From Lichina pygmaea (taxonomy: Eukaryota > Ascomycota > Lichinomycetes > Lichinales > Lichinaceae): a stretch of DNA of 64,000 nt. The stretch is from NCBI GenBank assembly GCA_963422465.1, contig OY730169.1, positions 4,340,001 through 4,404,000 of the forward strand. Direction: 5' to 3'. Below are positions 1-64,000 of the stretch, piece by piece; the first letter of the stretch is position 1; the number at the start of each line of letters is the position of its first letter. The notes beneath the pieces were generated by a model. It was not told the origin of the DNA. It searched no databases and worked only from the letters and a program-made list of their open reading frames with translations. The position numbers and the translations under genes were made by a program.

Positions 1-418
1 CAACCGCCGGCGCTGCCACGTCGACCGGCGCAGCCACCTTGGCCCTTGGTGTGTCGGGCGAGGGCGTCCCCGCGGGCGAAGCGCCGGTTACACCGCGGGC
101 AGATGTGTGGCCGCTCGCCCGTGTGCAGCTTCGTGTGCCGCTTCAGGTCGTGCAGGCGCCGGAAGCGCGCCTGGCACGTTTCGCACACGTACGGCTTCTC
201 GTGGCTGTGCGTCAGCAGGTGACTCTTGAGGTTGTGATGCCGCGTAAACTCCGTCGCGCAGTGCGTACACCTGTGCTTCTTGACCGACGACGAGGCGCGC
301 TGGACTTGCGAGCTGGGCTCGGGCGCCGGCAAGGTCATGCCCCGCGCCGGCGTCAGCGTGTCCTCGGCGTCCGCACCCAAAATCCGGCTAGGGAAGGTAA
401 AGGCCCGGTTGACGTGCC

Positions 419-511
<93 letters not shown>

Positions 512-1259
512 GCTCTTGCTGCACTTGTTGCTGCTCGTCAAGACCGTTCACACTCCCGGTCGAGTGCCCAAAGCCATGACCGGCCTGACGCCGCGCGTCA
601 CGGGACGTGTCGACCGCTTCGGCTGGCGTCCGCAGGGCCTCAGCGGTCACCGTCGGCACCGAGCCCATCACCGACGCCAGGCTGGACGTGCTCACCGGGC
701 TCGGATGAGAGACGGCCGGCTCGATGGCGGCGGCGGTGGTGGCAGGGGCTTGGGCCGCCGGCGCCTGTTCCGGCATGGACATGGCCCGCGCGGCGGCGGC
801 GACGCCTTCGCTCATGGACGTCGTCTCCCTCGGCGCGTCGTCGGGTCTGCTCATGTTCGGTGCCGAGCCGAGCAGCGCCTCGATGGCGTTGGCGGCCGGA
901 TTCGGGCTCCGGCCGCGACCGTCGCCGTTGTCGGAGCGGTTCGACGCCACCGACGCTCGCGAGCGCCGTTCGGCGGCCAGGGCCTCAGCCGCTGTCAGTG
1001 GGCGGGGCGAGAAGCGAGCGGTCACGGGTTTAGGCGACAAGGGGCGGGGCGAGGCCCGCGTCGTCGCCGCCAGAGACATGGGTGGGCGCTGAGCGAGCTC
1101 GGGGGACCGCCGCTGAAGCGTGGGCGAAGCCGACCGTTTCGACAGGATGGCCGGCTCGGCCGCCGCGCCGACGTAGTTCTGAGAGAGCGACGCCTGCGTC
1201 GTCGGTAAGGTGACGGGAGGACGATGTACGGATGTAACTGGCTCGTCGATCGTTGCCAT
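1..1259 (-). CDS. C2H2 zinc-finger transcription factor with polyQ tract (partial, C-terminus beyond window)
   Basis: The frame is open on the minus strand from an ATG at 1259 to the window edge, with no intron seen. The N-terminal half is Ser/Pro/Ala-rich low complexity. An uninterrupted CAG run (plus strand 421-503) gives about 28 Gln near residues 253-280. Three fingers follow. Finger 1 starts at Cys331 (C-x2-C-x12-H-x3-H), finger 2 at Cys359, and finger 3 at Cys387 with a C2HC-like end (core RRFARGDALARHTKGQGGC). Linkers HEKPY and TGERP are of the classical kind, so DNA binding is very likely. The finger block resembles fungal Azf1-type regulators, but I would not fix the orthology from memory. 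The stop codon lies left of the window. A nuclear transcription regulator is inferred; targets are unknown. Confidence 0.85.
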
Positions 1260-4200
1260 GCCCGGTGGTAGAGGCACCACCGTCGTGGGATACAGATACG
1301 TATGAAGATGGATGTCGAAGTCGAGGTCAGAGTCAGATATCAGGCGTCGACGATGCAGGCTCTCAGCTGGGGCCCACCGGCCCTCCCCGACCTCAACCTC
1401 TGATGTCTTCCTGCACCCCAGCGTCAGCTTTGTGGGTCGACGGCGCAGAGAAACGTCGTCGCGGTAGCAAGGCCGTCATCGCGACAGCCTGGGTCGGCCG
1501 CAAGAACAAGCGAATCCGTTCTTCGCAAGAGTTCCGCGGCCTCCCGAGAGGGGAGAGGGAGGGAGAGACAAGGGCCGAAAGAGATGATGCGTTGGGTGGT
1601 GTAGAGGTCTCAGGATACGGGTGGGAAATCCGGACGGAACAACGTCCAACATGCCGGGGGCAAGACGGCGAGTGAGGGGGAAACGACCGGAAAGGTCGGG
1701 ACAGGGCAGAGGAGCGTTGAGGTCTGCTGTCGCGCGGGCTTGGAGAGGTCAAGGCGGCAGTGGCATGTGACACCCGAACGACTCGGGCCGATCGCGTCTT
1801 GAACGCACCTGCTGGAGATGTGGCCGACGCAGAACACCGTCGACGACGACGCGGTAAAGAGGCGCGAGCGGGCCGTCGTCGTGGCACCGTGGGACTATGC
1901 CAACCGGATCCGATGCGGCTCGTACGGAAGGGTCCCAACGGGCATAGCTTGTGTAAGGAAGGATTCGGTCGAGGTCGGCCGGACATGAAAGGACGGCTAG
2001 TCCGCCACACGCAAAGCTGGACGAGCTCGGTCAAACAACGGTGCGACGGTCTGTCGTCGGTCGACCTCTACTCGGCGGTCGAGTCGGAAGAGAGATCGTC
2101 GCCGAGGAAACCAACTCTTCCTCCCCCACCCCCCCCCCCCCCCCCCCCCACCCCCACAAGAGAAGAACGCCGAAGGATACACGTCGTGCGACCGCTGTCG
2201 AGCGCGAAGCAGGTCGCAGCACGATTGGAGATCGAGGCGGCCGGGGCCGAGCGATAAGGCTTGGATCGGACGGACGATCGAGGTGCCGGTGAGCGAGCGC
2301 AAACAGTCGCGACTTACGGCGCCGGGGTTCTGCACCCTCCCTCGTCGCCCTTGCCTCGACGGCGGGCTTGGTCTGCGGTTCCGTCGCGGCTACGAACGTA
2401 CGGCCGTCAGCTCTGCAACAGCCTCGCTCTCTCTCGGCCTCGCTCGGCATCTCTCACTCTGTGCGTCGCGTTCGGCGCAGCCGTTCCCGATCTCTCTTTG
2501 CTTTCCGCTACCGCCGCACCGCCGGTCGCGTGCTGCCTTCTCCTTCGTCTTCGTCTTCTCCCTCCTCCTTTTCTCCCTCCAGCCCCTCCCCCGCGGGGAA
2601 GATGCGAAGACGATCGACGGCCAAGGGATGAGGTTCGTTTGCTCCGTGTCGGAACCAGAGACCGTTGCACGGGCTGCACGGGCGGAGGATGGTCGCGCGC
2701 GGCGCTGCGTCGTCGCAACGGGTCGAGTCTCCCAGACCTCCAGACCCGGCGAGAACTAGAGGTAAGTACTTCGCACGTACGCACCCTCGTATGTTGTTGG
2801 TAGACCGAGACTGTGCCGCGTCGTATGACGGCGGATCAAGATTCGACTGTCGATCACAAAGTCCGGCCGGGCTTTCCGATCCCCCTATAACCTTCCAGCC
2901 TCTCTCTCTCTCTCCCTCTCTCTCCCTCCGGCCTCCTGTCGAATATCAATCGTGCGCGTTCGTGCGCGCGCACAGCCTCGTGGACCCCCGCTCGCACCGG
3001 TAGTCTGGCCCTAGGGTCGGCCTCGACCTCGCGCCGTCGAGGAGGCGCGCGTGCGCCTCGCCTGACTTTCAACTGGGCGGTCCCGTTTGTTTTCCTTGGC
3101 CCTTCTTGCGCGACGGCAGATCGACAGCTCGTCTATCTCGACGTTTCTTCGTTCTGTTCCTCGCGTCCTCTCCTGCTGCGTCGTCGTACGAGTCCCCGCA
3201 GGCTCTGGTATATATCCCAGTGCCGGACCCTCGCCGTGTCCAGTCTGTCCCGCTCCCCGCCGACGCCTCGAGTTTCGCGCGTCTTTCTTTTTTCGGCTTC
3301 CTTCTTTTCCCTCGTCCGGTCTGGGTGCTGTCTGGCGTCAGCATTGCTCGTTCTCCCCTCGGCCTTTCTGTGGACGTACTCACGGGAGTACGGTACGTAC
3401 GTACGAAGGTACTGTACATTGGCCGCGCTTCCTTTTTCCCGTCCGCCTTCCTTTTCGGAGCTCGGATTGCTCCCGGGGGAGGCGTTTCGCGAGAGTCCGT
3501 GAGTATCAGGACGGGGTGGGTACAGTACTTGGTGCTTCTTCGGAAGACGGTGGAAAAGCCACCGGATGAGTCGGTGAGGCTGTGCGGGCGCTTCCCGGGG
3601 CTGATGTGGGTGGCGCTTCGTCGAACGGGGGTATAGAAGGTGGCGCGACAGTCCTACTGCACCCAGCTGCAGGCTGCCCACGCCTGCAACCTCCAAAGTG
3701 TTGGGCATTCTCGATGCTGATTAAGCGGTCGTCGGTACGTACCTCACAATGTACTCCGTACTCACTTCCGCAAAGTAGCGAGGCGCCCAAGGCTCTGGAG
3801 GGGCGACCCCGCATGAAGAGCCGCAGAAGATCCGCCTTGTGGCTGAGCGACGACGCTACGGTGGCCGTTTCGGCAACGGCACTTCCCATACGCTAAGCCT
3901 CTTACGACCTAGTCCCCTCGGTTCTTTGTCAAAGCCACAACGAGGCGCATGACCCGCCATCGGCGTCGAGTGACATCATCTGCGCCACGACTACACGACA
4001 AAAGGCCAACGTCATCCGTAGCATGATCGAGGCCCCCGCGCCAACACGACGAATGAATCACTGCTCCATCGTACAGTCCAAGGGTGGAGTTTCGGACCAG
4101 CACTTCGCTACCAGCGATTTTAGCGGGGGCTTGTATCACGTCACCGGTACGTACGTACATGTGTACTTCTGTGCTCCCTCGGCACGTTATGTACGAGTAC

Positions 4201-7200
4201 TCGTACGGAGTACAGTAGGAGAGGTCGGTTCAAAAGTCCAAACCTGCCAGGGCTGCGCTTATACTGCACCGTACAGTGGTGCAAAGCACCCCGTACAACG
4301 TACTCCGTACGTAAGCAGGCACCAGCAGGCACCGACCACGGGAGGGGTCCTTGATTCGTGCAACGTCGGCAGTCGGGCCTTCTTGACAGAAGAAGGGCCG
4401 ACGGTTGCTTCCGGCAATGCTCAGGCCGTGCAGAGGTACATACGTACGTACTCACGTGCCAGTACGGTACGGAAGTACCTTCGTAGTCACGAGGGTCGCC
4501 AGTCGACGAGCTCCAGCTGCGTCTCGGTCTTCTTGCCGGAAGACAAGAGATCAGGAACCTTCAGGCCACATTACCTGTTCAGGATACGGCATTGGAGCAG
4601 CGAAGTGTGCCTATCTTGCTGGGCTGGATCTGGAGTTTGCGACCTGAAACATGACCGGTGGTCGCTTGCGCACTTGAGCTAGGATGCAGCCGGTTGCTGG
4701 ACATGGAAATTCAACTTTACATACCTACGACGAAGACCTACGTACGTATATGTTCTCACATGAAATGACTGACAACGCTCTTCGGTATCATACGGCACAG
4801 GTGAATTCTCTACAGCCAATATACCCTAAGTATATCTACATCAAGCTGACGGTCGAGCTTCGTATCTCCAGCCCACGGTGGAACAAGACGGCCAATGACT
4901 TGCTCAGAGACAGACTCAATGTCATGGAATCAAGATAGCCATACGTACGGTAATTGGAGGCAGAACTCCGACTTTGTCATCGTACTTTGGCAAGGATCCG
5001 TTCTCAGAAGCCGTTGAGCCAAGTCGAACACTGAACCACGCCTGTCACCAGCCACCAGGCGAGGCAGACAACGCAAGATCCAATCCATCGAAGCGGTCAG
5101 GTAGTACGGAGGGTACCTCGATGTCAGTTGATGCCCCGTCATGACGTTCCCGTACCTGTCCACGATGACCAAGCTCTCCCCCCCCCCCCCCCCCCCGACC
5201 CCCAACCCTTGCCTCCGTCGGCACGTCCCCTGGCTTTCGAATCAGCCAGATGCATGATTATACTAGCATGTCCCGGAGGGAAAACAAGCCCATTCGACTG
5301 GTATTCGTGGCGCCGGCTCAGGTCGTCCCACGGGTGTGTGGCGCATCCGAGCGGCTAATGGCATGCGAGGATGACAGAGAGAGGTGGGGCATTCTGCCCT
5401 GTACCCCCGTACATCCGTACGAGGTACGTATGTACGTTCATCCAGAGAGCGGTGGCTCGGGGGCCCGAAGTAACACGTCCTGATACGTACAGACTTGGAC
5501 GTATAAGGCAATTCAACGTAGACATCGGATCGTGCGAAAAAGAGGCTCAAGGTTTGCGATTGTCGGGAATTGTGAGGCGGACAGTGGCTGACGACGCCCT
5601 TGGGTGAGGCTCATGAGATTGCATGGCGCTAGCCACCCTCTCGATCCAATCCTCCCCGAAGAGGGATTGCACTCAATTCAACCTCGACAGCTGTCCATAT
5701 GTGACGCATGAGGCACACGCTCCTTGATGGTGGGCTTGTGGGCCCCTTGATCGTGACCCGCCCTTGGATCAGTTAGGTCATGTTCAACGATAGGGAGAGG
5801 ACAAACGACGGTGTTCTCTCGACAGCGCCTCGTAGCCCTGTTCGGTGGCAGCCTGGCGCCTCGATGCCCTCGAATCCGGTAGAGGTAAGGTGTCGGCACG
5901 TGGCGGCGCGCGAGCCTTTCTCTTTGTGGCCGGGTCTCGAGGAAGAGTCCGGCAAGCGAAAGCCGCAGCCGCAGCGCGTACGTTACCTATCTACGTAACA
6001 TACACGTTGCCAACAGGCACGCCAGGGTGTGCGGGACCACGTCGTCCAAGGTGCTGCAGAAGCGAGGTCAGATGCGTACGAGGTCGGTGACGTAACAGGA
6101 GTACAGGCGAAAGTTGGTTGCAGAGCCGCATTGTCAGAGTTCCCAGGGTGAGTCGGTGGCTCAGTACGGAAGTACTTTGACATGGTCGCTGATTTGTCAG
6201 CTTACCAATAGCACTGCTGTAACGCTGTATCCAGTTGATGACAGTACCACCGGCCTTATCTCGGAGAGACCTGCCTTGGGCGAGACACTCGGGTTGGCGG
6301 TAGGGGGAGGTGGCGCTGTGGCGCCACCGACTAAGATTCGGAACCTGGACGATCGTCCGCGCAGCTTCGGACGTGAGTGGTGGATGTCGATGCTGCGAGC
6401 GAGAACATTCCGTTGTCGTACATCGCGTCGGGAAGTCTGGTGCTCCATCGTCGAAGGCGGGCCGAATCGTCGGTGGCTCTACCCCAGGCTACACGCCAGG
6501 GGTCGTCGTACGTAGCGTAGTGCGCCGTTCGGTCCTGTTGGCTCGGGCGGTGCGAATGTGCCTTGGCGGTGCGTGATGGCTTCGACAAGGAACCGCCTCG
6601 CTCGCTGGAGACGACGGTCATCGGGGATTCCCCCGCCCCCAGAAACTCGAACGAGAGCCAAGACGACCGCCTTGCCGGTAGTAGCGGGAAACCTGCTCTC
6701 GCATCTAGAACGTCCGTTGTAGATGCCGTTGCCCGTCTCTCTCTCCCTCTCCCTCTCTCTCTCCACGAACCGAAAATCAGACCGGAAGGAGAAAGCGGAA
6801 GGCAGTCCTGTATCAAGATGAAAGACCGTTCTGGCCTCCCTTCACGTCCACGAATTCGACGACGACGTCAAACCTCCGTGTCCCTCTCTCCCCCTGATAG
6901 AGTCATCCAGTCGAGATGCCGCCGGCAAGTTACGGCACCTCAAAGACTTTGAAAGATTTACGATCGCGACGACATCCAGGGTCGTTTACTTCTCCTTTCC
7001 CCAGTGAGATCATCACATCAAAACCCCCAATGTTAACCGAAGATGAGCAGAGCAAGAGGAGGAAAGCACGACGGGCAAAGCAAGATTGAGAACAGCAGCC
7101 TCAAAAGATCGACCGCCAGTGCCACGTTTCCCCAAAACTCTGTCAAGCAAAATCCTATCCGGCCCAGGAAGGAAGCCATTTTCAGTATCGAACGAGGGTT

Positions 7201-9434
7201 CAGGTCTCCCTTTTCCCGTTGAGCGAACCTTCTGATTCACGAGCAGGCCCAGCGAGGCTCATGCCTTGGGAGACATACCGCATGACCAGTCATACTCATA
7301 CACAGCAAAAAAAAAAAAGGGCTACCATACTACATATGCCGTTCGCCAAGGAGCAGGAAGAGCGGGACCAAACTGTCTGCGTTGACGACTCTTCGTCCTA
7401 CCTACGAAAGAGCGCGACTACATACAGAGTCGCTCTACTCAGGCGCAGCTTGGATCTATCAAACGATCGACGAATCTAGAAACGTCTGGCGGACCCGACA
7501 GGACAAAGGAGTGCCTTCTCAAGACTGCCCGGATCCCGGAGCTTCCGTACCTGGAGCTTCCGGGGCTCCTTGTCCTCCTTGTCGGGCTTGGTGTTTCTAG
7601 GTTCCGGGTCTGTCGACATGTACTTTACGACGTCTTTTTGAGATGAAGCAGCCTTGTCTTTCGCAATCGCCGTCTGCTGTCCGGAGACTGAAGATCTGCT
7701 CTCCTCAGCTGGGACTTTGGTTTCAGGCCGCAACGTTGAAGAGAGAGAACCGGAGAGAAGGAGCTCGGGATCACATACCCTTACCCAGTCGAGGAGCAGC
7801 CAGTGGACCCCGAGAGCTGGAACAATCGACAGCGGCTACCTTTGTTTCGAGATCTATCCCTCCGCTTCTTCTCCGCAGCTGGATTGCGCGCACAGACTTT
7901 TCGAGGACCTTCGACCTTTAGGACCGGAAATGTTGTCTGCGGCCGTGACTCGGCTCGGGTGGCTCACTGGGCGTGAGCCACTGCTCTCTCTCTCTCTCTC
8001 TCTCTCTTTCCCGCGTCATTGCGGCCGATGAAGCGTGCTGGCTGGTACTACCGCCCACAGTACCTTCATTGCTCAACAAGGGTCGTCTATGGCAGCAGTC
8101 GCCTCTGCTGCTCGCTTGGCGAGGACGTCCTCCCTTGCTCATCATATCTTGTCATGGCAAATACTTGACGTCGATTGTGACCCTTTCTGCGCTATCAAGA
8201 CGTCCAAGCTTCCGAACTCCAATGGAAAGATCCCAAGACATGAAACGCAATGAAGGATACATCACACCAGCCAGAGTGGCTGCTACGATCGAGAGTAAGG
8301 AACTGGCTGAGAAACACAAGGGGTCATGTTATACAGTATTGTCAAGGTGAGTCCGACGAAGAAACCCGTGCAAACCAAAATATTGACGGATCTACAGACA
8401 TGCGCCGAAAGCAAGTGACGCCATAGGAAGTATCTCTCGCCAGGACAACGGATATGCAGAACACGTGGCTGAGCGGAACCGTTCCCATCCAGCTCCTACC
8501 CTGGCGTGCCTGGTTATCGCTACATATCACGCGACGCTCGAGAATGGCATCGGGTACCTGCCCTGGAAAGATGCAAGAGACATGCAAGACGAGCCCAACC
8601 GGACCAAGGACGAGGAAGTGCCGCGGCAGAAGAGGGTCCGAAAATCAACAACAGAGCAAGTATCGCGAGTCGTGGTTCCGATTGAGATGAACTCGGAGAC
8701 CGTTGGCGCCGCCGAGCGTTGGCGGGTGGCCGCTTCGTCGGATGGCCTTTCGGATGGAGAAAACGTGCCCGACCTTGCCAACGATGCAAAGATAGGATGA
8801 GAGTCGCTCGGGGTCTGGATAAGAGGCTGCCTCGTCGACTCGACAACGACAACGAGCATCGTTGCGAGTATGATCGAAAAAAATGCGGTGAGAGCGAGCG
8901 GAGGTGATTGAATGGTTCGCTGAGGAGCCGTGCGTTGTCCAGGTCGACGTTGCCATGAACGGCTGAGCGGGGAGCTAACGGGATGTGGTAGCATGATTTC
9001 GTACCGAAACCGCTGAGGGCGCGGGGAACAGGCCGGCGGTATCGGTGAGGCCCCGTCAGTGGAGCTGAATGACTGGAGTGTTGCTAGACATTGACGAGCC
9101 GGCGCCAACGGAAACTTGTGCCGAGGGTGAGATATATTGATGAGCAGCTTCCGATCGAGCCTGGTCTCCGTGGAAGCCGGCTCCCGTCAAGGAAGAGTGC
9201 TGCTTGTCATGGGGATGCTGCCCTCTTCGGGTTCGGGCTCCTCCGGCCACGAGTCCGGCAACGGCGAATATCCAAGTTGCCGCCAAGCCGGAGGCTTGTG
9301 GGCAAAGCTCTGAGACAGGCGCAGTCCAACGTTGTGCCCACTCCGGAACCTGTGACCGCCGCGGACCAATGAGCTGCCGTCGAGCCCAAACCGCCAATGT
9401 CGTGGGAGAACGGCGCTCGTGCTGGAAGCGGCGC
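1260..9434. other. 8.2-kb stretch without a convincing gene
   Basis: Open frames here are short, overlapping on both strands and of low-complexity R/S/P composition, so none is called. The part from about 2400 to 3500 is strongly pyrimidine-rich on the plus strand, as in fungal promoters or leaders, and has a good donor (GGTAAGTAC) at 2760-2768. A spliced plus-strand noncoding transcript or long leader is possible. The rest holds scattered GTAC-rich patches (3400-3420, 3751-3761, 4141-4310, 4436-4480), C runs at 2129-2149 and near 5170, and a CT repeat at 7982-8008. No tRNA or rRNA was recognised. Confidence 0.5.
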
Positions 9435-10095
9435 TTACTGCGTCGTGTTGTCTCTTTGCGGTCTGTTCTCGGCCGACTTCTCGCGCGAGGCATCGAATGC
9501 ATCGTACTCCTCTTTGGCTCTGCCGCTCTCGACCACGTGTCTGATCGAGATGCCTCCCCACGGGACCCCCGAGACCTCATCACTGCCCGGCAGCTGCTCC
9601 GGCATAGGAGGCTCGTAGGCGGACGATGCGCGCTCGAAGTTTATGCGGTCGCGTTCCTGCTCTTCCCTACGCTGTTTGGTTTTGTCCCCTGAACATGCGT
9701 CAACGTCAGCGCTATCGAGACAGGATGAGAAGACCTTCGGCGCCGAGACCCGATACACTTGCGCATCCGCGCATGGATCGACACGAGCTTTTGACTAGGC
9801 CAGAAGGCACGGCGTGACCCCGGGTGGGACAACCGGCCAGGGGAAGGTGACGGGAGAACGGCGACCAGCACTTACGGGACTTGCGTTGTGCGTTGCGGTT
9901 TTGCACGCGACGCCTCTCGTCTGGGTCCACGACCCGCGTCCAGTCTTCCAACGTGGTGCCCAACGCAGTTCTATCGGTGGGCCTTCGCTCAGCGCTCCTA
10001 GGATGCAGGCGATCCGAATCCATGAACGCCGCTGTGCAGGAGGCGGTCGGTGTTGATTCCGAGAGGTACGTTGTATTGGCACGCCTGGTGCTCAT
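9435..10095 (-). CDS. small bZIP transcription factor
   Basis: Two exons on the minus strand: 9876-10095 and 9435-9688. The 187-bp intron has donor GTAAGT and acceptor TTCAG. Splicing joins a basic region (EDWTRVVDPDERRRVQNR then NAQRKSR) to a charged helix beginning DKTKQRREEQERDR. This is the layout of fungal AP-1-like and DP-x-ERRR-type bZIP proteins, where the Asn and Arg of N-x2-AQR-x2-R contact DNA. Two in-frame starts exist: 10095, or 10023 (MDSDRL), which gives 133 residues; the shorter may be the true one. The C-terminus is uncertain because a possible donor (GTAAGC) overlaps the stop at 9435, so a further exon could exist. A leucine zipper is not obvious, as in several short fungal members. 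Target genes are unknown. Confidence 0.7.
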
Positions 10096-12640
10096 CGAGG
10101 CCTTTTAAAAGATCGAGCAGACTTCTCGGCCAGGGGGCAACAAGTCAAAGGCCTGCGAAATTGTTGGAGCGGGCCGTCATCAGTTTGCCAACGTTGTGAA
10201 CGAAATGAGTCGAACCAATAGCATCTGCAGCAGCGGTGGATGCTTGTGCTACTCCCTCGTGAGAGTAGGAGGAGCAGTCGCTGATAACACCACCGAATGT
10301 GCTTACAGGACGAGCCAAGTCCCCACGACAGTGTGACACGATGCAATTCTTGCCATGGCATTGACCAGGGTTCGCATGTGTGCGGCGTAGGAGGATCAGG
10401 GAGAACGTCGCGCAGGCCAGCGTCGGCCAAGGACATCCTTCTTATCCACTGCGCCTTATCATAGGGATGATGAGCTAACCCAGTAGCTGGAGAGCGCAGG
10501 CTGAGTTAAGGAACGATCCGAGACGCGTGTGACGAATGAGAAGTCGAATGGCTTACGGCGCCGATTGACTCAGTGACAATACCCCAACGATGAGATTGCC
10601 GCCGGTACCAAGCCAGGGGAACTCGTCATCCATTGGACAGCCGGCCCGGGTTCAGCCGCAACACGGTTGAGCCCAGACGCTAGAAGGTCTCATGGAAGAA
10701 CGAAGCGTCTTCCTCTCCGTGGCTAAGCCATTGTGAGAACGTCATTAGAGTCTTGGCTCACATGTGTGCCAGAGGATCTGATGGCCGGCGAGACCCAGCG
10801 TCCTGCACGGCGGTAGACCAGGATAGTTTCATCGCCTCCGCTCGTTAAGGCTGGAGTCCGGCGTCCCAGGGCATGCGGAACAGCTGCAGGTGGCCCCTCG
10901 CCGCGCGGTGTTCGGAGGAAGGCGCTGCGGAGCGACTCCAGCATGCCGTCAACATCGAGAAGAATAGCCCTGGTTGCCGAAGTGAGGCTGCAGGACATCT
11001 GGCCCCCCTCCCCCCTCCCCCCTCCCCCCCTTCCCCTGGAACCCCCCTTCCCCTAGGACGACGCGGGCCCATGTCCGGGACATGGTCAATGTACCATACA
11101 ACACGGTGCCAGGCACGTATCCTCACCGACCGAATCTGATCCTGTCATCGCGCACTTCGACCTCCAAAGGGCTGAGCTCCGGACATATCGGCCTTGGCAG
11201 TTTGATCGACATTCAACCAAGACGCTGAATGGACCGGAAAGATCCTTTGCGTACAGTTGCGGTTCACCACAAGACAGCTGCTGTAGCGAGCACGATTTGG
11301 CCGGTCTGCTGGCCTGTCGTTCGGGGTAAAAATAAGCCGTATTACGCTGTCATGAAAATGCAAGAGCACGGCCGTTTCGAGACGTTCGGACCGCAGAACA
11401 GAATCATCGCTCTAGTGGTCCCATTGGTCCTTTGGAGCGAATGTCAATTGAACCACACCACGGGTCCACTTGCCACTGGGCTCAGCTTGATTCAGCCCCG
11501 TTCGTTGGAGCGCAGGCCCACCATCTGGTTGCCAGGGCCCGGTCTGCCAAGTCCGGGGTGAACATGACGCACCAAACCATCGACAGCCCTGATCCGCGCG
11601 TCTAACGGATGAAGCCTCCACTCGCCCATGGAGCGCCGTAAGCGCGGGGCAGGTGCCCTATCGTACCACTGCAATGGTGGCGACTGTTTGCCGATCGCAC
11701 TAAGCATTGCTAATCGGTCTCGGTTGGATCAGACGATAAGGCTATTGACCGCCACATCAGCCACATGCGCCACATGCGCCACATCCGCATCGACCACCAG
11801 CATGTATCTTCGTACTCCGTACGTTCCGTACAGCAACGGCGATCAGGACAAAAGGAATCATCACTGCTATCTTTGACGATAGTAGTGGCATTTGAACAAG
11901 GGACCATGCAACCCCCGACTGTCTGCAGCTGACGAGGTACGCGGCGTCGAGTCATCAGGGATGACCGCCGATCGATTCGTGGCACAGCGACCGGAAGCAG
12001 CTCTAATGCCCGAGATTTTTTGAGCCCCGATAGCTGAGATGCTGGTACTTTGTACGTAGGTACGTGTATCAACAACGGAGCCTGGCTGGAGCGCTCGTAC
12101 CCGTCGTCTCCGTCGAACAGCGGTGACGACGGTTTGTTCAGGTGCGTACAGGTCTCCTTCCATCGCTGATTGTCGCACGGCATCCGACGCAGCGACGAAG
12201 GGCAGGCGATATCATGGCGTCGATTTGATTCCTGACTCGCCAGCGTCGACCTGGAGAAACCCTCGGGGGTTGGAAAGCGTTGATATGGAGGTAGTGAAGC
12301 TCAGGTGTAGAAAAAAAAACCCCCTAGGGATGGATCACAACTCGAGTAATTTGGTTGTCGTTGTGGGTCTCCAAGGTATCCTAAGGAGGTCTGTGTAAGT
12401 AATGTACGTATGAGTTACTCTACATGTTGTCCTGACCCCAGTCATGCAGACCGTTCCCCGCATAGTACGTACATACGTACGAAGGTACGAAGTACAGAGT
12501 TATAGGATCCCTGAATAGACGACGGGCTGCGCCATAGCCTGTGCCACCTGTGCCACCTGCGCCACACAAGAAGATTTAAGCTTACTATGACACTTCACGA
12601 GTACGTCAGCTGTACTCCGTACCTTCGTATTCGTACTCTG
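10096..12640. other. intergenic, no gene recognised
   Basis: There are only short frames on both strands without family resemblance. The stretch contains a C/T-pure run near 10999-11060, a degenerate CCACATGCG-type tandem near 11756-11785, another GCCACCTGT-type tandem near 12540-12565, and copies of GTACTCCGTAC at 11812-11822 and 12612-12622. Confidence 0.5.
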
Positions 12641-12677
12641 GCCCATCAACAGAGCGATGTTCGACGGCATACCCCCG

Positions 12678-13190
12678 TGCCTACTATCTCAACAATAATG
12701 ACTAGCTCAACGAGAATCTTGCCGCACCTCTCCTCAACATCAGCAATATTATCATCTTTCACGGAGGTCCAGTGCTCCAGGCTATTTTTTATGGATTCTC
12801 TTAGCTTTGAAACAGATTCTGTAAATTTCCTGGCCCGTCGAAGAGCTATTGTGATTATTTTTTTTATTATATTGTAGCTTCAACAAAAAATGATGTGAAA
12901 TAAGTTTCACACCGCTCTTTTNNNNNNNNNNNNNNNNNNNNNNNNNNNNNNNNNNNNNNNNNNNNNNNNNNNNNNNNNNNNNNNNNNNNNNNNNNNNNNN
13001 NNNNNNNNNNNNNNNNNNNNNNNNNNNNNNNNNNNNNNNNNNNNNNNNNNNNNNNNNNNNNNNNNNNNNNNNNNNNNNNNNNNNNNNNNNNNNNNNNNNN
13101 NNNNNNNNNNNNNNNNNNNNNGGGGGCTACTGTATGGGGCAGGATTCTTGTTGAGGTTGTGATTATTGTTGAGAGGGCCGGCACCGTCCG
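12678..13190. repeat. imperfect inverted repeat flanking an assembly gap
   Basis: About 45 bp at 12678-12724 is found again, inverted and diverged, at about 13138-13185. The shared core is CTCTCAACAATAAT followed by a CTCAAC-AGAATC-TGCC pattern. Between the arms lie an AT-rich stretch (12731-12900), lower in GC than the flanks, and the gap. This could be the two ends of one transposable element or a hairpin that stopped assembly. The central sequence is missing, so the element cannot be classified. Confidence 0.5.
12922..13121. other. assembly gap (200 N)
   Basis: A run of exactly 200 N. The round size suggests a placeholder rather than a measured gap. Confidence 0.99.
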
Positions 13191-13257
13191 GAGGAGGGTG
13201 CAAAGAAGCGGCACGGGTATGCCCGCCGATACAGACGCTTGACAAGTCTGACGAAAA

Positions 13258-14087
13258 GAGTGTTGTTACACGCACACCTATTCTTTTTAGACGCACACCC
13301 TCAACTTTGTTAGACGCACACCCCACCTTAGTCTTGTTGTACGCACACCCACCTTGATATGTCGGTCACTATACTTGTTTGTATAGGACAGCGACTACCT
13401 CTGCACTGAGGAAGCGACTACATATAGTGCTGCAACCTCTCCTCTGATGCCTGGATCCACAACATCTAGCCCCCCGATGCCTGGCTCCGTAATATCAGAT
13501 CTCTCCCCCCCCCCCCAAGCACTGCCAGGATACCTAGTCTCATGATGTTGACTCTTAGGGCCCCAATACTTCTAGCACTTACTGCCCTTCCCTGAGTGTT
13601 CTTACATGGGAGAAAGAGCGCTCAATCTTCCAAAAATAAATGTTGCAGACTTGGCCAGAGTGTAGTCTAAGTACTCATGATACTTCTCCCCGGTCACAGC
13701 CAAGATAGACGTTGTGCAGGTCACCGCTGTTCTTGCTGTGTTGCTTGATAATTGTGTACCCCTGACCTCTGGCATGTATTATGTAGATTGGTAGTTTCGA
13801 TAAGAGCTGAGATATCCCTGTAGACCCGAGGGGGTGGTCGCTCACACATGGTGAGTGGCTTATCTAGTGACAGTGACAACAATTAGCGACCAACCAACAT
13901 ATCCGGGCGTACAACAAGGCTAACAGGAGGGTGTGCGTCTAAAAAGAATAGGTGTGCGTGTAACAATACCCCTGAAGACCCGAGGGGGTGGTGGCTCACA
14001 CATGGTGAGTGGGTTGTCTAGTGACAGTGACAACATGTCCGGGCGTACAACAAGACTAAAAGGGGGGTGTGCGTGTAACAACACCCC
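13258..14087. mobile_element. MITE-like nonautonomous DNA element with TIRs
   Basis: The terminal inverted repeats are GTGTTGTTACACGCACACC at 13260-13278 and its exact complement at 14066-14084. The 9-mer TGACGAAAA lies just outside both ends (13249-13257 and 14088-14096), as a target duplication of 8-9 bp would. That is the size made by Mutator-like or hAT transposases, although the surrounding minisatellite also contains GACGAAA and could mimic it. ACGCACACC recurs several times inside each end, like subterminal transposase-binding repeats. A second right end is nested inside: a perfect 40-bp inverted repeat pairs 13263-13302 with 13927-13966. No intact transposase frame is present; a short minus-strand stretch near 13590-13650 is weakly reminiscent of a hAT dimerisation tail, which I do not rely on. 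Confidence 0.65.
13816..14073. repeat. tandem duplication of an element end (~105-120 bp unit)
   Basis: The segment 13816-13938 is repeated at 13970-14073. Shared blocks include GACCCGAGGGGGTGGT, GCTCACACATGGTGAGTGG and CCGGGCGTACAACAAG. The first copy carries an extra ~18 bp. The duplicated piece contains the inner and outer right ends of the MITE-like element. Confidence 0.8.
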
Positions 14088-14362
14088 TGACGAAAATTGG
14101 CCCCTGGACGAAGATCTGTCCGACGAACACCTACAATTCGATGTCCGACGAAACTTCACCCACCCGCGACAAGATGTCGGACGAAATTCTGGCCTATCGA
14201 CAGAGCGATGTTCGACGAAACTTTGACCCATCGACAAAGAGATGTCAGACGAAGATCTGGCTCGTCAACAAAGCGATGTCCGACTGAATGCGATTCCCAT
14301 CGACTCGGCGATGTCCGACGGAACTGTGACCCATCGGCAACGAGGTGTCTGGTACTCCGTAC

Positions 14363-15114
14363 CCTCGTACGTATGTACAGTTGGAAGTCCCAAGTCAACA
14401 ATCGTACATCCGTTCCAGACGTATGTACGTACGTACCATAGTAGATCGATACAACGGCAGGACCAGACACTTGACTTACGGTGTACGTATCATTCTACAA
14501 CTTGAGCAAGACCGTAGACAATTTCCATCGCGCCGATAATGATCTCTGTCTTACCAGGATGGGGACCACGTGCACTTGGACGGATATCCTTGCAGCACTT
14601 ACAATTGCTTGCCAATTGGCTATACAGTCAAAGACGGTCGCCCCGAGTCTCAACAGGTGTCTGACCGTCACTCTTGATGCTGGAGCTACAAGGCAATGGC
14701 CTGCTCTGAGAGGGAAGAAGATGATGATGATTGACGCCATCTCAGACCCGAGGGCTACGGTATACTGTATGGCCCCCTATCTAGCTGACCAACACTACGG
14801 TACGGTACTGACTAAGCCACGCCCAGCCCTGGCCCTGCGGCCGCAGCACACTTGATTTGCGATCGTGATATACCGTGATGTAAGCTGGAAATGGTTTGAA
14901 GCTATCGAGAGACTACACTGAAACTGAGACTAATTTGCCACCTCTGGTAGTTGTTCTTCAAGATGAAACGGCACTGCATGTAACAGAACTTGACTTGCCC
15001 AGCTGCGAGGCTGAGGGGCCCCGCGGCGTACAGCTGAAAAAACTTCTTGAAGGTGTCTGAAACTAGTCCTCGCTCGCTGCCAGAGCCGAGGTCACGTGAG
15101 AGAAGAGACTTTTC
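14363..15114. other. intergenic, GTAC-rich, no gene recognised
   Basis: GTAC and TACGTA words are dense from 14352 to 14490. The remainder up to the LTR element has only short frames without recognisable similarity. Confidence 0.5.
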
Positions 15115-15119
15115 CTGTA

Positions 15120-15284
15120 TGTTAGGATTGCAACACTGCCAAGGTCCAATCTCGGGAAGGACACAGCGGGCTGCAGAATAGAGGCTGAATAGGGAACTGA
15201 ACAGGGGTTGAATTCGTGTATATAGCAAGTGCTTTTTCCCTAAAGAAATTGATAACGGCTCTTCCCTGCCTCCCAGCTCCAACA
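15120..15284 (+). repeat. 5' LTR
   Basis: 165 bp with TG...CA ends. It is nearly identical to the copy at 16457-16621; differences such as GTGTATATAGCAAG versus GTGTATGTAGCGAG are transitions. This indicates a fairly recent insertion. Confidence 0.93.
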
Positions 15285-15296
15285 GGTTATGAGCCC
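15285..15296 (+). other. retroelement primer-binding site
   Basis: GGTTATGAGCCC is the complement of GGGCTCATAACC, which contains the CAT anticodon flanked by the stem of initiator tRNA-Met. This matches internal (half-tRNA) priming as known for copia. Confidence 0.75.
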
Positions 15297-15355
15297 GGAA
15301 TCTGCGCAAGTTGAAGCTGTCCACCTACCAGCTGCGATAAGCTAGGTTGTCTGCC

Positions 15356-15478
15356 AGCTATGAGAAGTCTGAGTTGTTCACCAGCTACAAGAAGTCTGAG
15401 TTGTTCACCAGCTACAAGAAGTCTGAGTCGTTCACCAGCTACGAGAAGTCTGAGTTGTTCACTAGCTACAAGAAGCTA
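15356..15478 (+). repeat. 27-bp tandem repeats in the element leader
   Basis: Four full units plus a partial one, each close to AGCTACAAGAAGTCTGAGTT plus GTTCACC, start at 15356, 15383, 15410, 15437 and 15464. They lie between the PBS and the gag start. A packaging or dimerisation role in the leader RNA is conceivable but not shown. Confidence 0.85.
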
Positions 15479-15530
15479 AGTCAGTTTCTGCAGTGAGAAG
15501 CAGTCAGTCGGTCAACAAGCAATCCCACCT

Positions 15531-16430
15531 GTGATCACCATGATGTTGGCGTCTACCAGCAAGCTGTCAGTCAGGATTGACCAGCTCACGGTATACAACT
15601 TTGACACATGGAAGATGAAGATGGAGATGCTATTGATCTGGGAGCGCCTCTGGGCAGTTGTCTCGGAGAAGAAGACAAGGCCTAAGGTGAAAGGAAAAGC
15701 AAAGGAGGATTTGGACGAGCCAACAGACACCCAGCTGGCATTTGATGAGGAGGCTGAACAAGCAACAGCCACAATCTTTCTCTACCTCAGCGACAGCGTC
15801 GGCAGGAACATACGAGGCATCTGTGACCCAGTCCAACTTTGGAAGAAGCTACACAACCTGTACGGCCAAACTGGTTTCTTGACTCACCACTGGCTGTGGC
15901 AGTGGCTGCTCAAGGCCGAGCTACAGGGCTACAAGTTGGTGATTGAGTACACAGAGGAGATACGGTCAATAGCGGAGCAGTTGAAGGACACAGGCTTTGA
16001 GGTCCATGATGAGATCTTGGCCACAGCACTACTGCAAGGATTGGATGGGAGCTACAAGGCTTTTGTCTCCTTCACGACCCAGGTTTACCGTACGGACGAA
16101 ACAATCAGCTTTGATAAGCTGGTTGCCAACATCATTGATGAAAGTCGGTGGATGGGGTCGGAAGAACAGGAGCTAGAGCGGGCTCTACGAGCTACAGACT
16201 CAGCAAAAGGAAAAGGCCGATGTGGACACTGTCGGAAGATAGGGCACCGGAGCAAGAACTGCTGGACGAAACACCCGGAACTTCGACCGAACGATGACTC
16301 GGCCTCGGACTCAGATTCGAAGGACGAAACAGACCATCGGAGCAAGAAGAAAGGGGGAAAGAAGAGACAGCAGCGGAAGCACACGGCCCATCTAGCAGTC
16401 GCTTCATCATCGTCGGATTTGGTATTCTGA
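15531..16430 (+). CDS. copia-type Gag polyprotein
   Basis: 299 residues. The N-terminal part (YNFDTWKMKMEMLLIWERLW) matches the copia Gag/UBN2 fold pattern in which an aromatic-x-x-W motif starts the domain. The middle is a helical Gag body. A CCHC zinc knuckle CGHCRKIGHRSKNC lies near residues 229-242 (C-x2-C-x4-H-x4-C), followed by an acidic Ser/Asp patch and a Lys-rich tail. Gag would assemble particles and bind the element RNA. There is no frameshift or readthrough into pol because only 26 bp separate the stop from the 3' LTR. The frame is intact, which fits recent activity. The start could be one of the next in-frame Met codons. Confidence 0.9.
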   Translation: MITMMLASTSKLSVRIDQLTVYNFDTWKMKMEMLLIWERLWAVVSEKKTRPKVKGKAKEDLDEPTDTQLAFDEEAEQATATIFLYLSDSVGRNIRGICDPVQLWKKLHNLYGQTGFLTHHWLWQWLLKAELQGYKLVIEYTEEIRSIAEQLKDTGFEVHDEILATALLQGLDGSYKAFVSFTTQVYRTDETISFDKLVANIIDESRWMGSEEQELERALRATDSAKGKGRCGHCRKIGHRSKNCWTKHPELRPNDDSASDSDSKDETDHRSKKKGGKKRQQRKHTAHLAVASSSSDLVF

Positions 16431-16456
16431 CAACCCTGCCAGTGTTGAGGGGGGGG

Positions 16457-16621
16457 TGTTAGGATTGCAACACTGCCAAGGTCCAATCTCGGGAAGGACA
16501 CGGCGGGCTGCAGAATAGAGGCTGAATAGGGAACTGAACAGGGGTTGAATTCGTGTATGTAGCGAGTGCTTTTTCCCTAAAGAAATTGATAACGGCTCTT
16601 CCCTGCCTCCCAGCTCCAACA
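16457..16621 (+). repeat. 3' LTR
   Basis: The 165-bp partner of the 5' LTR, immediately preceded by a G-rich polypurine tract (about 16447-16456). Confidence 0.93.
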
Positions 16622-16626
16622 CTGTA

Positions 16627-17087
16627 TATTAGCCTGCTAGATCACGACACAGAGAATCAAGAGAGTCTTACGCGCTGGAAGCCTCTTCCGTACGGACGTT
16701 GACGCCGTACGCAGACCAGTCGCCTGGCCGCTCAACAGTCATGAGCTTGGAATCACAGATCACAGATTTGAATTGTAGCAGCCTTCGACAGAGTCTTCGA
16801 CAGAAACGAAACAAAACTTCAAAGGCTCAATCTGGAAGAGCGCGTGGCTGGCGACAGGCGGAAGTTTGAGATCCTACGTCCCAGTGTCCCGAATGCAAGG
16901 CGGTGCACAGGTGCGAAATCGACGAGCTGGTGAAAGCAAAGCAAGCTGATTGACGACATCCCTGTCTGATTGAAACCGTCCCGCGATGTGGTGTGATAGC
17001 AGTGACTTGTGTCGGCTACCCAACTGAGTCTATTCGCCGCGCCATCCGCTATTTCTGTCTTCTACGGATTCGATGCAGCGGCGTCAT
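16627..17087. other. intergenic between retroelement and phosphatase gene
   Basis: No gene or RNA recognised. It probably holds the 3' UTR of the minus-strand phosphatase gene. Confidence 0.5.
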
Positions 17088-18315
17088 TCACTCCTGCTTT
17101 GCCAACAAGATGTTTTGAACGCGCTGCTGAGTCTCCCGGTCGACGCCGATATTGGCGAGGTAGGCTGAAACACTCTGATACCCATGTATGATGTGATCCT
17201 GAACCTTGTTGACCCACTCCGGAGGCGCACGGACGAAATCCTCCGTCAAACCCACCTCGTGGATTTCTTTGATTCTCTCGTCTTGCTCCGGGAGCAGCTC
17301 CAGCTCGGAACTGGTATAGTCGTGACGAATGGCATCGACCGGCACCTGCAGGAGAAGAAGGACAAGGGCGATGACCAAGCCTGCACGGTCTTTACCCTGG
17401 GTGCAGTGGACCAGTACAGGATAGCTGCTCGGCTCGGCTAGAATGTCGAAGACCTGACGGCTCACGTTAATGGGAGCTCGGCCTGAGAGCTGGTCCATCC
17501 GCGGCTGACCTGTCGAATCTCGTTGCCAGCGTGATCGATCGTGTCGACTGCAAGGCCAGTCAGGCCACCTGGCAGGAGTACCTCTTTTCCCAGAATCCTG
17601 ATTGCCTCCGTACGATAGCCGGCGAACACCATCGCTAGCATCTTCCTGATCATTCGAACTCAATCAACGGGTTCGTGGCGATACAGACTGCGCGTCGCAA
17701 CCCCAAAAAATGCGGACTCACAGTCGGTTCCATGCTGAAAGTCTTCGAAACAGCGCTTGCTCGAAGGCACCCCCGTTAAGGTTGATGTTGCGGTACTCGA
17801 GACCTGGGATCCTTAGGCCGGCGGTGACAGCAGCACCACTGTTGCCGATCTTGGACTCATCCATTGTGGCAACGGCCGGGTCTGCGCCATGTCGTTTCAA
17901 CTGCTTGATATGCTCGGACCTGACGGTTGGCCTCAGCGATCAAGGTCCTGTGGATCACCACCTGAACAGCGGCCAACGCTACTGACTTTGTCCGCAGATC
18001 GATCACTGTCTTGATCTTGAAGTCTTGGCACAATCTGCGACGGTCCTCGGTCGAGGCGTCATCTAGTTCAAGAGACCAGCAATGTCAGCGAGGCTTGGTG
18101 CGTGCCCAAGTCTGCAGACGCATACCAGGTCTTGCCGAACGAAATAGCAAGCCCGGGACGAGAAAGCTTGGAAAGCGAGTCAGCTGCTACGTGTGCTACG
18201 ATGTGAGCTGTGGGCCCTGCGAATGGCTTCCCCACTATGACGCTCGCCTCTCGTTGACCGTTCGACCAACATCACGAAAATTGAGGAGATGATCGAATTG
18301 ATCGATTTCCTTCAT
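17088..18315 (-). CDS. tyrosine/serine protein phosphatase, Y_phosphatase3 family
   Basis: Six exons on the minus strand: 18242-18315, about 18126-18166, 17987-18062, 17722-17919, 17510-17645 and 17088-17453. The spliced protein is about 296 residues, usual for the family. Hallmarks in order are NFRDVG near the N-terminus, LLFRSARPDDAS, VIDLRTKSEHI, IPGLEYRNINLNGG, and the catalytic loop HCTQGKDRAG (Cys nucleophile and Arg in C-x5-R). Family members usually have HCTQGKDRTG, so the Thr to Ala change after Arg is slightly unusual. These enzymes are cytosolic dual-specificity-like phosphatases related to bacterial LipA/PtpB. The exon 1 to exon 2 junction is the weak point: donor GTCATA and an AAG acceptor are atypical, so a few residues there may be wrong. 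The gene is divergent from EIS1. Confidence 0.87.
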
Positions 18316-18783
18316 GGCTGCCAGTCTGCAGCTCTGAGGGAAGCAGTACTTGGCATATGTACTCCGTACGAGTAGGAGCAATCAGACACATACGGAAGGA
18401 AACGATGAAGTCAGTAATTAATCGGTGGAACTTCGAAGTCAAGTCACGTGATGGGATACATCACGTGATACTCCAGCCTTATCACGTGGCTGGACTATTC
18501 CTAACACAGTAAAGCGTACGGTACCGCGCAATGCGCGCCTGTCAGGAGGGGGTAAAGGCAACGACGTCATCGAAGGGTCGAGCGTTGATTGACATTCGTA
18601 TTTGAACTCCATTGGCAACACCTCGTATAAGTTGGTTCTTCCTCTCTATCCGCTCTCTTGCGATACCTTCGATACTCGAGCCGCCTGGGTTTTCATAGCT
18701 GCATAGCCTTTTGTTTCTAGTATCGCGATCTGATCCGCCGACCAAAAGGACAAGGTAGTCGAGGCTTTGATCGACGCCTTTCA
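18316..18783. promoter_or_regulatory. shared intergenic promoter region, phosphatase and EIS1
   Basis: 468 bp between two divergent start codons. It contains GTACTCCGTAC (18359-18369), 44 bp upstream of the phosphatase start, and three TCACGTG-type palindromes near 18445, 18464 and 18482 (CACGTGATG, CACGTGATA, CACGTGGCT). CACGTG is the E-box recognised by fungal bHLH factors, which makes this a plausible regulatory cluster. Confidence 0.5.
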
Positions 18784-21741
18784 ATGGGCGGAAACAATCG
18801 GGCGTCTCCAGAAGGAGCGGAAGGAGGCTCGTCGCGACTAGAACAGCAGGCTGCTTCCGCCGCGCTGTATCACCCTCAACCTTCTGGGTCGGAATCTGGC
18901 AGGAAGGATGGAGACGATGGCCTGTTGGAGGACGATCACAGGCTCTCCGCCGCAGGTGAGCACCGATTTGGGGAATCATACTCGAATGGGAATTACGCGT
19001 ACTGACAACTACCGCTAGCAGCAGCGACGTCGTCGCGGCTAGAGAAACAGGCTGCTTCCGCCGCGCTGTACCACCCTCAAACTTCAGGGTCGGATTCAGG
19101 CAGGAAGGATGGAGATGATGGCCTGTTGGACGATGATCAGAGAATCTCCGCCGCAGGTGAGCACCGATTGAGGGAGACACATTCGAACTGACATGAGGTG
19201 CACTGACAACCATCACTAGGAGCAGCGGCGTCGCTAAAGTATGCGAAACCGAAGAAACTTCCATCGTACCCGGTAGTCGGGGTCCGTGATCACCTGTCTA
19301 CTGCTGGGGCTGCGGCAAGCCTTGCACACTCGCAGAAAACACAGACGGAGCTGTGGAAGCCCAGCAAGTCTGCCTCTGCAGCAGCCGCTGCGATGGTGGC
19401 CAAAGATTACAAGATGGCCGAGGCTTGGCGCCCAGAGCAACGCTCCGAGGGCTCCACGGCCGCAAACTTGGCCGCGAAAGGCGCAGGTAATGTCAAGGTT
19501 TTGAAGCCGAGCAGCAGCGACTGGGGTCACTCGGCGGCAGCACAAGCCGTTCGCGCTGCGGATAGGGCCGGGCCGAAAGCTGAGGCTGGGCTGACGGCCG
19601 ATGCCCGGAGACGGTCACTTCGCGCATCGAACCTGGCCATGGCGGGAAGCCGGAGGAGAGCCGACTCAAGCCCGGCTATCCCAGCCCAGAACAGCGTCGC
19701 GGCGGAAGCTGGCCATCAAGCGTTCAGCGCCGCAGGCGTAGCGCCGGACCTGCCGCCCAATCGTGGGGCTGACGACCTATCGCCGTCGGTTCGTGCCAGC
19801 CGTATCACGAACATCGCCCAGAACCTCCCGCGCGAGATGTACGGGTCGCGCCCGCCGGTATCGCCGGAGCTTGAGGAGCGGAAGCGAGCAGACGCGCTTC
19901 ACTCGGCGGCGGTCTCGATGGCGAAGCAAATGTACAACCTGCAGCAGAACACGATCACCGACGCGAGCCGGTCGGATCGCGGCAGTGGCAGCCACACGAC
20001 ACAGGCTATCGGGCCCGTCAATCTCGAGGAGGCCGCGAGAAAACTGGCCGCCGAGAGGCTTGCGAAGCTCCAGGATGAGCATGCAGCATATCGCGAGTAC
20101 TATGGCACAAGCTCACAGGGTCCGCCGTCGCATCGATTGTCCATGAGAAGTCGAACTCGTCGACGGGCATCGAGTTTCGACCAAGCAAGCATCGATGAGG
20201 AGGGTGAAACACGCCCGCGCCGGATCGGAGGCGAAACATCGATCTTCAGCAAGAAGGTGCGCGAAGTGGACGGGGGAAAGCGGCAGAAAGACCGCGAGGC
20301 GCTGCTCGCGGCTGCGCAGAGGAACGTCCGAGCCAGCCTGCACAGTCTCGACGAGCAGGTCTTCTCGGAGACAGGGAAGATGGCGCCTTCGATGGTGGAG
20401 GACTGGCGGGCCAAAGCGCGGGTAAAGGCCGAGGCGGACAGCCAAGCACGAATGGTCAATCACGGCCGAGTCAACATCGGCGGTGGCAGATACATCGACC
20501 GGTCAGATGTCGAGGTCGTCGCCGCCAGGAACGTGCAGCCCGTCCTTGACGAGATCAACGACAAGGCTGAGGTGCACCACGCCAAGCAAGAAGAGATGAG
20601 ACAGGAACGCGAGCAGGCTAGGCGCTTTGCAGAGGAGGAGAAGGCTCGGGAGAAGGAGCTCAAAGCCGAGTTCAAGAAGATATATGGTAAGCACTCACGA
20701 CATCTGGTTTGGCCGATGGCCTGGGCCTAACCAAGAGTAGTGCAAGACAAGGAGGAGGCCCGCAGGAAGAAGCAGGAGGAGAAGTCCAAGCGAGCAGAGG
20801 GGAGACTTCAAGCCAGGGAGGAGAAGCGTCAATTCAAGGAGGCGGCGATTGCAAAGAGGAAGTCCAACGTCGAATCCGAGGCGCACGCCCAGTCGGAGCC
20901 GCTCCGAGATACGACGAGCAGCTCGTCGACTTCCCTGGAGGACAGCTCTGATGAAGAAGTCACGTCAGCTGCAGCTCCATCGGCCACGCGATCTCGGGCC
21001 GAAGATGACGGAAGTGGTACAACTAGTCCCGTGGCGGTTGCAACCATCGAGACGGTCCGGACGACGCAGACCAAGCTCGAGGGCGCAGATAAGACGCAAA
21101 GCTCTGAGCACGTTCCTGGAACGCCGGTGGGACCGGGGGTCTCGGCCGATGCCCGCGAGGATGCCAAGGCGGCGACCTCGCCCCCCTCCCCCGCCAAGGG
21201 AGAATCTCGCGTCAAGAGCTGGATCAAGGACAGGTTTTCTCGCCATGGGCAGGCGGGCAAGGATCAAAAAGGGGATCTGTCGCAGCCGAAGGGCGACGAT
21301 CACGACGTCGGCACTGCAGCCGCAGGAGATAGCACGACGACAACAGTCGTCACGGCTAGCACCATCACAGTGACACCGGGACAGGCTCCTTCCGCCGCGT
21401 CGCATGCCACGCCGGAACAGCCAGTCCAGGCGCAGGAAGTAAAGTCCGACGAAGCACGCCCGGACGTCGACGCCGTGGATGACATCCGCCAGTCCCGCGC
21501 TCGCGAGCGTGATACCTACTCCCCCGTGAGTCCCATGTCCGAGGACGACGTCTTCGTAGAATCAACGGTACCGGGGCCTACCGAGGACGTCACCGGGAAA
21601 AGTCGGGCTCAGGCCAGCGCGGGCAAAGAGGAGGCCGGCGCCGGCACGCTCGTTCCGCCACCGGCCACCTTTGCCGCCGACGTCACGCAGCGGTCGTCGA
21701 GCAGCCCGGTGCGAGACTCGAAGTTCTTGGAGAACCTCTGA
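18784..21741 (+). CDS. EIS1: eisosome protein 1 (Eis1)
   Basis: Four exons: 18784-18955, 19019-19156, 19220-20686 and 20741-21741, giving 925 residues. Eis1 is a peripheral plasma-membrane protein of eisosomes, needed for proper eisosome assembly in yeast. Recognisable blocks are RLEQQAASAALY at the N-terminus, the AGAAASLKYA and AGAAASLAHS repeats, SASAAAAAMVAKDYKMAEAW, TADARRRSLRASNLAMAG, ARKLAAERLAKLQDEHAAYR, and a long charged coiled-coil stretch (KKQEEKSKRAEGRLQAREEK) before a disordered acidic/Ser-rich tail. Exon 1 with intron 1 and exon 2 with intron 2 are near-identical tandem copies. Both introns are 63 bp and begin GTGAGCACCGATT, so the N-terminal module is duplicated. Phases agree at all junctions. 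Confidence 0.92.
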
Positions 21742-23694
21742 CGATCGAACTGTCGAGCTTTCGTCTCATCTTACCGTACCGCTGCCGACTATTCTCCTTA
21801 TCGTATCGCTGCGGAATATCCTCTCCTTCCATCTTGCCGCGACGGACTATATCGATTTGTGCTTCCTGTCTACCGCACTGTACTTTATTGGGCGGTATTC
21901 ATGGGGCTTGCAACGAGTCAGGCCGAGTCGGGTACCTTATGACGTGCGAATAGGATCATCAGCGTCTGAAGATAATGGTGCTTATCAAACTGGCTGGTTT
22001 CATTCCCTTGTTTCCGTCTGGGTACTTTCCACCATCTGCTTTCGACATGTACTTTGACCTGGTTTCCTATCATGAGTTTCCTATCCGCAGTTTACTACCA
22101 CCGATTTCCCTATCGCTGGTTTCCTGTCACTGCTTTTACCGTCAGTCTCCTATCTGGAGTTTCCTATCGTCAGCTCACCATCGCCGATTTTCCACCCACC
22201 GCAACATTCACACCCGTGGCCGCCTTTCTCCCCTCCCCCCCCCCCCCGCCCTGGACCAGTTTCTTTTGTCCATGCATGTCTCTCGACGGCTCAGCTCAAT
22301 CACATTCTCCGCGAACAATGACAAACATGGAAAAAAACATCCTCGGCCTTGCCGAATCCACATGAGCCAGCCTACCATGCTTCACCATAATAAAGGTCCA
22401 GTACTGTTATAGCACGTCCTTATCAGCCCCCCAGACCCCTCTTCCTTTTCGATCCATGTCATCATCAACTCTCATGATACGGGTTTGGGTGAATGACACT
22501 GGTTGATGATCTGCTTCTGTCTCTACTCTTGATATGTGGTGACGAGGATATCCTTTGAGAGTGGACCGGAGACGGTGGGTGTGCCTGAGCCGCTCTTGCT
22601 AGAGCTACGGCAGTCGGTCATATCGTTATTTGGGACAGAGCAGTAGGGTGTTTGTAGTGGCTGGTCACAATGTCTTGTACAGCGCACAGGCCTGAAATTG
22701 TCTGGAGGAATATAATGTACTGTACACAATGCTCTTGTATCTGCGACGCTAGTGCTTGAATGCTGGTGAGTGATCGTCCGGCCGAGGGAAGCAGCCTGTG
22801 GGTTGTTCTTGATGCCAATGAGCGGTGATGGTGATTGTGATATGATGATGATGATGATGATGATGACAGCAACAAAATCTGTGACATTAATAACAACAAC
22901 AAATGTAGCAGTGTAAAAAGAGAGGAAGGAGGGCTGCAAGGACAGTAGCAGGAGAAAAGAAGAGAAGTGACAAACTAGACAGTGCAGAAGAACGAGAAGA
23001 AGGAAAACAAGTATCTAACCACAATCCCAAGCCTTTGGTATCAAGAACTCCACAGCTTATGTTCTGTCGGAACTTGAAAAGAGAAAGCCAAATGATAGAT
23101 GAACATACAGTATGATGGCTATAGAGCCACACCCTGAGTTAGAATGTGAGGGAGGGGGGGGGGGTCGAAATATACAGAGTGGGGGAGATATGTATGTACA
23201 GCGTGTCGAAACAGTCATGTACTGTACTGAACTGTACTGTGTGTTGCCTTGTCCAATCATGACATGTGAAAAGAGGGCGAGAGAGACGGAGGAGATAGAT
23301 ATGATCACCAGCAACCCAAGAGAAAAATATACAGGGCAAGATGCAGAGGCAAGATGCAGGGACTGTTGAGAGATCCAAAAAGAAGTCGTGTGCAAATGAG
23401 TCTTGTCCGCGAGCCGCAGGAACATAGTGCCGTGTTGGTGGATAGATGGCACTTCATCAGTGGCGTGTTTTCTGGCTGTGCATGGTGCTGTACAAACCGT
23501 ACGTGGCTTTCGTCGTTGATGGTGTGAGGGAAGTAAGTTGGGGGAGAGCGGCAGGGGTGGGTGTATCAAAACATGTCACCCGCTTGATTGATCCAAAACA
23601 GCGAAGTTGAGAGGTTCTAAGAACCCATCTATATCTAGATAGAGCCCTCGGTCGTCGAATACCTACGTACGGCTGTCGCCCCGAGATAGGGCGG
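21742..23694. other. intergenic between convergent EIS1 and Frag1-family genes
   Basis: A pyrimidine-rich 3' region follows EIS1. An ATG/TGA microsatellite lies at about 22840-22866 and a short G run near 23154-23164. No coding frame is supported. Only 3' ends face this stretch. Confidence 0.5.
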
Positions 23695-24796
23695 CTAACG
23701 GCGGTAAGAGTCGTTGGCGTAGCCAGCCTCGGTCTCGGATGTGGGCATACCTTCCGCGGAACGCCGCGCTTGAGGTGAGGTGCCTGCGCCTTCCATCTCT
23801 GCCATGTCTTGCCGGAGAAAGCGATGCTTCTTGCGTGTCGCCGGTAGCAAATCAATCACGAAGACAAGGATGTAGAAGGTGAAGATGAATGCTATGACTG
23901 TTTGCACCAGGGACATTAGTGCTGCAGTAAAATCCGCGAGTCAGATAGGTGCGGTTGAAACTCACCCCATTCGAGCACGGCTGCTTGATCTGACCTGCCC
24001 GTGTAGAGGCATGCCATGAATCCTTTGACAGGCATCAGCATTGACGGGCTTGTAGCAGAGAGAAATACAGAACTCGTACCAATCATCAAGCTAACTTCAA
24101 GGAATATAAACGCGAGCTTCGTCCAGAACGAAAAGCGGAGCAGGGGGATTTGTCGGAAATGCTTTCCTAGCCGCTGGTATTCGGCGCAGATGAAGATCGC
24201 CGACAGGACATATCCACCACTGTGACAGGCCGTCGGTGGAAAGTCGCAGGTGCTGGAGCGTTTTATGGGGGCTTACAGAAAGAAGAGCAAGAACAGCCGA
24301 TGCCGCGACTGATAACGATAAGTGTCGAAAATTGACAGCAGGATGAGGCCCAGGGTGCCAACAAGAGCGAAGAACAACGAAAGGACCACGAAGATCTTCT
24401 CGGCCGTCCCCTTGTTCTTGGCCAGTCGACCTCGATGTCGAAGCCACCTCTCGGAGAGAAAGGCGGCGTCGAGGAAGATGACGACGATGCAGCTACCGGC
24501 AATGAAGAGCGGTTTCAGGTCGAATGCGCCCACGTCCGAGATGTATCTGTAAGACACAGATAAGCCGTTGGATCGAACGCGGACATGAGTTGGAACTCCC
24601 ATACGCGACATCCTGACTTGAATCCATGGCCGGGAGTTGTGGACGGCCATTGGCTAGCCAGTATATTAACATGGTGAGTAGCATAGCTGATTGGTTTTAG
24701 CACATCTGCCCGACTTGCCAGCGTAGAGAGAGGGGACGTACCCAGCCATACTGCGGCCGAGATGAACGGTAATATCCAGTACGATAGATGCCACAT
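23695..24796 (-). CDS. Frag1/DRAM/Sfk1-family membrane protein
   Basis: Six exons on the minus strand: 24742-24796, 24605-24686, 24277-24546, 24080-24219, 23966-24022 and 23695-23921. They give 276 residues. The spliced protein starts MWHLSYWILPFISAAVWL, the usual start of this family. An in-frame ATG at 24838 would add a poly-Thr stretch made by a (GTC)n repeat, so I prefer 24796. Six hydrophobic segments are visible, with the conserved YISDVGAFDLKPLF loop and FICAEYQRLGKH. Yeast Sfk1 works with the phosphatidylinositol 4-kinase Stt4 at the plasma membrane and affects lipid asymmetry; Frag1/DRAM relatives act in GPI-lipid remodelling or autophagy. Which of these roles applies is not decided by sequence. 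The C-terminal tail is cytosolic and Ser/Glu-rich. Confidence 0.88.
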
Positions 24797-24838
24797 CTTG
24801 TCGCTGGTCGTCGTCGTCGTCGTCGTCGTCCTCGCCAA

Positions 24839-25643
24839 AGGCTAGTCACGGTATACCTTGTCCCCCAAGAGATGCAGCGGGCTTCTAGACCTGCCGTCGA
24901 ACGTTAAGCTGCGGCCCTTCAAGATCACGAAGGTGCCATCTCTGCTAAGTCCTCCATCTGGAGCTTCTCCTAGAGATGGATCCGCTGGTGGACATTGCAC
25001 CCCATCAATCACAGCCAACGTTTCTGCATGACCGGTCGCGATAGGTTTGCGTCTTGTTGTCGCAATCACGTACATACGTACTGCCAAGTTGTTCTTTCCA
25101 GGTTGTTATTGACGAGAGTGCCAAGAGTGATGCTAGTCCGTGCTAGTGTACGTACTACGTACGTATGTACGTAAGTAGAGTACGTAGCTACGTATGTATT
25201 TAGCATACAGTACCATAGTGTAGCTGGAAAACATCAGAGCTGTATTTTTTCTTACAGTCAGTAATATTCTTTGTTGAACATGTACCGTATCATCAAGATA
25301 TTGCACAGATGAATCATTTTTTAGATTTGAATCTCCTCCCTCTCAAAAGCTCTTGAAACACCACCAGATGACTGGAGGGAACAGGGGGGAAGATTGTGTC
25401 TCAAGGCTTTTGTCACATGGCGATACTGTACGGAGTACGAGTACTCGGTACTGTACGTATGTACCTTACGTAGTAGCAGACCCCTCTCATTACTTTCGTC
25501 ATTCAGTGTGTATCTCCAAGCTGAAGCATACCGTAATTATAATAGAATCGGCTTCGCTTTGCGTCTCCTTACTGTAACCGGTCAAGAATTCGATTCTCTA
25601 CAACGGCGAGCAAGCCGCCGATACACAAGTTTCCAGACCAGAC
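24839..25643. promoter_or_regulatory. intergenic, upstream of EMC2, GTAC-rich
   Basis: An 805-bp divergent spacer. GTAC/TACGTA words are dense at 25135-25205, and GTACGGAGTAC is at 25428-25438, 206 bp upstream of the EMC2 start. The central part is AT-rich. Confidence 0.5.
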
Positions 25644-26833
25644 ATGGCATCTCTGCTGTTGACCCCGGCCGGTCAGCAGTCGCCGGCGGAAGCGCTGGAG
25701 ATGTCGCGACGGGCGCCCACCGTGCTCGATCGACCGTCGGTGCTGTCGTCGCTGGTCTCGTTCCCCCACTTTGGACGCGGCGAGTCGGCCGAGAAGTGGC
25801 TCGCGCTGGAGCATCTCTTCCTGGCCTGCCTCCGGACGCGGGACGACCAGTCGGCGCGTCGCTGCCTCGCGAGACTCACGGACCGCTTTGGCGAGTCGAA
25901 CGAGCGGATCATGGGTCTCAAGGGCCTCTACGACGAGGCCGTGGCCGACGACAAGGCCGCGCTCGAACGCATCCTGCGCAGATACAAGTCGGCGCTGGAC
26001 GAAGATCCGACGAACAGCGTTCGCTTCCAATCAAGAAAAGCTCTATCTGGCGACGGGCACGGGGTAGGCTGATGGTACGGTGGATAGTTTATCGCGAAGC
26101 GCATGATAGCTCTCTTGCGGTCCCTCTCTCGACCCGACGACGCCATCGCGGCCCTGGTGCGACTACTCGACAGCTCGCCGACGGACGCCGAGGCATGGTC
26201 GGAGCTCTCAGAACTCTATCTGCGGCAAGGTCTGTATGGCCAAGCCATATTCAGTCTGGAAGAGGTGCTCCTGATCACGCCGTTCGCTTGGAATGTCAGT
26301 GCCACTTCGCGGCCGGTCTACGCGGCTCCTTGGATGCTCACGTGGTCCGGCAGGTGCACGCGCGCATGGGCGAGCTGTTGTACATGGCAGCATCGGCGAA
26401 GGAGTCGGGCAATGCCGCCGGCGGCCTGAAGATGCAGATCGACTCGATGCGATCCTTCTGCAGGAGCGTCGAGCTCTGCGATGACTATCTCCGCGGGTAC
26501 TACGGGCTGAAGCTGGTGGGTCATGAGAGGGGCTACCGACGCGGTGGCGCAGCCCCTAGAGCTCAGTGCTGATACGGCCCGGCGGAAACGCAGGTCACGG
26601 ATAAGCTGGTCCAGATCGAGCCTCGGACGCTGGAGAGAGGAGGCGACGGCAACGACGTAGCGCCGCCATCGCATGAGGACATGAAGAGGTTGAACGGATA
26701 TGCCGCACACAAACTCGCCGGCATCGTGCGGCGCAGCTCGGGTCGGTCGAGCAAGCAAGATGCCGTGGAGGAACCCGATGTCGTCGCGGCCAAGGAGCTC
26801 CTTGCTCGCGACGGGTCCGACGTGAAGAGATAG
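25644..26833 (+). CDS. EMC2: ER membrane protein complex subunit 2 (TPR protein)
   Basis: Four exons: 25644-26018, 26088-26294, 26354-26515 and 26594-26833, giving 327 residues. Emc2 is the cytosolic TPR scaffold of the EMC, which inserts tail-anchored and multipass proteins into the ER membrane. Diagnostic stretches are KRMIALLRSLSRPDDAIAAL, LDSSPTDAEAWSELSELYL, QGLYGQAIFSLEEVLLITP, VHARMGELLYMAASAKES, and SVELCDDYLRGYYGLKLV. Intron 1 uses donor GTTCGC, which is unusual, but its branch site (GGCTGATGG) and acceptor (GGATAG) are good and the frame is only kept this way. The other donors are GTCAGT and GTGGGT. The C-terminus is a variable charged tail. Confidence 0.9.
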
Positions 26834-28503
26834 ATTGATGTTAGCGGAATACGAGCACACCTCATCGCGGTCTGCCGCGATCTGGGCCCGAGGCCTGGCC
26901 GACCTAGCCAGTTCCGGTCGGCGCAATACACAAGTAAGCGACCAGATATGATGCCGGCTCATCCCACAGAAGGACCGGTATGGTATTTTCCCCGCGACCA
27001 AGCGATGGAGGGCAGCGCTTGTTTCGAGCGGTGAAGGCACCACCTGACGCCGGTCGACGCGCTGATCGGCGCGTCGACGATAAGCCGCCAGCAATGATTA
27101 TACGTACGTACTCGCAGCTGTCCGTGCTGCCATCCACCCGACACGGAGGACTGTACGTATGTACTCCGTACGTTACGTACGTAAGACGTACGTAAGTAGG
27201 AGCCATATCGAGGCAAGGTTCGAAGGCATGTGGGGCGCCTGACGGAGGAGTGACTTTGATACCGTCGTGGTCATGATATCAACCGCAGCAGACGTCTGGT
27301 TTGGAACGGCACTGCCGGTTGTAAGCGCGACCAGGATGAAGCTGCATAAGTTCTGCGCGCGAAGATGCCCATCCGAAACCTTGTCCCCTCCCCAATCCCT
27401 TATCCCTGCCGCACCGAGAGAAGGCCCCGAGATGAGATGGGTGTGACATGGTGCTGTAAGCTACGTAGTCTGCGTGCCTTCGGCAAAGAGCACTCGTACG
27501 TCACACACCTCCGCGCTGTACTGTAGGTAGGTACAGTAGGGGGGAAGGGTCTGGTTCCGGGGATGTTGGGGATGTGATGCGACTTCAGACCAGATCGAAT
27601 TCGCCCGCTGCATCTCGAGAGTGCTGATCGCAGACCCACTCTGGGGCGCGAGTACGTAAGCCGGTACGATATCGCGGGAGAGGGTCTCCCTCATGCCGAC
27701 GTCCCCACCCGGCGTCCCCGTCCACGTGGAGGTCATACAACGATGCTACTCGGTGGTAGCTGCAACGAGGCGCCTCTCGCGAGGGCTGTATGTCCTGGCG
27801 AGTGTAAACAAAGTCGTCGTCGTGGCTCTCGTGCCGTATAGACGACCGAAGACCAAGCAGGAGCGCTCGGTAGTACCACCGGTACGTATTACTACCGCCT
27901 TCTCCAGTCGTCAGCCGTCGTCATCGTTCCGGCGGAAGTGGGAGGTCCGGCTTCGCGTTCCTCGTCCTCGTCCACCACCACCACCACCACCTCTGGCTTC
28001 CATTTGCAGTAATCTAGACCTGCTCCTTTGGTGGGCCGAGGGTGTCTCCTGTCGTTCGAGGTTCTCGAGCAGAAGTCTGCAAGCGTACTGGAGTGGCCAG
28101 TACAAAGATCATCCCAATTGTATGTTTTGTATCATCGATGCAACAATGAAGGTCATCTACAGAAACTATGTCGGATATCTTGCTCCGGTGTGCTTGCAGA
28201 TTTTTGCTCGCAAACCTCGTTCCCAGGGCAGTAGACACCTTTTCTACCCGATGAAGACGACGGACCAGAGTCCGGCCGACAAAGTTTTGGGTATCGATTA
28301 TAGTGGATTGTAACCTGATCTCGGCCAGGATGTGCGAGGTACAGTCGACTCCTGCTGCGTACGTCGTACTCGCACAACGGATACCGTGCCTGGCACGCCT
28401 TGGTAGGTCTCGCTTCCTCTACATCGGAGCACAGAAAACAACATACCCACATATCAGCATAGCAGAGGAGTTGATCAAGCCATCTGAGCCTTTGCAAACA
28501 GAC
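26834..28503. other. intergenic, no supported gene
   Basis: Frames on both strands overlap and show no family features. GTAC-rich patches lie at 27105-27200, with GTACTCCGTAC at 27161-27171. A (CCA)n stretch is near 27972-27993. Confidence 0.5.
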
Positions 28504-29459
28504 CTATGCAAGGCACATGTTCTCCAGAGGTGGTAGCTTAGCCATCGTCCGTCGACGTCCATCATGACCTTCCGAGCATGCCCAGTCGGGCTCGTGTTCG
28601 GGCCGGAATCGTCCATCGAAGGGGATTTCGTTTGTAGGTTCACAATCGAATGTAGGGTCAGAAGTGCCCGGTTCCAACTGCCCCTCATCTTGATACCAAG
28701 CTTGATTGAGCATCCAGACTGATTGATCGGAAGTGTCGGCAGCGATAATGTGAGATGTCTCAGCCCACCTCTGCCACTGCGGCCTCTTATCGTTGTCAAA
28801 GGTTGTTTCCACGTGGATTCGACCAAGCGGGAAAAAAGCATCGTCGGCTGGAGTGCAGCTGCTAGCGCCGACAAAGCTGGCGGCAGCGGAGCTACCGGAC
28901 CGTCCACCAGCTGTATCTCGTGGCGAGGAAGTGTTGAAGTTGATAGCAGAGCTGTCAGACCCTCCACCGGCTGTACTCTGTGGCGAGGCAGTTGTTGGAA
29001 GTCGGGCTCGGGCTGGCGAAGGGAGTATGGAGATGTGGACGAGCCAAGCAAGCCCTTCGCAAAGCAGCGATCGTAACCACTCTGTGGCAGACCTGTTTCT
29101 GGGGGTGAACACCACAGCTGGCTGTATGTGCGTCCTCTCACCCCGAATGCGACCTCGCATACCTCAAGGTTGTTCTTTTTCCATGATGGATACAGAAAGA
29201 GGCGGAGGTCACCATAGGCTTGTTCCACATTGCGTACCGGGTGTAGGCCAAAGCGATGATCATTCCACCTGCCGAGAGGTATAAAGTGGTCATCGTCCTT
29301 AGTAAACACGTTCACAGCATCTGAAACGATGCTGCTCAGCTTGCATCGAGAGCTGTGACTGGTGGAATCAGTGTTTTGGATGGCACCAACGGTCATACCA
29401 CCAGCGTAGTCTACATCTCTAGTACTAGAATGGAGTAGGAATACCAATACCAATACCAA
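28504..29459 (-). CDS. doubtful hypothetical gene (two overlapping frames, possibly spliced)
   Basis: Two long minus-strand frames overlap: 28419-29459 and 28504-29160. Protein-like composition is found in the first frame's N-terminal part (DDDHFIPLGRWNDHRFGLHP, then RLFLYPSWKKNNLE) and in the second frame's C-terminal part (WAETSHIIAADTSDQSVW, EIPFDGRFRPEHEPDWACSE). An intron with donor GTATGCG after KKNNLE and an acceptor ACATACAG would join them. I recognise no family. The ATG at 29459 lies inside a dispersed repeat also found at 51932-51979, so the true start may be further upstream or the gene may be a relic. Function unknown. Confidence 0.3.
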
Positions 29460-29460
29460 T
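29419..29460. repeat. dispersed repeat, copy 1
   Basis: CTAGTACTAGAATGGAGTAG followed by GAATACC and (AATACC)n. The same sequence, with an extra CCG insertion making CTAGTACCGTACTAG, is at 51932-51979. Confidence 0.75.
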
Positions 29461-30132
29461 GGTCATGCCAGGTACAGTCCGACGGTCCTCGACCCAGGAA
29501 TATTTCCTGCCGCTCCAAAACACGAATCATTCACGATGGGTTGATGAAAAACGTGAGTTGATGACCTCGAGGTCATCAAAACAACCCATGTCATGCCATC
29601 GAGATCGGTGACGATCATGACAACCAGAACCTTCAACTGCTCAAGTCGTCTCACCATGGTAAGTGGTCTCATATAGTCTGAATTCCTGCCAGATGCCGGT
29701 AGCCTATAACAGAGCCTCGTCTTCTTCTCGGGAAGGGCGAGCACCCTCAGGTGGAGGTCGCTTTCTCCCACCACGACGATGATTCTTTCGACGACCAATC
29801 TCCTTGCATAGCAGTAGGCTTGATAGAAAGAGAGAAAGCCCGTGCACTATGATGACATGATAACAGGCACTTGAGATGGTGGGGTCGGTGGCCAAAAAAT
29901 CACAGTCAGCTGGTACGAGGGTACGAGGGTACGTAAGTTTACTGTACGTACGTACGTACGGAGTCCTCCGTACATCTAGTTCTATCTATGGTACTCCGTA
30001 CAAGAGAAGATGACGCAATTGCCTCAATCCCGTGACGGAAGCTTTGTAAGCACCGAGTAGGGTAACCTTTAGCGACCTCCTGATTTTGATGACTAAGCAA
30101 GCACCTGTACCCTCATAATACGTGCTGGGGGG
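29461..30132. other. intergenic, no supported gene
   Basis: Short minus-strand frames without family features. GTAC repeats lie at 29920-30001, including GTACTCCGTAC at 29991-30001. Confidence 0.45.
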
Positions 30133-30134
30133 TA

Positions 30135-31545
30135 CAGTTAGGTCGCGAATGTTTGAGCGCACCCTCTGGTTCCCGTTACCGGGTGAGGTGGAACCGAGTA
30201 CTTGATGTCATATTAGTCAGCTGTATCTCTGTACGTAAGATCATAACAATGGAAAAATTTTCGAGCTTCACGGTGTGTACCAAGAATGCCTCGACCTCCT
30301 GAGCAACCCCGGCAGAAACATCAGCAATTGACCCCCGAAGAACAAGGGATCATTGAAGGGAAGATTAACAAAGGCAAGAGTCAGCGACAAGTGGCCAACA
30401 ATGTGCACTGCTCTGAGGGTGCAGTACGACAAGCGCTTGGGCAACTTTCAACAAACTGAGTGAACAATGTCACTGCCCCCTGAAGTGGCTGCCCCCGGAA
30501 GATCACCAAGAACAACAAAAAAGTGCTTGCGTGAAAGACTGAGAGGGATCCTGACATACAGATGGATGAGCTGCACTGTACAATGATGCCTCATGTCCAT
30601 CGCAGCACTTTTTTCTGACGAATCAAGTCAATTCCTCTCACTAAATGGCAACAACAACAATGCCCACTCCTGACCGAGGAGGTTGCAGCACAACAACTAA
30701 ACTGGGCTCTGGAACATTGTCACAACACAGTGGAGCAGTGGGGCAAGGTCTGGTGGAGTGACGAGTGCTCAATTGAGCGTAGCTCTGGGAAACAGAAGGG
30801 ATAGGTCTTCAGGTAAGTGGTCGACAATATCTACGCATTCATGTACAAACTAACAGAATCTAGGAAGCCGGGGGACAAGTGGAAACCCTGGGCTGTACAG
30901 ACAACCAGCCGGGCAAGCTGAGTCTCCGTGATGGTTTGGGGGGCCTTCAATGTGTGAGGGTGTTCCCAGCTTGTCATTTGTCAAGGGGATTGTCAGTCAG
31001 CGCGCAATGGAGTCACTGGACAGTTGTACAAAGCTCTCCTGCAAGAGCAGCTACCACAACTGATTGGACCTGGCGAGGTTTTCCAGCAGGACAACGCACC
31101 AATCCACAAGTGTGGTGAGGTCACGGAATGGTTTGCACAGAGTGGGTACCCAGTGCTGGAGTTCCCTCCCTATTCTCCAGATTTGACGCCTATCAAGCAC
31201 AATTGGTTTCCGTTGAAGGAGGGGGTACGCAACATGGAGCCATTTCTACAAAGAATGTCCCATGCTGTTGCAAAGCAGAAGATCATTGAGGTTGCTCCTA
31301 CAGCGTGGGCAAACATTTCTCAAGCTCATCTAGATTCATTAATTGAGTCGATGCCTTGTTGTGTCGAGGCCGTCATCAAAGCTCAGGGTTGGTATACAAA
31401 GTACTAATTCTACCGCTGCTTATTCTCAAGACTATTGTTAGCCCCGCCAAATTCTACGTAGCTTTGCTAAGTCAACAAGTACTCGGTTTCATTTTGCCCG
31501 GTAACGGGAACCAGAGGGTGCGGTCAAACATTCGCGACCTAACTG
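30135..31545 (+). mobile_element. Tc1/mariner-like DNA transposon (decayed)
   Basis: A 1411-bp element with inverted repeats of roughly 65 bp that start CAGTTAGGTCGCGAATGTTT at 30135 and end with the complement at 31545. It is flanked by TA on both sides (30133-30134 and 31546-31547), the Tc1/mariner target duplication. The repeats are diverged at several positions (GAGCGC versus GACCGC). The interior holds a disrupted transposase on the plus strand. Confidence 0.92.
30286..31407 (+). pseudogene. Tc1-like transposase pseudogene
   Basis: The reading frame begins at 30286 with a helix-turn-helix-like N-terminus (TPEEQGIIEGKINKGKSQRQ), then meets stops and frameshifts. Remnants in order are WWSDECSIERS (first Asp), an intron-like insert at about 30813-30864 with donor GTAAGT, a MVWGAF block, QQDNAPIH (second Asp), and PPYSPDLTPIKHNW. 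Counting from the second Asp, the third catalytic position lies after 34 residues, a DD34E spacing, but it is Lys instead of Glu. The last fragment, 31024-31407, is the longest open part. The broken frame and lost acid make it inactive. Confidence 0.88.
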
Positions 31546-31547
31546 TA

Positions 31548-32664
31548 ACACAGTCTAAACCTTCCTTACCCTCACGACTCCGAGGTGCCTCGTTCTTGTT
31601 TCTTTTGCGCGACGACAGTGAGGGCGTCAGCACATCCGTACGGATGGAACCCATTTCCCTCGTAAGCAGTGCCAGTAGGGTTACCGGCAGGCTCGTGGAA
31701 CTCGTCGTCGTCAATTGGTCCAGTCGGCCGAGTTGAAGTCCAATCGACGACGTCCGCGATCGGCCAACTCATTGCCGTCGTCCTCGTCCGCCTCGTGCAG
31801 CTGCGAGTGACTTCCGCCCGCGGGCGACGGAGAAAGGGGGGCCGCCCTTCTCGTCGGCCTCTCTCCTTGCAGACCGGCGTCTCGGTCTTCCAATAGTCAG
31901 GCGTGCCAGGGTGCTGCAGCCAGAAGACCCCCCCCCCCCCCCCCCCCGGCGAGTGACAAAGGATCCTGCTGGCGACGACGCCGTGGCGTTTGTACTGGAT
32001 ATCGGGTATCGACCACCAAAGACCCGGGTTCCAGCCCAACATCCCACACGCTCTCGAGTGCGCACCGAGGCGGAGGGAAAATATTCGATGTTCTTTGTAC
32101 GTCAACCGTTGCCGATGCTCAATGAAATTCGACCGACTCTCACACACTTCCATATAGTCGTCCGTCTTCGCGATCACGTACGGATTATTTCATACAGGGT
32201 CGACCCCGAGCGGATAAGCGCAAGGTCACCCCGCCGACAATTATCGACCGGACGGCAAAGACGGCCTCGCCACCGACAGCCACCTTGGCCAGACAAGCAT
32301 CGCTAGCAGCTGGCCCACATTCCTGCGCAAAATCTCATCTCGAGGGCAGTCGATTCATCGTGGAATTCGGGGTGCCGCCGGGATCTCTACAAGAGGCTCC
32401 ATGCCCACGCCTTGTTCGGGCGATCGGCATCACCACGGAGCGCTAACCCCGGCAATCCGTCCGTTGAATCGACCCTCCTCCCGCCGAGAGAAAAGAGGGG
32501 ACGCGGCCGAAGGCGAAGGAGGAGCTCCATCGTGACCACGTCTCTTCGATAGGGGCCACCGCAACCGCCGCGCCTCGACGGCAGTGGGGCGCAGTGTCCC
32601 GTCGTGCCGAAATCCTTCTGAATGCTGTGGGTGATCCCCCCTTCCCGACACGGCATCGACCGGG
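31548..32664. other. intergenic, no supported gene
   Basis: A minus-strand open frame (31572-32177) has a protein-like C-terminus (WPIADVVDWTSTRPTGPIDD) but ends beside the transposon and carries a poly-Gly run made by the C tract at about 31927-31946. It is not called. The rest is GC-rich promoter-like DNA ahead of the next gene. Confidence 0.4.
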
Positions 32665-35150
32665 TTGATCTTGCGCGTTCGCGAGCTGACGTCGACGCCG
32701 ACGTGGTATGCACCGCCCAGGCCCAGCGTGGACATCACTTTCAGAACCTTCTCGCCCACGAACGGGTCTGACCACTCGAACTCCTTCTCCGACGAGGACT
32801 CGTTCGGGACGGACGTCCAGGAGTCCCCCTCGTCCGGGGCCGGGAGCCAGGAGTACGCCGACTCGTTTCTCGACGGCTCCGACGGCTGGGAGGACCTCCG
32901 ACCCTCGGACTCGGCCTCGCGTCCCCGCACCTCGAACCACCATCACCATCACCAGCCCCAGCCCCAGCCCCAGCCCCAGCAGCAGCCCCAGCAGCAGCCC
33001 CAGCAGCAGCAGCAGCATCGTCATCATCACCATCATCATCATCGACATCGACATCCGCCGCGACACGTCGCGCCCGACCGCCTTCCCCGCCATCCGCCGC
33101 CGCTCCCGCGCGCTCATCGGCCGCCGCTGCCGATCGCGCCCGAAAGTGTGGACCCCTCGGAGGAGTACCCGGGCTACGGCCGTGGCCCGCAGCCGCCGCC
33201 GCCGCCCCATCATCCCCATCACCATCCCCGCGGCGTCGCCCCTTGGCGCGTGCCCGAGCCGCCGCCGCCGCCGCACTATGCCCCCAGCTACGCGTCAAGC
33301 TCGTCCTACGATGCCTACGTTGGCAACAGCGTCGTCCCCGTCGGCGCGAACCAGCTGATCCCGGCCGCCGGCGCCCAGGCCGCCTACGCCTATCCGGGTA
33401 GTCCGTACGGCCCGCCGTCGACGCCGGGCTCGTCGGGATACTTCGTCTCGCCGCACTTGCACCATGCGACGCCGCACCACGGGCCCTCTCATCACTATCA
33501 GCAGCACCAGCACCAGCACCAGCACCAGCACCAGCTCCACCATCCTTCTCATCAACAACATCATCATCATCACGGAGGGCCGTCCGCGTCCCACCGTTCG
33601 CATCCGCATGCGTCGTCCCACGCCTACGCCGTGGCGGCCGATGCCCTCGCGTACGGTCCCGCCGCGGCCGCGGCGTACTATTACGGAGCGCAGCAGCAGC
33701 AGCATCAGCAGCATCAACAGCAGCAGCAGCAGCAGCAGCAGCAGTCGTCGTACGGGATGCCGCCCGGCATGAGCCCACCGCCGCACATGTTCTACCCGTT
33801 CCAGATGATGTCGCCCCCTGCAGCGGCCTCGGCGACCCCACCTCCGCCGGCGCCGGCGCCGGCGCCGGCGCCGCCTGCGCCGGACACGTCGCGCGACGAC
33901 GAGAAGTTCGCCCGGCTCGAGAAGCTCCTGCTGGACCAGCAGAGCGCGGCCGAAGAGAAGGAGGAGCGCGCGCGCAAGGAGGCCGAGGCGAGCGAGGCGG
34001 CGGCTAAGAAGGCGGCCGAGGAAGCCGCCATCGCCAAGACGAAGGCCGCCGCCGAGGCCGCTGCGAAGAGCTTCGTCGAGGCCGAGCGCGCGAAGGAGGA
34101 AGCCGAGGCGGCCAAGCTCGAGGCCGAGAAGGCCAAGGCCGACGCCGAGGCGGCGAAGAAAGAGGCCGAAGCCAACAAGGCCGAGGCCGCCGCCGCCGCC
34201 GAGGCCGCCGCCAAGGACGCCGAAGCCGCTGCCAAGACCGAAGCCGCCGCCAAGGAAGCCGAGGCGAAGGCGGCCGAAGCAGAGGCCAAGGCCGTCGCGG
34301 CCACGTCAGCGGCGGCCGACGCGGAGAAGAAGCCGCCGAAACAGGAGAAGAAGAAGCCGCTCAAGTTCAAGGACGCCGTCGGGCGCAAGTTCAGCTTCCC
34401 CTTTCACCTCTGTCAGACGTGGGCCGTACGTTTTCACTATAGTCTCCTAGTGCATTCCCCCCCCCCTTCTTCTGGGGCCCGCCATCGCTCCGCGCTCCCG
34501 CCAGGCGGCAGTCACGGCTGACGTTCAAGGGATCGTAGGGCATGGAGGAGTTGATCAAGCAAGCCTTCCTCCACATCGACGTCATCGGACCACACGTGGC
34601 CGACGGACACTACGATCTGATCGGGCCCAACGGCGACATCATCCTTCCGCAGGTGTGGGAGACGACGGTCGAGCCGGACTGGGCCATCACGATGAAGATG
34701 TGGCCCTTGCCTGAGCCACCGCCGCCGGCGCCGGCGCCGGCGCCGCCGGACAAGCCCGCCGAAGCGGCCGCGCCGGGGTCTGAAGCAGCCGCCGCGGCCA
34801 AGCCGGCCGACGCGCCGGATCAGGTGGTGCTGGTCGAACCTGGAAAGTCGCCAAAGGAGGTCAAGTCCAACGACGTGAAAGCGCCGCCACCACCACCTCC
34901 ACCGCCGGTCCCGGCGCCCAACGGCAAGGGGCCCGGCGCGGCCGAGGGTGTCATCGTCGTGGGCACCGGAGCGGTGGCGAAGAAGGCGCAACAGGGCAAA
35001 CTGCCGCCGTTGCTGGCTTGGACCGCCGGCACGCGGGCGCGGCAGTCAAAAAAAGCGGAAAAAAAACCTGAGGAGACTGTGTCGCATGTGCAACCGCGGC
35101 CGCCACCGCCGCCGCCGCAGCAACACGACGACGTCTGTCGTCTCATGTGA
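32665..35150 (+). CDS. ubiquitin-like-domain protein with His/Gln/Pro-rich N-terminus and Ala/Glu coiled coil
   Basis: Two exons, 32665-34425 and 34539-35150 (113-bp intron, donor GTACGT, acceptor CGTAG), giving 790 residues. The N-terminal 400 residues are disordered: His runs, (PQ)n, polyQ (near 33686-33742), Tyr/Ser/Pro. Residues about 415-560 are an Ala/Glu/Lys-rich continuous helix (KKAAEEAAIAKTKAAAEAAA). The conserved part spans the intron: KFKDAVGRKFSFPFHLCQTW, then GMEELIKQAFLHIDVIGPHV and ADGHYDLIGPNGDIILPQVW, ending EPDWAITMKMWPLPEP. This is the fungal ubiquitin-like domain found at the C-terminus of several uncharacterised Pezizomycotina proteins. The tail is Pro/Ala-rich. Function unknown; it may act as a scaffold. 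An upstream noncoding exon or alternative start is possible. Confidence 0.85.
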
Positions 35151-37851
35151 GGCGGGAGCATCTTCGTCATGGGAATGTCCTGTCCTGGGTGGCTCTCTGA
35201 GATACCGGGACGAGCGTGCGTGTGCGATATACCCCAACCCTTTTTCTAGAGGTGGCGACGAAGACGACGGCCAAAACCGCGAACACGAGGATGACGGCCT
35301 CGAGACCTGGATGGGATGGGGGGAGACATGGGCGCAAGCCACCAAGAAGGGAAAAGAAAGCGACACGACGTCGTTTCACGTACGGGCGGATTCTGGTCCC
35401 TTGTCGTCGGCGCTTGTTTTTTCGTGACTGTTTTCGCGTGTTCTCCTTCCCCCATCTCCGGCCCGGTCGGCCGACATCCTGTCCTTGCGACCTTCGCTCT
35501 CGATCTCGGCTCCACGTCTGGCTCCAGCGCGTCGCTTTTCGTCGTTGCCCTTTTCGTCGCCCCGCGCTCTGTGGGGCTCGCTCGCTCGCTCGTTTCCAGG
35601 GCCATTCCAAGCACGACCGGTCCTCTTGACGAACTGCATCGGTTCACATGCGACTCTCTTTCTTCAGGGGGGCATGGTTTTTCTACTCGGCAGCGTTCCG
35701 GGTTGTTTTTCATGCCTCGACCAGGGGACGATTCGTTTCTGTCGATTAATGTGGAAGCTGTCTGTTTTTCTTTTCGTCTCTCACCGTCTCATCGTCTCAT
35801 CATCTCACGTCCCCTCATGGCTGATGCTCATGGACCGTCACTTGTACAACGTCATGATGTACACGCCTTTTCGTCTTCCATTGATCTGAATCTCCTCTCT
35901 CTTGCATTTTGAAGTCGGAATGTTTTCATGCATAGCCCTCGCCAACGGCCTCATTCCATTATTGGGTATCTCAATCCCCCTTTTGGTTCGTCGTGTGCTC
36001 AGCATCCGACCCCCGCCAATCTTCTGCCACCCCTGCCGTCGTCGAAGATATGTACTACACCCACTTGTACCAAACGGAAAGCTGAGCTTTGAGCTTTGGC
36101 AGACTCGGAGGCTGGTCTCGTTTTCACCCTACAATATCGCTGCTGTTCTGGTATCGTCAAATCTTCCTCCCTGTCGCACTAGGGTACGGGGGTTCCCGAT
36201 GGTCCAACCTCGAAGCTGTTGATGATGGTCGTTCTTCGTTCGAGATAATGCCCTCTTCCTACCTCGTTCTCCTACTCTTTCTCCTCCCCTCTTGCCTTGG
36301 CTCGACTCCGTTTGTACCCTCGCGTCTACCACAAAGAACATCCCAAGAAGATCTGTAGCCTCTCTTCACTACAAGCGTTCCATCCAAACCCCATAGACTT
36401 ATCTACCTCCACCTAGCTGTGAGAGTCACATCATCTCATACGGCCGGAGAAGAGGGTCAATAAAATCTTCACTCGTGGACTTTGGGCTCGTCTATCTACA
36501 TGCCTGCCCCACATCAATCATAAGAGCCATCGTCGTCGTACATATCGAGCCCTATTCTTCAAGCCCCCCTTCATCGAGTCGTCTGAGACAGTGAGTATGC
36601 TCATTGATCCCCAAGCCCTAGCCCTGCCTTGCAGTCCAGCACCTATCGGGGAAAAACCGACTCGCCCACTTCCTCTCCCCTACTAGAATCAAATGCTGAT
36701 TTGGGCGCCTCATATGACGTGGTAAGTAGACGTCGTCTTGCTGCCGAGGACACGACGCGCCACATTCTCGTCATAGATATTCTTCCCGGGGGGGTTTTTT
36801 TTGGGGGGGGGGGGGGAAAGTTTGGGTTTCGAGCGAGTGACGAAGGACCGTCGCTCTTCATCATCATCGTCGTCGTCGTCGTCGTCGTCGTCAAGGGCGT
36901 GATCGAGGAGGCTTCAAAAGTGGTGTTGAACTCTTCAACGCAACGATACTGTCCTGCTCTCTCGCAATCCACGCCCGGCCCTGATCAACTTTCTTCTCCT
37001 CCTTTTCGTTCGAGGTGATCTTTCTTGGGGTGTCTGTGTGGCTTATGCTGGATTCGATCGATTTCTTTTTGTTTCGGTGTTCGTCAACCCGATTCACACA
37101 AAGCGCCTTGTTTGCTTATTGACACCCACTTTGGGCGACTCGGACCGCAGGCCTGGAGCTTATTGACACCAGGATTCGGTTTAGAGCGGCGACCTCAGAA
37201 CTTGTTCGTCCTTGTCCTCTCCTGGATATTGACGCCTCATACCGGACGCTCGTTCTTGTTTTCTTATACCTCTCCTGTATAGACGATACGCTTGCTACTG
37301 CCTCTTGACCACTTGTATCAACAACCGTTTCTCAATAAGAACAAATCTCCGTCCCTTCACTCTATTGACTCCTCTGTTCAACATCGTCGTCTTCTTCTTG
37401 TTCTATTCGCTTTTTATTGAAAGCTTGGTCCGGAAGGACGAATGTCTTGCCCTTGAACATCACGGCTTTTTGCTCAAGACCTTATCCCCTCTTGCCATCT
37501 CCGTCTCTCGGTCTACTTCTCCTCGTCCTTTCACCTGTCTCTGCTCTCGACGATCTGGAACAAGGCGTGCACAAGGACCATGTCCATACTCATCGACATC
37601 GCGACATCTATAAAACTCAACGTCCTCGGCGTATCCAACTCCTGCCTTCCCTCTCTTACACCCATATCTATACTTTTTTGAAGAAGATCTTCAGTCAAGC
37701 ATTCTCACTTGTCTCGAACCTCTCTTCAATCGTTGATCTCACGTGCCGGTTCTCAGCCAAGGCTTCTCACGCACGATCGATCCCCTTTTCTACTTGTTAG
37801 AAAGGTCGCATTCCCGATTCTGAAGCAGTCTTGCTCTCGTCTCATATCATC
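35151..37851. promoter_or_regulatory. pyrimidine-rich intergenic and leader region upstream of the pheromone gene
   Basis: 2.7 kb without a supported frame. From about 36230 to 37850 the plus strand is strongly C/T-biased, typical of promoters and long 5' leaders of highly expressed fungal genes. It also holds a G run at about 36802-36814 and a (GTC)n microsatellite at about 36866-36892. The 3' UTR of the upstream gene occupies the left part. Confidence 0.5.
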
Positions 37852-38544
37852 ATGAAGCTCATTCCGGTTGTCGTGTTGGCGCTTGTAGCGGCCGTCTCCG
37901 CTGAGGCCGCGGCCAATGCCAAGGCCGCTCCCGATGCCGAGGCCATCCGACGCTTCTGTCACCGTCCTGGTCAGTCCTGCGGCAAGGTCAAGCGTGCGGC
38001 CGAGGCTGCTGCCGAGGCGCTCGCCGAGGCCGAGCCAGAGGCAGAGGCCGAGGCAGAGCCGTTCAGGCGCTTCTGCCACCGGCCGGGCCAGTCGTGCGGC
38101 AAGGCCAAGCGTGCGGCCGAAGCTCTAGCCGATGCCGTCGCGTCAGCCTACGCCGACGCGGATCCGGAGCCGGAAGCGTTTCGCCGCTTCTGCCACCGAC
38201 CGGGCCAGTCATGCGGCAAGGTCAAGCGTGATGCCGGTAAGTGATTGTCTCTGTGCGTTCCAATGTTCGTGTTATGCTGACCTTTGATGTTCACAGAGCC
38301 TGAGCCTGAGCCAGAAGCCATCCGACGCTTCTGCCATCGTCCCGGCCAGTCGTGCGGCAAGGTCAAGCGTGCGGCCGAGGCCATCGCCGCCGCCCTCGCC
38401 GAGCCCGAAGCCGAGGCGGGGCCCAACGCTGAGCCCTTCAGGCGCTTCTGCCATCGGCCCGGTCAATCGTGTGGCAAGGCCAAGCGCGCAGTCGATGATC
38501 TCTCGGCCGCTGCTCAAGATGCGTTGGCATCCCTTGACGTTTAA
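37852..38544 (+). CDS. alpha-factor-like mating pheromone precursor, five repeats
   Basis: Two exons, 37852-38236 and 38297-38544 (60-bp intron), giving 210 residues. A signal peptide (MKLIPVVVLALVAAVSAEA) is followed by Ala/Glu/Pro spacers and five copies of the core RRFCHRPGQSCGK starting near residues 33, 72, 111, 138 and 177. Each copy ends KVKR (copies 1, 3, 4) or KAKR (2, 5). KR is a Kex2 site, and spacers rich in EA/EP/AD dipeptides suit Ste13-like trimming. The core C-x2-PGQ-x-C resembles secreted alpha-type pheromones of Pezizomycotina (usually W-C-x4-GQ/E-x-C). Here Phe replaces the usual Trp and the last Cys is followed by Gly-Lys. RR before Phe could be an additional kexin site. 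It would be secreted and sensed by a Ste2-type receptor. Confidence 0.9.
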
Positions 38545-39691
38545 GGGGTAGGTCCCTCAGATCGGACCCGTCCCCCTCCTTGCAAGCTATCCAGGAGGGT
38601 ACATCGACGACGGGGGATTTCCAGATGACCTTGACGCCTTCAACAAAACCCATTGGATCTTTCCATCTGAGACCGTTTCCAAACATCCACGGGCGTTGCG
38701 GGTCGTTCTCGTTCGGATGTTCGCTTTCCTCACCTTCCATTCGTCTTCCAGAGATGATTCACGCTTTTCTTCTCTCCTCATTCTTTCGCACCACGGTTCT
38801 CATTCAGTCTATCGTGCCGACGTCATCGACAGCTGCTGGTCCAACGCTCTCCTTCTCTCCTGGAGCCGCTTTCGTATCGAACCATGCCAGCCACGGATCA
38901 AGGCTCTCACCTCGATTTCGGACCAGGAAGGAGGGGACAGACAAGACATGGCCTGCCACCGGTGTGAACCGTCGTTGAGGAAATCTGACCGGCCTGGACT
39001 GGATCTGGCAACTTGGACCCTGACGTGAACAAAGAGGAGGAAGATTGGACGGATCATCTCCTCTCGTTGTATTACCCCATTGTACCCACCGATCTGTGTT
39101 CTTCGCTCTGCTTCCCCCCCCTCCCACAATACCCCGAAATTCAGCACCAGCGAAACACTTGTTTCTGCTCTCCCCTATTCCATCCCCTGGATCCCATCAC
39201 ATCCAATGCCCTGAAGTTCTCGGACATGCCCCTTTGGTTTCTGTTACTTTCTGCCGTTTCTGGCGCGCGCCTTAATGTGTGATATCGTTGATCTGGGCGG
39301 TTTATAGCCCCCCTTAGCAACCCCCCCCCCCTCTAGCCCAAATAGAACTGTGTATACTTATCATAGTATACCTATTGTGGTATATACATCATGTTGCACC
39401 TACCACAGACTTGGATCATTCATCTCTCACGACGTACATCTCTCGCCATACACTCAACCTCCCCACTCTCTCTCTGACACTCAACAATATAGTTGATAGC
39501 TCTACGTAAACACTACCATCAACGATGCCTTTTCCATCCCCCCCAACGACATCTGTCACTGCCACCAAAGTGTCCCATCACCACCATCTTCGCTGTTCCA
39601 GAGATGATCACTCACATTTCCCCACTGATCACTGCTGACAAGCAGTCACTAAACCCCGTCCCAGATTCTTCCCGGAGCATTCCACAGGATT

Positions 39692-39724
<33 letters not shown>

Positions 39725-40880
39725 GCGAGACAACCAAGCCCCTTTCTTTCCCTCGACAAGAGCTAGAAACTCTTCTTTTCACAAATATTCCATCACGTCG
39801 ACAAGTGATCAAGAGTTGTGTGACCGTAAAGATAGGGCCAGTGTGCTCTTCGAACAATGACGGACAGACAGACAACCATCTCCTCGGTGTTTTTCTTTTT
39901 CTCTTCTATTTTTCAAGTTTTGGTTTTTTTTATTATTTTGTCAGTCGCATGTGATGTCACGACACGTGAGTCTGTGTGCTGTACGATGTATGCCCCCCTA
40001 CGTGCCGTCGGTCGGAACGGTCGTGAGTAACGCGACAATCGGCCACGTTTTTTCTTTGTCGTGATGCCGAAGTTGTGTGTTGCTCGACGATAGATGTACG
40101 GACGAGGGTCATGCACCCAAAGTTCATTTTATATGGGGCCGTACGTAGACTTGTGCTGTGCCACTGTTGTGTCTTTTCACACACACACACAAACACCTGT
40201 TCTTTGTTGCATATTGTCTATTGTCTGCTTTCATGACGGAGAGTGAAGAGGAGAGCAGGGTGTCTCAGAGCCACCATGGGCTGAAAGACGTAATCTTCAT
40301 CGGAGTTTCAATTGGGACCTGTGACCTCTAACCCATGCTATCTACCTAGCTAGGGCATCTACTGAAAGAGAGATGACGAAGGCAGCGACTGAAGCCCATT
40401 GAACGGGCTGCGGCAAGCATGCACGGTCAGGCTTACTTGCCACAAGCCACCTTGGGAAGTCATGAAGGAAGGCCAGCAGCTTACCAGTGCAGCGCGACAT
40501 CTTCGTCCGCAGGGACTGAGAGAAGGAGAATCTCTGGACAACTGCTCCGTCCGGATCCATCGGAAGAAAGGGAAACAAGATACGATGACGTGGTGCCGCT
40601 CTCAAGGGAAACAAGTGCAATGTGCAGGGCAGGGATGACATCAGGGAAAGGAGTGAAAAAGAAGCGGAAAAGCAATGTTCAAAAGAGAAGTGGGAGAGTC
40701 GGTATAGCCTGGAACGAAGAGCGACGCACCTTACCGAGTCGTGTTGCATATTACAACCACGTAAGAAGCGGCCACAGGAGGACTGTCTGTGCACAGATTG
40801 AGAGTGACAAAGCGAGTCAGTTCATAGACCGACCAAACAGGTCCATATCAGCGAAGCGACGGATAGCCCAGAGCACGTTG
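38545..40880. other. intergenic between convergent genes
   Basis: 3' UTR-like C/T-rich DNA follows the pheromone gene. A 30-base C run lies at 39693-39722 and an (AC)n stretch near 40180-40192. No frame is supported. Confidence 0.5.
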
Positions 40881-41735
40881 TTAGAGCATCTCCTCATCCC
40901 CTCCGTCGTTGGCAGCAGCACAATTCCCTTCCGCCAGATGAGCGGAAGCATGCCAGGTGCCATTTGCTTGCTGATATACCGGGTCCGTTGCCGCTCGATA
41001 GGAGTCCAAAGCTTGGGGTCGACCACCGACGGCGGAGCCCAGCGGCGAGTAAGAGTCTCGGTGCTGCTGCGCTAGCAGCTCGTAATCACGTTGCGCGAGA
41101 ACGTCATACCCCGAGACCATGTACGGTTCCGCGAGATGAGCCGAGGGGGCCCGATCCGTGCTATCACCCAAGTCGGAGGATGAACCCTTGGCAGGAGCAG
41201 GAGGGTATGTTGAATGAATGGATACTGATTGTGCGCCGTCCCGGTCCATAGCATCCGTGTCTCGCTGCTCGTGTCGTAAAAAATCAGAGGTGGAAGCCCG
41301 CCGGTTTTCCAGACAGTAGGCTTGCGATCCACGGGCCGAAGGCCACGAACGCCATATCTCTATCAGACACATCTGCTGGGCCAAATCGACCTGTCTAAAG
41401 AGGGTGAGCTGCGACGGAAAGAGCGCGGACGGGTCGACGCCGTTCCGGGACAAGATCATGTTGGCCGTCGTCTCGTCCATCTGAGTGAGTTTCAGCGCTA
41501 GACATTGAGGGCCAGAAGGCTGAGCCAAAGGGACCACGTGGGTTGAGTGATGGTAATGCTGCGTTATCGAGTACTTGATCGTGGATTGAGTGGTTTTTGG
41601 CGATTCAGCCGTCGCGGCTGGCTGGGAGGTGTTTCCGTTTGTGAAAGTCAGACCTCGTGCCAGCAGCGCCGACAGCTCGTTGTCCGCGTCTGCAGGGTCT
41701 AATCCTGGAGAAATAGCTCCTGCTGGTGGTGCCAT
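40881..41735 (-). CDS. conserved fungal protein of unknown function
   Basis: One exon, 284 residues, with a good start (MAPPAGAISPGLDPADADNE). Features are a Ser/Thr/His-rich N-terminal part (YSITQHYHHSTHVV), a conserved-looking helical block around residues 85-130 (MILSRNGVDPSALFPSQLTL, then QQMCLIEIWR), and a C-terminal block with YMVSGYDVLAQRDYELLAQQ and DPVYQQANGTW. I recall similar architecture in uncharacterised Sordariomycete proteins but cannot name a domain. There is no signal peptide or membrane segment. It is divergent from the proteasome gene with a 1-kb spacer. Confidence 0.7.
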   Translation of the reverse strand: MAPPAGAISPGLDPADADNELSALLARGLTFTNGNTSQPAATAESPKTTQSTIKYSITQHYHHSTHVVPLAQPSGPQCLALKLTQMDETTANMILSRNGVDPSALFPSQLTLFRQVDLAQQMCLIEIWRSWPSARGSQAYCLENRRASTSDFLRHEQRDTDAMDRDGAQSVSIHSTYPPAPAKGSSSDLGDSTDRAPSAHLAEPYMVSGYDVLAQRDYELLAQQHRDSYSPLGSAVGGRPQALDSYRAATDPVYQQANGTWHASAHLAEGNCAAANDGGDEEML

Positions 41736-42756
41736 GAATGACGTGTGCTGGTGAACGGTTAGCCAGTATCCAGTAAAATTTCTGAGACACCATCACCTAC
41801 CGCAGTTCCACGAGATCTAACCTTCGGTGAAGATCGCACGAAGATCTATAGTATGTGGGGTGATTCGCCGTCGTAAAGACGACTTAGATGGGGTGGGCCT
41901 CGACTATCAGAGCTACTATTGCCAGGTCAGAGACGTCAGTTTCCCGCCAAGACAACAAAGCAAGGAGCTCAGCAATGTGGAATCCACAAAAAATTTACTG
42001 GTGGTAAATTCTCGATGACTGAAGATGAGCTGACAACAGGCGCCCGTTTATAGACACAGATCACCGTATGATATTTCAGAAAGTAGCAGCGGTGATAGAA
42101 GGCCAGAACCAACAGGGCTCATGATCTGCAAAATGGGTTTGCAGTGGGTTGATTGACTGGAATGATACCGACTTGGTCCGGGGAGGTTAGATCCCTTTAT
42201 ACCGGTAAGAACGAGGACGTCAAAGGCGGGGTGCCCGACAAAACAAAGCACGTCATGAAACTACCAAGTTTAACCCGGATCAAAGCAACAAGGGACTTGT
42301 CCAGTCGGGCACCAAGACCCAAGCGCAACCCCCCTATCACAAAGCTGATAGAAGGCGTTCGCTGTGACTCGGCCGGATCGCCTGGTTCAACCTCAAGACT
42401 CCACTGACGGCTTCAGAACTCAGTAGGTCGAAGGGCGCTGTACAGGGTTTTGGGAGTCGGAAAAGCGTCAGACAATCATTGATCAAGGCCACCATATCCT
42501 CATGGCTCGGCTTGATAATTCAATGACAAGTCGAAGCTTTGTCACGTGGATTAACTTAAATGGCCACGATTATGTCATCGGTCTGATGACTCAGCACTGT
42601 TATAGACTATCTTCTTTCGGATTAGCGTCCAAAGAACGCGTGCAGCTCAGCGTAGCCTGACTTACGTGGAGTAGCGCAGAAGATACTTCTTCCGAACAGA
42701 CATCTACACCTCGAAGCTTTGTCTTCCCTTGTTGATAACTCGGCCACTCTGACACC
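41736..42756. promoter_or_regulatory. divergent intergenic region ahead of the proteasome gene
   Basis: 1.0 kb between two divergent starts. No frame supported. GTCACGTGG lies near 42541-42549 as a possible CACGTG-type site. A GGTGGCAAA-like proteasome (Rpn4/PACE) box was looked for and not seen. Confidence 0.4.
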
Positions 42757-43868
42757 ATGGTAAGACTGAGAAGGCACACTCGAGTCACAAACCCTTTCAC
42801 CAGCACTGACAGAGATATTGAGTCGTAGACGTCAATAGGCACCGGCTACGATCTGTCCAATTCCGTCTTCTCTCCAGACGGCCGGAACTTCCAAGTCGAG
42901 TATGCCGTAAAGGCGGTAGAGAATGGAGGCACGGCAGTGGGCATCCGATGCAAAGATGGTGTCGTCCTCGCAGTCGAGAAGCTCCTCAGCAGCAAACTCC
43001 TCAAGGCCGGCGCGAACGATCGAATATCTACCGTGGACCGGAACGTTGGCGTGGTACGCTCCCAGACGTCCACCGCCCCCCGTCATCTGCGATTGGTGGA
43101 CACCGCGCTCAAACAAAGCTGGCACAGGTATCAGCTGGTCTCGTTCCCGATGCCAGACACTTCGTCTCCCGCGCGCGAGACGAGGCGGCGTCATGGCGAA
43201 AGTCGTACAAGGCGCCTATCCCAACCTCCGTTCTTGCAAGTCGGCTTGGGAGCTACGTGCAAGCGTACACCCTCTATTCGAGCGTTCGGCCATTTGGTAC
43301 CACTTCTATCGTCGGTGGATGGGACTCGGAGGCCGATGTCAAGGTCGACGGCGTCGTGGGCGTCGGGCCGAGCACCGGCGCCGGCGGCAAGGTCGAGGGT
43401 GCGCAACGCGGTGGGCCTGGCCTGTACATGGTCGAGCCAAGCGGCTTGTACTGGGTTCGTCGCGACTCCCTACATCCACCTTTACGCCTTTCGGTGGCGC
43501 TGACGAAATGCCAGGGGTACTACGGCGCAGCAACGGGCAAGGGCCGGCAAGCGGCGAAGGCCGAGCTCGAGAAGCTCGATCTCGCATCGGGGAATCTATC
43601 TCTTGTGGACGGCGTCAAGGAAGCGGCTCGGATCATCTACGTCGCGCACGAAGACAGCAAGGACAAGGAGTTCGAGCTCGAGATGACCTGGATCAGCGAT
43701 CTCAAGGGGCCGACGCGCGGAAGGCATATGACCGTGCCGCCGGGTCTGAAGGCCGAGGCCGAGAAGGCGGCCAAGAAGGCGCTGGAAGGGGACGACGACG
43801 ACGATGACGATAACAACGACGGTGCCGATGCTGGAGGTGGAGCGGACGGTGACAAGATGGAGCTATAG
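42757..43868 (+). CDS. PRE10: 20S proteasome subunit alpha-7 (PSMA3/Pre10 type)
   Basis: Four exons: 42757-42759, 42829-43053, 43128-43454 and 43515-43868, giving 302 residues. The first coding exon is the ATG alone. The protein begins [20 protein letters not shown] and continues [20 protein letters not shown], the alpha-subunit signature (YD-S-FSPDGR-x-Q-EYA). Later blocks are [27 protein letters not shown] followed by [20 protein letters not shown], and [11 protein letters not shown]. The acidic C-terminal tail (poly-Asp) is typical of alpha-7/PSMA3, as is the FELEMTWIS stretch. It forms part of the outer ring of the 20S core. Intron 3 has an unusual donor GTTCGT and is a multiple of three without stops, so its reading frame stays open. 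Confidence 0.94.
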
Positions 43869-45025
43869 AATGAGATGGAATAGTCGATATATCAAGCAGC
43901 TTCCTCTTCCCTGAACACCACCTCTACCTCGCCGGCCAAGTCTCCAGGCAGCTCACTGCAGGCATCAATCTGTCTACAGACACCAGGACATGTGTCACGG
44001 GACGGCGGTGACTGTCCTGTAGAGGTGCGATCTGCTGATCTCGACGTTCGGCCACGACTGGCCGCTGGCGATTGTCGTCCAACCACGGAGCTACAAAGCG
44101 CCCATTCTCACCGGGTCCGTGGAGATCAGTCGGCGAGGGGAGGTCAATCTTGGCCTGAGCAACCAGCAGGCATCGCGCGCCAAAAAAAATATTCAGGCGA
44201 AACCTTTAGCAGCTTAAGTGGCACGACAGGCGTGACAGGGTGCTGTAGAATGTGTTTCATTGACGAGTTACTTGCTGTGTAAGTCTTTGAAGAGAGGAAG
44301 TAATATCCAGAGAGCTGATTTTTTCTAGCAATGTACGTACGTTCGTGTGTATGGAGAGTAAAGCAACCATAACAGCTGAAGCAGTTGGGGAATGTTTTCT
44401 AATGACATTTGATAAAAACACGAAAGTACTTTGATCACTTGCGCATTGAGGAGCAACCTCAAGCAAAGCTCTAGTATCGACTGCAGTTCACTTTCAGAAA
44501 GAGTTGGTGAGATCCAGCGGCTTGTTTCAAAAGTTGTTTGGAGTCAGTACGTACGTACGTACTCGTACGTACAGTGCGGTAGTTCTGTTCGAACTACATA
44601 CGTACCATCATGTACATACGTACGTACAGTACGTACGTAACCCAAGGCCGGATGAAGCAATGCTTTCATTCCCAGTTGAACTGCGTTGAACTGTGTTGAA
44701 CTGTATAGAATCTACAGATACCATACGTACAGTACGTAAAGTAGGCATCACCGGCAAGCTCTAGCGGTACTGTAGCAGTGCAGAGCTCTAGAAACTTAAT
44801 TAGCGGTCAGCTACTCTGTATACATACGTACGTACGTACCATAATTACTCGCGATTGGCGGGGCGAACGACAACAGGGAAGCGGGTTGGTGGCCGAAAAG
44901 GGAAGCTGGCCTGCTCCACGAACCAACCTCTCGTCTCACCGATCATCCAACGCCGTCCAAGTCAACGCATAGCTCTCCTACTCGCGCCCAACCTGCAAGC
45001 TGCGTAGCATCCCCGTGCCGCACCA
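43869..45025. other. intergenic, very rich in GTAC repeats
   Basis: Dense TACGTACGTAC clusters at 44546-44640, 44725-44740 and 44820-44840. A small local ACTGTGTTGAACTG-type tandem is near 44680-44705. No gene recognised. Confidence 0.6.
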
Positions 45026-45661
45026 ATGGGCTGGTTCACGCCGTCGCCGACGCGCGTGTACGGACATGACAGCTACTACGGCGGTGGTGGCGGCAGCGGC
45101 CACCGTCAGTATGGCGGTTCCGGTCGTCGTCAGTACTACGTCTCGTCGTCTTCGTCGCACTACAAGCGACGGCCGCGCGACGGCTACATCGAGCGCCTCG
45201 TCCACCAGCTGCGTCGACTGATCCGGCGCTTGATCGCCTACGCGCGCGACAACCCCGTCAGGGTCTTCATGATCGTCGTCATGCCGCTCATCACCGGCGG
45301 CGCGCTCCAGCAGGTGCTTCGCCAGTTCGGCATACGCCTGCCGATGGGCCTTTCCAGAGGCGCTGGGAGCAGTACGTTCCTTTTCACTGCTTCCTTTTCT
45401 CGTTTCTCTATCTCTATGTGGGGAGGAGTTGAGGGGGCCTGGGGGGTTCTTGCGCAGATCTTCTCCCCCCTCCCCCACAATACCAATGACCAGACTCAAG
45501 CTCTGTCAGAGCAAATGGGAAGCTCCACAGTGCTGATTGGGCCTCGAGCAGTGTTCGGCAGCAGCGGCTACTCGAGTTACTCCCGTGGCGGCGGCTACGG
45601 CGACTTTGGCGGCAGCGGAACCGTCGAGGGTTTGATGAAGGTCGTGCAAGCCTTCATGTAG
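45026..45661 (+). CDS. small Gly/Tyr-rich single-pass membrane protein, unknown function
   Basis: Proposed two exons, 45026-45371 and 45552-45661, giving 151 residues. The intron is 180 bp with donor GTACGT and acceptor GAGCAG. It is a multiple of three and has no stop, so an unspliced 211-residue reading is also open; the intron interior is C/T-rich and protein-unlike, which favours splicing. The N-terminus is Gly/Tyr/Ser-rich (HDSYYGGGGGSG), followed by a basic helix (RLVHQLRRLIRRLIAYARD) and one hydrophobic segment (VFMIVVMPLITGG), then a Gly/Ser/Tyr-rich tail ending VEGLMKVVQAFM. It resembles an uncharacterised small fungal protein group. Location could be mitochondrial or ER; sequence alone does not decide. 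Confidence 0.7.
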   Translation: MGWFTPSPTRVYGHDSYYGGGGGSGHRQYGGSGRRQYYVSSSSSHYKRRPRDGYIERLVHQLRRLIRRLIAYARDNPVRVFMIVVMPLITGGALQQVLRQFGIRLPMGLSRGAGSSTFLFTASFSRFSISMWGGVEGAWGVLAQIFSPLPHNTNDQTQALSEQMGSSTVLIGPRAVFGSSGYSSYSRGGGYGDFGGSGTVEGLMKVVQAFM

Positions 45662-46480
45662 CCCTAGACCTCCGAGCAATCCGGGCAGGAGGAAATCATC
45701 AAGAGCCTCACGGGTGCCTGCTGGCCCCTCCCTGCCATCAACACTCTCTTGTCGGAAGGCGCTGCGAAGCCCTTTCTTTCTTCTATCCAGCGATATACCT
45801 CGGCCTTGTGCGTTCAAATCTGAGGCTGCAACGCCATAGGGAGGGGGTCAGAGGAGGGGCATTGTCTTTTTTGGGGAAAGCCTAGGCTGTGATTGAAGTG
45901 CCCGTGAATTCAGGCGGCGAGGCAGGATATGGGCCTTAGTGCAGAGCTTTGTGGCGTGGAACAGGGGCATGGTATCCAAGGCGGCGGATCTGGGCGACGT
46001 CGATCATTTGTGCATTCGTTGGAACACTATGCAGCGAGGGCAGACGAATCTTCTTGTACCGCGCAGAAGCTCATCTGTGCGCTCCTTTCCTTCCTTTCTT
46101 GTTTCTGAATAGGAAGCGATGTTGCTGTAGCACCGTCGGAGGACGGGACGGAGGCGGGATTGGTCACTACGTTAGATCTACCCAGTATGTGGCCAGGTAA
46201 CGTCGAGACTCGGCTTGACTTGGCTTGATCTGATTCCTGCGTCTGGTATCTAAAAGGTGTGGGAGGAGACAGGATCTCGTGAAAACCACGACGATGCTGG
46301 AGACGATGATCATCATCGTGATGAAGGTGATCATGATAATCTCCTCTATAGAACCTTCTACACATAAGGGAAGCCAAGTGCACCAACAAAATTGAGCAGT
46401 AGCAAGGCAGATCAGCCAGTATGTCGATCGTGAGCCCGTCATCGACATTCGTGCCGGAGCGATCCGTCAATTGTTCCCTC
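45662..46480. other. intergenic between convergent genes
   Basis: No supported gene. Both flanking genes end here, so it should contain their terminators and 3' UTRs. Confidence 0.5.
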
Positions 46481-47901
46481 TCAGCGCTTGGACGAGCGGC
46501 GACCCGCTCGGCCGTTTGGTGCCGAAGGAACCTGAGCGTCGACGCTGACCTCGTCACTGTCGCTACTGCTGCTGCTGCTGCTGCCACTGTCGGCTTCGTC
46601 CTTTGATGCGTCGGCGGCCGTCTTCGGGTTCGATCTCAAGACCGCGGCAAGCGAGCCTGCAACCTTTGAGTAGGCCCAGATCGGCAGCCGGTAGACAACT
46701 GTCTGCTTGACGGTCGGTCTCGGAATCTCGTCGACCTGCGAAGAGAGCACATGTAAGCGGCAACGTCGAGGCGGTGATGGTGGTCGTGCCGCAAGCCTTA
46801 CATCGAGCAGGTACTCCTCCACCTGGCCGTCCTCGTTTTCTTCCTCCAGGTAGACATTACCCACCGAATCGACCACCAGGACCTTGCCATTCTCAGCCAT
46901 CACCCTCTTCCTGTTCCCCGTTGGACCGGATCTGGCCGTCTCCGTGGACGGCGGCGGCGGCGCATTGCCGTCCTTGGTCGTTTTTGCCGCCTTTTTGCTC
47001 TCTTTCCTCTCCTGGAGACGCCGTTGCCGTCGGTTCAAAGCTTGGCCGGCCCCTTCGTTCCTATCTTCGGGCAGGGCAGAGCTCGCTGTCGACTCACCAA
47101 GGGCCGGGACGCCCTGGATGCCTAGTTCGTCTCCCCAGGCAGCCCGTCTCGCGTGCCGGATGTACCGGCCGACAAAATCTCGCTGGCGTCTCCAGCTCAG
47201 ATACAGTGCCCCGTAGTGGGCTGCCCCTCCAACGAGCAGGAAAAGCCCGAGCAAAACGGAGCCTGCGCCAGGCCGGAATCTCGCGTAGTAGTACCCCGTG
47301 CCTCGCCATTTGGGGAAGCCGTTGCTCAGGAACTGATCGTAACGCTGTCTATCCGGTCCAAGGAGGATCTTGGCAACCACGCTGAGACGGGCAAATCGTT
47401 CGTTGGCCTGCTTTACAGCCCGCCGAGTGTCCGCCTCAGACGGGCCCTTGGAGACGTCCACCCCGGCTTTCCTTTGAGTCTGCTTACTGGACTTGGCTTG
47501 CGCCTTTGGAGCAGTTTGTGAGGCGATGAAGGATTGCTTGGCCTTGTCCGGGTGCAACAGTCGTCGTCTCTTCTTGTACGCCTTATTGATCTCGTCGTAA
47601 GTGGCGCCGGGCTTGACTCCTATGAAATCTGATGACCGAAGGTGCTCAGTGCTCATGGGCTTTCAGAGTTTCGTCGCCACGCGCGGTTGGGGCCATACCG
47701 TAGAAGGTAACATTTTCGCCTTCGGATGACAGAACTTCGTCCCTCAAGCGGAATATCTCGTGATCTGCATCCTTGAGATCAGCATCGATGTGGTGACTGG
47801 CCAGCCTTCGGCGTGTGAGAATCACCCTCTTTCGTCCAAGCCCTAGCAAGAACAGCCAGGATACTGACGATGCAAATGGCGACGAAGCCGGGGGACCTCA
47901 T
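46481..47901 (-). CDS. ERJ5: ER-resident J-domain protein (Erj5-like)
   Basis: Four exons on the minus strand: 47826-47901, 47699-47764, 46802-47628 and 46481-46735, giving 407 residues. A signal peptide (MRSPGFVAICIVSILAVLAR) leads to AWTKEDHEIFRLRDEV, the usual mature start. The J domain follows (DFIGVKPGATYDEINKAYKK, then RRLLHPDKAKQ with the HPD motif that stimulates Hsp70 ATPase). One membrane segment (SVLLGLFLLVGGAAHYGALY) lies after an amphipathic region. The cytosolic part is Lys/Glu-rich with an acidic Ser tail. Yeast Erj5 helps maintain ER folding capacity with Kar2. The last intron (66 bp, GTAAGG...TTCGCAG) is a multiple of three and stop-free. The order signal peptide, J domain, TM is as in the family. 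Confidence 0.92.
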
Positions 47902-48887
47902 CGTGACACGAGGGATGTTGAGTCGATTCCTGCGCGACGATCGAGAATCCTGGATGGCAATACACGACACGTATCATGCATGCCTCCCTTCCCGGATCCA
48001 GTTTCCGGTTGCCGGATATCTGACCGAGAAAACTCGCACTTGCAGGGTGGCACTGGTCGCTGAGGTACTGTGACGTGGGGCTACTGCAGCTGCTGTAAGG
48101 TGCAGGCCGGAGCCTAATCGTTTGACGTGGCCCAATCGAAATCAGGAGGACAACCGCAGCACGACCACGAACAGTGCAGGAGCACGATTCCCTGGAAACG
48201 CCTCCTGGACGACTTGATGACTTAAAGGGGTCTTCAAGTCGTTGAGGAAAACAGTCCCATCTCCCACACACAAAATGACTTGAGGCTACAGTTGTGGCTT
48301 GCCTCCCACGCCGCCACATGTGGCTCACCGCGGGGGCGAGCTGATGACTGATAACCCCATGCATTAGTCAGCCAGGGCTTGCACGCGGCTGGGGCACCTA
48401 CAGTGACCACGTTCTCTTTCTCGCACACTTTCAAGGCATCGATCCTTTGCCCTCTTTTGAGTCAAAGCTGGAGTCTACTCTTGGGACGCCTCATTACATC
48501 GCAACCGTGTCTAGGTTTGTTTTTTACTGTACGAGTACGTGTGCCCTCGCTGCGCCTTCGCTGCCATTTTCCGTTTGGTCGTCGTTTTTGCTGCGTCGAC
48601 ACGGACGGACTGCGTCCCGCCGGTCCGATTCGGGAGAAGGCTGACGACGACCGTCTCCCATGGTCTATTCAGAGCTCCTCTCTCCGAATTTGGGATCTCT
48701 GCTGCGCTTGTTGACCATACGTCTTTGTCCTTCATAAAGACGACCGGAACTCCCTCGACTCGGATCGGCACTCCTACCGTATCTCCCTGGAATCTTCTTA
48801 TATTTCCACCACGCCTACGTAACAACACCTCTTCTCGACTTTGTCATACACCAGCGGCTTGACGTCAGAACCCTCCCATCGAACGAC
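47902..48887. promoter_or_regulatory. divergent intergenic region, ERJ5 and PRA1 genes
   Basis: No supported frame. The right part (48400-48880) is pyrimidine-rich on the plus strand, as a leader of the PRA1 gene would be. Confidence 0.5.
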
Positions 48888-49418
48888 ATGGCACGCATCC
48901 AGATCCCCTTGGAAGCTCTGGCGTCTCGCTTCAATCTGTCAGATCGCCTTGAGAGCGTCCGGGCTCAGTCGCTCGGTTCTCGTTTCGCCAATCTGAGGCC
49001 CGTCTCCGAGTTCCTCGACTTGAAGCGTCTGTCGAAACCGGCCAATTTCGCCGACGTCCAGTCTCGCGTCAACTACAATCTCGGCTACTTCTCGAGCAAC
49101 TATGCTGTCCTATTCGTGATGCTAAGCATCTACAGCCTTTTGACCAATCTCGTACTTCTTTTCGTCATCGTCCTCGTGGTCGGTGGTATGTACGGTATCG
49201 GAAGGCTACAGGGTCAAGATCTCGATGTGGGTTTCGCTCGAGCCACGACGTCTCAGCTGTACACCGGACTTCTCGTGGTGGCTGTGCCGCTCGGATTCTG
49301 GGCCTCGCCCATCTCGACCGCGCTGTGGCTCATCGGTGCCACTGGCGTCAGCGTCCTGGGACACGCGTCCTTCATGGACAGGCCCATCGAGAATGCTTTT
49401 TCCGAGGAGGCGGTCTAG
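48888..49418 (+). CDS. PRA1-family protein (prenylated Rab acceptor, Yip3-like)
   Basis: One exon, 176 residues, full family length. Features are an amphipathic N-terminus (ARIQIPLEALASRFNLSDRL), the PRA1 entry motif (RPVSEFLDLKRLSKPANFAD, then RVNYNLGYFSSNYAV), and two hydrophobic hairpins (LLTNLVLLFVIVLVVGGMYG and LYTGLLVVAVPLGFW plus the following stretch). The tail is SFMDRPIENAFSEEAV. PRA1 proteins sit in ER/Golgi membranes and bind prenylated Rab GTPases, assisting vesicle traffic. The stop is only 26 bp from the next start on the same strand. Confidence 0.93.
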   Translation: MARIQIPLEALASRFNLSDRLESVRAQSLGSRFANLRPVSEFLDLKRLSKPANFADVQSRVNYNLGYFSSNYAVLFVMLSIYSLLTNLVLLFVIVLVVGGMYGIGRLQGQDLDVGFARATTSQLYTGLLVVAVPLGFWASPISTALWLIGATGVSVLGHASFMDRPIENAFSEEAV

Positions 49419-49444
49419 GTGGTCGGCCGCGAACTCCTTTCGAT

Positions 49445-50803
49445 ATGCCCCAATGGGGAAGACCATCGGGATCCCGAACCAGGCGAGCTAGAGACGATCG
49501 GTATCGGGAACAGAGGAGACGGTGGGAGGATCAGATGAGGTTTGAGGAGCTCGAGACCGACGAGGATGAAGGCTCGGTCGAGAGCTGGGACGCCGAACCC
49601 CACCCGCGACGGTCGGCCAGCGACGAGCTCTACTTCACCGGCGTCGACCTCGGCGGTCGGCGACGCGCGACCCGGCAGCTCGCTTACGGCGACGACACAT
49701 CGACCGATAGCGGCGACACGAACTCGGACGAGCGCGACCGGGATGGGGTTCGGGTCGCGCTGAGGGATAAGGAAACTCGGCTCGCTCAGACGGCCGTCGA
49801 GCGCATCCGGCGCGCGCAGCGGCTGGGTAAGCCCAACGTCCGTTTAAGCAAGTCGGAGTACGAGGCCCTTGAGCGGGAGCGCCTGCGAACGGGCCCCAGC
49901 TCGCAAAACGCCCCCCGGCGAGCGGCGCCCGGCCGCGGTGCGACTGAACGTCGGCCGCGGGACGAGCGAGACGGCCCTTCTCGCGACGTCGCCCGGTCGG
50001 GCGCCGCTGCGAAGCCGATTTACGACCCCGAGTACTCCCCTTACCTGCACGGCGTAGGCCCGGCCGGCCAACTGGATTACGGCATGGACTACACCTCCCC
50101 ATATCCGCAGCTCGAATACCGGCCTCCGAGGCGAAACCAGTCATCTGCTAGTCTCTCCAGGCCCGGCTCCTCACGCGGCTCGCAACCTCACACTCCGCCC
50201 TCGCCAGCTCAACGCGACGGACGGCCCCAGGCTCGATACTTCTCCCTCCCAGAGACGCGCCAGCTGCCCGGTCGAACCAGTGCCGGCCACACCCGCAACC
50301 GGTCACGCTCCACCGCTCAGACACCCCCTTTTGTCGATCCGATGCAGTATCAGACGTACCCGTCGACCCTTCCGTACGGTCCGGGTCACCGCGGGCCGGC
50401 TGACCCGGTCAACATGGGGTACGGGGCTGTCCAGCGCCGCCACTTGCCGCCGCAGTCGTACCCGTACGACCCTCAAGGGCTGGTGACGTCGTCCGATCCG
50501 GCCCTGGCACGGAGATACGCCACCGCTTCTGGGTCTACGCCTGAGGCTGATGAACCGATGCAAGACGCGCCATCCACGCCGGAGGGTGACGAGGACGATG
50601 ATGATCACCGCCACCACCACCACAGCAACAACGGCAACCACAGAGATTACGACGTCGGATACGATTTCCCTATTCTCCCGAGCCCACGAAAGCAGAACAG
50701 CACCGCTGGCCCCGCGCCTGCCACCCCTCCACGTCCGGCTCCGGCCCTGGCTCCGGCCCGTGCTCCCATTCAAGCAAGATATCCGAGGCGAAATCGCACA
50801 TAA
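49445..50803 (+). CDS. low-complexity Arg/Pro/Ser-rich protein, unknown function
   Basis: One exon, 452 residues, from MPQWGRPSGSRTRRARDDRY. The frame is open further upstream, into the PRA1 gene, but that part is in another frame of PRA1 coding DNA, so this ATG is preferred. A charged N-terminus (WEDQMRFEELETDEDEGSVE) leads to a helix (ALRDKETRLAQTAVERIRRA, then KPNVRLSKSEYEALERERL) that looks like the conserved core. The rest is disordered Pro/Tyr/Gln with an Asp/His run. I know of similar unnamed proteins next to PRA1 genes in filamentous fungi but cannot assign a function. Codon use matches neighbours. Confidence 0.72.
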   Translation: MPQWGRPSGSRTRRARDDRYREQRRRWEDQMRFEELETDEDEGSVESWDAEPHPRRSASDELYFTGVDLGGRRRATRQLAYGDDTSTDSGDTNSDERDRDGVRVALRDKETRLAQTAVERIRRAQRLGKPNVRLSKSEYEALERERLRTGPSSQNAPRRAAPGRGATERRPRDERDGPSRDVARSGAAAKPIYDPEYSPYLHGVGPAGQLDYGMDYTSPYPQLEYRPPRRNQSSASLSRPGSSRGSQPHTPPSPAQRDGRPQARYFSLPETRQLPGRTSAGHTRNRSRSTAQTPPFVDPMQYQTYPSTLPYGPGHRGPADPVNMGYGAVQRRHLPPQSYPYDPQGLVTSSDPALARRYATASGSTPEADEPMQDAPSTPEGDEDDDDHRHHHHSNNGNHRDYDVGYDFPILPSPRKQNSTAGPAPATPPRPAPALAPARAPIQARYPRRNRT

Positions 50804-51931
50804 AAAAGTTTTACTGATGTCTCACTAGTCCCTCCATTTCACGCATCTCTTCCCGATCATGTCTTTGCAAAGATGGAAGCTCTATGTTGTCACCACCTTT
50901 ACGTTATACACCTACCTAAGCAATTCTTATAGTCATTTTCTCCCTTGGATCAAGATAAGGATTTCCGACTTGTAGCTTGGTTTCATCTATCAGGTATTGA
51001 TGTGCTTCATATACTACCATCAACTATATTATTCAACTCTCCCAGATGATCCGTGACAGTTAGTCCTATGGGTAAGCCAGCAACTACCATCACTGTTCAC
51101 AAAAAGGATATCTTGCACCTAGCCGAGCAAGATTTACCGATGCCATGTCACCAAGCCGTACATGCCTGGGCAGATCAAGTGGCTGCTTGAACATGAGTAT
51201 CTCATCAATGCCTGTGAAGTGCTCAAGTTGGGTATCGCTGACCAGATAACAAAGAGACTTAGAGACACTCACTGACGATGGTGATACTATAGACAGCACC
51301 CAGTAGCCCCAAACCAGGCAAGACAGCGCACAACAAAGCTTCCAACACCGACAACAGCGACGACGGCTTCGCCGGACACGAGGATTAAAAAGAAAGATAA
51401 AGGAAAAGGCGCTGGGCCCACCGGTAGGTAAAACCTTCCAAGGATTCGGGGTACGGAGGCAGAGAGCACCGGTACTTGCCAGACTGGATTAGAAAGCTGG
51501 TTGATCATCGTCAAAGGACCTTTTGTACTGTACATGCCCCCTGAACTGCCAAGCCCTTGAACGGTTTGACGGGGCAACACTCTTACGTACAGTGATTACG
51601 TACGTACAGTATGGCGTGTATCGATCAGTTCTGATTTGCGAAGCCTTGTACTTATTGGGGCTGCTACCACTGCACCACCAGATGTTCACATCACAAGCGC
51701 GGCCCACCGCCGCCCTCACAGCGTGGATCCTTCGCCACGGCGTCATTGCCCAGTTCTCAAGGGCTCAGGAGCAGCTGGAAGCTGCCTACTGGCCAGCCAC
51801 CCTCCGTGTCCTTCGGTTTCTCAGCAAAAGAGCGCTGGTTGGGCGCTGCAGAGGGGAGGGCTTTCACCCTCTCTGGCCTAGGGGTTTCTTTCATCTGATG
51901 TTTCATAGTTGACCCAGCATGGTCTAGATAT

Positions 51932-51979
51932 CTAGTACCGTACTAGAGTGGAGTAGGAATACCAATACCGATACCGATC
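51932..51979. repeat. dispersed repeat, copy 2
   Basis: CTAGTACCGTACTAG followed by AGTGGAGTAGGAATACC and (GATACC)n-like units. Matches 29419-29460. Confidence 0.75.
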
Positions 51980-52263
51980 AGTCCAAATTCTCCTGGCAAA
52001 ATTCATCTGCAGATCCAAGATCTATCAGGATTTCAGTGCACCGAGGAGCAAGCCTGCAAAGCCTCTTGTGACCGACCGAGGGCATAGCAGCTGGCTCAAC
52101 CCATGCACAGGGACAGGCATAGACGTACGAGTGCAACTGTTGGCTACGTGCAACAACAGCAAATCGTATAAGATGCAAGGGGCCGGGCTAGTCTACGAGA
52201 TCCAGGCGCTGGTGCACACGGCACACAGCTGGCCTGGGAGAGGGAGTGTTCGGGCAGGAGGAA

Positions 52264-52303
52264 AGAAGAAGAAGAAGAAGAAGAAGAAGAAGAAGAAGAA
52301 GAA
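52264..52303. repeat. (AAG)n microsatellite
   Basis: About 13 AAG triplets, 3' of TPS3 (CTT on its coding strand), probably in its 3' UTR. Confidence 0.95.
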
Positions 52304-52528
52304 GGGAGAGGAGCACCGACGCCGATGCAGCAAAGAGGAGGAGGACGAGGGGAAAATCGAGGAGCACGAAAACCAAACCAAAAACCCTCCACCACGACAA
52401 AATGTATTCTATCCTCACACCTATATGCAGAGACAAGAGAGGGGAAGAGAGCAAGAGCGAGAACGAACCGGGCGAGGGTGTGCACCATGTGCTTGTTCCA
52501 CCATCTACCATTCTCCGGGCCGGCTCGA

Positions 52529-55117
52529 TCATGCCGACGGAGGGAGCGCGGCCAGCTTCTGGAGCGTAGATAAGACACCTGTACGGACGCGAAAAGAGGA
52601 CGGCCGGGTCAGCAAGTCCGATTCGATCGGTAGGGGCCACATGAAGAGGCAGCAGCAGCCACGCGTTCGAGGCACCAAGGTCGAACAACTCACCGGTCAC
52701 GCCCTGGGTCAGCGAGGCGGCCGCCTCGGTCGCCCGTCGACCGACGCATACCGTCGTCACGCTGGCCACGACGCCCTTGGCTCCGATGTCGTTGGCCCAG
52801 CGGAAGATAGGCTCGTCGTCGCGGTCGTCACCGGCGACCATCAAGAAGTCCGGCAGGCCCGACGAGTCCGTGGCGTCGTCTTTGTCGCCGTTGGCGGCGG
52901 CCTCCTTCCTCAGCCGGTCGAAGATCTGCGTGGCCGCCGTCGCCTTCGTCCAGTCGATGGGCTCGACCTGCACGGCCATGGGCACGGGGATGGCGTGCAC
53001 GCGCTGGCTCGAGCAGGCGTCGTTGAGGTGGCCGGCGCAGTCGCTCGCCTGTCGCGCCGCCTGCTGCACGTCGTCGGCGGTGTCGTAGTGGAAGATGAGC
53101 GAGCAGTGACGCTCCTCGATCCAGCTGCCCCCGGTACGCTCGCGGTAGTACTTCAGGATGCCCATGACGCCCTCTTTCCAGCCGTTGATCTGCTTGGCGT
53201 CCGCCATGCGTCGCCACCGCTCGCCCCCGGCGTACTTGAGGAAGCAGCCGTTCTCGGCGACGATGCCGAGCTTGGGCACGCGGCCGAAGAGCCGGTCCAG
53301 CTCCTCGGGCCGCCGTCCGCTCATGACGTAGACGATGTTCTTAGGGTCGAGCAGCAGCTCGTTCAGCACGTCGATCGTCCGCTGCGGGCTGGTCAGGATG
53401 ATGCTGCGCGGCGAGCCCCAAGACGCGAGCGTGCCCTCGTAGTCGATGATGAAGAGCCGCCGTTGGGCCGCGGCGTACTTCTCCGTCAGCGTGTGGAGAG
53501 ACAGACGCGGGATCGACGTCGTCGTCCGTGCGTCCTGCTCGTCGTACACCTCGCCGAGTCGCTCCACGAAAGTGTTGGCCCAGTACGAGCCCGTGTTGTG
53601 GGTGACGACGTCGTAGAGCTTCCGCCACCGCTCGGCGCGTTCGTCGGCCGGCATCGTGAGCGCCTTCAGGATCGCGTCGGCGCATTGCCGATAGTCCCAC
53701 GGGTTTACCGAGAGCTCCGAGCCGCCGAGGACGGCGGCGCTGCCGGTGAACTCGCTCAAGATGAGGACGCCATGGTCGTTCGGCACGCCGACCTCGCCGT
53801 CCTGACAGAAGACGAACTCGTGGCAGGTCAGGTTCATGCCTTCGCGCAGGCTCGTGATCATGAGGGCGTCGGCGACGATCATCAGGGCCAGGTACTGTTC
53901 GAAGCTGATGTCCTGCCGCAGGAAGACAACGGGTTGGTGGGTCAAGGTGGCGTGGGTCGAGTTGATCCGGCCGATGATGTCCGACACGGTCGCTTCGAGC
54001 TCAGAGTCCCGCGTGAGGGCGGTGGCGACCTGGATCAGGACCGTCTTTTCTCGGCGAGAAAGATCCAGAGACAAGGATCGGGCCCGCGGTCAGCCGGCGA
54101 AGAGGCTCAACTCGTCGCCGTCCCGAGAAAGGAGGGGCGGAAGGGGCGTGTGGTCCGGTCAGGTGTGGTTTGGGAAGGGGAGGGGCCTCGAGATTGGAGG
54201 TAAGCCGCCTTCGACTCACCTTCTCGCGCCACTCGGGATATCGATCGAGGAAGAGCTCGTACGCAAGGAGCTTCTGCCGGACGCCGCGCACGTGGTCGAG
54301 CTTGTCGCGGGCGACGATCAAGGTCTTGCCCTCGTAGCGATCCCGTACGGCCTTGGTCCACTCGGTCACGCCAGGGTCCCTCCGGGCGATGCTCAGGGCT
54401 TTCGGGTCGATGCCGATGGCCAGGTCGATGACGTTCACGTAGCGGTCCTCGAGCTGCACGCCCTCGTTGGTCGCCTCGACGCACAGCAGACGGCTGCACG
54501 TCTGCAGGAAGTGTCGGCAGTACTCCTCGGTCTGGAAGCCGATCAGATTACTCCCGAGCACGCCCTCGAGCAGCTCGTGGCGCACGGCGAGACAGCGGAA
54601 GACCTCGGACGACGGGAACGAGGCATGCAGGAAGAAGCCAATCTGGGCGTGCGGGAGCTTCTTCCGAACCATGGACGGCACGAGGAAGAGGTGGTAGTCG
54701 TGGATCCAGATGACGTCGCCCCGCTTGTAGTTCTTGACGATGCGGTCGGCGAAGGCCTGATTGACCGTCTTGTAGAAGATCCAAGAGTGATCCTCGTAGG
54801 CCCTGATCAGCCGTCAGCACTCTGTCGCCTCCCTACTCCTCGTACTCCTCCTCCACTTCGCCAATCCCAAGGCCAGACCAAAGGGGCACGCAGGCGCGCC
54901 AGGGTCGTCCCGGATGCAGAGGGGTAAGTTGTGGGGGAGAGTGACCGGCGGAGGCGTTCTCACGTACTTGCTCTTGGGGTTGTCCGGAATCTGATAGTGG
55001 AGCACACTGATTGTGCCAAGCTCAGCATCACGTCTCCCCTTGCGGTCTACGGTGGTCGACGATCGACAGACTTACGGCCACAGGATCTAAGGAGAGAGAA
55101 TCCTCTTTCGTCAGTGA

Positions 55118-55148
<31 letters not shown>

Positions 55149-55981
55149 TTTCGTCACGAGGGGTCTGAGCAAAGAAGCCTCGGTGTCGGAGAAAGGGAAA
55201 GTGTTGTGGGCCTCACCTGCTTGCAGTAGTGCGTGTAGTGACCGTCGAGATCGCTATCCTTGACCCAGACGGTGATGCAGTCCAGCTCATCCTCCAGCTT
55301 GTTCTCGATCTCGGTACGCTGGTGCTTGTCCTCGAGGGCGTCGGTCGGCATGCCGAGCGTGCCGACCCAGGTCACATCTCGCAGCGGACCCTCGGCGGAC
55401 TTCTGTGCGGCGCGGATCGAGTTCCGCAGGCCGCCGTTGACGCGGTCCGAGGTCTCGACGGTCCAGTCCGCGCGCCCAAACGCGTCGACATGGAGACCGT
55501 CGAGACCGTAGCCACGGTTGCCGCCACGGCGCTCCGGGGCCCTAGCGAGCCCGCCAGGATCTCGTTGGCGCATGTCATCGACGGGCTTGCCGTGCTTCAG
55601 GATCGACGATGGCGGGGGCGGGCCCGCCCTCGAGGGTGGCTGCCGCAGCACGAGACCAGTTCCCCATGCCGGCGTGTGGTGTTCGGTGAGCGTGGGCGAC
55701 GCCGATCCAAACTGAACGTTCGACTGCGAGCTGGGCGTACTCAAGGGCATCCGCGAGAAGAAGTCGGCGTGGTCGTCAACGGAGCCGTTGGTCGCGAGAG
55801 GCGCCGTGGACGGGCCGGGTGTCAGACGGCCATCCAGCAGATTCAGGTTGCCTGACGAGAGACGAGACGAGGGTCTGTCATCCGAAGGCAGACCGCGGGG
55901 AAGAGAGGGCCGCTGAGACTGGGCATCGACATGAAAGTGAATGGTGTGAGGGAGGAAAAGTGAGACAACGAAGACAGGCAT
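52529..55981 (-). CDS. TPS3: trehalose synthase complex regulatory subunit (Tps3/Tsl1 type)
   Basis: Six exons on the minus strand: 55217-55981, 55076-55086, 54968-55006, 54220-54802, 52694-54044 and 52529-52578, giving 932 residues. Exon 2 is an 11-nt microexon (codes ILWP with the next base). The start MPVFVVSLFLPHTIHF is family-typical. A disordered stretch (about 20-150) precedes a GT20 synthase-like domain (WVGTLGMPTDAL, GDVIWIHDYHLFLVPSMV, GFFLHASFPSSEVFRCL, IVARDKLDHVRGVRQKLLAY, ADALMITSLREGMNLTCHEF). A phosphatase-like domain follows (IIDYEGTLASWG, YVMSGRRPEEL, VAENGCFLKYAGG, SWIEERHCSLIFHY, FLMVAGDDRDDEPIFRW). The nucleophile motif is DYEGT, not D-x-D, as in regulatory Tps3/Tsl1 rather than catalytic Tps2. 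It stabilises the cytosolic Tps1/Tps2 complex. It ends GVLSTLQKLAALPPSA. Confidence 0.95.
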
Positions 55982-57578
55982 GATTCGTCAGCTCGCAATG
56001 TCGACGGCAACGGTGGTGTTGGTTCCTCGTGCGGCCTTCCGCTTGGGTGCGCACTGACAGCCGGTTCAGAGCATGACCTTGCCCCTCGTCGCCCACGGAT
56101 CAGCCAATGTCCCTGGGACCTACTTCCGTAGAAACGCTGAATCGAGAGCTGCTGGAAAGGAGCCAGACCGACCTCAGCCTGCCTCACCTTACGTTAGAGC
56201 TACAGGGATGTTGCGAGGGTAGCCTGTCGTTGCGAAGACAGCTGTGTAGATTGGGATGACGGGAGAGCACGGTCGAAAGCAGGGCGGGGTATTACGTAAC
56301 TTACGACGGCGTGGGGTGCGTTTTGTACGTAAATTTACGTAGTACTGTAGCGGGGTGGTCCAGGCACACCCAAGATCGTGAAGGGGGGGTTTAAGGCCGC
56401 TCCTTGGGTACTGTAGTTGTATGTGCTCATACGTACGAGGTACTTATAGGGAGGTAGACTTTAGATCAATGTCACATCTGCTTACCTCGTACTTCCGTAC
56501 CTCCGTGCGGGGGTACTCCGTACTGTATGAGTAGACGAGGCCCCGACACCCAGTGACCCCCACCCATTACCCGTACTGCAACTGGGTGTACGAAGTACGG
56601 TACGTATATATGGGTACGTACTGCACCTTCGTCCCAAGATGGTGTCATGATGTACTCGTATATGTACGGTACGTACTTGGTACTTCGATGAGGGTACGAG
56701 GTACAGTACCCGCCAGAACGCAAGCTTAACCGGTAAGCGATCTTATGTTACCGAGCTGACTGATCCAAGCTCAATTGTGACAACAGCGGCTAAACGGTCT
56801 TATGTCCAATCACGTGACAGATTCTCTGTCGCCCACTCCCCCACCTCCTCCCGCATAGCTGGGAAGAGAGAGGGGGCCTATTGAATCCCAGATCGCCATC
56901 GAGCGTGAGCGAGTGCCCCTCCCTACTCCTCCTCCTCCTCCTCCTCCTCCTCCTCCTCCTCCTGCCACCCGTCTTCCTGGCATTTCACGACAGGAGCGAG
57001 TGACGAGCGTCAATCAACATCGGAGAAAGAGGGAGAGAGAAGGCCCCAGATTCAGCCAGTACAAGTCCTTCTTTCTTCCATCTCCCAGGTTCTTTCAAAA
57101 TCGGTTGGTTGGTTGGAACGGACCGGACCGAGCAGCGAAGGAAGAGAAAGGAACTTGTTCTTCGGGACGTCCTGAAATCCAATCTTAACAACGATCATCA
57201 TCGTCGTCGTCGTCATCCTCACATTCACCGTCGCCCCTCGCCCGTAACCCTATCCTTCTTTTTTTTGACAATCCTTTCTCAATCCAGCTGCAGATCTTCG
57301 CTTCCTCCGTCTTCCGAGTCCACCGTCCACGGTCCACCGTCCAATTCTTACAGTACGAGTGATCGTCACATCCTTCCGCCTCATTCGATCCATCCGGCTC
57401 TCCTTCCTTTCCTCCTTCTACTCGTCCTTAAACTCGAGCAACCGCGACTACCGTCATCACCGCGTCGACAATCGTCTGTCAGACGGAATCGAGCGAGTCG
57501 ACAAGGCCGCTCAGAAATCAGGCAAAGTCGTTTCCTCCACCTGATCGTCGACCCCGCATCTTGGTCTCTGGGCTCGCC
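55982..57578. promoter_or_regulatory. divergent intergenic region with GTAC-rich core
   Basis: 1.6 kb between TPS3 and the next gene. A GTAC-dense core at 56320-56710 includes GTACTCCGTAC at 56513-56523. A (CTC)n tract is at about 56926-56961, then pyrimidine-rich leader DNA continues to 57578. Confidence 0.55.
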
Positions 57579-58349
57579 ATGTCGTCCGACAACACGAACT
57601 CCTCTACTCCGGCCATCCCGACAACTCGTGACCGTGACCGTCGTGCGTCCTTCTCCCCGGGACAGGCATTGACCAACCTGTTCGGCCGTTCGCCGACCAG
57701 GGCGAACACGACCTCCGGCTTCCCAGGCCCCATCGCCACGGCGGCGGCAGCCAACGCCCAGCAGCACGGCCGTCGCATGTCCATCTCGACGCTCGGACTG
57801 TCGGGCTCGCCGACCCAGACGTCCCCGTTCGCCACGGGCGCGCCGCGACGCGAGAGCGTGTCGAGCGCCGGCGCCGCCTCGGCCAATACGGACGAGAGCG
57901 CGATCGAGGACGGAGATTCTCCCGTCACCGCTCCCAACTCGCCGCTCGCTCGACGGATGAGCTACGGTGCGAGGGCGCTGCGAGACGTTCGCGGCGGCTA
58001 CGGCGCCGGTGGAAACAGCGTCAACGGTATGTCGTCGTCCTGGTCGCACCCGCCTCGGCCCACTAGACACCGGGGGTCTGTTTGATCGGAGCTGATACGT
58101 GACTTGTGATCATCCTTAGGAGAAGGGTTCAACTGGTCGGATTCGCTCCGATCGCGAGCCCAGCGGGCTTCGACCGCCAGCGCGATGCCGCCGAACAACG
58201 TGGCATCGGTCGCGGCTCCCGCGCCGACCGAGGTCACCGCCTCGAATGCGACGGCGACGGTGGTTCCGCCGCGGAACATGCCCAAGGCACCCCCCGTTCC
58301 CGACCATTTTCAGGAGCGGATCCTGAAGGGAGACTTCTACATGGATTAA
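57579..58349 (+). CDS. Ser-rich conserved fungal protein, unknown function
   Basis: Two exons, 57579-58026 and 58120-58349 (93-bp intron, donor GTATGT, acceptor CTTAG), giving 225 residues. The N-terminus is disordered and Ser/Thr/Ala-rich with short motifs that look like kinase targets (RRMSISTLGLSGSPTQTSPF, RRESVSS, RRMSYGARAL). The conserved C-terminal part is GEGFNWSDSLRSRAQRAS and, at the very end, PDHFQERILKGDFYMD. I have seen this ending in uncharacterised Pezizomycotina proteins. There is no membrane segment or signal peptide. Several RRxS sites suggest regulation by a PKA-like kinase; this is inference. Confidence 0.8.
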
Positions 58350-59802
58350 TGACGTCGTGAGGCACGATGGCAGCCTGGCGACGACGACGAAGACGATGAA
58401 AACGATAGCGATGACGATGACGCTCGGTGATGGTATTGGTTGAGGAGCTGACGTTACGATTCGCCTGCCACGACCGTTGAATGAGACCTGGCTGGCTCCA
58501 GTTGTGGCACACAGGAGGTGCCGTCTTTGGCTTTCGTCGGTTGGCTTCCAGGGTTGCCTTTGGACGTCGGAGAGAGCGAGAGAGCTTTGGGTTGCAGTTG
58601 CGCGTGTATTCGAATGGGCCATGCTCGTGTCAACCTGGTTCCGATGGACTCCGTTCCCCGTCATCACATCTGTCGCCCTCTCGTTTCTTTTCGAACTCCT
58701 CTTTCTTTCTTACTCGTAAGCTCGCAAGGTACATTTTCAAGCCATGTCTTGCTACGGCCAGGTTTCCTCTGTCCGAGCAGCTCTCCTCCGGCCTGGATCG
58801 CATCTGGATGACATCTTCCACATGCACCTCTTTGCTCCCGATTCTCCCCATCTGCCCAGATTTCCCTGTATCAGCGCACGATGGCTGAATTTCTTTAAGT
58901 GATCGCCGAATAGGGATCCTCCCCTTGCCATGTAATATCTTTCACCTCCTGCTTCTACTCTCTGCGTGTACCCCTGGCGGGTCCCGGCCTCGTGTGTGTT
59001 GGTCCACTTCCTCCCTTTCTCGTATCGTGGCACTATCACCACCATCTGCCTGCTACCTGTCTACCTACCTGTCTACTATCCCACTACTTAGCTTTGTTCC
59101 TACAAAACATCTATTATGTGGTTCTCTTGGATGCCTTTGGCATGAGGTGATGGCAGGAGAATCAGGGTCCTACTCTTTTCAAACAGCCAAATCAACCGAT
59201 CGATTCCCTTGCTTCTTCCTCTTCCTCTTCCTCTTCCGGTTCCTCTTTCTGCTGCCGCTGCTTTCCACAAGGTTTCAACCTCTGCATGGAGAAGCACAAA
59301 GTACAGTAACAGCTACGTGCGGAGGCAGACAATACGGAATAGTATCGGGCTGAAGTGGGTATGGTTGATCGTTTTTTTGTTTGTTTGGGGAAGGGGCCCT
59401 TCGATTGACTTTCAGTCGTTCCCGTTGGTTTGTGCCAGTAAATTATCTTTTTCGTAGTCCAAGGGGGGAAAGCAATCCCTTATGACGTACTTCCGTGTCA
59501 CATACAAATCCGCTGTTCGAGTACAGCTGCACGGAGGTGGGCACAATCAACAGGAGGTTGGCCTGCGATGCAGATCTCTGGAGGAGATTCCATTCGTCTT
59601 CTTCTTTCCTTTGGGTTCGTCTACTACGTACAGCACTCTCGTCATGCTTGGTCTGGTATTCACCAAAGAGGACGCGATCGATGGTCTTGCTCGCTCGCGA
59701 AGGGAAATAAGCCAATTAATGGACGCTCTTTGGAAACGATCTGCGGGGAACTCGGGGACAGTGCCGAAAAGTTGTCGCTCTTGTGACAGGCACAGAGCGT
59801 GT
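58350..59802. other. intergenic between convergent genes
   Basis: C/T-rich on the plus strand between about 58650 and 59300; no coding frame supported. The minus-strand part next to 59803 should be the PXR1 3' UTR. Confidence 0.5.
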
Positions 59803-61310
59803 TCAGGCCTTGATCATGAGAATCTGAAATGCACTTCTGGATCAGCGACAGAAGCGAGATTTAGTGATCAGCGCCGACAGCGTGATCGTTGTCGGCGTTG
59901 GCAGCCGTGGTGATGCGTGTGGTGGTCGAATGATCATTGGCGGCATCTTTTGGTGACTACACGCTCAACCGTGACAGGGTGCGGGGATGCGGCATAGAGG
60001 AGACAAGGCTTTGAGAAGGGAGGGAAAGGAGACACAGGAGCATTGTGAAGCGCCGGGTGGGAAGTACCTCGTTGAGAGCCCTCTGATCGCTGACCGCTAG
60101 ACGCTTTTGCGCGATCGAGCGCTGTCGTATAGAACCCCTGCTTCCTGCCGCCGTGGCCGCTGTGCGGGTGAGCAGAGGTGCGCTGCTGTCCGAGGAGACC
60201 GTGCTTGGCAAGACGTTTGCGAAAGCGGTGTCCGAGAAAGAGGAGCAGGCCACGGTTGCCATTTTGGCGCTAGACGCATCGACCTCTAATTTCTCTCCAT
60301 CAAAATTTTCCGCACGCCTTCGTTTCTTGGCTTTCTCTTTCGGATCCTTATCCTTGTGCTTCTTCTTCTTCTTCTTCTCTTTCTTGATGTCCTTTTCTCG
60401 ATCTCCTTTGCGTTCGCTGTTCTCATTGGGCCGGATCTTCTCTTGACGATCTCGACGAGACTTCTTACAAGGGCTGCTCCCTCCATTGAGATCACCTTCG
60501 AGAACCTGGCCGGTCGGCCGCGGCTGCGCTTTGGAGGGTGGCTCGTCGATTGCAGGACTGGCATATTCGGGACTGTTGGTGAGTAAAGGCCGGTGGGATG
60601 AAGCGTCTGTGGGGCGTTCAGGGCTGTTCTTGAGCTTCGTCGGCTTCCGCTTTTTCTTGACCAAATTTTCTGTCTTCTTTTTCTCTGTTTTTGAAGGAGC
60701 TGAGGTCGAACTGTCAAGGTTCTGGGCTTCAATAAAATCCGGCTTCGCTTGCAATCCCTTCTTAGCGGACCTCAAATCGGCCGGTGTCTCCTCGCCGTCT
60801 TCATCTTTCCGTATCTGATCCCCCACGAGCAAACCTCCTTTGACAAACCTCATCGTCCCTAGTCGCCGTTCAACATACTGGCTGCGGCGTAGACCATCTC
60901 GCGCCGACTGTTGCCGAAACAGTTCGACCTCTGTCTTGCCATTCAGCCGACCCAGCAGCGATTGGAACGCGTCAAGCCCCGTCCCCTCTCCCTCGCGCAA
61001 ACCATGGCCGGCGGCGCTCGCACCCAGACCCAGCGTATCCTCTTTTGGCGTCACTCTGACGTGGGAAAAGCTCCCGGCGCCATGCAACTCTGCGTGAGGG
61101 GCATCCTTAGCCCCCAGGTGTGTTCCTGGCTTCCAGCCTTGCGACGCCAGAATTCGGTGGCCAAAGTTGGATGTGCATGACGACCAGTGTGTATTGTTTG
61201 GATCGTGCGAAATCTTGTGCCGTCTGTCAGAGGTGGTCAGCGAGACGATAATGCAGAACGATGTTGACTAACAGGGACTACACCTACTTTCTGGGCGCTG
61301 CGAGACCCAT
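59803..61310 (-). CDS. PXR1: G-patch ribosome-biogenesis protein Pxr1 (PINX1 homologue)
   Basis: Three exons on the minus strand: 61288-61310, 60068-61223 and 59803-59823, giving 399 residues. The N-terminus MGLAAPRKRHKISHDPNNTH then NFGHRILASQGWKPGTHLGA is the Pxr1/PINX1 G-patch start. The middle has SQYVERRLGTMRFVKGGLLVG-like residues, then a long Lys/Glu/Asp-rich part (KKEKKKKKKHKDKDPKEKAK). The C-terminal stretch RSIAQKRLAVSDQRALNE is completed by a 7-codon last exon (ILMIKA and stop) after a 244-bp intron; without that splice the frame would end in unrelated residues. Pxr1 is nucleolar, stimulates the Prp43 helicase, and acts in rRNA and snoRNA processing; the human protein also inhibits telomerase. 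Confidence 0.93.
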
Positions 61311-61729
61311 CTGAAATGTTTGTCTCGACTGCTTCGACGTTTACTACCGCTCGAGCTGAATTGTCAATTCAGCCTGCGTTTGTGCGAAACAAGAATCTGC
61401 ATATGAGGTCGCTATGCTTGTCCACACATACGGTATCCCGTACCTTACCGTACCGGTACCGTATCATATCATACGGTAGGGCTGAGTGCGGCTGATAAGA
61501 CCGGCCCGCAAGGCTCACCTCACGGTCTGCAGACGCGCCTCGCCGCGACATGGCACTAGATCTTGCGATGTACGAGCACAAATCTTGGGTGGCTGCTGGT
61601 ACGACCAGACAAATTGCATCACGATTGGCGTTCCGGGGCCAGTGGGTAGCTTCTGTCGAAACAACGTCGACAATGGGCCAAGTGCTTTGAATCAACCTCG
61701 AGCTCCGTTCAGTGCAAGCGCCCGCCATA
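61311..61729. promoter_or_regulatory. divergent spacer, PXR1 and Inp5x genes
   Basis: 419 bp between divergent starts. A degenerate GTACCG/ATACGGTA palindromic patch lies near 61428-61480. No other gene seen. Confidence 0.5.
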
Positions 61730-64000
61730 ATGGCCATCGAAGTCCTCCTCCGGAGTCTTCCCTATCGGTCGATAGCCCTCAAGACATCATCTCATGCCCT
61801 GATACTTCGGCACAATTCGTCCACGGATGCGACTGAGAAATCGACCGGTCAAGGCTACCGAGCAGGAGACTTGCCTGCTCGCTGTATAGTCGATTTCTCT
61901 AGCCTGGACGCGGTCGATCTCAGCGGCTACATTCATCTGACCCCGCTACCCATTCAAGGAACGCTCGGTCTCATAACTCTTGGCGATGGAATCTTCCTGT
62001 CCGTTGTCACCAACTCGACGCAGGTTGCCACTGTCCGGCCAGGAGAGACGGTGCAAAGGATTGGCGGAGTAGAGTTCTGTATGTACCTGACTAGGCCTGA
62101 GCTCTTCTGCTGGAGTTACTGATGGTGTCAGATTGCCTGAATAGCGCTGAGTACGACTATGTCGGCACCAATGACTTCAGTCATTACTCGCCCGACACCT
62201 TGGATGGATACGACAGCGATCACGGATATGATCGACCAGATCCGGTGCTGGAACACCCCTGTCTCGAGCTGAAGAAGCTACTGAGTCGAGGAAGCTTCTA
62301 CTATAGTGGCAATTTCGACTTGACAAACCGGCTGCAGGAGAGGTCTGTGGCGCTCGAATCGATTTCCTAGTCACGTTATCCTGATACAGCGTCTTCTTTC
62401 TCATGGCAGATCCACATATAATGCTACTTTCGACTTTGATCACGCTGAGGATCAGTTCCTATGGAACTCGTACATGATCAAACCTTTGCTGGACTTCCGC
62501 ACACGATTGGCGACCCACGAGCAAGAGGCGCTCGACTCGTCACGCATTCTCACCTCTGCCATCCGCGGTTTTGCCCTGTCCGTCGTCGTTCCTGCCGCCA
62601 GCTCTCCTGTTCGCCACGCCACATTCGGCTCGCCCAGCACGTTGACGCTGATATCACGGCTGTCCTGTAAGAGGGCCGGCACGCGATTCAACGCTCGTGG
62701 TATCGATGACGAAGGCAACGTAGCGAACTTTGTCGAAACGGAGACTGTATTCTATATGCCATCGGGCCTATGCTTCTCCTACGTCCAAGTCAGGGGATCG
62801 GTGCCGGTCTTCTGGGAGCAGACGGCCGGACTGATACCGGGACAGCAGAAAATCCAGATCACACGATCACTGGAAGCTACCCAGCCTGCTTTCGACAAGC
62901 ACTTTGAGGATCTGGAATACAAATATGGAGTGGTCCATGTCTTGAATCTGCTCAGCGAGACCAAGCCCGGGGAGATGGACCTCACCAACAGCTACCGGCA
63001 CCACGTACGGCACAGCTCCCTGAACGAAGCGGCCGCTAACGGCGACCCCGACCGTGAGCTCATCCTGGAGACGGAGTTCGACTTCCACGCCCAGACCAAG
63101 GGACCTTCAGGCTACGAGGCGGCAGATATGATCCAGCACATGATCAAGAACTCCACCGAGGGGTTTGCGTACTTCTGCTCCGAGCAGAATGCTTCGGGCT
63201 TCGGCGAGAAAGCTGCGAGCTCTCGACAGCAGCCGTCAGTCGTTCTACAGCAAGAGGGAGTTTTCAGGACCAACTGTCTGGACTGCCTTGACCGGACGAA
63301 CATCATACAGACCCTCATAAGTCGGATCGCCCTCGAAGGCTTCTTCACCCTGTGCAATTCACGGGCCAGTCCAGATTTCTGGGTACGCCATTCAGGCCTG
63401 TGGGCTGACAACGGTGATGTAAGTTTCACACCATCGGCGAGTGTGGACCGTTCTGACGACTGGCCACGATAGTGTCTGTCCAAGATCTATGCAGGGACCG
63501 GTGCACTGAAAACGTCTTTCACCAGACATGGGAAGATGTCGCTGGCCGGGGCTTTTGCAGATGCACGCAAAAGCGCGGCGCGGATGTACATCAACAACTT
63601 CACCGACAAGAGCCGGCAGAACAACATTGATACATTGCTCGTAGGGGTTCATGGCCGCCCTAATCTTCAGTGCGCTGATCGCTTTCTAGGGCCGTTTGAT
63701 CAGCCAATCCCCTGTGCAGTTGTACGACCCGATCAACGACTTTGTCGGTGCCGAGTTGAGGAAGCGGTATGTTCGTCAGCGCCCCTTCTCTCTCCAATCT
63801 CGGGGCTAAAATCAGGTAGAACTGCGGAATACTCGTCACCAAAGCAGATTCGGATATGGGTTGGCACATTCAACCTGAACGGGCGAACATCAGGGATCAG
63901 AGATGATTTGTCCTCTTGGCTTTGCCCTAGTCCGGACCCCGCCGCCCAACCGGATCTCGTAGTCGTTGGGTTCCAGGAGATAGTTGAGCTCAGCCCTCAA
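61730..64000 (+). CDS. synaptojanin-type polyphosphoinositide phosphatase (Inp51/52/53-like), 5' part
   Basis: Six exons seen: 61730-62078, 62132-62342, 62410-63418, 63473-63640, 63690-63766 and 63820 to the window edge. The start MAIEVLLRSLPYRSIALKTS is typical. The Sac1-like lipid phosphatase domain fills the first ~600 residues, with VEFYCLNSAEYDYV, NATFDFDHAEDQFLWNSY, RRAGTRF-like RAGTRFNARGIDDEGNVANF, VFWEQTAGLIPGQQ, and the catalytic C-x5-R motif NCLDCLDRTN. The inositol 5-phosphatase domain begins at the end (IRIWVGTFNLNGR, then DLVVVGFQEIVELS) and continues right of the window. Such enzymes remove 5- and 4-phosphates from PtdIns(4,5)P2 and act in endocytosis and actin control. A Pro-rich tail would be expected later. 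Confidence 0.95.

Follow-up and report, generated by a model that had tools for sequence, protein, structure and literature searches.

Distribution of the 11-base word in the window

The window, a 64-kb stretch of DNA (C1:4340001-4404000), harbours among other features a Y_phosphatase3 gene read from a minus-strand ATG at 18315, an open frame with a plus-strand ATG at 25644, an open frame (15480-16427) that matches a copia-type gag domain (PF14223, E 1.1e-24) and is directly preceded by a 27-bp minisatellite (15354-15475), and an Eisosome1-domain open frame (19207-20727), the start of which is overlapped by a 201-bp unit tandemly duplicated with 83% likeness (18829-19233). An assembly gap of 200 N (12922-13121) lies upstream of a 36-base sequence (GTGTGCGTCTAAAAAGAATAGG...) present at 13263-13298 and 13931-13966 in inverted orientation. 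A 34/68-bp minisatellite (14139-14284) contains a GATGTCCGACGAA-like word, and long C runs occur at 39693-39722 (30 bases, perfect) and 2123-2155 (33 bases, imperfect). Structure searches with five open frames of the window yielded nothing of use.

Dispersed through this region are 11 exact copies of the word GTACTCCGTAC (exact search of both strands). Nine are on the plus strand (3751..3761, 4300..4310, 11812..11822, 12612..12622, 14352..14362, 18359..18369, 27161..27171, 29991..30001 and 56513..56523) and two on the minus strand (4203..4213 and 25428..25438). The copies had been reported in a first-pass annotation, and each of its 11 positions was verified, as was its claim that so many are not expected by chance: 0.05 exact copies would be expected in the window under an order-2 Markov model, and none of 100 dinucleotide shuffles contained any. 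When one mismatch was allowed, 18 places were found, compared with 0.65 +/- 0.80 in shuffles. The one-mismatch copies are represented by GTACTTCGTAC (12485..12495 and 56588..56598, both minus strand), by GTACTACGTAC, GTACTCGGTAC and GTAGTCCGTAC on the plus strand (25152..25162, 25441..25451 and 33398..33408, respectively), and by two overlapping copies of opposite orientation at 29956..29973. The wider pattern GTACNNNGTAC is found at 22 places in the window; TCC or GGA forms the linker at 11 of these, and the next linker pair at three. With 11 copies in 64 kb versus 1,567 in 32.47 Mb, the density of GTACTCCGTAC in the window is about 3.6 times the genome mean.

None of the 11 copies was located within a called coding segment (by eye), in agreement with the earlier description. 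Two called minus-strand coding segments stand roughly 100 bp apart around the copy at 27161; the merged span of the two takes it in, though the segments themselves do not. The proximity noted to the start of the phosphatase gene was likewise borne out, as 43 bases separate the copy at 18359 from the ATG. For a gene named EMC2, the distance held (the copy at 25428 lies 205 bases above the ATG at 25644), but the name could not be confirmed because this open frame had no Pfam match. The copy at 14352 starts 68 bp beyond the 34/68-bp minisatellite, and that at 56513 lies within a GTAC-rich patch (approximately 56320-56715, delimited by eye).

Genome-wide abundance and flanking sequences

The genome (32.47 Mb, 8 contigs) contains 1,567 exact copies of GTACTCCGTAC, 771 in forward and 796 in reverse orientation. 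A control word made of the same letters read backwards occurs only seven times (three forward, four reverse), so that the genome-wide count suggested by the first-pass annotation came out far above background. With at most one mismatch, 4,180 copies were found versus 781 for the control. One-mismatch forms alone account for 2,613 copies spread over 33 variants (about 79 each), versus 774 for the control, from which it follows that the consensus is not absolute; their excess over the control, about 1,840, is larger than the number of exact copies. The double palindrome TACGGAGTACTCCGTA was found 43 times, spread over contigs C1 to C7, and its control did not occur.

A 264-kb sample, composed of the window and 20 slices of 10 kb taken from C1 only (one per 200 kb), contained 22 exact copies, 11 of them from seven of the 20 slices, while the commonest one-mismatch variant had five copies. 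In this sample GTACTCCGTAC was the top-ranked over-represented 11-mer (22 copies versus 0.41 expected under an order-5 Markov model) among words with at least eight counts, words of period 1-4 being excluded. The word also clusters: within the first 1.016 Mb of C1, eight of 34 gaps between copies were shorter than 500 bp versus 0.58 expected, and three of these eight were shorter than 100 bp. A strand bias along C1 beyond 0.84 Mb was considered and ruled out by copies of the GGA orientation there, for example at C1:998693. GTACTCCGTAC is a genuine word that stands out very strongly across the genome.

Related words are frequent as well. GTACNNNGTAC has 3,915 sites genome-wide and CATGNNNCATG has 788. 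The linker TCC/GGA occupies 1,567 of the 3,915 GTACNNNGTAC sites (40%), where an even share would be 2/64; among the first 100 places listed, GGA/TCC was found 35 times, CTC/GAG 19 times and GAA/TTC 11 times. The words GTACGTAC, GTACATACGTAC, GTACTTCCGTAC and GTACTCGTAC exceed the expectation of low-order models too. In the 264-kb sample, AGATGTCCGAC is in excess (17 versus 0.39 expected), and some intergenic patches abound in TACGTACGTA (21 noncoding occurrences, one coding) and GTACATACGTAC (15 and none). The proposal of a palindromic repeat family therefore stands as a description, in the sense that the word belongs to a wider set of GTAC-linker-GTAC sequences.

The flanks of GTACTCCGTAC were compared for 39 instances from the window, the slices and 12 further genomic stretches, overlapping pairs being counted as two rows. 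Over 80 flank columns the signal was at most 0.28 bit per column, and this highest value belonged to position -1, which is mostly A or T. Because the flanks share so little, the copies do not belong to a longer repeat; the possibility raised in the first-pass annotation, that all sites are fragments of one long repeat, does not agree with 39 unalike flanks. A test for a MITE or other dispersed repeat revealed no sequence common to the 39 instances outside the 11 bases.

Identity with the SomA motif and presence of SomA-related genes

A literature search with the 10-mers of GTACTCCGTAC showed that the word is identical in all 11 bases to the published motif of Aspergillus fumigatus SomA. According to excerpts of PMC7667024, MEME ranked GTACTCCGTAC first among the motifs of SomA ChIP-seq (E 5.6e-63, 119 of 476 shared peaks), and recombinant SomA gel-shifted agd3 and ega3 fragments. 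The agd3 copy reads GTACTCCGTAT, and its binding was stopped by mutation of the motif or by cold competitor (same excerpts). A gel shift with a motif-holding meaB fragment is described in the retrieved part of a later paper, and the motif is repeated in a review, also retrieved in part. In excerpts of PMC4631450, SomA is stated to interact with PtaB, and the nuclear localization signal (NLS) PSPSKRPRLE to be conserved in filamentous fungi. Of the options offered by the first-pass annotation, a protein-binding site is consequently favoured, since the word coincides with the SomA motif of the literature and its flanks contain no shared sequence.

We searched the genome with a degenerate LisH/LUFS pattern. 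It had a single match, at C3:840153, with no mismatches. The open frames there contain LNTYIYDYFLKNEMWECARALVQ, SFLYDWFCVFYEM, glutamine runs and PSPSKRPRLE; the Pfam LisH model scored E 0.0091, below the Pfam cut-off, and a structure search with the SomA frame gave nothing of use. From its LUFS-type N-terminus and NLS, this gene is a predicted SomA/Som1 orthologue. A gene at C2:4007383-4008161 (PF01803, E 1e-34) has as its predicted product a LIM-binding protein like PtaB, the partner of SomA. A PF08513 match was rejected as SomA, because the gene reads as Gid8-like by eye, and two KilA-N matches were rejected as StuA, as by eye they resemble MBF-type ankyrin proteins. A search of the genome with PF04503 returned no match, nor did its control.

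Position relative to genes and candidate targets

Coding sequence in the 264-kb sample was called with an HMM that assigned 46.6% of bases as coding and replaced a first HMM (34%). Only one of the 22 copies was inside called coding sequence, compared with those 46.6% of bases. Four copies were found in 12.2 kb of divergent, four in 18.3 kb of convergent and 11 in 39.5 kb of tandem intergenic sequence. Within 1.5 kb, three copies were upstream and five downstream of genes (P 0.72); this test lacks power, and neither comparison is informative, because the positive control CCAAT was flat too.

The glucan synthase gene and chitin synthase genes are named as SomA targets of A. fumigatus in excerpts of PMC7667024. 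The glucan synthase gene of this genome, represented by its only PF02364 match, had four exact copies within a 3.5-kb region that runs from the 5' part of the frame in the upstream direction (positions 2026, 3075, 3108 and 3115 of this region, two of them overlapping). Measured from where the open frame ends on its upstream side rather than from a start codon, they lie approximately 1.3 and 2.4 kb further upstream. As a background, unmatched for coding content, the slices were divided into 1,300 overlapping stretches of 3.5 kb, of which 208 contained at least one copy and none contained four. The region between two divergent chitin synthase genes, presumably the class V/VII pair from their arrangement, had no exact copy, and neither had that of a third chitin synthase (including about 1.3 kb upstream), nor the regions of the LIM-binding, SomA and two KilA-N genes, nor one further gene-anchored region. 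Altogether, one of eight gene-anchored regions (glucan synthase) contained the word, and two of the seven without it belonged to chitin synthases.

Alternative explanations

An origin of the copies from a small mobile element, or as scars left by a tyrosine-recombinase element integrating at the word as its target, appears highly improbable. The target site of the Tardis Starship (TACGGAGTAG, as given in excerpts of PMC12153272) has the same 9-base core, the copia-type gag frame lies near several copies, and the excess of one-mismatch copies, taken alone, would permit a family decaying by about 10% per base. At such decay, however, the flanks of a longer element should align, whereas the 39 instances share only the 11 bases; this leaves the fossil option of the earlier description without support where a longer element is concerned. 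An argument that decay should have given more one-mismatch forms was dropped, as their excess does exceed the exact copies; the evidence against a longer element comes from the flank test. No DUF3435 captain was matched in the genome, although the control genomes gave no match either. A search of viral_contigs with the tandem 18-mer returned six stretches, each with a 7-bp tandem run; three of the six hold one more separate copy (two of these three look like the same sequence), and one stretch, which carries terminase and portal genes, is a phage. With the palindromic 18-mer, none was found in viral_contigs. These matches carry no information on fungi. Quite unlikely, if less so than a mobile element, is that the word is a functionless by-product of a mutational process making GTAC-rich cryptic simple sequence between genes. 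This would fit the density of GTAC, which reaches 24.4 per kb within 150 bp of GTACTCCGTAC versus 5.0 at random noncoding points, the frequent occurrence of GTAC pairs with all linkers of 0-4 bases, the enrichment of CTC and TTC beside TCC, and the 7-bp tandem pairs present among the genome matches listed. Against it, 22 copies were observed where the order-5 model expects 0.41, and a single linker of 32 strand pairs takes 40% of the three-base-linker sites.

Another factor might instead own the site, for example a C6 zinc-cluster protein with a CGGA core, with SomA being recruited or the word marking open promoters. We regard this as unlikely, yet as the strongest of the three alternatives. 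Excerpts of PMC12153272 state that CTACGGAGTA overlaps the predicted A. nidulans C6 zinc-cluster motif JASPAR UN0291.2, that among the k-mers of Af293 it exceeds the 99.99th percentile, and that it could be a factor site of unknown kind. Excerpts of PMC8344781 place TACGGAGTA among six motifs under UvCGBP1 ChIP-seq peaks of Ustilaginoidea virens, the gel-shift motif of UvCGBP1 being AGGGG; given its occurrence under these peaks, the word might accompany open intergenic DNA as a passenger. UvCGBP1 peaks and the Starship target site were the other motif uses of the 9-base core among the literature matches listed, as far as the retrieved text of these goes; the remaining matches were rejected as motif evidence, being primers or SINE sequence. 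The spacing between GTACGGA and a following GTAC also resembles a two-part protein site: spacings 0 and 1 occurred 22 and 15 times, spacings 2-6 three, zero, one, zero and two times, and spacings 7-9 five, seven and five times. Opposed to this, recombinant SomA shifts fragments containing the word but not the mutated agd3 probe (excerpts of PMC7667024).

Proposed role and comparison with known systems

On balance, GTACTCCGTAC is probably a transcription-factor binding site, most likely for a regulator of the Flo8/Som1/SomA type. What has been observed is the word itself, its genome-wide excess and clustering, the unshared flanks, the identity with the SomA motif, and the SomA and LIM-binding genes. 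The regulator would be a LUFS/LisH protein working with a LIM-binding partner, PtaB. SomA-type sites would be kept in intergenic DNA, both singly and in close clusters; the SomA of this fungus would bind them and, once bound, could activate or repress nearby genes, including that for beta-1,3-glucan synthase. A motif known from measurements in one Aspergillus would thereby be extended to another filamentous fungus encoding a SomA orthologue. The kind of site is already known, and the points of interest are its scale, the GTAC patches and the link to Starships.

SomA alone might not account for the GTAC patches, the related words and the GTACGGA spacing. In a broader and more speculative version, which we think unlikely overall, the intergenic patches would carry a genome-wide code of GTAC-linker-GTAC words (the linker being none, T, C, TC, TCC, TTCC or GTAT), with GTACTCCGTAC as its strongest word; SomA-PtaB would read this code as a global control linked to the cell wall, and Tardis-type Starships would target SomA sites. 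If true, such targeting would explain the over-represented word left open by the Starship authors. The retrieved parts of the 2025 Starship paper (PMC12153272) do not name SomA, and a literature search found no paper joining the whole words Starship, SomA and Aspergillus; for the word flagged in those parts, SomA is a concrete candidate.

As for known systems, the Tardis target site shares the TACGGAGTA core with GTACTCCGTAC, and in its genome that word, too, ranks with the k-mers most over-represented. Here, in contrast, 22 of 26 cores in the 264-kb sample have G and C outside the core, and the missing DUF3435 match to a captain tyrosine recombinase is shared with the control genomes. The UvCGBP1-peak motif has the same 9-base core in bound regions of another ascomycete, but it is one of six motifs and differs from that factor's own gel-shift motif. 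The closest likeness is to the SomA motif of A. fumigatus. The exact copies here, about 1,567 candidate sites, far outnumber the 476 shared SomA peaks, and two chitin synthase regions examined here are without the word, whereas chitin synthase genes are SomA targets there, according to the retrieved text. The two fungi have in common the same 11 bases and genes for SomA and a LIM-binding protein, with copies in this genome also lying upstream of the glucan synthase gene.
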